From Bacteroidales bacterium (GTDB taxonomy: Bacteria; Bacteroidota; Bacteroidia; Bacteroidales; UBA932), in assembly GCA_017479265.1 (NCBI GenBank), contig JAFVCK010000019.1, positions 1-33,157 of the forward strand: 33,157 nucleotides of DNA, written 5' to 3'. Positions 1 through 33,157 of the stretch are shown piece by piece (within the stretch, counting starts at the first letter, position 1; each line of letters begins with the position of its first letter). The position numbers were made by a program, and so were the translations under genes. Under the pieces are notes generated by a model, which worked only from the letters and a program-made list of their open reading frames with translations, was not told the origin of the DNA and did no database searches.

Positions 1-1
1 C

Positions 2-145
2 AAGCGCTCCGGCCACTCCATGGCTGAAAAACTCTGTGCAGAAATTGTTGCTGCATACAACAACGAAGGTGGTGCATTCAAACGTAAAGAGGATATTCAC
101 AAGATGGCAGAGGCCAACAAGGCATTCGCCCACTTCCGTTTCTAA
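2..145 (+). CDS. rpsG: 30S ribosomal protein S7, C-terminal end (partial)
   Basis: Only the last 47 codons are inside the window; the reading frame is open from base 2 to a TAA at 143-145. The translated tail carries the typical S7 ending, with [21 protein letters not shown] at the C-terminus (positions 80-142). S7 is a primary 16S rRNA-binding protein that organises the head of the 30S subunit. It is followed 15 bases later by fusA, which is the usual rpsL-rpsG-fusA order of the str operon, and this context makes the identification secure despite the truncation by the window edge. Confidence 0.93.
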
Positions 146-160
146 TCATCCCCATAAAGA

Positions 161-2284
161 ATGGCTAAGAGAGACCTTAAATACACCAGGAACATCGGTA
201 TCATCGCCCACATCGATGCCGGCAAGACCACCACGTCCGAGCGTATCCTTTATTATACGGGTAAAATCCACAGGATAGGCGAGGTTCACGAAGGTGGCGC
301 GACAATGGACTGGATGGTGCAGGAGCAGGAGAGAGGTATCACCATCACTTCTGCCGCCACCACCGCGTTCTGGCATTACAGGGACGATGTTTACCAGCTG
401 AACCTCATCGATACTCCCGGACACGTCGATTTCACCGTTGAGGTGGAGCGCGCGCTTCGCGTGCTTGACGGGACCGTGGCCACTTTCGATGCGGTAGGTC
501 GCGTACAGCCGCAGTCGGAGACAGTTTGGCGTCAGGCTGACAAGTTCGGAGTGCCGAAGATTGCCTACGTCAACAAGATGGACCGCGTCGGAGCGGACTT
601 CCTTGCCTGTGTCGAGGAGATCAAGACCAAGCTCGGAGCCACCGCCGTTCCCATCTCCCTCCCTATAGGTGCTGAGGACAAGTTCGTCGGCATCGTTGAC
701 CTCATCGGCCGCAAGGCCTTCGAGTATGAGGCTGACAATGAGGAACTTGTCAACTTCCACGAGATTCCCGTCCCTGCCGACATGGCGGATGAGGTGGAGC
801 TTTGGAGGGACAAGCTTGTAGAGGCTGCCGCCGAGTGTGACGATGCCCTTATGGAAAAGTACTTCGACGACCCCGACTCCGTCACGGAGGAGGAGATTAT
901 CGCAGCCATCCGCAAGGGTACCATCGCGATGAAGATTGTTCCTGCCACTTGTGGCTCTTCTTACAAGGACAAGGGTATCCAGTTCCTTCTGGATTCCGTT
1001 GCCCGCTATCTTCCTTCACCTCTGGACATCGCCCACGAAAAGGGTGTCAACAAGTTCACCGGCAAGGAGGAGGATATCGCTCCTGATGCCGCCAAGCCTT
1101 TCGTCGGACTGGTGTTCAAGATTGCCACCGACCCCTATGTGGGCCGCCTCGCATACGTGAGGGCTTATCAGGGCAAGCTTGATGCAGGCACATACGTGCT
1201 GAACACCCGTTCCGGCAAGAAAGAGCGCGTGGCCCGTCTGTACCAGATGCATTCCAACCATCAGAACCCTATCGAGTTCGTGGAGGCTGGCGACATCTGC
1301 GCAGCGGTCGGCTTCAAGGAGCTCCGTACCGGTGATACGATTTGCGCCGAGAGCTTCCCTGTGACTCTTGAGTCCATGGAGTTCCCCGACCCTGTCATCG
1401 GTATCGCGGTAGAACCCAAGACCCAGCAGGATCTTGACAAACTGGGCGTGGCTCTCGGCAAGCTTGCCGAGGAGGACCCGACCTTCACCGTCAAGTCCGA
1501 CGCTGAGACCGGCCAGACCGTTATCAGCGGCATGGGCGAGCTTCACCTGGACATCATCGTGGACCGTCTCCGCAGGGAGTTCGGCATCGAAATCAACCAG
1601 GGCGCTCCCCAGGTCAACTACAAGGAGGCTGTCACGGCTTCCGTGCAGTACAGGGAGCTCTTCCGCAAGCAGACCGGCGGCCGCGGCAAGTTCGCGGACA
1701 TCATTGTCGAAATCGGTCCTGCTGACGAAGGTGTCACGGGCCTGCAGTTCGACAACCAGGTCAAGGGAGGCAACGTGCCCAAGGAGTTCGTTCCCAGCGT
1801 ACAGAAGGGATTCGAGTCCGCAATGGCCAACGGTGTACTCGCCGGGTATGAGGTTCAGTCCCTGAAGGTTACGCTGCTCGACGGAAGCTACCATCCGGTG
1901 GATTCCGACCAGCTTTCCTTCGAGATTGCCGCCCGTCTGGCCTTCCGCCACGCCTGCCCCAAGTGCAAACCGGTCATTCTTGAGCCTATCATGAATCTGG
2001 AGGTGGTCACTCCGGAGGAGTATATGGGAGATATCGTCGGCGACCTGAACCGCCGCAGGGGACAGATAAGTGCAATGGATTCTACCGCCAACGGCGCAAG
2101 AATCATCAAGGCATTCGTTCCCCTTTCCGAGCAGTTCGGTTATGTCACCGTGCTGAGGACCCTGTCCTCGGGACGTGCCACGAGCACGATGAGCTTCGAC
2201 CACTATTCCGAAGTCCCCGCGAGCCTCGCGAAGGACATTATCGAGAAGAGCGGTTACCGCCATCTCGGTGACGACGACGTTTAA
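161..2284 (+). CDS. fusA: translation elongation factor G
   Basis: This 707-residue protein is a full-length EF-G, the GTPase that drives tRNA and mRNA translocation on the ribosome. The G1 P-loop AHIDAGKT lies at residues 16-23, the switch region carries RGITI near 58-62, G3 is DTPGHVD and G4 is NKMD near residue 138. Domain IV and V sequences continue to the end (for example GELHLDII and the C-terminal [10 protein letters not shown]). The ATG at 161 is preceded by an A-rich stretch rather than a strong Shine-Dalgarno, as is common in Bacteroidota. It lies between rpsG and rpsJ and is presumably cotranscribed with them. Its length and motifs fit the housekeeping copy. Confidence 0.97.
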
Positions 2285-2311
2285 TGAAACTAATAAAAAT
2301 GTGTAATTGAT

Positions 2312-2617
2312 ATGAGTCAGAAAATCAGAATAAAACTCAAATCATTCGATCATATGCTGCTTGACAAGTCAGCAAAGAAGATCGCCGACACAGTGGCTTC
2401 TACCGGTGCAAAGGTTTGCGGACCTATTCCGCTTCCTACCCACAAGAAGATTTTCACTGTGAACCGCTCCACCTTCGTCAACAAGAAATCTCGCGAGCAG
2501 TTCGAGCTCAGCTCCTACTGCCGTCTTCTGGACATCGACGACAGCAATGCAAAGACAGTCGATGCTCTCATGAAGCTCGAGCTTCCTTCCGGTGTCGAGG
2601 TTGAGATCAAAGTGTGA
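2312..2617 (+). CDS. rpsJ: 30S ribosomal protein S10
   Basis: The 101-residue product is S10, a 30S head protein that also acts as NusE in transcription antitermination. Recognisable family segments include [20 protein letters not shown] near the N-terminus, the GPIPLPT loop in the middle, and a C-terminal [11 protein letters not shown]. It starts 27 bases after fusA, so it is probably the last gene of this str-type operon. It is not followed by rplC: a hairpin and a tRNA come next, which is unusual because rpsJ generally opens the S10 operon or runs straight into it. Confidence 0.95.
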
Positions 2618-2643
2618 GGCTGAGGCTCATTTTTGAGCCGCCT
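2617..2643 (+). terminator. hairpin after rpsJ, possible terminator or attenuator
   Basis: An inverted repeat GGCTCA (2624-2629) and TGAGCC (2634-2639) surrounds a T-rich loop, and outer arms AGGC (2617-2620) and GCCT (2640-2643) extend the stem around a 3-base bulge. It begins at the rpsJ stop codon. Only two or three T residues follow, so it is a weak intrinsic terminator at best, but its place at the end of the ribosomal operon fits a transcript end or mRNA-stabilising structure. Confidence 0.45.
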
Positions 2644-2669
2644 TTCAAGGATATTTGAAAATTTATCCG

Positions 2670-2677
2670 TATATTTG
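2670..2677 (+). promoter_or_regulatory. -7 promoter box for the CAT tRNA
   Basis: TATATTTG matches the Bacteroidota -7 consensus TAnnTTTG. I see no TTTG at the ideal 19-base spacing upstream; the nearest TTTG (2654-2657) is only 12 bases away. The box lies about 33 bases before the tRNA, so a short hairpin-containing leader is expected. Confidence 0.5.
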
Positions 2678-2704
2678 CAGCGCAGTTCAGCAAGGCTGCG
2701 CTGC
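2677..2704 (+). other. strong hairpin in the tRNA 5' leader
   Basis: GCAGCGCAG (2677-2685) and CTGCGCTGC (2696-2704) form a perfect 9-bp GC-rich inverted repeat with a 10-base loop. It starts at the last base of the -7 box and ends 5 bases before the mature tRNA 5' end. It could be part of the DNA control region or a precursor-tRNA leader structure read by RNase P. It has no T-run, so it is not an intrinsic terminator. Confidence 0.6.
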
Positions 2705-2709
2705 ACCTT

Positions 2710-2783
2710 GGTCCCTTAGCTCAGTTGGTTAGAGCATCTGACTCATAATCAGGGGGGCGCAGGATCATGCCCTGCAGGGACCA
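2710..2783 (+). tRNA. tRNA with CAT anticodon (Ile2 or elongator Met)
   Basis: A 74-base cloverleaf can be drawn: acceptor stem GGTCCCT/AGGGACC, D-stem GCTC/GAGC, anticodon stem TCTGA/TCAGG with loop CTCATAA, a 5-base variable loop, T-stem GCAGG/CCTGC and discriminator A. CCA is not encoded (the sequence continues CACAAA). The acceptor stem and TTAGCTCAG start resemble tRNA-Ile2, whose C34 is modified to lysidine, more than elongator tRNA-Met, but I cannot decide from sequence alone. The T-loop reads ATCATGC: A replaces the near-invariant T54 and T replaces A58, which is odd for a working tRNA. Confidence 0.88.
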
Positions 2784-2784
2784 C

Positions 2785-2815
2785 AAAAAAAGAAGGCTGG
2801 ATGCCTTCTTTTTTT
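2785..2815 (+). terminator. intrinsic terminator after the tRNA
   Basis: AGAAGGC (2791-2797) pairs with GCCTTCT (2803-2809) across a 5-base loop, extended by A-run/T-run pairing and followed by a T-tract to 2815. The A-run upstream makes it potentially bidirectional. It directly follows the tRNA 3' end. Confidence 0.85.
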
Positions 2816-2896
2816 GTAATCGGTCCCCGCAGGCCATGAATGGCTGCTTCACCCCCTGCACCCCCTCAAGGGGGATTTGCCCCGGAGGGGACCCCG

Positions 2897-2937
2897 GCAG
2901 GGACCACAAAAAGAAGGCTGAATGCCTTCTTTTTTTG
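2897..2937 (+). repeat. second copy of the tRNA 3' end plus terminator
   Basis: This stretch repeats 2774-2816 almost exactly: GCAGGGACCACA, an A-run, AGAAGGC, a 5-base loop, GCCTTCT and a T-tract. The differences are a two-base shorter A-run and one base in the loop. The upstream GGTCCC at 2822-2827 could pair with GGGACC at 2900-2905, as in an acceptor stem, but the sequence between (GC-rich, with CCCCCT/AGGGGG at 2861-2874) makes no cloverleaf that I can see. It is best read as a partial duplication or a decayed second tRNA that kept its terminator. Confidence 0.75.
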
Positions 2938-2944
2938 CATTCCT

Positions 2945-2959
2945 AAACAGCTTCTTAAT
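2945..2959 (+). repeat. 15-bp direct repeat, left copy
   Basis: AAACAGCTTCTTAAT occurs here and again, exactly, at 3425-3439. The two copies are 480 bases apart and bracket the promoter, the MNT gene and the HEPN remnant. They may mark the ends of a small inserted module or be a shared promoter-proximal element; a related AAACAACTTCTT lies at 5728-5738 near the fabG/ahcY promoters. Confidence 0.7.
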
Positions 2960-2970
2960 AACCCGCGTGT

Positions 2971-3001
2971 TTTGAAAAGATTGGAAACTTTTGTACTTTT
3001 G
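2971..3001 (+). promoter_or_regulatory. Bacteroidota-type promoter for the MNT gene
   Basis: TTTG (2971-2974) and TACTTTTG (2994-3001) are separated by exactly 19 bases, a full match to the TTTG-N19-TAnnTTTG pattern. Transcription would begin around 3008, so translation must start at the ATG at 3018 and not at the in-frame ATG at 2991, which overlaps the promoter. Confidence 0.8.
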
Positions 3002-3017
3002 CAAAAAGTCATATTGT

Positions 3018-3311
3018 ATGGATGCCAAAGTGCAAGGAATAATCAGTAACTATTTCAAATCCAAGCCTGTAGAAAAAGCTTGGGTGTTCGGTTCTTTCTC
3101 CCGTGGAGAAGAGACCCGCGATAGTGACGTGGATATCCTTGTCGTACTTTCTCCCGGTGCCCATATGGGATTGCAGTTTTTCGGAATGATTGTCGATCTG
3201 GAACAGCTTCTTGGCCGTTCCGTTGATCTTGTAATCGAGGGCAATCTGCTTCCATTTGCCAGTGAGAGTGCAGAAAGAGACAAAGTATTAGTCTATGAGA
3301 GAGCCAGTTAG
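3018..3311 (+). CDS. MNT-domain nucleotidyltransferase (MntA-like antitoxin)
   Basis: The 97-residue protein is a minimal nucleotidyltransferase. It has the signature GSFSRGEETRDSDVDILV (residues 26-43), in which the GS start and the DxD pair form the nucleotide and metal site. Proteins of this family pair with HEPN (DUF86) toxins; MntA of the HEPN/MNT systems polyadenylylates the HEPN partner to silence it. The start at 3018 is set by the promoter, since an in-frame ATG at 2991 would precede the expected transcript start. The 3' end overlaps by 17 bases the start of a HEPN-like reading frame, as expected for such an operon, but that partner is internally deleted. The remaining gene looks intact, so it may be an orphan antitoxin. 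Confidence 0.85.
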   Translation: MDAKVQGIISNYFKSKPVEKAWVFGSFSRGEETRDSDVDILVVLSPGAHMGLQFFGMIVDLEQLLGRSVDLVIEGNLLPFASESAERDKVLVYERAS

Positions 3312-3399
3312 AGACGCAGGACGATTGGAGCATATCCTTGAAGCCATCAAGAAAGACCTTCCCACGCTTAAAGCACAGGTGGAGTCTTATCTCCAATAA
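3295..3399 (+). pseudogene. HEPN/DUF86 toxin remnant with internal deletion
   Basis: A 34-codon frame opens with MREPVRDAGRLEHILEAI, which is the typical N-terminus of HEPN (DUF86) proteins, and goes directly to KKDLPTLKAQVESYLQ and a stop, which is their typical C-terminus. The middle of the domain, normally some 60-70 residues and including the RNase motif R-x4-6-H, is missing, apparently through an in-frame deletion. The ATG overlaps the end of the MNT gene by 17 bases, the usual arrangement. It cannot form a HEPN catalytic site. It was recognised from family knowledge without an alignment. Confidence 0.7.
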
Positions 3400-3424
3400 A
3401 GGTTTCTATCTTGACTCTCTCGCA

Positions 3425-3439
3425 AAACAGCTTCTTAAT
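3425..3439 (+). repeat. 15-bp direct repeat, right copy
   Basis: Exact second copy of AAACAGCTTCTTAAT (see 2945-2959), lying 8 bases before the aldolase start codon. Confidence 0.7.
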
Positions 3440-3447
3440 CAATACTT

Positions 3448-4113
3448 ATGGCAAAGTTCGGAAAAATAGAGACGTTGGAGATTATACGCCGCAGCGGCAT
3501 AGTCCCCGTGTATTACAACGCTGACATTCAGACATGCAAGAATGTCGTCAAGGCTTGCTGGAGCGGCGGCATACGCGCCTTTGAATTCACCAACAGGGGA
3601 GACGGAGCCTTCCGCATATTCGAGGCCCTGATTCCGTTCGTGCGCGAAGAATGCCCCGGAATGGCACTCGGAGCAGGTACGATTCTGGATGCTCCCACTG
3701 CCGCCATGTATATAGGAGCGGGCGCGGACTTCATTGTATCGCCTTGCACCAGCGCCGAAGTGGCTCGCCTTTGCAACCGTCGCTGCGTTCCTTATTGCCC
3801 CGGCTGCGGCACGGTCACGGAGATTGTAAATGCACTGGAACTCGGCTGCGACCTTATCAAGATATTCCCTGCCGGGACCGTCGGAGGCCCTGCTTTCGTG
3901 CGCAATGTCCTCGCTCCTCTTCCGAAACTCATGCTTATGGCAACAGGAGCCGTAGAGCCTACCCGGGAGAACCTTTCCGCGTGGGCCGCTTCCGGCGTTA
4001 CAGCCGTCGGCATGGGCTCGAAGCTGTTCCCAAAGGCGGCCATGGAGCAGGGCGACTGGGCTGCCGTTTCCGCCCTCTGCCGCTCCAGCCTCGAATGGTT
4101 CGGCAAAGCTTGA
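3448..4113 (+). CDS. eda: 2-dehydro-3-deoxyphosphogluconate aldolase (KDPG/KHG type)
   Basis: The 221-residue protein is a class I pyruvate aldolase that splits KDPG (or 4-hydroxy-2-oxoglutarate) into pyruvate and an aldehyde. The catalytic base glutamate is in FEFTNR (E46) and the Schiff-base lysine in LIKIFPA (K138), with a phosphate-binding GAGTI near 75-79. The length matches the family. No kdgK or edd gene is adjacent; the gene stands alone between the HEPN remnant and the convergent comF gene, whose stop is 8 bases away. Substrate preference (KDPG, KHG or 6-phospho-galactonate type) cannot be told from sequence. Confidence 0.88.
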   Translation: MAKFGKIETLEIIRRSGIVPVYYNADIQTCKNVVKACWSGGIRAFEFTNRGDGAFRIFEALIPFVREECPGMALGAGTILDAPTAAMYIGAGADFIVSPCTSAEVARLCNRRCVPYCPGCGTVTEIVNALELGCDLIKIFPAGTVGGPAFVRNVLAPLPKLMLMATGAVEPTRENLSAWAASGVTAVGMGSKLFPKAAMEQGDWAAVSALCRSSLEWFGKA

Positions 4114-4120
4114 AAACCGG

Positions 4121-4966
4121 CTACGGGGAGCCGACGAAGGCGAGGGTGGCGATGCTGATGCGTGCGGATTGAGGCGGGATGCCAAGCTCCGTAAAGGCCT
4201 CGCGAAGGGCATGGTGGCAGGCATTCAGCGTAGCCCCTGTCGTAAACACATCATCGATAAGCAACACGTTGATACGGCCCTCTGCTGAGCGCTGTAAATA
4301 ACTGGAAGAGAGTAGTTTGCGAAGCCTCCCCACATTCACCCCGAAAGCCCCGCGCACATTGGCGGCCTTTTGCTCGACGGAGAGCCTGGTCTGGGTGCGG
4401 GTGCGGCGCTTTCGCGAGAGTATATGCGTCTCCATGGGCACTCCGAGAGCCCCGGCCACAGCCTTCGCTATCACCTCGGCCTGATTGTATCCCCTCCGCC
4501 AGCGGCGAAGAGGATGAAGGGGCACAGGCATCACCACGGTCACATCTCCATACAGCGAGGAGTCGCGCCTTATTTCCTCCCCGAGAAGGGTGCCGAAAAA
4601 CCGCCCGGCAGCCACGTTACCCTTATACTTTATGCTCTGGGGAATGTTGCGGTAAGAAGAATTGGCATTGTAGAAAAACAGGGCCGCCGCCCTCTCGTAG
4701 GGCTCCCTCCATACAGCGCCGAGCGGGGCTTGCACGGCCTCCTCCCAGGCAGTCAAATCCCTCTGAATCATGGCATTGAAACGGTCAGCCATAGCATTGT
4801 GCTCCATGCTGAAATGCCATGTACGCGGCAAATCCTCCATGCACGGAAGGCACAGATGCTGCTCCCCGCGAAGCAGGGTCCTGCCGCAGACAAGACACTC
4901 GCGCGGCAAAAACAAATCTCCTACAGTCGTCAGAATTGCCCTTGCAGACAGCGGCCCTCTCAGCAC
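4121..4966 (-). CDS. comF: ComF family phosphoribosyltransferase-like protein
   Basis: This 281-residue protein has the full ComF layout. An N-terminal zinc-ribbon has two CxxC pairs (C24/C27 and C39/C42). Then come PVPLHP (147-152), RRGYNQAE (157-164), the TQTRLS stretch at 191-196 with NVRGAF following at 203-208, and the PRPP-binding loop VLLIDDVFTTGAT (234-246). ComF proteins are associated with natural transformation, probably in single-stranded DNA handling, though many bacteria keep one without known competence. The start codon overlaps the end of fabG by 7 bases, so both are read from the fabG promoter. It converges on eda, with a small CGGCT/AGCCG hairpin (4118-4133) at the junction. 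Confidence 0.88.
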   Translation of the reverse strand: MLRGPLSARAILTTVGDLFLPRECLVCGRTLLRGEQHLCLPCMEDLPRTWHFSMEHNAMADRFNAMIQRDLTAWEEAVQAPLGAVWREPYERAAALFFYNANSSYRNIPQSIKYKGNVAAGRFFGTLLGEEIRRDSSLYGDVTVVMPVPLHPLRRWRRGYNQAEVIAKAVAGALGVPMETHILSRKRRTRTQTRLSVEQKAANVRGAFGVNVGRLRKLLSSSYLQRSAEGRINVLLIDDVFTTGATLNACHHALREAFTELGIPPQSARISIATLAFVGSP

Positions 4967-5697
4967 GCCATTCCTCCGCAGACATTGATAACCTGCCCGC
5001 TCACGTATGACGACAGGTCGCTCGCGAGGAACAGCGCCACATTGGCCACATCCTCCACCGTGCCGCCGCGACGCAGCGGAATGGTCTTGATCCAGGCGGC
5101 CCGCACATCCTCAGGCATGGCGGCGGTCATATCGGAAATGATGAAGCCCGGCGCGATGCAATTGGCCCTTATGCCGCGCGGACCCATTTCCTTGGCTATG
5201 GACTTGGCCAGACCTATGAGCCCGGCCTTCGAAGCGGAATAGTTGCACTGTCCGGCGTTGCCCGCTTCCCCAACGACGGAAGACATGTTGATGATGCTGC
5301 CCCCTCTTTGGCGGGCCATCACCGGCGTCACGGCGTGAATGAAATTGAACGCGGACTTGAGGTTGACGTTCAGCACGGCATCCCACTGGCTCTCTTCCAT
5401 GCGAAGCATGAGGGTGTCGCGCGTGATGCCGGCATTGTTGACGAGAATGTCTATGCGTCCGAAATCCTCCATGACCCGGGATACGGTGCAATGTGCATCG
5501 TCAAAGGACGAAGCATCTGACTGATAAGCCTTTACCTTTACCCCAAGAGCGGCGATTTCGTCCACCGTCTCCTGAGAAACCACCAGATCCGTAAATGCTA
5601 TGTCCGCTCCCTCGGCGGCATAGCGCAGGGCGATGGCCTTGCCTATCCCCCTCGATGCGCCTGTAATAAGCGCTGTTTTTCCATCTAAAAGTCCCAT
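4960..5697 (-). CDS. fabG: 3-oxoacyl-ACP reductase
   Basis: The 245-residue product is a classical short-chain dehydrogenase and fits FabG, the NADPH-dependent reductase of fatty-acid elongation. It has the cofactor motif GASRGIG (13-19), NNAG (87-90), catalytic Ser140, and YSASK with Tyr153 and Lys157. The region ITRDTLMLRM following NNAG is characteristic of FabG rather than other SDRs. The gene is read leftward from a promoter overlapping that of ahcY and runs into comF with a 7-base overlap. No other fatty-acid genes are adjacent, so another SDR role is possible but less likely. Confidence 0.9.
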   Translation of the reverse strand: MGLLDGKTALITGASRGIGKAIALRYAAEGADIAFTDLVVSQETVDEIAALGVKVKAYQSDASSFDDAHCTVSRVMEDFGRIDILVNNAGITRDTLMLRMEESQWDAVLNVNLKSAFNFIHAVTPVMARQRGGSIINMSSVVGEAGNAGQCNYSASKAGLIGLAKSIAKEMGPRGIRANCIAPGFIISDMTAAMPEDVRAAWIKTIPLRRGGTVEDVANVALFLASDLSSYVSGQVINVCGGMAC

Positions 5698-5736
5698 TCG
5701 AACTAAAAATATCTGGAGCCGAATTTAAACAACTTC

Positions 5737-5768
5737 TTGGCAAATTTAACCTTTATTGGCTATCTTTG
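5737..5768 (+). promoter_or_regulatory. promoter for the ahcY operon
   Basis: TTGG (5737-5740) and TATCTTTG (5761-5768) are spaced by 20 bases, close to TTTG-N19-TAnnTTTG. The predicted start lies about 20 bases before the ahcY ATG at 5795. Confidence 0.7.
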
Positions 5769-5772
5769 CAAA
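5741..5772 (-). promoter_or_regulatory. divergent promoter for fabG-comF
   Basis: Read on the minus strand, TTTG (5772-5769) and TAAATTTG (5748-5741) are spaced by 20 bases. The element overlaps almost entirely with the forward ahcY promoter, so the two polymerases should exclude each other. The fabG start is about 40 bases downstream. Confidence 0.65.
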
Positions 5773-5794
5773 TAATTATCAATAGAATTCCGAG

Positions 5795-7036
5795 ATGTCT
5801 GAAATAAGAAATGAAGGCCTTTGGGAAAGCGGTGAACTCAAGATAGAATGGGTCCGCCGCCACATGCCCTTGCTGGATGCACTGGACAAAGAATTCCGCC
5901 GCACCAGGCCCTTCGAAGGCCTCAAGATAGCCCTCTCCGTCCATCTGGAAGCCAAGACCGCCCACCTTTGCGAAGTGCTCGCCGGCGGAGGTGCCAAGAT
6001 GTACATAACGGGCAGCAACCCTCTCTCCACCCAGGACGACATAGCCGCCGCGCTTGTGCATCAGGGACTCAACGTCTTTGCCCTGCACGGAGCCACCCGG
6101 GAGGAATACGAAAGGGGGATACGCAGCGTGATTGAAGCCGGTCCCAACATAATAATCGACGATGGAGGCGACCTTGTAAACATGATACACACCAATTACA
6201 AGGAACTGATACCCAACGTCATAGGCGGATGTGAAGAGACCACCACGGGCATTCTGCGCCTTCGCGCCATGGACCGCGCCGGAGAGCTCAGGTTCCCCAT
6301 GATGCTGGTCAACGACGCCGCCTGCAAGCACTTCTTCGACAACCGCTACGGCACAGGCCAGTCGGTATGGGACGGCATCAACCGCACCACCAACCTCATC
6401 GTGGCCGGCAAGACCGTCGTCGTAGCCGGATACGGATGGTGCGGCAAGGGAGTCGCCATGAGAGCCAAGGGCCAGGGCGCCGACGTAATAGTCACGGAGG
6501 TGGACCCGGTCAAGGCCATAGAAGCGGTCATGGACGGATACAGGGTCATGACCATGACACAGGCTGCACCCCAGGGCGACGTGTTCGTCACGGTGACAGG
6601 CTGCGAAGGCGTTGTCACCATGGAGCATTTCCGCCTCATGAAAGACGGCGCAATATGCTGTAACGCAGGACATTTCGACGTTGAGGTGGATATGGCGGGC
6701 CTGAGGGCCGCGGCCATAAAGGAAAGCCCGGCCAGAAACAACATAACGGCCTATACCCTCCCCGGAGGCAAGGTGATATACGTGCTGGCCGAAGGCCGTC
6801 TGGTGAACCTTGCGGCAGGAGACGGCCACCCCGCTGAAATCATGGACATGTCCTTCGCCATCCAGGCCCTGAGCGCCAAATATCTGGTCGCCCACAGGGA
6901 CAGCCTCCCCGGAATGCTCAACGAAGTACCTGCCGAAATAGACAGGGAAGTGGCCTCCAAACTGCTGGAATACAGAGGAATACAAATAGATAAACTCACT
7001 GACGAACAGTACTCATACCTGTACGGAGAACTATGA
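5795..7036 (+). CDS. ahcY: adenosylhomocysteinase, short form
   Basis: The 413-residue enzyme hydrolyses S-adenosylhomocysteine to adenosine and homocysteine, clearing the product inhibitor of methyltransferases. The substrate region CEETTTG (146-152), the catalytic pair in NDAACKHFFDNRYGTG (K178, D182) and the NAD-binding GYGWCGKG (212-219) are all present. It lacks the roughly 40-residue insertion of the long bacterial and eukaryotic form and ends DEQYSYLYGEL instead of the KPDHYRY-type C-terminus, so it resembles the archaeal/Thermotoga-type enzyme. It is the first gene of a compact operon, and its stop overlaps the nhaA start (ATGA). Confidence 0.93.
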   Translation: MSEIRNEGLWESGELKIEWVRRHMPLLDALDKEFRRTRPFEGLKIALSVHLEAKTAHLCEVLAGGGAKMYITGSNPLSTQDDIAAALVHQGLNVFALHGATREEYERGIRSVIEAGPNIIIDDGGDLVNMIHTNYKELIPNVIGGCEETTTGILRLRAMDRAGELRFPMMLVNDAACKHFFDNRYGTGQSVWDGINRTTNLIVAGKTVVVAGYGWCGKGVAMRAKGQGADVIVTEVDPVKAIEAVMDGYRVMTMTQAAPQGDVFVTVTGCEGVVTMEHFRLMKDGAICCNAGHFDVEVDMAGLRAAAIKESPARNNITAYTLPGGKVIYVLAEGRLVNLAAGDGHPAEIMDMSFAIQALSAKYLVAHRDSLPGMLNEVPAEIDREVASKLLEYRGIQIDKLTDEQYSYLYGEL

Positions 7037-8445
7037 AACTGATACCTGTATATGCATGGACCAAGACTTCGGTCCATATAGAACATAGCGCGGAGAAATT
7101 CAGCAAGCAGCCCTGGGCGCAGGGAGTAATACTGCTTGTATGCGTGGTCATAGCCATGCTGCTGGCCAACCTGCCCTGGACGGCAAAGGCCTATCACGAG
7201 ATACTGGAAACAAGCCTGGCATTCACCGTGACCACCCCCGCCGGCAACGGAATCACCTTCCCGGCCGACATGACCGTAGAGAAATTCATCAACGACATCC
7301 TGATGGTGATATTCTTCTTCACGGTCGGCCTCGAAATCAAGAGGGAAGTGGCTTTCGGCGAGCTGAGCAGCCCCAAGAAGGCCGTCATGCCCATTATCGC
7401 CGCCTTCGGCGGAGTGTTGGTCCCGGCCCTGATTTATACCCTCGTCAACCATGGCACCGCAGCCTCCTCGGGATGGGGCATTCCTACGGCAACGGACATA
7501 GCCTTCGCCGTCGGCATACTGTCCATCCTGGGCGACAAAGTCCCTGTGTCACTGAAGGTTTTCCTGACGGCCCTGGCCATAGCGGACGACCTCATAGCCA
7601 TACTGGTGGTGGCCATATTCTACGGCGGCACCATCAACCTCAAGCTCCTGCTGGCGGCCCTGCTGGTCATCATAGTGATAGTCATAATGAACAAGCTCCA
7701 CGAGAAGAGGCCCATAGCCTATATCATCCCCTCGATAATACTCTGGGTGCTGTTCTACTATGCCGGAATCCATGCCACCATGGCCGGTGTGGTAATGGCC
7801 TTCATGATACCCTCCAAGCCCCGCTACACAAGGGAATACTACTACCACAAGCGCGACTTCTATCGCCATAAACTCGAAGAATACGACTCCATCGAAGAGC
7901 CCGGAGGCTTCCCCAACGGCCCTCAGAGGCATATTCTCCGCAAGCTCAGCCAGACTTCGCGCAACCTTATCAGCATGAGCTACACCCAGGAACACGCCCT
8001 CAGCCCTTGGGTCAACTATGTGATAATGCCTCTCTTCGCCCTGGCCAACGCAGGCGTGGCGATTCCCGACGCTTCCTATTTCAACGTCCTCCATTTCGAG
8101 CCCGGAGCGGGCAGCGTCAGCATGGGCATATTCCTGGGCCTGCTGCTCGGAAAGCCCATAGGCATCACCCTGGCGAGTTTCCTCGCCATCAAGACCAAGG
8201 TCGGTGCCATGCCTGGCAAGGCCACATGGCCCATGCTGTTTGCCGTAGCCTGCCTTGGCGGTATAGGATTTACAATGTCCATCTTCGTGGATACCCTCTC
8301 TTTCGGCGACCAGGCCCCTGACCTGATGATGCGTCTGCGCGATATGGGAAAGGTCGCTGTCCTTATGGGCTCGCTATGTGCCGGAGTGCTCGGCAGCGTG
8401 CTTATCACATTGATTAACAAATTACAAACGAAGAAAAATGTTTGA
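7033..8445 (+). CDS. nhaA: Na+/H+ antiporter NhaA
   Basis: The 470-residue inner-membrane protein exports Na+ in exchange for protons. Family marks include FFFTVGLEIKRE (94-105), ATDIAFAVGILS (153-164) and the ion-binding aspartate pair in LAIADDLIAI (D185/D186). The late membrane segments contain the GKPIGI and GGIGFTMSIF motifs. A hydrophilic insertion rich in Tyr, Lys and Arg (about residues 258-305) makes it longer than the E. coli protein; such longer versions occur in Bacteroidota. The ATG overlaps the ahcY stop by 4 bases, and its own stop lies 8 bases inside the next gene, so translational coupling is likely. Confidence 0.95.
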   Translation: MKLIPVYAWTKTSVHIEHSAEKFSKQPWAQGVILLVCVVIAMLLANLPWTAKAYHEILETSLAFTVTTPAGNGITFPADMTVEKFINDILMVIFFFTVGLEIKREVAFGELSSPKKAVMPIIAAFGGVLVPALIYTLVNHGTAASSGWGIPTATDIAFAVGILSILGDKVPVSLKVFLTALAIADDLIAILVVAIFYGGTINLKLLLAALLVIIVIVIMNKLHEKRPIAYIIPSIILWVLFYYAGIHATMAGVVMAFMIPSKPRYTREYYYHKRDFYRHKLEEYDSIEEPGGFPNGPQRHILRKLSQTSRNLISMSYTQEHALSPWVNYVIMPLFALANAGVAIPDASYFNVLHFEPGAGSVSMGIFLGLLLGKPIGITLASFLAIKTKVGAMPGKATWPMLFAVACLGGIGFTMSIFVDTLSFGDQAPDLMMRLRDMGKVAVLMGSLCAGVLGSVLITLINKLQTKKNV

Positions 8446-9862
8446 CAAGAATGTGTATGTGAGGCGTCGCCGTACCCTCCTTTCTCTGATGAAGGCCGAA
8501 GGTTGCAGCGGAATAGTACTTTTCATAGGCAACGTCGAGGCCCCCGCCCAGTACAAGGACAATGCCTATAAATGGCGTCAGGACAGTTCCTGGCTGTATT
8601 TCTTCGGTCTGGACGAGCCCCGTTACGCCGCTATCCTGGACCTTGACAGCGGAGCGGAGACCATCTATGCCGACGATGTGGACATAGACGATATAGTGTG
8701 GATGGGCCCCCAGCCTTCCATCGCTTCCCTTGCAGAGAGCGCAGGTGTCAGTGCCTCAGCTCCTTACGCGGCCCTTGACAAGGCCGTGGAGGATGCCCGC
8801 AAGGCCGGGCGCAGGGTGCATTTCCTGCCCCCTTCCCGCTATTACAACACCATGAAACTCGCCGCACTTACCGGCTGCACCTACGAGCAGGTGGGCACCA
8901 CCCTTCCCGGCGAAGGCCGCCACGCTTCCGAGGAACTGACCAAGGCCGTGATTTCCATGCGCCTTGTCAAGGAGGACGTGGAAATAGCCGCCATTGACGA
9001 TGCCTGCGCCCTGGGATACGAGATGCACAGCGTCGCCCGCGACTCCATACGCCTCGGCATAATCGAGCAGGAAATAGTGGGCAAAATGGACGGAGTCACC
9101 CTGGCAAAGGGCTGGGGAGTGTCCTTCCCGACCATACTCACGCAGCACGGCGAGACTCTTCATAACCACTTGCACGACAAGGTGATAGAGCCCGGAAAAC
9201 TGATGGTCATAGATGCCGGCGCGGAGAGCAACCTGCACTATGCTTCCGACTTCACCCGCACCTATCCTACCGGAGGCAGGTTCACTACCCGCCAGAGGGA
9301 GGTCTATCAGATAGTATATGACTGCAACGCCCTGGCTTTCAGCCTTACCCGTCCCGGCATTACCTACCGCGACGTGCATATAGCCACGGCCCGCAAGATG
9401 CTCGAAGGGCTCAGCGCCCTCGGACTTGTCAGCGGCGACCTCGACGAGATGACGGCCCTCGGAATCGCCGGTCTCTTCCAGCCTCATGGCCTTGGCCACA
9501 ACATGGGCCTTGACGTGCATGACATGGAGGACCTGGGCGAGAATCTGGTGGGATACGACCCCGACCAGAAGAGAGCGGACCAGCTCGGCCTTGGCAACCT
9601 GCGCATGGCAAGAAGGCTGGTCCCCGGCCACGTAATCACCGATGAACCAGGCATTTACTTTATCCCCGCCCTTATCGAAAAATGGAAGAAGGAAGGCAAG
9701 GGAGAGGGATTCGTGAACTTCTCCGCCCTGGAGAAATACTATGATTTCGGCGGAATACGCATAGAGGACGACGTGCTGGTCACTCCAGATGGAGCCCGCC
9801 GCCTTGGTCCCAAGCGTCTTCCTGCCAGTCCCGACGAAGTCGAGGCCGCAATGGCAAGGTAG
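8438..9862 (+). CDS. pepP: Xaa-Pro aminopeptidase (M24B family)
   Basis: This 474-residue metallopeptidase removes N-terminal residues that precede proline. An N-terminal creatinase-like domain (about 1-165) is followed by the pita-bread catalytic domain. The five dimetal ligands are visible: D259 (VIDAGAES), D271 (SDFTRTYP), H354 (GLGHNMGLDVHD), E403 (DEPGIYF) and E442 (IRIEDDVLV). There is no signal peptide, so it is cytoplasmic. It overlaps nhaA by 8 bases and is followed 3 bases later by the DUF456 gene. PepP and PepQ-like names are both used for such proteins; the creatinase N-domain favours PepP. Confidence 0.92.
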   Translation: MFDKNVYVRRRRTLLSLMKAEGCSGIVLFIGNVEAPAQYKDNAYKWRQDSSWLYFFGLDEPRYAAILDLDSGAETIYADDVDIDDIVWMGPQPSIASLAESAGVSASAPYAALDKAVEDARKAGRRVHFLPPSRYYNTMKLAALTGCTYEQVGTTLPGEGRHASEELTKAVISMRLVKEDVEIAAIDDACALGYEMHSVARDSIRLGIIEQEIVGKMDGVTLAKGWGVSFPTILTQHGETLHNHLHDKVIEPGKLMVIDAGAESNLHYASDFTRTYPTGGRFTTRQREVYQIVYDCNALAFSLTRPGITYRDVHIATARKMLEGLSALGLVSGDLDEMTALGIAGLFQPHGLGHNMGLDVHDMEDLGENLVGYDPDQKRADQLGLGNLRMARRLVPGHVITDEPGIYFIPALIEKWKKEGKGEGFVNFSALEKYYDFGGIRIEDDVLVTPDGARRLGPKRLPASPDEVEAAMAR

Positions 9863-9865
9863 GCC

Positions 9866-10339
9866 ATGGAGACCGTCATGATAATACTCGCCATAATCCT
9901 CGGCATAGTCGGGATTATAGGCAGCGTGGCTCCCGGCATACCGGGACCGCCGCTGAGTTGGCTCGGCCTGCTGATAATGTACTTTTTCGGCGGAGACCCC
10001 ATGACGCTGAAATTCCTCTTCATCTGGCTGGGCATAGTCACCCTTGTCACCGTGCTGGACTATGTCGTGCCGGCCTGGTTCACCAAGCTCACCGGAGGCA
10101 GCAAATATGCGGGCTGGGGTGCCATGATAGGCCTTTTCGTAGGCATGCTGGTCCCGCCCGTTGGCATCATTCTGGGCTCCATTCTCGGCGCATTCATAGC
10201 CGAGTTCTTCTTTGCCGACAACGGTGCCCTGACAGCGTTCAAGTCCTCCATGGGGGCATTCTTCGGCTTCCTGCTCACGACAGGGGTCAAACTGGCCGCC
10301 TGCGGAGTTATGCTATACTATATAATTTATTACATATAG
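9866..10339 (+). CDS. DUF456 family membrane protein
   Basis: The 157-residue protein is very hydrophobic, with roughly four membrane segments: about 5-22, 27-43, 48-68 with a continuation to 105, and a C-terminal one ending YYIIYYI. The loop [16 protein letters not shown] (14-29) is the hallmark of the DUF456 family, and a glycine-rich hairpin [16 protein letters not shown] follows at about 84-99. The family's function is unknown. The ATG is 3 bases after the pepP stop, so it belongs to the ahcY operon. Confidence 0.82.
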
Positions 10340-10379
10340 TCGAAGGTGTCAGCTTTGCATGATGCACTGTAACGCTCTT

Positions 10380-12812
10380 ATGAAAAAAGCTCTCATATCC
10401 TTGTTTGCCGCCTTTCTGTACCTGAGCGCAGGAGCGCAGGAAAACAACCTTTTCATGCCCAGCGTCGATGCCAAGGCCGATTCCATAGCCATAGCCAAGA
10501 TTCGCGCCCGCATGGACTCGATTCGCCAGTATCGTCCTACGGTGGCCGTCGTGCTCGCCGGCGGAGGTGCCAGAGGCTTTGCCCATATAGGCCTTCTGCG
10601 CTATCTCGAGGAGCTCGGCATTCCCGTGGACCTGGTCGGCGGAACTAGCATGGGAGGCCTTGTAGGAGGCTTGTATTCACTTGGTTACAGTGCTTCGGAC
10701 CTGGATTCGCTCGTGCGCTCTTTCGACTGGGCCACCATGATGTCCGACCGTGTGCCGGGCAATGCCACGAGCTACAGCCGCCGTCAGCTGAGCGAGCGCT
10801 ACCACCTGCATATACCCTTCCACTACGAGAAGGATGACCTGCTCAATACTGTCAAGAAACAGGTCGCGGTGGAAAGGAGCATGGACGACAGGATGACGGC
10901 CACCTCGGAAATATCCAACGAGATTGCGGCCAAGATAGGCCTCGGCATGCCGGACGGAATACTGTTCGGATATAACGTAAGAAACACACTCTCAGGTGTT
11001 TCCGTAGGCTATCAGGGAGAGCAGGACTTCGAGCGGCTGCCCGTGCCCTACTACTGCGTGGCTTCCGACCTGTACTCCATGAAGGAGAAGAACTGGACGG
11101 AGGGCGACCTCGTGGATGCAATGCGCTCCACCATGGCCATCCCCATATATTTCAGGACGGTGAGAACGGGCGGAATGGTGCTGGTGGACGGCATGTGCCG
11201 CAACAATTTCCCCGTTGATGTGGCAAGGGCCATGGGAGCGGACATAGTAATCGGCTCGGAAATGCCCATTATCCGCGAGCTCAGCGACCTCGAGTCCATG
11301 CCCGCCCTCATGCTGCAGACCATAATGATGCTGTCTTCGGACGCGGCGGTGCAGGCCCGCAAGTCTTCGGACGTTCTGCTCCAGCACGAGCTCAAGGGAT
11401 ATACTATGCTGTCCTTCGACGCGAAAAGCGTAAACAACATAATATCACAGGGTTACGATGAGGCGAAGGCCCATTCCGCCGAGCTTGGGGCCATAGCCGC
11501 GAAGGTCTCGGGCAAAGGCGTTCCCGTCAGGAAAAAGCCAGCCATAGACTTGGGACGTACCAAGGTCAAGGTAGGCGAAGTAATCTTCGAAGGACTGACG
11601 GAAAAGGAACAGAAGTGTCTGGTTACCAGCTCCGCCCTGCCTTCTGACGGCATGTACGACAAGGCCGTCGTGGAGAAGGTGCTTGCAATGCTTTACGGCA
11701 CCCGTGCCTTCCAATCGGTGACATATCGTATGCTCGGCAGCGAAGAGCCATATACCTTGATTTTCGACTGCCTCAAGGGACAGACCAACGAAATATATGC
11801 CGGCGTGCATTTCGATACTGAAGAGCTGGCCTATGTCTCGATGGCCGTAGGACTTGGCAACCGCAAGCTGAGCGGCCTGCGTTTCTTGGGAGAACTCAAG
11901 GTGGGAAACAACCCCACGCTTATGCTGGAGGGTTCCTACAAGTTCCTGAGCCGCTATGTCCCGACAGTGGGCGTGGCCCTCAAGGGTGCCTACGAGCGTT
12001 TCCAGATGTACGACATGGGACAATATGCCAAGATGACCACCGTCAACACCAGGGCAGACTTTTTCGTCGAGGACCCCAACCTGATGTTCGGCAAATTCCG
12101 TGTCGGCGTTTCAGCCGAATTCGAGCCTTACGAGAACTATCTGTCCGAGAGTTTGCAATGGAAGGACTGGGATTTCAGAAGCCGCTGGTTCTCTGCTTTC
12201 GCCGACTTCAGGCTGGACTTCACCGATGACCGCTATTTCCCCAATAAAGGCGTGAAAGCCAGGTTGTTGGGACGGTATGTATTCGGAGGCTATTCCACTT
12301 ACATGGAGAATGAAAAAGCCCTGCCGGGAGAGTATTTACAGGGGAAGGTTTCTCCTTACGGGGTGGTGTTCGGCAGCATTTCAGGGGCCATTTCAATGGG
12401 CAAGCATTTAACCGTTCTTCCGAGTTTCTATGCCGGATGGTATTCCACCTTTTCAGGCCGCATGAACAGCATCCATCAGGTGATAGCCGGCGGTACGCTG
12501 GAGGGCCGATATTTCGATGTCCAGATGCCATTTTTCGGCATCACTTCGGGCTTCCATACCATGATGCAGTTCAGCGCCATGGGCGAGGTGGACTTGAGGT
12601 ACCGTTTCCTCCGCAAGAACTTCGTCACCGCCAAGGCGGCCTTCCTGCAGGATTCCAATACATTCAAGGGAATGTTCCAGAATATTCTGAATGCCTACGC
12701 CTTCGGACTTTCCCTTTCGAGACAGTCCGTTATGGGCCCCATAAGCCTGAACTTCAGCTGGTGCAACAGGACCAGGTTCGGAGTATTCCTGTCTCTCGGA
12801 ATGGATTTTTAA
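10380..12812 (+). CDS. outer-membrane patatin-like phospholipase with beta-barrel
   Basis: From the ATG at 10380 the product is 810 residues and begins with a clean signal peptide ([20 protein letters not shown]); an in-frame ATG 21 bases earlier would only add a hydrophilic extension. The patatin domain has the oxyanion loop GGGARG (61-66), nucleophile Ser90 in GGTSMGG and the dyad aspartate in [20 protein letters not shown]-like linker (about 375-450) and a C-terminal Omp85/BamA-like barrel follow, ending in an aromatic residue (SLGMDF). This is the architecture of PlpD-type proteins, in which the barrel carries the lipase to the surface. It sits in the ahcY operon without an obvious functional tie. 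Confidence 0.88.
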
Positions 12813-12821
12813 CTGATAACC

Positions 12822-14162
12822 ATGACACCACGCGAATCTGAAATCATTGCTCTGATACACCAGGAGGTCAAGCCTGCACTGGGATGTACGGAGCCTATCG
12901 CCGTTGCCTTGGCCGTTGCCAAGGCGGTGGAGATTATTACCGAGAATTGTCCCTGTCTCTGTCCGGAGGGCTGGAGGCTCAGGGCGGCTTTCCATATCGA
13001 TGTGTCCGTCAGCGGGAACATCCTCAAGAACGGCATGGGGGTGGGCATCCCCGGCACCGGAATGGTGGGACTTCCTATCGCTGCGGCCCTCGGGGCCGTC
13101 TGCGGCGATTCTTCGCTGGGGCTGGAGGTGCTGGGCAAACTGTCTCCGATGGCCGTTTCGTGTGCCAGGGAACTGGTTGACAATCATCTGGTCAGGATAT
13201 CCGTGGCAGATACCGACAGGCTGCTCTATGTCAAGGCTACCGTTTCGGTGGACGGCCGGGCCGAGGCGAGCGCCGAGGTTGATCCCCATGCCTATGCTAT
13301 CATAGAGGACGACCACGACAGGATAGTGGAGACCAGTTTCGCCGACAAGATTCTGATGAGTTCGGAGTCCGGAGCGGCGGCAGCGGAGAGAAGCACCCGG
13401 GATTACGGCCTGACTGTCAAGGAGATATGGGAATTTGCCAATACTGTCGCATTTGAGGACATAGCCTTTATACTGGATGACCGCACCCTCAATCTGGCGC
13501 TCGCCCGCGAAGGACTCGACGGGCAGTACGGTCTCAAGGTCGGAAGGGCGATAAGGGAGAACCAGGCCGAGGTCTTCGGCGACGATTTCCTAAGTTATGC
13601 CATGGGCATGACAGCTGCGGCTTCGGATGCGCGTATGGCCGGATGCACCCTGCCGGCCATGTCCAACAGCGGCAGCGGCAACCAGGGCATTACCGTCAGC
13701 ATGCCTGTTATAGCCTATTCCCTGAAGTACGGCATAGATGACGAGCGGCTGGCCAGGGCGTTGATACTTAGCAACTTGGTGGCCATACACATAAAGAGTT
13801 TCCTGGGCAAGCTGTCGGCCCTTTGCGGCTGCGTGGTGGCTTCCACGGGTTCGGCCTGCGGCATAGTCTATCTGCAGGGCGGCACTTATGAGCAGGTCTG
13901 CTACGCCATAAAGAACATGACGGGGAACATTACCGGAATGGTCTGCGACGGGGCCAAGGTCGGCTGCGCCATGAAGGTCGCTTCGGGTGTGTCCTGCGCC
14001 GTTCAGTCGGCAGTGCTGGCCATGCGCGGCACCTGCATTCCTTCGACGGACGGCATAATCGAGGACGACATTGAAAAGACCATACGGAACCTCGGAGCCA
14101 TAGGTTCTGTGGGAATGAAGGCTACGGACAAGATGATTCTGGACATAATGCTTTGCAAGTAG
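12822..14162 (+). CDS. L-cysteine desulfidase family protein (UPF0597/CyuA-like)
   Basis: The 446-residue protein matches the CyuA/YhaM (UPF0597) family, [4Fe-4S] enzymes related to the serine dehydratase alpha subunit that convert L-cysteine to pyruvate, ammonia and sulfide. Family marks are LGCTEPIAVALA near residue 20, GIPGTGMVGLPIAAALG near 79-95, SNSGSGNQGI near 284 and the cysteine-rich C-terminal part (GMVCDGAKVGCAMKVASG). The start lies 9 bases after the patatin gene and the stop directly abuts the HAD gene. In an operon headed by AdoHcy hydrolase, a link to sulfur amino-acid turnover is plausible but is inference. Confidence 0.85.
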   Translation: MTPRESEIIALIHQEVKPALGCTEPIAVALAVAKAVEIITENCPCLCPEGWRLRAAFHIDVSVSGNILKNGMGVGIPGTGMVGLPIAAALGAVCGDSSLGLEVLGKLSPMAVSCARELVDNHLVRISVADTDRLLYVKATVSVDGRAEASAEVDPHAYAIIEDDHDRIVETSFADKILMSSESGAAAAERSTRDYGLTVKEIWEFANTVAFEDIAFILDDRTLNLALAREGLDGQYGLKVGRAIRENQAEVFGDDFLSYAMGMTAAASDARMAGCTLPAMSNSGSGNQGITVSMPVIAYSLKYGIDDERLARALILSNLVAIHIKSFLGKLSALCGCVVASTGSACGIVYLQGGTYEQVCYAIKNMTGNITGMVCDGAKVGCAMKVASGVSCAVQSAVLAMRGTCIPSTDGIIEDDIEKTIRNLGAIGSVGMKATDKMILDIMLCK

Positions 14163-14753
14163 ATGCTGAAGAATATAATATTTGATTTCGGGGCGGTGCT
14201 GGTGGATTGGAACCCGCATTACCTTTTCGACCCTTATTTCGGCTCTCGGGAGAAGGCTGACTGGTTTCTCGCAAATATCTGTACCACAGAGTGGAACACC
14301 CGCATGGACGGCGGGAAGCCTTTTGCGGAGGGGGTAGCCGAGCTTTCGGCCCTGCATCCCGAGTGGGCTGAGGAAATCTCTCTTTATTGGACTGGCTGGA
14401 AGCAGATGATGGGCTCCACCATTCCCGGCATGCCGGAGCTGGTGGCAGAGCTTCGCGCCAAGGGCTATGGCCTTTATGGGCTAACCAACTGGTCTTCAGA
14501 GACTTTCTACCAGATAAGGGATAATTATCCCGTGTTCGGCCTGCTGGACGGAATGGTCGTTTCGGGCGACGTGCATCTGCTCAAGCCCTATCCCGAGATT
14601 TATCGCGCACTTCTGGACAAATATGCCCTGGACCCTTCCGAGTGCGTGTTCATAGACGACAATCCGGCCAATGTCGCAGGGGCCGAGACCGTGGGCATAC
14701 GCGGTATCCGTTTTACCGGCGCCGCCGACCTTCGCCGTATCCTGCTGCCTTGA
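14163..14753 (+). CDS. HAD-superfamily phosphatase (HAD-IA, YihX-like)
   Basis: This 196-residue HAD hydrolase has motif I FDFGAVLVDWNP (nucleophile D8), motif II LTNWS (T108/N109), motif III lysine in LKPYPEIY (K141) and motif IV FIDDNPANV (D165/D166). The second position of the usual DxD is glycine (D8-F-G10), as in the YihX subgroup, which dephosphorylates sugar phosphates such as alpha-glucose-1-phosphate. The substrate here is unknown. The ATG abuts the preceding stop codon with no gap, so it is the last gene of the ahcY operon. Confidence 0.87.
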   Translation: MLKNIIFDFGAVLVDWNPHYLFDPYFGSREKADWFLANICTTEWNTRMDGGKPFAEGVAELSALHPEWAEEISLYWTGWKQMMGSTIPGMPELVAELRAKGYGLYGLTNWSSETFYQIRDNYPVFGLLDGMVVSGDVHLLKPYPEIYRALLDKYALDPSECVFIDDNPANVAGAETVGIRGIRFTGAADLRRILLP

Positions 14754-14771
14754 GGCTCATGGGCTCCGGAC

Positions 14772-14794
14772 GGTTCCTGAGCCTGTCGAAGGAC
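14772..14794. repeat. REP-like intergenic repeat
   Basis: GGTTCCTGAGCCTGTCGAAG and the following GAC form the well-known dispersed intergenic sequence whose minus-strand reading gives spurious LRQAQEP peptides in many genome annotations. Here it follows the HAD gene stop. An additional inverted pair, GGCTCA (14754-14759) and TGAGCC (14778-14783), could form a hairpin at the operon end. Confidence 0.55.
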
Positions 14795-14816
14795 AATCAT
14801 ATTACAAAAAAATGAC

Positions 14817-14824
14817 TATATTTG
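14817..14824 (+). promoter_or_regulatory. -7 promoter box for the secreted orphan gene
   Basis: TATATTTG fits TAnnTTTG and lies 20 bases before the ATG at 14844. No TTTG is seen 19-20 bases upstream, so only half of the promoter is supported. Confidence 0.5.
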
Positions 14825-14843
14825 CCCAGTACAACAAAAGATT

Positions 14844-15383
14844 ATGAAAACACTTGCAAAATCAATAAGCCTGCTGCTTCTTGCAGTTCTTCCCCTTGTG
14901 GTTTCCGCGCAGGAGCGGCAATTTCCTCGCAGGGATGAAATAGCCAATGTCGAGTCCAACGGCGACATGGTGCTGGAAGTCTTCAACCATCCCGAGAACG
15001 GTGAGAACAACTACTATCTTTCCGTGGGTCATCTGGGCATGGGCGACGACGTGGTGCAGGTGCTGTTCGACCCCGTTTGCGAGCTGTTCATACCCCTTGG
15101 CAATACGCTTTTGGAGGCGAGGGAGAGCCTTGAGAAGATGAAAGAACTCTACAAGGCGGACCCCGGCACTGTCACCGAAATGCCCGGCTGCCTGTCTTTC
15201 GGCGTGCCAGACGGCAACTGGGAGACGGTCAAGGTCACCTACAGGAAGGTTCTGCTGAGCCGTCAGCTGCTGATGAGCCTGGAGCGTCAGGGATATATCC
15301 GTGCGACAGTCGTCACCCGAAGCGACCTGGGCTCTCTGATTTTCAGCATGAAGATATATCAGAAACTCCACCCGGGCGAATAG
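14844..15383 (+). CDS. hypothetical secreted protein
   Basis: I do not recognise a family. The 179-residue product begins with a typical signal peptide (MKTLAKSISLLLLAVLPLVVSAQ, cleavage likely after VSA), and the mature part of about 155 residues is mixed alpha/beta with no cysteine cluster except two cysteines (in DPVCEL and MPGCLS) that could form a disulfide. The N-terminus up to EVFNHPENGENNYYLSVG looks like a beta-rich start, and residues around GNTLLEARESLEKMKELY are probably helical. It has its own promoter-like box and is followed by the TM2 gene 38 bases later. It presumably acts in the periplasm. Confidence 0.75.
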   Translation: MKTLAKSISLLLLAVLPLVVSAQERQFPRRDEIANVESNGDMVLEVFNHPENGENNYYLSVGHLGMGDDVVQVLFDPVCELFIPLGNTLLEARESLEKMKELYKADPGTVTEMPGCLSFGVPDGNWETVKVTYRKVLLSRQLLMSLERQGYIRATVVTRSDLGSLIFSMKIYQKLHPGE

Positions 15384-15421
15384 CCGTCCCAGATGTGTAA
15401 CCAACTATAAATCTTTACCTT

Positions 15422-15760
15422 ATGAGCCCCGAATTAATACAGTCGTTCATGCTTAAGAACGGAGAGTGCTTTGACCTCATGACCATCCCCGAGATTCAGA
15501 AAAGGCTTGGTGAACTCGATGACTCCAAGGCTCCCATGCTCATGGGACTGGGCCTTCAGAACCCCACGCTGATTCTCCTGCTTGCAATTCTTTTCGGATG
15601 GGAAAGATTCTTCCTCGATGACATCGCCCTCGGCATAGTCAAGGTCATTACCTGCTACGGCTGCGGAATATGGTGGCTGGTTGACATATTCACCGCCAAG
15701 AAGCGTACGTACGAGTATAACTACAAGAGATTCAACCAGATGCTGATGTTCTCCAAGTAG
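15422..15760 (+). CDS. TM2 domain protein
   Basis: The 112-residue protein has a soluble N-terminal helix pair (1-40) followed by a TM2 domain: a first membrane segment with LLLAILFGWERFFLDD (about 52-67), where the FG-x-x-RF-x-L pattern is the TM2 hallmark, and a second, GIVKVITCYGCGIWWLVDIF (71-90), ending in the conserved D at the membrane edge. The function of bacterial TM2 proteins is poorly known. The next gene, a DUF2752 protein, follows after 16 bases, so these two small membrane proteins are probably cotranscribed. Confidence 0.85.
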   Translation: MSPELIQSFMLKNGECFDLMTIPEIQKRLGELDDSKAPMLMGLGLQNPTLILLLAILFGWERFFLDDIALGIVKVITCYGCGIWWLVDIFTAKKRTYEYNYKRFNQMLMFSK

Positions 15761-15776
15761 CGACAGGATACATACG

Positions 15777-16157
15777 ATGAATACAACTGCAAAGAGGATA
15801 GGATACGCCTTCGTGGCCGTCGCCGTCCTCTTTGCCGTTTTTTTATACGCCGCTTTTGACCCCGGGCAAGCCTTCTTTCCGAGGTGTCCTTTCTTCATGG
15901 CCACCGGCCTCAAATGCCCAGGCTGCGGCTCCCAAAGGGCTGTCCATCAGTTGCTTAACGGCAATCTTGCCGAGGCGTTCCACTACAACGCCCTTCTCCT
16001 GGCCGCCATTCCCATCCTGCTGTTTCTGGCACTTGCATACGCCCTTCGCCGCCGCTCCCCACGGCTGTATGCCATCAGCAATTCATCTGTCCTCGCCTGG
16101 GCCCTCCTCGCCCTCATCCTCCTCTGGTGGATTCTCCGCAATCTCCTAGGCTGGTAG
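15777..16157 (+). CDS. DUF2752 family membrane protein
   Basis: The 126-residue protein carries the DUF2752 signature CPFFMATGLKCPGCGSQRAV (residues 37-56), a short cysteine-containing loop between membrane helices. Helix 1 is residues 8-26, helix 2 about 70-90 and helix 3 about 103-122. The four cysteine positions might bind metal or form disulfides. No function is established. It is the last gene before the long gap that precedes the FHA/kinase locus, and its association with the upstream TM2 gene suggests a shared membrane role. Confidence 0.87.
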   Translation: MNTTAKRIGYAFVAVAVLFAVFLYAAFDPGQAFFPRCPFFMATGLKCPGCGSQRAVHQLLNGNLAEAFHYNALLLAAIPILLFLALAYALRRRSPRLYAISNSSVLAWALLALILLWWILRNLLGW

Positions 16158-16223
16158 CCGTCGTTTTGCCCATGCTTTTGCAAAGAAATATTAAATCTTT
16201 TTCATTTTGTAAAAAAAAGTTCA

Positions 16224-16231
16224 TATCTTTG
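16224..16231 (+). promoter_or_regulatory. -7 promoter box ahead of the FHA/kinase locus
   Basis: TATCTTTG is a full match to TAnnTTTG in an AT-rich stretch. A TTTG exists at 16206-16209 but only 14 bases upstream; at 19-20 bases there is only a T-rich stretch. If used, transcription starts near 16238 and gives a 5' leader of about 265 bases containing the nested hairpin described next. Confidence 0.55.
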
Positions 16232-16281
16232 TTTCAAACTTAAAAGGCGAAAAACTTTAAACAATAATTAGCGGTTGCTAT

Positions 16282-16409
16282 TTGTTCACTCCTGATTGAA
16301 ACGTAGGAAATTTCAATGAATTTGAGGAAAATGAACAAGTCGTAACGCTCGTGCTATGCGGGCGTTGCTTGTTTCCTCAAGGGCATTTCCTACGGCCTCA
16401 ATCGAACAA
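16282..16409 (+). ncRNA. nested imperfect hairpin in the leader of the FHA/kinase locus
   Basis: Six paired segments nest in order: TTGTTC (16282-16287) with GAACAA (16404-16409); GATTGA (16294-16299) with TCAATC (16398-16403); GTAGGAAAT (16303-16311) with ATTTCCTAC (16385-16393); TTGAGGAAA (16322-16330) with TTTCCTCAA (16372-16380); ACAAG (16335-16339) with CTTGT (16368-16372); AACGC (16344-16348) with GCGTT (16362-16366). The fourth and fifth 3' arms share one base. GAACAA also occurs at 16333-16338, so the outermost arm has two possible partners. It may be a structured leader RNA, an independent RNA, or a MITE-like inverted repeat. No T-run follows. Confidence 0.6.
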
Positions 16410-16502
16410 GTGACGCTCGTCTCGTTTGCTATCCCCGCAATTCAGACCTGCTCGCAGCCCATATTGTTGATTGGTAGATGCAAATTACAAATCAATATAG
16501 CT

Positions 16503-17237
16503 ATGGCTGATAAAACCTATGTACCTGGAGTAGATGGCTCAGGTCCGTCTATCGACAATTCTTCAAGTCAGGATTTCAGTGAAAGAAGAAATCCGATGGC
16601 CTCACGGAATGGCGGAGGCACTGTGATTCCGGAAGGAAACGGCTCGGAAGAGCGCTCGCATCAACGTTCTGCCGTTACGACAAAAGACAAGCCTGTTCTC
16701 GGTTTCCTGTATTCAGTTTCAAGAAACTCTTTTGGAGAATTCTGGCCTGTATATCTTGGCCCCAACACTATAGGTCGGGGAGGCAATGCTGACATCATAC
16801 TTAGCGAGGGTACCGTTTCGTCCGAGCACGCTACCATCATTGTCCATCAAGAAGATGATGGCGAAGTGTATGCCGGTATCAAAGACAACGGCTCCACACA
16901 CGGAGTAAAGGTAAATGGTAAAAGCACCCATTTCGATGTTGTCGGCTGCAAGAACGGTGACATTGTCAAGATAGGCAAAAGTTATGAGCTTCTCTTTATT
17001 CTTGTAAACGCTTCCGAACTGGGGCTCAAGCCTGCGGAGAACTTCATTGAAGTAAAACAGGCTTCTTCCAAGCAGGTTGACAAGAGGATAATTACCGGTC
17101 CGGCCGGCCCTTCCACGACGTTCAACCACGGCGGTCCGTCATTCCCCAACAATCGTCTTTCCAACCCTTCCAGCGACAGGACTCGCGCCATCGATGGGAA
17201 TACGGACGTTGAGGGCGGAGGAACAAGGACAAGGTAA
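16503..17237 (+). CDS. soluble FHA-domain protein
   Basis: From the ATG at 16503 the product is 244 residues with no membrane segment. A disordered N-terminal part (1-62) contains GGGTVIPEG with Thr40, a candidate phosphosite comparable in position to the N-terminal threonines of GarA/OdhI-type FHA regulators (inference). The FHA domain spans about 66-168: GRGGNADI with R92, SSEHA at 106-110 and NGSTHGVKVNG at 129-139, all expected phosphothreonine-binding elements. The tail is rich in Pro, Ser, Thr and Gly. A longer in-frame start at 16356 lies inside the leader hairpin and is unlikely. It heads the locus and precedes the first kinase by 18 bases. Confidence 0.88.
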   Translation: MADKTYVPGVDGSGPSIDNSSSQDFSERRNPMASRNGGGTVIPEGNGSEERSHQRSAVTTKDKPVLGFLYSVSRNSFGEFWPVYLGPNTIGRGGNADIILSEGTVSSEHATIIVHQEDDGEVYAGIKDNGSTHGVKVNGKSTHFDVVGCKNGDIVKIGKSYELLFILVNASELGLKPAENFIEVKQASSKQVDKRIITGPAGPSTTFNHGGPSFPNNRLSNPSSDRTRAIDGNTDVEGGGTRTR

Positions 17238-17255
17238 TACTGCGAGAGGCCAGGT

Positions 17256-18797
17256 ATGATACTTCAAGGAGAAATAGAGAAACAAAGCCACATTTATTAC
17301 GAGTTTGACCGGTCAAACCGGATTGGTGCCGGCGGTATGGGAACGGTGTATCGCGGCCGCATGGTCGATGAGAGTACCGGAGCATACCGTGAAGTCGCCA
17401 TAAAGGAGGTGCAGCCTGAAGGTGATGCAGCCACAAGGCAACTGGTACTTGACAGGGCCCGCCGCGAAGCCTCCATCTGCTTCCACAATGACAACATCGT
17501 CGAGATGCTCGGGTTCGTGGAGACATCGGAGAAAAAACTCGGCATGGAGAAAACCCGCTATTACATCGTCAGCGAGTTTCTGGACGGGGTGACTTTGGAC
17601 AAGGTACTGGAGGGAGTATGCACTGATTATCAAGGCAACGAGATTCATTTCGCCAGGGATTTGGCTGACAGATACGGCCACGACAGGGAAGCAACGTCGG
17701 AGTATATCATAAAGAATGTACTGTCCGCAATAGTTGCTCTGCATGACAACGGATATCTCCATAGGGACATCGACCCGTCCAACATAATGATAACTTCGGA
17801 CGGCAAGATCAAGTTGATTGATTTTGGTATCGCCAAGAAGCAGGATGCCTTGACAAGCAGTGACGGCATGCAGTCCGAGGAGGGTTCTTTTGTCGGCAAG
17901 GTGGAGTATGCGGCACCTGAACTTGTTTCAGGAAAAGTCTCCATGCAGGACTTCTCGACAGACATCTATGCCATCGGCGTGATGTTCTACAGGTTGTTGA
18001 CCGGACATCTTCCGTTTGAAGGCAACAGGTTCGACATCATCAAGGCCCAAATGTCGAAGAAACCGGACTTGAGCTCCATCAAGTCCAAAAAATTCAGGGC
18101 GATAGTAGGCAAAGCCCTTGCAAAGCAACAGAAACAAAGATATCCGTCTGCCTCTGCAATGAGGGCTGCGCTTGATGGTGGAGAACCCGCCCCTTCCTGG
18201 GTGATTTTTGCCGCTGCCGGAGGAGGAGTCCTCGCCATTGTAATCTTGATAATCGCTCTTCTTGGAAAACGAGAACCACCAATTCCCGATTCCGAGGGAA
18301 GGATTACCAAAGAATTCAATCTGGACAGCCTTACCAGAGTAACGCAGGTTTGGGAAAACGGAGAACTTGTCAGTTCCGATACGGTACGCAGGCAGCCAAT
18401 ACTGCCAAATTCCATCGATATAACCGAATACCTGTCCAAATCTGCCGAGGAACTGTGGAGCATGCTCGGGGAAGACAACCGCAACCCTGCTGTACTGTAT
18501 GCGCTTTCGCAATCTTTCGAAGGCAAGAGGGCCCAGGATGACAAGATGGCCAAACAGTTATGGGATAATGACATAATTCCGAATGAACTTGCCAAGTATC
18601 TGGATGTGTCGGTGATTTCAGAGCCCGATGCACTCAGTACTACCCGTCTGAGGTACATCTTGCTGTGTATGGCGTACGATAATGCCGGTTCTGTAAGCTG
18701 GAAAGATCCGGGATTTGTAGAAGCTCTTGGAAATCAGATTGTTTCGATGAGAGGCAAAGGATACAAACTACCCTCCGGACTTGCCTCCGGAGAATAA
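17256..18797 (+). CDS. membrane-anchored Ser/Thr protein kinase 1
   Basis: The 513-residue protein has a Hanks-type kinase domain (about 14-305): glycine loop GAGGMG (24-29), ATP lysine K50 (VAIKEV), alpha-C glutamate E71, catalytic loop HRDIDPSN (169-176), DFG (189-191) and an APE-like AAPE (219-222). The lysine usually found two residues after the catalytic Asp is an Asp here (D173). A membrane segment follows (about 315-337), then a roughly 175-residue extracytoplasmic domain, probably helical and without PASTA repeats, which may sense a signal. It lies between the FHA gene and kinase 2 (14 bases downstream). Likely targets are the neighbouring FHA proteins (inference). Confidence 0.92.
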   Translation: MILQGEIEKQSHIYYEFDRSNRIGAGGMGTVYRGRMVDESTGAYREVAIKEVQPEGDAATRQLVLDRARREASICFHNDNIVEMLGFVETSEKKLGMEKTRYYIVSEFLDGVTLDKVLEGVCTDYQGNEIHFARDLADRYGHDREATSEYIIKNVLSAIVALHDNGYLHRDIDPSNIMITSDGKIKLIDFGIAKKQDALTSSDGMQSEEGSFVGKVEYAAPELVSGKVSMQDFSTDIYAIGVMFYRLLTGHLPFEGNRFDIIKAQMSKKPDLSSIKSKKFRAIVGKALAKQQKQRYPSASAMRAALDGGEPAPSWVIFAAAGGGVLAIVILIIALLGKREPPIPDSEGRITKEFNLDSLTRVTQVWENGELVSSDTVRRQPILPNSIDITEYLSKSAEELWSMLGEDNRNPAVLYALSQSFEGKRAQDDKMAKQLWDNDIIPNELAKYLDVSVISEPDALSTTRLRYILLCMAYDNAGSVSWKDPGFVEALGNQIVSMRGKGYKLPSGLASGE

Positions 18798-18811
18798 AAT
18801 CTAGGATTACC

Positions 18812-19798
18812 ATGGAAGACGAAGAATTGCCGATCCGATTGTTTGACGACGATCCCAACGTGTATATTTCCGTCTATAACAGAGGATGGAAATGGTATTA
18901 CTACAACCCGGACAATCCAGCCTTGGGAGAAGGGGCCATGGGCAAGGTGTTCCTTGGCTACGACTATGACAGCAACCAGAGGGTGGCTATCAAACAGCTG
19001 TTTGACAAGTACGCCAATGTCAAGTCGGTGCGTGACCGTTCCCGGCTGGAAGCCTCGTTGGCATACAGCCATCCTAATCTGGTGGAGATGCTTGGCAGTT
19101 GCATGTATGAGGATGAGGAAGGATTCTGGCATGTCTGGGTGTTGAGCAATTTCGTAGATGGAGTCAACATCGATAAATACGTGAATGGTCTTGGAGAAAA
19201 TATAGACAGGGTACACGTAGTTACCGCTCTCATAGGCGATGTTCTGAACGCTCTTGATTATCTGCATTCCAAAGGAGTTATCCATAGGGATATCAAGCCG
19301 TCCAACATAATGGTTGACAAAGAAGGCAGGGTAAAACTCATGGACCTCGGAATCGCCAGGGTTACAAGTGCCAATTCCTATACTTCCACAGGATTCGTAG
19401 GTACCCCTTTGTACGCATCTCCGGAGCAGATAATGAGAGACAAGATGCAGGTCCAGGCAACTCCTGCCAGTGATATTTACTCTCTGGGCATGACGCTCTA
19501 TGTGCTGATTAACGGCGACCATCCATTCGATGCCGATACCGAGGCCCAGATACTTGTAAATCAGGTGACCAAGAAGCTTCCTGTTGCCAAACCCCTTGAA
19601 AAGAAGTATCGCAAACTGATGAATGTCATCTGGAAGGCAACGGACAAGGACCCGGGAAACCGCTATCAGAAAGCCTTGGATTTCAAATATGCCATGGAGA
19701 AGGCCCTTGAGCCGGACCCTGTACCTTGGTGGTACTGGCTGCTTGGTGCAGTGGGCTTCGCCCTCATTGTCGCAATTATAACATTGATACTCATATAG
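18812..19798 (+). CDS. tail-anchored Ser/Thr protein kinase 2
   Basis: The 328-residue kinase differs from kinase 1 in lacking a periplasmic domain. It has an acidic, aromatic N-terminus (1-35), glycine loop GEGAMG (39-44), K61, E80, HRDIKPSN (158-165), DLG in place of DFG (178-180), and GTPLYASPE (197-205). The protein ends in a single membrane helix (about 305-327), so it is a tail-anchored cytoplasmic kinase. The canonical catalytic loop suggests it is active. It is followed 3 bases after its stop by the phosphatase gene, so kinase and phosphatase are likely translated together and counteract each other. Confidence 0.92.
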   Translation: MEDEELPIRLFDDDPNVYISVYNRGWKWYYYNPDNPALGEGAMGKVFLGYDYDSNQRVAIKQLFDKYANVKSVRDRSRLEASLAYSHPNLVEMLGSCMYEDEEGFWHVWVLSNFVDGVNIDKYVNGLGENIDRVHVVTALIGDVLNALDYLHSKGVIHRDIKPSNIMVDKEGRVKLMDLGIARVTSANSYTSTGFVGTPLYASPEQIMRDKMQVQATPASDIYSLGMTLYVLINGDHPFDADTEAQILVNQVTKKLPVAKPLEKKYRKLMNVIWKATDKDPGNRYQKALDFKYAMEKALEPDPVPWWYWLLGAVGFALIVAIITLILI

Positions 19799-19801
19799 AA
19801 T

Positions 19802-20818
19802 ATGGCCAACGATATAGAATCATTCGGAATTGAGAATTCCCTTTTTCCCAACAATACCGTAAGCTGCATAGGGGGACGCGAGGAAAACCAGGATTCCACA
19901 ACCATTCTGGAAACCCGGCGAGGCTTGCTTGTGCTTGTATGTGACGGCATGGGCGGCATGGCCGGCGGTGCAACTGCATCTGCTACGGCGGTCAATGTCA
20001 TTTCCGAGTATGTAAGTCGTCCGGAGAGTGAAGATGACATTGATGATGATAACAGGATGACCCTCATAAAAGCAATATCCGAAGCCAATTCGAGATTGCT
20101 TCAGATGGAAGCGGAAGAACCCGCTCTCAGCGGCATGGGAACAACCGTGACAGCATTGCTTATCAACGAAGAAAAGGCTACCGTGGCCTATGTGGGGGAC
20201 AGCCGCATCTATCAGATACGTCGTGGCCGGAAAGTCTTCAGGACTTTTGACCATTCGATGGTCTTCGAGATGGTCAGGAAAAAGATAATTACCGAAGAGC
20301 AGGCCCGGCTGTCCGCCCAGTCCAACATTATCCTGCGCGCCTTGGGCCAGAAACCGGAAATTGAGGTTGATGCCTTTGACCTGCCGTATGACAAGGGCGA
20401 CCTGTTCCTGCTTTGTTCGGATGGCATCTGGGGAACTCTTCCCGAAAAGGAATTGCTCCGGAGGCTGTCCACCGGCAAGCATCCCAAGGTGTTGACCGAA
20501 ACTCTTGCAATGAACATACATAATGATGCCATCCGTTCCGGAGGAGGACATGACAACCTCACCGCGGCAATGGTAAGAACTACAAAAGACTCAAAACTTA
20601 GAACCAAAATGGAAGATAAAATCAAAATAGCGTTGCTGTCAAGCCTCGTACTGCTTTTGGTTAGCATAACCTGCAACATAGTACTTGGTTATAAACTGAA
20701 CAAGTCTGCTGCAAAGGTTGTTCAATTGCAGGAACAAATCGACAAAATCCAGAATCCTCAGCAGGAGGCGCAGCCTTCAGATGCGGATGCGGCAAATGAA
20801 GAAAACAAAGCCCAATAG
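19802..20818 (+). CDS. membrane-anchored PP2C-type protein phosphatase
   Basis: The 338-residue protein has a PP2C catalytic domain (about 17-260) that removes phosphate from Ser/Thr. Metal-binding residues are D31 in ENQD, D48-G49 in CDGMGG, D207 in CSDGIW and D251 in GHDN; MGTTVTALLI (112-121) and VGDSRIY (131-137) are further family motifs. After the domain come one membrane helix (about 275-297), a short coiled-coil (300-318) and an acidic Gln/Asp/Glu-rich tail. Its C-terminus faces the periplasm if the catalytic part is cytoplasmic. The next FHA gene starts 2 bases after the stop. Confidence 0.93.
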   Translation: MANDIESFGIENSLFPNNTVSCIGGREENQDSTTILETRRGLLVLVCDGMGGMAGGATASATAVNVISEYVSRPESEDDIDDDNRMTLIKAISEANSRLLQMEAEEPALSGMGTTVTALLINEEKATVAYVGDSRIYQIRRGRKVFRTFDHSMVFEMVRKKIITEEQARLSAQSNIILRALGQKPEIEVDAFDLPYDKGDLFLLCSDGIWGTLPEKELLRRLSTGKHPKVLTETLAMNIHNDAIRSGGGHDNLTAAMVRTTKDSKLRTKMEDKIKIALLSSLVLLLVSITCNIVLGYKLNKSAAKVVQLQEQIDKIQNPQQEAQPSDADAANEENKAQ

Positions 20819-20820
20819 AT

Positions 20821-21669
20821 ATGAAAAGTTATACAATCGGCAGGGAGGAGAGTTGCAATATCATCGTCTCCGACCCGACACAGATGGTCAGCCGCAACCA
20901 TGCGACTCTAAACGTTGACGGAAACAAAATGACCATTGTTGACACCAGTTCCAATGGTACGTATATCAATGGCATCCGAATACAATCGGGGACTCCTGTT
21001 CCGGTCACCCGCAAGGATGTCGTATCTTTTGCGCAGGTAGCGGAGTTGGATTGGAAAGTTGTTCCTAAGGAAGGAGGCAAAAACGTCTTGGTGATTTTAG
21101 GTGTTATCGCGGCTGTATTGCTTGCGGGAGGCGGAGCATGGTATTTCCTTAACCGCGAAAAGCACGAGGATAAAAATAAAACGGGCGAAAATGAGGTTGA
21201 GCAGATGTGGAAAGACCTTGGTGTCAAGGTTGATACGCTAAAGTCTGCCGTGCCCGGATTGATAGCCGATATCAAGGCTGCCGGTGACAGCCTGGCTGCA
21301 GTTCAGGAACTGCTCGATAACAAGAATACAGCTGCCAAGAAAGATGCGAAAATCGCCGAAAACGTAAAGAAATCCCTTTGGCAGGCTGAAGACAAGTTGA
21401 AGAGTGTCAATGCTGAAGAACTGCAAAAATCGCTTGAAAGCGTAATTCAGAGTATAGGAGACAAGTCTGAGGCAACCCGGACGAGGGTGTCTGAACTGGA
21501 GAAGAAGGTCGCTGACGGCAAATCCGTTATAGCAGCAGTGAATTCTCTCCTGAATACCGCAAAGGGTGAAATTGCAACTCTTCCGGATCAAAAAGGTAAG
21601 GCAAAGCCAAAGCCCGAGCCGAGCAAAGATGCAAAAGAGGAACCAGTAAATAGAGTGATAAACATATAA
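20821..21669 (+). CDS. FHA-TM-coiled-coil protein
   Basis: The 282-residue protein starts with an FHA domain (1-82) keeping all key elements: IGREES with R8, MVSRNHA (22-28) and SSNGTYING (43-51). It ends with ELDWKVVP, a motif shared with other FHA domains in this locus. A membrane helix (about 88-110) follows, then a predicted periplasmic region (115-250) rich in Lys, Glu, Ala and Leu with heptad-like spacing, and a Lys/Pro-rich tail. It therefore looks like a phosphothreonine reader in the cytoplasm joined through the inner membrane to a periplasmic coiled-coil. It is directly downstream of the phosphatase. Confidence 0.87.
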   Translation: MKSYTIGREESCNIIVSDPTQMVSRNHATLNVDGNKMTIVDTSSNGTYINGIRIQSGTPVPVTRKDVVSFAQVAELDWKVVPKEGGKNVLVILGVIAAVLLAGGGAWYFLNREKHEDKNKTGENEVEQMWKDLGVKVDTLKSAVPGLIADIKAAGDSLAAVQELLDNKNTAAKKDAKIAENVKKSLWQAEDKLKSVNAEELQKSLESVIQSIGDKSEATRTRVSELEKKVADGKSVIAAVNSLLNTAKGEIATLPDQKGKAKPKPEPSKDAKEEPVNRVINI

Positions 21670-21681
21670 CAAGAATTTGCC

Positions 21682-23226
21682 ATGAGACTTATTTCCATAG
21701 GAAAATCCCCTTCCTGCACGATTTGCATACCCAACGAGTATGTGAGTTCATATCATGCTGAAATCGTACTTCTTGACAACGGTGACATATTCTTGACCGA
21801 CTGCAACAGCAAGAACGGAACTTTTCTCAACGGACAGAGGATAAATCCAAACGTTGAAGTCCCCGTACGCCGTGGTGATAAAATTGAGTTCGATACGGTG
21901 GCTCTCAACTGGGGAAGCGTACCTCAGATTCCTGTTCCCGACCCGTCCAAGGTCAAGGGCGTCTATGGCATAGGAAAAAGCCAGAGAAACCGCTATAACC
22001 TCAGCGGTGACAGCGTCAGCCGCTATCATGCCACTCTCAAGGAGATGAAAAACGGCAAATGGTTCATTCAAGACCATAGCAAGAACGGAACGTTCATAAA
22101 CGGGAACAGAATCCCTGCCAACCAGGACGTGCAGATTAAAAAGAGCGACAGCATAGTCTGCGGCAACATTCCTTGTCCCAATCCTGTTCAAGGTTCCGCA
22201 GTCCCCGGTTGGGTATGGGCGCTTGTCGGAGGCATGGCGGCTGCCATTCTGCTTGTAATATGTTTGCTTAAAATCTGGCCTGTCGGACACAATACCGACC
22301 CGTACAAGGCGACAGTGCTTGTCAGCCAGACTTATAGAATCAAAATCAAATTTGCGGATGACCCCGTAAAGGACCTGCTTGGTATCGACAATTGGTATTT
22401 TGCTGGCAATGACAGACCCCTTGCGACCTCATCAAGCGATGCATCGGTACTATATCATACAGGAACGGCATTCTTCATTTCCGAAAACGGACTTCTGCTT
22501 ACTAATAAACATGTTACCAACTGGATATATGCAGATGAGCATTATACCGGAGGAGCCATGAGCAAGGATATGAAGACTATGGCTGAATTGACTCGTCAAT
22601 TATACTATGAAGCATTCACGACCAAATACAAACTTACTACTGAGCAGCAGTTAGCCTTCGACCGCTGGCTCAAGTCTCCTTTCTCGCTTGAGATTGATTC
22701 TATTGGATTTGGTATCAGGTATTCAGGGAGAACATATTCTTCCACTTCCGAGATGGATTGGGCTCATCTTGTCAAGGAATCTTCCGATAACGAGGCTGAT
22801 GTCGCTATTATAAGGCTTAATTCAAGAAAGACTCCATCCGAATGTGACTGGTTCGACCTTAAGCGTTCTCTCAAGATTTCCGACCTTAAAAGGGATGCAA
22901 ACTATTATACTCTTGGTTTCCCTGCCGGAGAGTTGCTCGCTACAGCCCTGAATAAAGATAAATATGAGCCGACATCCGGTATTCTGCATCTTGTACAGTC
23001 GCCCTCAAAATATACTCTGTTCTTCATGGGTGACGAATCGATAGGAGGACAGAGCGGCTCGCCTATTTATGACAAGAAGCATCGTCTCTGCGGAGTCCTT
23101 TACGGAGGATTCTCCGTCAATAATTCAACAAACGCTTGTCCCATAAGTCACGCTATAAGCCTTGTAGAAGAAGTTATGGAGGACGATGCAACCGAACAAT
23201 CATTCAAATCAAGCAATGCATATTAG
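21682..23226 (+). CDS. FHA-FHA-TM-trypsin-like serine protease
   Basis: The 514-residue protein combines two N-terminal FHA domains (about 1-80 and 92-165), a membrane helix (175-197) and a C-terminal S1-type protease. In the FHA domains SSYHAE and NSKNGTFLNG, then SRYHA and HSKNGTFING, are clear, but the usual GR arginine is Lys in both (IGKSPS, IGKSQR). The protease triad is H277 (LLTNKHV), D373 (EADVAIIRL) and S458 (GGQSGSP). The predicted topology is cytoplasmic FHA domains with a periplasmic protease, so phosphorylation inside the cell could set proteolysis outside it. A 100-residue insertion between His and Asp is unusual. The WG gene overlaps its end by 11 bases. Confidence 0.9.
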   Translation: MRLISIGKSPSCTICIPNEYVSSYHAEIVLLDNGDIFLTDCNSKNGTFLNGQRINPNVEVPVRRGDKIEFDTVALNWGSVPQIPVPDPSKVKGVYGIGKSQRNRYNLSGDSVSRYHATLKEMKNGKWFIQDHSKNGTFINGNRIPANQDVQIKKSDSIVCGNIPCPNPVQGSAVPGWVWALVGGMAAAILLVICLLKIWPVGHNTDPYKATVLVSQTYRIKIKFADDPVKDLLGIDNWYFAGNDRPLATSSSDASVLYHTGTAFFISENGLLLTNKHVTNWIYADEHYTGGAMSKDMKTMAELTRQLYYEAFTTKYKLTTEQQLAFDRWLKSPFSLEIDSIGFGIRYSGRTYSSTSEMDWAHLVKESSDNEADVAIIRLNSRKTPSECDWFDLKRSLKISDLKRDANYYTLGFPAGELLATALNKDKYEPTSGILHLVQSPSKYTLFFMGDESIGGQSGSPIYDKKHRLCGVLYGGFSVNNSTNACPISHAISLVEEVMEDDATEQSFKSSNAY

Positions 23227-24799
23227 AAAGACAGTTACATCAATCATCCTGACCTGCCTCGCCATCTGCGCAAACGCGCAGGTGGCAAGGTGGGTTATTG
23301 CCCCGGAATACACATCGATAGAGCCGATATCTTCCAATATGTTGAGGGTCGGCTTGAACGGTGGTTACGGATTGATAGACTACTCGGGCAACATCATAAT
23401 TTCACCACAGGCTGAACGGATTACGGACATGGCGGAGGGCATAAGCCTTGTGCTGGCCGGAGAAAGGCTGCTTGGGCTGGTGTTTGAAGATGGGCATTGG
23501 GAGAAGATGCAGGCGGAAACATACATAGATCCTGCATACCCATATTTTTCGGACGGTTTGCTGGCGGTCCGCAATGCCGGAGGGAAATGGACCCTGATGG
23601 ACAGGAACCGCAAGGTGCTGTTCAATCCGAAATATAAATACATAGGAGCATTCGTATGCAACGGAGCCCGGGCAATTTTCAAAAATGGAGCTGCCGTACA
23701 TATAGACAGGAACGGAACAGTAAAGAAACTCGGCAATGGATTCACTACCAACGAGATGGTGTTTTCATCTTCCTTTACAAGGATGGGTTCCAATATCGGC
23801 GCCTTAGTGGTAGATTCAGGTAACAATGTGAGTCTAAGGGATTTGAACGGGGTCCGTTCTAACGTGGACTTCGGCATTTTGACATCCTTTGACAAGAATG
23901 CCAGAATAATGAAGACCACCCGATATAGAAGTATCGAGTTTGCTGAGAACTGGCAGATTCTGCGTCTGACAGACAATGCCGGGAAGGTTACAAAGTTCGA
24001 AACGACATCCCCCAAGCGCTACGAAGTTGCGGGTACAGGCCTGACCTCGTCGAACCGTGTCGGAGGATACAATGTAATATCCAAGGGCAAGGTGATTCTC
24101 CAGCCTCAGTTCGATGCCGCGATTGTCACGCTGTCTCCAACCATGGCTATTGCGGAGATTAACGGAAGAGTGGGAGTGTTGGAAGTTATTCCCGGATACA
24201 ATCCGGAGATAAACTTCCCTGAGGAGGCCATAGTATTCCGCCACCATGTCCTGGTTGAGGTAATAGGCAATCTGGCCATACCTTCTTCTTTGACATACAG
24301 GGACTATTCCGTGAGCATAAGCGGCGGCAACACTACTCTGTTCGAGGGCTCTCCCCGAGGCGGCCAGGCCATTATACCGTTCCTTCCTTCAACCATTTCC
24401 GACAGTGGGGAACTTGACTGTGCGGTTGAGATGACAATATCGGGATTGAAATATCCGAAGTCATCAGGGACAATCAGATGGAAGTTTGAAAATGCGTTCT
24501 CTGTCTCTGCTCCAGGAAAGGTGAAACTGAATAAGTCCAACACCGCAGCCAGTTTCAGCGTTACCATCAAGAATGATTCAGATGTTGCAAGCGATGAATG
24601 TGACATCTTTGTAGATGGAGTGGCCCTCCAGCGCGGGGTAGTATTCGAAGGTGGCGAAAGTAAGAGTTTTACAGTTACCAAGAAGATTGACATTGAGGAC
24701 CTTGACAGCGTCACCCGTACCATCGGCATACAGGTCCGCGAAACAGGATGTCCTATTTATAAAGCAAGCAGACGAATTACATTTGACAGGTCATTTTAA
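23216..24799 (+). CDS. secreted WG-repeat protein with Ig-like C-terminus
   Basis: The ATG at 23216 gives 527 residues with a signal peptide ending ICANAQ; an in-frame ATG 30 bases earlier would mask it. Residues 30-340 hold degenerate WG-type beta repeats, for example GLNGGYGLIDYSGNIIISPQ, GGKWTLMDRNRKVLFNPKY and INGRVGVLEV. The C-terminal 140 residues look like a beta-sandwich with SFSVTIKNDSDVASDE and KSFTVTKKI strands. It overlaps the protease gene by 11 bases, so the two are translationally coupled. It is a plausible partner or ligand-binding component for the periplasmic part of the system. No enzyme motif was seen. Confidence 0.75.
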   Translation: MHIRKTVTSIILTCLAICANAQVARWVIAPEYTSIEPISSNMLRVGLNGGYGLIDYSGNIIISPQAERITDMAEGISLVLAGERLLGLVFEDGHWEKMQAETYIDPAYPYFSDGLLAVRNAGGKWTLMDRNRKVLFNPKYKYIGAFVCNGARAIFKNGAAVHIDRNGTVKKLGNGFTTNEMVFSSSFTRMGSNIGALVVDSGNNVSLRDLNGVRSNVDFGILTSFDKNARIMKTTRYRSIEFAENWQILRLTDNAGKVTKFETTSPKRYEVAGTGLTSSNRVGGYNVISKGKVILQPQFDAAIVTLSPTMAIAEINGRVGVLEVIPGYNPEINFPEEAIVFRHHVLVEVIGNLAIPSSLTYRDYSVSISGGNTTLFEGSPRGGQAIIPFLPSTISDSGELDCAVEMTISGLKYPKSSGTIRWKFENAFSVSAPGKVKLNKSNTAASFSVTIKNDSDVASDECDIFVDGVALQRGVVFEGGESKSFTVTKKIDIEDLDSVTRTIGIQVRETGCPIYKASRRITFDRSF

Positions 24800-24817
24800 T
24801 TAAACGTAATAAAACGA

Positions 24818-25513
24818 ATGAAAACAAAACTCTTATCGGCATTGATTCTATGCTGTCTGACGGCGACAGGATTGAATGCGCAGACTTTTTGGGATGACTC
24901 CGAGCCCCAAAGGGCCACCTCCAACAGCGACGAAGGTAAAGTGTGTCTGCGGTTAGGCATCACAGGATGCGCCGTTATGTCGGGACTATCTTCGTCTGTC
25001 TATCCGTCTTTTGGCATTCGTCCCGGCATTGGCATAGGAGCAGCCTTTCAGATAAGGTTTCTTTCCAGGGATGAACTGAGTACGGCTCAGACAGGTCTTC
25101 TTGCTTTCCAGCCGGAGGTCCGGTTCGATATGGCAGGAGGCAATTCCTCGGAAGGTAAACTTGGACTCTTCTATGTGACCATGCCTCTTATGTTTCAGGT
25201 TTATCCGATAAAAGGTCTGTATATTGAAGCAGGTCCTACGCTGGCGCTCAATGTCGGTCATACGCCTTCAAGTGTCCTTGCGGCAGGTTACGAATTCTCT
25301 CTGGACCGGATGCGTGCCAATGATATCCAGGTTTCGGCCGGTCTGGGGTATGCTTTCGATAACGGATTGGCTGTAGGAGCAAGGTTCAACAAGGGATTCC
25401 AGAGCCTTGCAGGCAATATGCCATGGAAAAACTGGAACCTTCAGATAGGCGTGACATATACCTTCAAGTTAGGTATGAAAAACGTCTCCGGCAAAGAGGA
25501 CATCTTTTATTAG
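24818..25513 (+). CDS. outer-membrane beta-barrel protein (PorT-like)
   Basis: The 231-residue protein has a signal peptide (MKTKLLSALILCCLTATGLNAQ), a short acidic linker and alternating amphipathic strands with many Gly and aromatic residues: KVCLRLGITG, SFGIRPGIGIGAAFQIRF, LAFQPEVRFDMAGG, FYVTMPLMFQVYPI, LYIEAGPTLALNVG, IQVSAGLGYAFDNGLAVGAR and LQIGVTYTFKLG. This is the pattern of the OMP_b-brl_2/PorT-type 8-stranded barrels of Bacteroidota. It places an outer-membrane component within the FHA/kinase locus. PorT itself belongs to the type IX secretion system, but no other such genes are here, so a specific name is not warranted. Confidence 0.8.
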   Translation: MKTKLLSALILCCLTATGLNAQTFWDDSEPQRATSNSDEGKVCLRLGITGCAVMSGLSSSVYPSFGIRPGIGIGAAFQIRFLSRDELSTAQTGLLAFQPEVRFDMAGGNSSEGKLGLFYVTMPLMFQVYPIKGLYIEAGPTLALNVGHTPSSVLAAGYEFSLDRMRANDIQVSAGLGYAFDNGLAVGARFNKGFQSLAGNMPWKNWNLQIGVTYTFKLGMKNVSGKEDIFY

Positions 25514-25528
25514 TAAGAGGACCATGCG

Positions 25529-26947
25529 ATGAGAAACAAATTATTCGGTATCGCCGCCTTGATGATACTGGCCGGCGCTTGCAGCAATCCCTCGGTTGAG
25601 GTTAAAAGGAACGTCGAAATATCCATTCGCCTGTCAACAGTACTTTCCGGGTTCGTTCCGTACGCTTCCGATAATCTGGATATGTATAGCGATTCTGACG
25701 GTAGCTCAAAGGTCAGAGTGTCATGCTATATGTATGACAAAGAAGGGCATTTGACTGACAGTCATGAACTTATGGCAGATAATTTTTCTGCTGAAATCAA
25801 TCTGACGGAGACCGTCCCTGATGATTATTCAACTTTTGTTATTCTGGCTTCTTGCATACAAGGGTCGCTTGACAGTCCGATATACGAAGCATATACCATT
25901 TCCGGAATTCAGTCTTTGGGAACATTGGAAATTACTCAACAAAGCGAGAAAACCTATAGCTCCTCATTGTCCGTCCTTGGTTATGCTGTCGTTGACTTTG
26001 ATTCAAGCAATCAATCAGTCAATATTGATGTAAAGCCGGCGACAGCATTGGTATATTTGAATTGGCGCGACATACATTCACATGATAACGACGGGGCATC
26101 GGACGGGGAGATTTATGGTTATTATTCCGCCAAAGCAACAGATTACTGGGAAAAGAAAACGTATAACTGGACCATGAGCGTGGAGCCGGGAGCAAGCTCG
26201 GACGCTGTCGTTCTGAAAGAATTCGAACCTGCGCTTTTTGATGCCGAATTGTTCTCCGACAAAGGATACAACACCTACAACGGCTCAATCTCAAGCTCGA
26301 CTCTTACCATTCCGATGAGGCAGAAAACAGGTTTCTCCGATGATGACGGGGACGTGTTGCTCATGGGAGGTACGGCAGATGGTGAATATATCACTTTCGA
26401 GGATATCAAGCTTTCAATAGGAGCCGGAACCCTTACAACGGAGAACATGTTCGGCATTACGGTGCCGAATTCGAACAGCGGATGGTATTCGTTGTTCAAT
26501 CCCGGAGTGGTATATACTAAAACAGGCGGGGCCGGCGGAATAGACAAGTATTATATCATTTATCATAATAACGACAAATTGGATTTGGCTGAAGGACGAT
26601 TGTCAACGGCAACTTCACTTAGTTCCAATGAAAACAACGCAGGACTCTTGCAACCGGCAGACTATCCGTCATCTACAAAGAATGTTTATACGATGGTCAA
26701 TTTCCTGCCCGGCACCTTCAATGTGTACGGACGGTCTTACGTCGGGAACACCAATACCGATTATAACAGGATGAGTTTTACCGCTGAAGCCGGTCATCAG
26801 TACGTAATAGCCTTCGACTGCAATTCCTTGTCGTTGTATTCTTATGAAGGTGCGCTTGGCTCCAAGGCCGCAGATGATGAATTTATCCCGACAAAACCCG
26901 TAAAAACCAGCCTTTTGGTAAAACACCTGATACCGATTGGGAAATAG
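25529..26947 (+). CDS. lipoprotein, beta-rich, possibly fimbrillin-like
   Basis: The 472-residue product has a lipoprotein signal (AALMILAGAC, lipidated Cys18) and a long beta-strand-rich, Ser/Thr/Asp/Tyr-rich body with few Lys and no catalytic motif. The segment VSCYMYDKEGHLTDSHEL and the later VILASCIQ resemble the N-terminal strands of FimB/Mfa2-like fimbrillin proteins, but the match is weak. It follows the PorT-like barrel by 15 bases and overlaps the S41 protease gene by 11 bases. The codon use is more AT-rich than in the genes before 16 kb. It is likely a surface or periplasmic structural component of the locus. Confidence 0.7.
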   Translation: MRNKLFGIAALMILAGACSNPSVEVKRNVEISIRLSTVLSGFVPYASDNLDMYSDSDGSSKVRVSCYMYDKEGHLTDSHELMADNFSAEINLTETVPDDYSTFVILASCIQGSLDSPIYEAYTISGIQSLGTLEITQQSEKTYSSSLSVLGYAVVDFDSSNQSVNIDVKPATALVYLNWRDIHSHDNDGASDGEIYGYYSAKATDYWEKKTYNWTMSVEPGASSDAVVLKEFEPALFDAELFSDKGYNTYNGSISSSTLTIPMRQKTGFSDDDGDVLLMGGTADGEYITFEDIKLSIGAGTLTTENMFGITVPNSNSGWYSLFNPGVVYTKTGGAGGIDKYYIIYHNNDKLDLAEGRLSTATSLSSNENNAGLLQPADYPSSTKNVYTMVNFLPGTFNVYGRSYVGNTNTDYNRMSFTAEAGHQYVIAFDCNSLSLYSYEGALGSKAADDEFIPTKPVKTSLLVKHLIPIGK

Positions 26948-27926
26948 GTATGTCATAATAGGTTTCGCCTTCCTTCTTGCTGTTTTCGGATGCGAGAAGG
27001 AGGTAAACCTTGATGACAGGATAACGATAATCCAGGGTGATTCCGATGCCGCAGACATTGCTAAAATGAATGGATGGATATACAGCCGGATGAAAGATGT
27101 ATATTTCTGGTCGGACGAGTTGAAAGATTCTTTGGAATATGATTATTCTCTCGCTCCCGACAAGTTTTTTGCGAGTCTCAAGGTTGCTGCGGACAGGTTC
27201 TCTTACAGTGAGCCGAACAGTTCATATTCGGGCGGGACAAAGGGCGTCAATCTCAATGATTCCGTCAAGTTGGATAGCATATACAGTATTGGAGGAAAAC
27301 GCATCGGGTACTTTTATTATACAGGATTCGATACAGAAGCAGACGTGACAGATGTAATTCTCAAGATGAAAGGTGTCGATGAACTGATAATAGATGTGCG
27401 TTCCAATCCGGGCGGATATGTCCATACTTGTACATATCTGGCTTCACTTCTGGTGCCAACCTCATGTTTGGGCAAGCTTTTCTACTCGGCATCCTACAAT
27501 TCAAGACTTGGCGAATTCTATAAATCAACCACAGGGAGTGAACGGACATACACATATCTGCTGGACAATACCCTCGTTCGCAACCGTTCATTGTGCTTGA
27601 AGAGGCTCTGGATATTGGCAGGCTCCGGAAGTGCTTCATGCAGTGAGTTGTTAGTCAACAGCTTGCGTCCGTATATGCAGGTCATCGCAATTGGAGAAAC
27701 CACGGTCGGGAAGGATGTGGGTATGTCACCGCTGGAAAACAGCCGTTGCAAATATAGATTCTGGCCGATCACTTTCAGAAATTACAACGCGCACGGCAAC
27801 CCCGTTCCTATGACAGGGCTGGTCCCGGACTATCCTGTGGGAGACACTGCACCAGCTATGTTGGGCGACATCCGTGAACCTCTTCTTGCCAAAGCTTTGG
27901 AAGAAATAAACAAAATACAAGAATAA
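26937..27926 (+). CDS. S41-type protease lipoprotein (no PDZ domain)
   Basis: The 329-residue protein is an S41 (tail-specific) peptidase. The C-terminal core has IGYFYYTGF (123-131), LIIDVRSNPGG (150-160), the nucleophile region GSGSASCSE (229-237, Ser234 likely) and GETTVGKD with general-base K259. The N-terminus carries a lipobox LAVFGC (Cys19), followed by the charged EKEVNLDDR. No PDZ domain is visible between 40 and 110. The only workable start is TTG at 26937, 11 bases inside the previous gene; the nearby ATG is in another frame and stops at once. It adds a second protease to the locus, tethered to a membrane in the periplasm or at the surface. Confidence 0.85.
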   Translation: MGNRYVIIGFAFLLAVFGCEKEVNLDDRITIIQGDSDAADIAKMNGWIYSRMKDVYFWSDELKDSLEYDYSLAPDKFFASLKVAADRFSYSEPNSSYSGGTKGVNLNDSVKLDSIYSIGGKRIGYFYYTGFDTEADVTDVILKMKGVDELIIDVRSNPGGYVHTCTYLASLLVPTSCLGKLFYSASYNSRLGEFYKSTTGSERTYTYLLDNTLVRNRSLCLKRLWILAGSGSASCSELLVNSLRPYMQVIAIGETTVGKDVGMSPLENSRCKYRFWPITFRNYNAHGNPVPMTGLVPDYPVGDTAPAMLGDIREPLLAKALEEINKIQE

Positions 27927-29260
27927 TGAAAACGCTAAAATTACTCAGTTTGTTGGCATCCGTTCTGATATCCGGAGCCATCTATGCGCAAGACCAGACT
28001 ATTACCATGAAGGACGGTACAGTCTATGAAGGTTACATCAGCAATCAGGACTACCGTACAGGGAAGGGGCGTATTTCCTATTCCAGGATGACCAGGACCA
28101 TCCCCGTCAGTGACATCCAGAGTCGTACGGCCGAGCGCAGGAACCTTGATACCTTCTCACCTGCGTGGCAATCATGGGCAGAGGAAAACAACAAGGTGGA
28201 ATTCGAAGGCAAGGACAAGAAATACCTGTCCATCACCAGGATGGCTATCAAGAACCAGCCGGTCAGAGACTACTATGTCCTGGTCAGCGGTTCCAAGTAT
28301 TACACGGTTTTTACCATATCTGACGGGGTCGATGATTGCGTAATGTCCGATATCGCGAGCATACGCAAAAAGGAAAGGGAAAACACATTGCTTACAGATG
28401 TCGATGACATAGTACAGACTGATGGTTCCACTTTTACCGGTGTTATCCTGGAGCAGATCCCGGGTAAGTCTTTTACCGTTTGGAACAAGGCCGACAAGTC
28501 CGTTCACCATATCGATTATGGGGAGGTGCGTTCTATAGGCAAGGCACGTTTCAACAATGACTACAGCATTTGGAAACAGACTCCTTATCTGGACAAAATA
28601 ACATTGAAGAACCGTACGACAGGCAAGGGTCTCATAGTAGAAAACGGTTTTGGCGAGGATATCAATATTTTGTTCGCCGACAAGGCCGGTGACGGAATGG
28701 ATGTCCGCCAGTATCATTACGCTGATATCCTTTCGGTCGAGAGGTTTCGCAATCCTGACTTCGAGGCAATATACGACATAGTCCTGGATGAGGGTGAAAG
28801 CCGTATTGGCCGTGACAGCGTGCTGGTGTTCGCCGATATAAAGACACTTGAAAGGAAAGATGCCAAACTGTTCTATCTTGACCCCGGTAAGCTCAGTGAC
28901 ATAGCACCTGTAAAGGAGAAGGATATAGTTATCGAGACTAATACTGACGGGATTGCCGATATCTATATTGCGAAGGCCGTGACTATGGCGAAAGTTCCTG
29001 TTTCAGTCATTTCGACTGATAAAAAATCTCAGCCGGATTCCAAGGCCAAGAAAAACAAGAAAAAGGGTGCAGAGCCGGAGGAGACTGTTGATTTGCTTAC
29101 TTATTCGTACCAGACTTTGTTTGAATCGAATGTGGACTATACCTGCGAAACCAGCATCAACGGTACTACGAAAATAACTTTCACATTGCCTGAAGAAGGC
29201 GTATGGTTCGTCTTCCTGAGAAAGGTTGGGAAGTGCTGGGTGATATCCTATAAAAAGTAG
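27926..29260 (+). CDS. secreted protein with repeated KDG/DGS beta motif
   Basis: The 444-residue protein has a signal peptide (cleavage likely after AIYA) and at least three related segments of about 45 residues: 25-66 (ITMKDGTVYEGYIS, then IPVSDI), 162-205 (VQTDGSTFTGVILEQIPGK, then IDYGEVRSIGK) and 224-273 (ITLKNRTTGKGLIVEN, then YHYADILSVERF). This resembles the common Bacteroidota motif of the type LKNGS-x-x-x-G-x-I-x-EQ-P followed by EVxxI. A Lys-rich linker (residues 364-385) precedes a small C-terminal beta domain. The start shares one base with the previous stop. The function is unknown, and the next gene carries one copy of the same motif. Confidence 0.7.
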   Translation: MKTLKLLSLLASVLISGAIYAQDQTITMKDGTVYEGYISNQDYRTGKGRISYSRMTRTIPVSDIQSRTAERRNLDTFSPAWQSWAEENNKVEFEGKDKKYLSITRMAIKNQPVRDYYVLVSGSKYYTVFTISDGVDDCVMSDIASIRKKERENTLLTDVDDIVQTDGSTFTGVILEQIPGKSFTVWNKADKSVHHIDYGEVRSIGKARFNNDYSIWKQTPYLDKITLKNRTTGKGLIVENGFGEDINILFADKAGDGMDVRQYHYADILSVERFRNPDFEAIYDIVLDEGESRIGRDSVLVFADIKTLERKDAKLFYLDPGKLSDIAPVKEKDIVIETNTDGIADIYIAKAVTMAKVPVSVISTDKKSQPDSKAKKNKKKGAEPEETVDLLTYSYQTLFESNVDYTCETSINGTTKITFTLPEEGVWFVFLRKVGKCWVISYKK

Positions 29261-29266
29261 TTGTCT

Positions 29267-30121
29267 ATGAAAAAACTTATCCTGTTTGTTACTTTCGTCC
29301 TCGCATTTGCCGCCGGCATGGACGCGCAGGACATAATCACGAAATACGATGGCTCCGAAATCAAGTCTAAAGTATTGGAAATCAGCGAGACCACTGTTAA
29401 ATACAAAAAGTGGGAGAACCTCAGCGGCCCGACATACACAATAAAGGTATCGGACATAGTGATGATTCGCTATGAAAATGGCACCAATGAAGTTTTTGCT
29501 GGCAAGTCCGAGTCCTCTGGCAATGTCACTACGGATAGCGGTAACAATTCTGCTGACGATTTCTTCTTCAGCAACGACAATACATCCGTGAATAATGTAA
29601 ACTTAGGTACGTCAGAGTATTTCGCCCTCGACCCGTCGCTTTTGAGAGAGGGGCTAAAATACAAAGATATTAAAGACAATTATAACAAGAAGGATTACAA
29701 AAAACTGAGGAACCCGGCATTCGGTACGGGCAGGGCGGCCCTCAATCTGCTTGCCCCTGGAATCGCCCAGTTTACGATGAATGAACCGGGGCTGGGGCTC
29801 AGATATCTATTGTTGGGAGAGGGCGGTTTCCTTCTTTGGGGTGTCGGAACTGTTTTAGGTGTAAATTTTGGTGGTGGCGCTTTTGCTGTTATGATGCTCA
29901 CAGGTTTGACTATGGGTATAACCTTTGAGGTCTTATCCATTACAAATGCCGTCAAAATGGCTAAAGTCAAAAGTCTGTATGCAGACGACATGACCCATTG
30001 GAACCAGTCAGGGCCCTCGTATTTCGACTTTGATTTCTCGCTTGTCCCGACCTTGAATGTCGCACCTACGCCAAGCGGAATGCACATAGCCCCCGGACTT
30101 GGATTGAGGCTTACATTCTAA
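29267..30121 (+). CDS. secreted/membrane protein with one DGS beta motif
   Basis: The 284-residue product from the ATG at 29267 has a signal peptide (MKKLILFVTFVLAFAAGMDAQ); a TTG at 29261 is a weaker start. Residues 22-77 carry one motif of the kind repeated in the upstream gene (DGSEIKSKVLEISETTV, then VSDIVMIRYENGT). A Ser/Asn/Asp-rich linker follows, then a hydrophobic region (about 160-235) with GLRYLLLGEGGFLLWGVGTV and FAVMMLTGLTMGITFEVLSI, which may be membrane helices. The C-terminus PGLGLRLTF looks like a last beta-strand of an outer-membrane protein. It is placed 6 bases after the upstream stop. The function is unknown. Confidence 0.68.
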   Translation: MKKLILFVTFVLAFAAGMDAQDIITKYDGSEIKSKVLEISETTVKYKKWENLSGPTYTIKVSDIVMIRYENGTNEVFAGKSESSGNVTTDSGNNSADDFFFSNDNTSVNNVNLGTSEYFALDPSLLREGLKYKDIKDNYNKKDYKKLRNPAFGTGRAALNLLAPGIAQFTMNEPGLGLRYLLLGEGGFLLWGVGTVLGVNFGGGAFAVMMLTGLTMGITFEVLSITNAVKMAKVKSLYADDMTHWNQSGPSYFDFDFSLVPTLNVAPTPSGMHIAPGLGLRLTF

Positions 30122-30127
30122 TTATGA

Positions 30128-30141
30128 TTATCTTAAGATAA
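30128..30141. promoter_or_regulatory. 14-bp perfect palindrome
   Basis: TTATCTTAAGATAA is a perfect palindrome in the 24-base gap between the DGS-motif gene and the FHA-DUF805 gene, 4 bases before the latter's ATG. It could be an operator, or nothing more than AT-rich spacer. Confidence 0.3.
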
Positions 30142-30145
30142 ATAT

Positions 30146-30787
30146 ATGAAAACTATCAGAATAGGCCGAAATAACGATAATGATATCGTGGTTTCCTCGG
30201 ATCGCGTAAGCCGGTATCACGCAGACATTATTGTTGATGCGGGAAGAGTAACCATCGTGGACCACAGCGCGAATGGAATGCTGGTAAACGGAGTGAGCCT
30301 GAACAATTCTTCCTGCATTGTTCAGATAGGTGATCCTGTGTTCCTTCCTGGTTATATCCCATTGGACTGGCAAGCCGTAAAACGCCTGGCACTTTCAGAC
30401 CTCGGAAATGAGGGAGAGAATAATGTCCGTCCTGTTCCGGTAGGGATTCAGCAGGATGAGGCCCCCGCAATGGGATTTGGCGAGACTCTGGCTTATTTCT
30501 TTGACCATTATACTGATTTTTCAGGTCGGGCAAGACGAACGGAGTATTGGTATATGTGCATCTGGTCATTGATATTTTCGCCTTTCTGGTTTATATGGGC
30601 GGTAGTTGCTTTTATCCCCATGCTGGCGCTTACGGTAAGAAGATTGCATGACAGCGGCTATTCCGGTCTGTATCTGCTGCTCAATCTGACAGTGGTAGGC
30701 AGTTTGGTAGTATTTGTTTTCACCGTATTGGACTCTGAAAGAGGAGCCAACAAATGGGGACAATCTCCTAAATACCCAAACGGTTGA
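30146..30787 (+). CDS. FHA-DUF805 fusion protein
   Basis: The 213-residue protein fuses an N-terminal FHA domain (1-80; IGRNND with R8, RVSRYHA at 20-26, HSANGMLVNG at 40-49) to a C-terminal DUF805 membrane domain (about 110-213). DUF805 marks are FFDHYTDFSGRARRTEYW, RRLHDSGYSG and the closing DSERGANKWGQSPK. About three membrane helices are visible (138-150, 152-164, 175-195). The FHA domain ends PLDWQAV, like the LDW endings of other FHA domains here. The FHA side must be cytoplasmic to read phosphothreonine. It is probably another membrane-bound reader of the two kinases. Confidence 0.86.
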   Translation: MKTIRIGRNNDNDIVVSSDRVSRYHADIIVDAGRVTIVDHSANGMLVNGVSLNNSSCIVQIGDPVFLPGYIPLDWQAVKRLALSDLGNEGENNVRPVPVGIQQDEAPAMGFGETLAYFFDHYTDFSGRARRTEYWYMCIWSLIFSPFWFIWAVVAFIPMLALTVRRLHDSGYSGLYLLLNLTVVGSLVVFVFTVLDSERGANKWGQSPKYPNG

Positions 30788-30800
30788 AAATAGTAATCCG

Positions 30801-31334
30801 ATGTCATCCCAATCAAATAACGACAAAGGCTCATCCCGGCCTGCCATCAACACCATTCTTCTCGGCGTTATAGCCATCGGCGTGCTTATCCTGCTGTTCA
30901 GGGGCAAGTCCTGCTCTTCCGGCAATGAAACTCCTTCAGTGAAACAGGGAAATGATTCCCAAATAGAGCTGGTGTGTCCGGAATGTTACGGGACCGGAAA
31001 AACAGCGTTGGCCGAGGACATAATGGCATCGCAGTATTTCAGTTCGTGTTCGCTGTGCGGTGGAAAGGGAAAAGTCAGCAAGTCACTTTTTGATTGGTGG
31101 GTTGGCATGCATCCGTCTTCTGGCGGAGGCGGCAAATCCGTTGGGAGGGGCAAGTCAGGCAATCAACGCGAGTGCTACGACTGCTATGGAAGAGGCAAAT
31201 GCAATATGTGTGCGGGCCGTGGTCATAGGGAGCATTATAATTCATATTCAGGCGAGTACGTACACTATGACTGTTCCGCATGCAATGGCAGGGGCATCTG
31301 CCTTACATGCCATGGACGCGGCTATCTGCGTTGA
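30801..31334 (+). CDS. membrane-anchored CxxCxGxG zinc-ribbon protein
   Basis: The ATG at 30801 gives 177 residues; an earlier in-frame ATG at 30714 would overlap the FHA-DUF805 gene by 74 bases and is not favoured. A membrane anchor (about 15-33, INTILLGVIAIGVLILLF) is followed by DnaJ-like cysteine modules: CPECYGTGK, CSLCGGKGK, CYDCYGRGKCNMCAGRGH and CSACNGRGICLTCHGRGY, making about six CxxCxGxG units that should bind zinc. There is no J domain. Such modules act in protein binding or redox chaperoning. It closes the FHA/kinase locus, and a second protein with the same modules lies at 32638-32976 on the minus strand. Confidence 0.82.
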   Translation: MSSQSNNDKGSSRPAINTILLGVIAIGVLILLFRGKSCSSGNETPSVKQGNDSQIELVCPECYGTGKTALAEDIMASQYFSSCSLCGGKGKVSKSLFDWWVGMHPSSGGGGKSVGRGKSGNQRECYDCYGRGKCNMCAGRGHREHYNSYSGEYVHYDCSACNGRGICLTCHGRGYLR

Positions 31335-31382
31335 CAGCTGCATCCTCAATGCGAGCCTTCATGCTCTTTAAAAGAATAGGCT

Positions 31383-32012
31383 ATGAGACGTATATTGTTG
31401 ATGCTCACTTTTTTAGTGCTGGCAGGAGCAGCTATGTTATATAGCTGCTCGCATATTTATGTCTCAGCTGAGCATGATGCGAGCTATTCGAAAGAATTTG
31501 CAGATATGCAAGAAAGGCATATCAAAGCTGCAATGAAGCATGGCTCCCCAAAAGCTCCATTTAAATGTATGCCGACTGATTATGAATCCGCTGGTTTAGT
31601 AAAAGTCAAATAGTGTTGCCTTTACAAGGTAGCAGAGATGGAATACGGTCAGCCTTTTCTTACTCCTGCGGCAAAAGAGGAATTAGACAGAATTGCAGGC
31701 GATTTTCATGAATGCTGCAAGGCCCGGGAATTGCCTTCTGCGAGGCTGATAATCACATCGCTGTTAAGAACTGAGGATGATGTGGGCGCGTTGCAAAAGA
31801 GTAACAGTAATGCCGTCAGTCATTCTGCACATATGTATGGCACTACGATGGACATATCCTGGTCGTTCTATCAATGCCCGATAAAAAATGCAGATGGCAA
31901 CGCCTTCCAGTCTATCTTGGCAGACATCCTTCGGCAATATAGGAAAGAAGGGACCCTGCTGGTGCGATACGAAACATCACAGCGCTGCTTCCATATTACT
32001 GTTAACCGATAA
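31383..32012 (+). pseudogene. DUF5715 (M15-like) gene split by an in-frame TAG
   Basis: Two frames, 31383-31613 (76 residues) and 31638-32012 (124 residues from its first ATG), lie in the same phase with only a TAG (31611-31613) and eight codons between them. The first half has a signal or lipoprotein-like N-terminus (MRRILLMLTFLVLAGAAMLYSC) and ESAGLVKVK at its end. The second half has PFLTPAAKEELD, IITSLLRTEDDV, SHSAHMYGTTMDISW and RCFHITV. The latter match DUF5715 and the M15 zinc-peptidase pattern SxHxxGxxxD with a later HxxV. Read through, this would be a normal-length single protein, so it is most simply a nonsense pseudogene; a sequencing error or recoding is possible. Confidence 0.72.
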
Positions 32013-32046
32013 CGATTTCTCATTCCTATATCAAAACCTGAAAGTG

Positions 32047-32406
32047 ATGAAACGAATTGTAGCAATATTATTGGCGTTGTTCGCTCTGTCCGTGGCTTCT
32101 GCCGCTGCCCAGAGCGACTACTACCGCAAGAAAGCGGAAGAATATACTCGCGAGGCCGAATACTACCAGAAGAAGGCGGACGGTTATCGCCGGGAGGCGG
32201 AGTATTACCTTAAAAAGGCCGAAGGATATGAACGCGAAGCCTCCTATTACCTCAAGAAAAAAGACACATCCAGAGCCCGTACGCAGCAGAGGTATGCAAA
32301 GGAGGCTGCGGACAAGGCGAATACGCAGATGCGTTATGCCAAAGAGGCGGACGACAAGGCTGCAATGTATCTTCGCTGGGCCGCTGATGCTTTGAGACAC
32401 AATTGA
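32047..32406 (+). CDS. secreted Tyr/Lys/Glu coiled-coil repeat protein
   Basis: The 119-residue protein starts at 32047 with a signal peptide (MKRIVAILLALFALSVASAAAQ); the frame is open further upstream but overlaps the DUF5715 gene. The mature part is built from three or four 14-residue repeats of the form YY-x-KKA-x-x-Y-x-REAE, followed by a looser repeat with MRYAKEADDKA. Every repeat is strongly helical and charged with Tyr pairs at fixed positions, so a single extended helix or coiled-coil is expected. I know no named family for it. It lies just after the DUF5715 gene and could be cotranscribed with it. Confidence 0.75.
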   Translation: MKRIVAILLALFALSVASAAAQSDYYRKKAEEYTREAEYYQKKADGYRREAEYYLKKAEGYEREASYYLKKKDTSRARTQQRYAKEAADKANTQMRYAKEADDKAAMYLRWAADALRHN

Positions 32407-32407
32407 A

Positions 32408-32456
32408 CGGTTGACATTGTGAACAGAATTGCGGTTGACATATTCTGCCCCCCCCC
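32408..32456 (+). repeat. short tandem repeat, inverted repeat and C9 tract
   Basis: CGGTTGACAT occurs at 32408-32417 and 32432-32441 (24-base period). CAGAAT (32424-32429) and ATTCTG (32442-32447) form an inverted repeat, and a run of nine C follows (32448-32456). It lies between the repeat protein and a convergent gene remnant, and may be a rearrangement scar or a weak terminator. Confidence 0.5.
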
Positions 32457-32528
32457 TTATTCAAAGTACTTCTGCCTTAGGGCGGTGACGCGTTCGGGGT
32501 AGTTGGTGGTGATGTAGTCGGCGCCGAA
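32457..32528 (-). pseudogene. C-terminal scrap of a probable glycerophosphodiesterase
   Basis: On the minus strand, the frame ending with TAA at 32459-32457 reads GADYITTNYPERV followed by TALRQKYFE and stop. This resembles the usual C-terminal end of glycerophosphodiester phosphodiesterases (GAD-x-ITTN-x-PE). Upstream codons lose the resemblance after about 24 residues, and no start exists nearby. It looks like the surviving 3' end of a deleted gene. From 32529 to 32637 nothing else is recognisable. Confidence 0.45.
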
Positions 32529-32637
32529 AGCTGGTGTTTGTAAACAATGCAGCAACTTCGGATGCTATTCGTAGTTGCTGTCGCGTGATGGATAATGAGA
32601 GGTGCTAAAGGTTCATCCCCTACCTGATAGAAGATTA

Positions 32638-32976
32638 TTAGAAACGTCTCGAAGGAGTTCCGACTTTCTTTGTGCCTTTGCATCTTGGACAACGCCCTGT
32701 ACCATTGCACCTCTTGCACTTTTTATCTCCTCTGCAAGTCGGACATACGGATTTCTTGTCTGAACCGTAGTTATAAACCCAACCCTGTCCGTTGCACCAG
32801 TGGCATTTCTTGTCTCCGTTGCAATATCTTTTCGACGCTTCGCCTATGTCTGAAGTATAACATTTCCCTGTTCCAAGACAAGTGGGGCAAGGTTTTTCCT
32901 CAGTAAGAGCATGTGCTGATGCCAACAAGCATATAAATGCTATGGACAAAGATGTAAAATATTTGTTAAGTTTCAT
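32638..32976 (-). CDS. secreted CxxCxGxG zinc-ribbon protein
   Basis: The 112-residue protein begins with a signal peptide (MKLNKYFTSLSIAFICLLASAHA) and the mature part is dominated by cysteine modules: CPTCLGTGK, CHWCNGQG, CPTCRGDKK, CKRCNGTGR and CPRCKGTKK. It has no J domain or membrane anchor, unlike the related protein at 30801-31334. Zinc binding is likely; the role is unknown. No clear -7 box is visible upstream. The gene faces the FHA/kinase locus and may be a stand-alone gene that shares the module with it, or a decayed relic of the same system. Confidence 0.75.
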   Translation of the reverse strand: MKLNKYFTSLSIAFICLLASAHALTEEKPCPTCLGTGKCYTSDIGEASKRYCNGDKKCHWCNGQGWVYNYGSDKKSVCPTCRGDKKCKRCNGTGRCPRCKGTKKVGTPSRRF

Positions 32977-33006
32977 GGTAAGAAATAATATTTGTAATGT
33001 TTACAG

Positions 33007-33157
33007 TTATTCCACTACCTTCCAGTCGTCGATGCAACGGGTCGCGGTGGAGAAGCGGATGCCGATTTTGAAGAGCTTGCGTTTGTCGCCAGAGAAGCGG
33101 CGGGCGTAAGCTTTTTCTTCGATTTGCTGCAGGGCTGCTTCGGCGGTGTCGTTTATC
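33007..33157 (-). CDS. AAA-ATPase-like/PD-(D/E)XK protein, C-terminal end (partial)
   Basis: The minus-strand frame is open to the window edge and ends with TAA (33009-33007). Its 49 visible residues contain EAALQQIEEKAYARRF, FKIGIRFSTATRCIDDW and KVVE. This strongly resembles the last part of the common Bacteroidales ATP-binding proteins with an AAA-ATPase_like domain and a C-terminal PDDEXK_9 nuclease domain, whose usual end is similar to VGVNFSTETRTIEDW. The 5' part lies beyond the window, so domain content cannot be checked. Confidence 0.7.
   Translation of the reverse strand, partial: INDTAEAALQQIEEKAYARRFSGDKRKLFKIGIRFSTATRCIDDWKVVE

Follow-up and report, generated by a model that had tools for sequence, protein, structure and literature searches.

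Threonine phosphorylation of the type VI secretion system (T6SS) in Pseudomonadota follows a PpkA/PppA/Fha logic, as set out in the relevant part of a review (PMC10482370). T6SSs of Bacteroidota, T6SS(iii), are associated with the membrane complex TssNQOPR. In the cited portion of a survey of these systems, TssN and TssP are nearly ubiquitous, the TssNQOPR complex is present, whole or in part, in all systems surveyed, and a search for genomes in which the full membrane complex occurs without any further T6SS gene found none (Bongiovanni et al. 2024, PMC10781749). The kinase-kinase-phosphatase (KKP) system of Pf prophages is defined, in the cited part of its description, by the order PP2C-kinase-kinase and a cold-shock-domain kinase (PMC11341870).

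The locus studied here lies in a window of 33,157 nucleotides from a metagenome-assembled genome (MAG, G000) of a Bacteroidales bacterium. It consists of 14 tightly packed genes on the + strand (16503..31334, positions confirmed), in which genes for an FHA protein, two kinases, a PP2C phosphatase and membrane-bound FHA proteins are joined by genes for secreted and outer-membrane products. This composition had been proposed in an initial annotation, and is confirmed by ORF and Pfam analysis. The features are as follows.

15422..16157, +, possible extension: two small membrane proteins, TM2 and DUF2752 (Pfam TM2, DUF2752)
16503..17237, +, FHA1, soluble FHA protein (Pfam FHA 8e-11)
17256..18797, +, K1, Ser/Thr kinase (Pkinase 8e-41; TM 316-334)
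18812..19798, +, K2, Ser/Thr kinase with a C-terminal TM anchor (Pkinase 4e-44; TM 310-328)
19802..20818, +, PP2C phosphatase with one TM and a short periplasmic tail (PP2C_2 2e-15)
20821..21669, +, FHA/coil, FHA-TM-periplasmic region (FHA 1e-17; TM 89-107)
21682..23226, +, FHA-FHA-TM-trypsin-like protease (two FHA 3e-37; Trypsin_2 2e-08)
23186..24799, +, WG-repeat exported protein (WG_beta_rep 5e-18; signal-peptide-like N terminus)
24818..25513, +, outer-membrane beta-barrel protein, OMP (OMP_b-brl_2 1e-09)
25529..26947, +, lipoprotein with a putative fimbrillin/Mfa2-like fold (no Pfam match above cut-off)
26937..27926, +, S41 peptidase with a lipobox-like N terminus (Peptidase_S41 2e-18; Pept_S41_N 7e-13)
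27926..29260, +, DGS1, exported, with repeated small beta units and a C-terminal Ig-like part (no Pfam match above cut-off; fold matches confined to the Ig-like end)
29261..30121, +, DGS2, accessory exported or membrane protein (no Pfam match above cut-off; window only)
30146..30787, +, FHA-DUF805 membrane protein, accessory (DUF805 8e-19; FHA 2e-14)
30714..31334, +, TM protein with a DnaJ-like zinc ribbon, accessory (DnaJ_CXXCXGXG 31.2 bits, cut-off 32.7)

With the mechanical starts listed, the WG gene overlaps its upstream neighbor by 41 bases and the zinc-ribbon gene by 74. The likely starts are near 23219 for the WG gene, at the beginning of its predicted signal peptide, and near 30801 for the zinc-ribbon gene; with these preferred starts, the gaps calculated by hand from the ORF coordinates range from -11 to +24 bases. 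The FHA1 start at 16503 is backed by alignment with relatives. A hydropathy scan predicted one TM helix each in K1, K2, PP2C, FHA/coil and the FHA-FHA-TM-protease, and two in the FHA-DUF805 protein, in agreement with the earlier proposal that the kinases, the phosphatase and three FHA proteins are tied to the membrane. From this topology, which is a prediction from sequence, K1 would have a periplasmic part of ~179 residues, and the catalytic domain of the protease is predicted to be periplasmic. K1 and K2 are the only Ser/Thr kinases found in the 2.04 Mb source MAG (89% complete), and the five FHA domains found there are all at the locus.

The kinase and PP2C motifs of the window proteins are complete in a motif scan. 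K2 contains VAIK, HRDIKPSN and DLG, and K1 carries HRDIDPSN instead of the usual HRDxKxxN. The form HRD[IL]DP[ST]N was present in all nine K1 copies of the 8 loci scanned, and also in K1 of G293. Kinase deviations occur in the G840/G819 pair, with HMDIKPAN in K2 of G840 and DYG replacing DFG in its K1. PP2C contains the metal-site motifs DGMGG and GGHDN, and scored 199 bits against NCBIfam Stp1, under the 230-bit cut-off. The protease residues His277, Asp373 and Ser458 are invariant across 6 aligned sequences, including that of the window, and the triad motifs were found in 9/9 loci scanned. The S41 peptidase has its Ser and Lys motifs, and a lipobox (AVFGC) read by eye. Weak matches to coiled-coil families suggest that the periplasmic region of FHA/coil is coiled.

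The usual FHA signature is STNG. FHA1 of the window reads STHG, and its relatives mostly have ST/SK-x-G variants, with STNG retained in G111 alone among the FHA1 proteins scanned. The N-terminal tail of FHA1 contains the Thr motifs TYVP (residue 5) and TVIP (residue 40). Of 8 scanned FHA1 proteins, seven have the pattern T-x-[VI]-P twice in the tail and one, that of G370, has it once; the pattern is missing from the G293 tail, as seen in alignment only.

Like the PpkA, PppA, Fha and TagQRST pathway, the window brings together a membrane Ser/Thr kinase, a PP2C phosphatase and an FHA protein. It differs in having two kinase types, a membrane-bound PP2C and the FHA-FHA-TM-protease, and adds WG, OMP, lipoprotein, S41 and DGS1 partners. 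TagR is of the FGE type and TagST of the ABC type; as for TagQRST sensor genes, no ABC or FGE domains were detected by Pfam in the 20 window proteins scanned.

The core, FHA1-K1-K2-PP2C-FHA/coil-FHA/FHA/TM/protease-WG-(OMP-lipoprotein-S41)-DGS1, occurs in ten genomes from three families, with some genes absent or moved. G370 and G111 have the order FHA1-K1-K2-PP2C-FHA/coil-FHA/FHA/protease-WG-OMP-lipoprotein-(S41)-DGS1, and G840 and G819 the same order through WG, followed directly by DGS1. G971 keeps K2 through S41, up to the contig ends, and in G293 FHA1 and PP2C have no kinase gene between them. The WG gene lies directly 3' of the protease gene in the window, G370, G111, G932, G971, G840 and G819, and follows K1 in G529 and G960. 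The position of the OMP gene is kept in G370, G111, G932 and G971, and the S41 gene is also present in G370 and G971. The module stands alone in 5 of the 10 loci (window, G370, G111, G840 and G819).

Recurrence of the same gene order in other families excludes a chance grouping, and bears out the proposal of a single trans-envelope signaling module: the genes form one system, not two neighboring groups. That the kinase/FHA and envelope genes are two unrelated adjoining sets is barely credible. It could draw on DGS2, the FHA-DUF805 protein and the zinc-ribbon protein, which are not conserved with the rest, but the linkage of WG and DGS1 to the kinase/FHA genes holds across three families, and the OMP and lipoprotein genes are in place in several relatives. 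All five strong DGS1 matches lie inside kinase/FHA module loci, and the genomes searched gave none outside them. The outcome that the initial annotation had named as counting against one system, envelope homologues usually away from the kinase/FHA genes, was not observed. Weaker hits to DGS1 (E 1.5e-5 to 7e-4), all short, came from 11 genomes; in the two of these examined for it, G208 and G183, the stretch contained no module genes.

The initial annotation had also stated that the locus matches no T6SS-like system. This holds within the window; however, in G529, G932 and G960, three near-complete and closely related draft genomes, the module forms the 5' half of a T6SS operon, contiguous and on one strand. 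In G932, FHA1 to DGS1 are followed on the same strand by K1'-WG'-ClpV-TssB-TssC-Hcp-VgrG-PAAR/toxin-101-M23-308-TssK-176-TssF-PG-binding-zinc ribbon-188-kinase-K1-WG, and the T6SS half is the same in G529 and G960. Profile matches in the linked half include TssC (2e-130), TssD (2e-29), VgrG domains and DUF4280; TssK (54 bits) and TssF (17 bits) were both under the curated cut-offs. TssC was identified by profile in G529 and by homology in G932 and G960, and TssB was assigned by similarity to the gene preceding TssC in G265. The literature searched yielded no description of a kinase/FHA module joined to a T6SS operon. The module would thus be, per that literature, the first kinase/phosphatase/FHA control described for a T6SS in Bacteroidota.

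The G529 T6SS half resembles T6SS(iii) in its matches to Pfam TssC and TssD, and differs from it in having the kinase/FHA/envelope module inside the operon. It differs further in membrane-complex genes: TssN (PF17555) was not found genome-wide in G529, G932 or G960, although it was positive in G265 and G840 (~1e-83), and TssR (PF20782) was not found in G529, the one linked genome searched for it. TssO, TssP and TssQ were searched for inside the loci only, using as queries the three genes before TssR in G265, assigned by position. In G000 (MAG 89% complete), no TssC (PF17541), TssN or TssR was detected, and G370, G111 and G293 likewise gave no match to PF17541.

We propose, with a probability of about 60%, that the locus encodes a phosphothreonine-switched envelope module resembling the PpkA/PppA/Fha pathway of T6SSs, which in one Bacteroidaceae-type clade has been built into a T6SS operon, where control of the T6SS is its probable role and anchoring a possible one. 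Since no T6SS was found in the window organism, the targets of the window copy are most likely the envelope proteins encoded with it. We infer the wiring, the FHA partners, the protease substrate and the output as follows. K1, whose periplasmic part is a likely sensor, K2 and PP2C, all at the inner membrane, would set threonine phosphorylation, most likely in the FHA1 tails. Phosphorylated FHA1 would be gathered by the membrane FHA proteins, chiefly FHA/coil and the FHA-FHA-TM-protease, so that a cytosolic signal could control the trypsin-like protease and the stalk across the membrane. These in turn may act on the WG protein, the barrel, the lipoprotein and DGS1, with the cytosol-controlled periplasmic protease as the likely output. 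Such an arrangement would show clearly how a periplasmic protease could be controlled from inside the cell, and the position of the module as the front half of a T6SS operon in some relatives suggests control or anchoring of envelope machines. Anchoring might also come from another component, as a PG-binding protein encoded in the T6SS half contains predicted hydrophobic segments.

The T6SS-linked loci, 3 of the 10, form one clade (100% support; TssC 86 to 98% identical), and the linkage could therefore be a single historical accident. A general role in envelope-stress or cell-surface signaling, with the T6SS of this clade a later neighbor that merely shares the transcript, is possible but unlikely. 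It would account for the stand-alone copies, and the putative fimbrillin/Mfa2-like fold of the lipoprotein and the exported proteases suggest surface remodeling. Against it, kinases, K1 copies and WG genes flank the tail genes on both sides, on one strand, in all three operons, which is more than adjacency, and the linked T6SSs lack detectable TssN. The lipoprotein may resemble FimB/Mfa2-type fimbrial lipoproteins in fold, but differs from them in lacking both a Pfam match above cut-off and a surrounding fimbrial operon.

A bolder extension, which we regard as rather doubtful, is that a free-standing phosphothreonine-gated trans-envelope platform was adopted by a T6SS tail in place of TssNQOPR, and constitutes a second kind of membrane anchor for T6SSs of Bacteroidota. 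Copies that stand alone would then represent the form before docking or after loss of the tail, with their own output through the cytosol-controlled periplasmic protease. With three module-bearing T6SSs that lack detectable TssN, and free-standing copies in other genomes, the question of how T6SS anchoring arose becomes amenable to testing.

Because two kinases adjoin a PP2C gene, as in KKP, and score with the PADLOC PD-T4-6 and MAD6 models, an anti-phage or conflict function of the KKP type or a related one was considered; we find it very unlikely. The PADLOC matches span the kinase domain only, the order is K-K-PP2C rather than PP2C-K-K, and no cold-shock domain was found by Pfam scan. The module further differs in its membrane anchors and in its protease, OMP and lipoprotein partners, which are absent from the cited part of the KKP account (PMC11341870). 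When 10 window proteins were searched with PADLOC, the only matches were at the level of single domains (kinase, PP2C and protease), apart from one weak coiled hit, and a defense system was rejected. A plasmid origin was likewise rejected, as 16503-20818 has no near match among 72,556 plasmids.

The genes at the 3' end are accessory. Related loci were searched by tblastn, which also catches small genes overlapped by longer frames, and no match was found there for DGS2, the zinc-ribbon gene or the DUF805 part of the FHA-DUF805 protein. The expected co-occurrence of the kinases with the FHA-FHA-TM-protease was thus observed, but that with the FHA-DUF805 protein was not; its absence from related loci indicates that this gene is not core. 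The sole DUF805 match was a kinase fusion in another locus type of G265. Neither the TM2 nor the DUF2752 gene was found by tblastn in module relatives; a DUF2752 gene lies within the FHA/kinase loci L074 and L076, and adjoins an FHA gene in L078.

At E 0.001, TssR (PF20782) had matches in six of the 30 genomes searched, and four of these exceeded the cut-off. G265 has both a TssR match and TssC. A TssR_VWA-like gene is found three genes after the module K1 in G293, and the one in G114 is ~9 kb from the closest FHA gene; the G084 match is partial, and those of G171 and G016 are under cut-off. No TssC was found in these five TssR-matching genomes.

A universal locus type was rejected, since other FHA/kinase/PP2C loci in the order share domains and not gene order. 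A second type, with FHA/FHA/protease, FHA1-like, PP2C, kinase and kinase genes, the last kinase usually of 1170-1280 residues, was found in nine loci (G242, G265, G350, G830, G849, G974 = L083, L081, L082, L085), of which G350, on a short contig, is without the long kinase and G849 is cut by a contig end; five of the nine served as the tree outgroup. Other Bacteroidales FHA/kinase/PP2C loci include FHA-ABC transporter, kinase-DUF805-FGE, BACON and MORN proteins.

The fourteen genes of the locus (16503..31334, forward strand) were confirmed as genuine open reading frames running in a single direction, and their Pfam domains agree with the names assigned in the initial annotation. All five FHA domains and both Ser/Thr kinases (K1 and K2) detected in the genome (G000; 2.04 Mb, 77 contigs, 89% complete, the window being one entire contig) fall inside this locus. 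The features referred to below, including two outside the locus, are as follows.

16503..17237, forward: FHA1, a soluble FHA protein
21682..23226, forward: FHA/FHA/protease
24818..25513, forward: OMP, a barrel protein
25529..26947, forward: LP, a lipoprotein
26937..27926, forward: S41, a peptidase
27926..29260, forward: DGS1, an exported protein
30146..30787, forward: FHA-DUF805 protein
15422-16157, just 5' of the locus: genes for TM2 and DUF2752 membrane proteins
32638-32976, reverse: small exported protein whose DnaJ-type zinc-ribbon pattern scores below the Pfam cut-off; it resembles the 30714-31334 product, lies at the contig end and faces the locus

A DUF2752 gene also occurs in two FHA/kinase loci (L074, L076) and adjoins an FHA gene in a third (L078), in three other genomes of the family; the TM2 and DUF2752 genes of the window were not found among the module relatives.

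By hydropathy, K1, K2, PP2C, FHA/coil and FHA/FHA/protease each contain one TM helix and lack an N-terminal hydrophobic segment, which by prediction places the FHA, kinase and phosphatase domains in the cytosol and the C-terminal parts of these proteins in the periplasm. The same scan showed signal-peptide-like segments at the N termini of DGS1 and the WG-repeat protein (WG); that of OMP, which it did not flag, looks like a signal peptide by eye. A lipobox was flagged in LP, and also within PP2C, where it is surely accidental; S41 contains a lipobox-like AVFGC, recognized by eye.

A search of 199 family genomes with FHA/FHA/protease matched 25, including G370 (60%, full length), G242 (32%, in another locus type) and G293 (a part at a contig end), the remainder being partial. 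Of 198 genomes of the order, 23 matched, mostly through FHA or protease parts alone, and the only near-full-length match besides the window was in G111. The gene order in G370 is FHA1-K1-K2-PP2C-FHA/coil-FHA/FHA/protease-WG-OMP-LP-S41-DGS1, and G111 has the same order without S41, its LP being recognized from position and a 25% alignment. The initial annotation had held that the locus would be two unrelated neighbors if homologs of its envelope genes usually lay away from kinase/FHA genes. For DGS1, the one envelope gene searched genome-wide, the reverse was found, since all five distinct genomes with a strong match (E < 1e-10) carry it within a kinase/FHA locus. These matches came from the family (3/199: G000, G370, G293), order (2/198: G000, G111) and class (2/395: G000, G529) searches; 11 further genomes (one, one and nine, respectively) gave short weak matches only.

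Ten module loci were collected (G000, G370, G111, G293, G529, G932, G960, G971, G840, G819). Five are free-standing with both flanks visible (G000, G370, G111, G840, G819), that of G971 is cut at contig ends, and that of G293 is split over two contigs and lacks a kinase between FHA1 and PP2C. The protease His/Asp/Ser motifs are present in 9/9 loci scanned. K1 carries HRD[IL]DP[ST]N, with an unusual Lys-to-Asp change, in 9/9 copies scanned and also in G293; its DFG pattern was unmatched in G840 (DYG) and G819. K2 carries HRD[IV]KPSN in 7/9, with HMDIKPAN instead in G840. PP2C retains DGMGG and the DN metal motif in 9/9, the latter as GGHDN or GKHDN in six and EYDN in G529, G932 and G960. The FHA1 tails contain T-x-[VI]-P twice in seven of eight loci scanned and once in G370, the motif being missing from G293 FHA1; these are the best candidate phosphosites. 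The S-x-x-H signature is kept in the second FHA domain of the protease, in FHA/coil and in FHA-DUF805. The predicted fold of DGS1 (pLDDT 79) has an Ig-like C-terminal part with modest Z, and the LP model was poor overall, its matches being led by Bacteroidales fimbrillin-like adhesins.

With the protease profile (A7), 5 of 395 class genomes matched, strongly only in G000 and G529, and 18 of 201 genomes of the family of G529 matched (threshold E 1e-15), with strong, full-length matches in six (G529, G932, G960, G971, G840, G819). A T6SS adjoins the module in three of the ten loci (G529, G932, G960). Downstream of the G529 module, and on its strand, Pfam matched a ClpB-type AAA protein, TssC (2e-130), two TssD/Hcp proteins, VgrG domains, and DUF4280 combined with a toxin domain; NCBIfam scores were 54 bits for TssK (cut-off 100) and a weak 17 bits for TssF (cut-off 260). 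TssB was named solely because it resembles the gene that precedes TssC in G265, and the other T6SS-half names follow from position. The key locus is that of G932, in which the window order FHA1-K1-K2-PP2C-FHA/coil-FHA/FHA/protease-WG-OMP-LP-DGS1 runs directly into further copies of K1 and WG, then ClpV and the T6SS genes. At the 3' end of its T6SS operon come genes for a zinc-ribbon protein that looks FHA-like on inspection, another kinase, the third copy of K1 and a further WG protein; the tail of this operon-end kinase resembles FHA (E 0.0065 with the FhaB model in G529). The first K1, first WG, OMP and LP are missing from G529 and G960, where DGS1-K1-WG precedes ClpV. Because TssC is 86 to 98% identical over aligned pieces, the three linked T6SSs are judged to be close relatives and so not independent cases. 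A kinase and a zinc-ribbon protein resembling the operon 3' end also occur beside FHA and PP2C genes in two other loci, with no T6SS protein among the matches listed:

L192 7527-17129, in G236, a genus-mate of the window genome
L194 3897-9515, in G111

A set of 19 T6SS proteins, which recovered 11 genes in G932 as a control, found nothing in the five free-standing loci but one weak AAA match (G840). TssC was present in 2/30 genomes searched (G265, G529), a set without G932, G960, G840 and G819, and was not found in G000, G370, G111 or G293 (MAGs 85 to 91% complete). TssN (PF17555) was found in 2/14 genomes (G265 and G840, about 1e-83) and not in the other 12, including the T6SS-linked G529, G932 and G960 (99 to 100% complete); G840 therefore has a free module and, elsewhere in the genome, a canonical T6SS gene. 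TssR (PF20782) was absent from G529, the one T6SS-linked genome searched genome-wide for it. For TssO, TssP and TssQ, the queries were the three genes that precede TssR in G265, assigned by position, and no counterpart was found inside the loci. A TM scan of the T6SS half showed no multi-helix membrane protein apart from one PG-binding protein, which has two or three hydrophobic segments. In G293, a TssR_VWA-like gene lies three genes after the module K1, followed by ABC transporter, FtsX-like and BACON genes. Such proteins were seen in two genomes without TssC:

L167 4203-6617 and L191 8253-10679: TssR_VWA-like proteins, near FHA/kinase genes in G293 and about 9 kb from them in G114

These placements, in genomes lacking TssC, hint at a possible role of TssR-type proteins apart from the T6SS.

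A second type of Bacteroidales locus was also found:

L069, L066, L081, L082, L083, L085, L220 (G830:C47): FHA/FHA/TM/protease, FHA1-like protein, PP2C, kinase(-FHA) and a kinase of 1170-1280 residues

The C-terminal part of the long kinase, scanned in two cases, matched DUF2963 in L069 but no family in L066; the L069 locus (G265) also encodes a kinase fused with DUF805 and an FGE domain. A tree of concatenated FHA1, PP2C, FHA/FHA/protease, K2 and FHA/coil from the ten module loci was rooted with five second-type loci. The three T6SS-linked modules group together (100%), with G293 next to them (95%, on few sites and a long branch), and the window pairs with G370, the next backbone node having 45%. 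The tree fits equally well with the T6SS link having been gained once and with an old link followed by several losses. G974, G529, G932, G960, G840 and G819 share one genus label, probably corresponding to Phocaeicola (order Bacteroidales), and we take them to belong to the family Bacteroidaceae.

In the open-licence literature, we found no paper describing FHA/kinase/PP2C genes with a Bacteroidota T6SS; a description elsewhere is possible. The words kinase, FHA, forkhead, phosphatase and phosphorylation are all absent from an article on T6SS genetic architecture (PMC4714493), no word beginning Bacteroid occurs in a review on how the T6SS is regulated (PMC10482370), and PMC10781749 has none beginning phosphorylation, FHA or kinase.

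Three further loci encode proteins of about 950 residues in which tandem FHA domains precede an ABC transporter:

L048 14130-17045: three FHA domains, by scan
L050 12702-15569 and L047 15681-18524: architecture deduced from protein length and matches to FHA

In two of these three loci the gene adjoins kinase and PP2C genes, and the proteins resemble the mycobacterial FHA-ABC transporter Rv1747.
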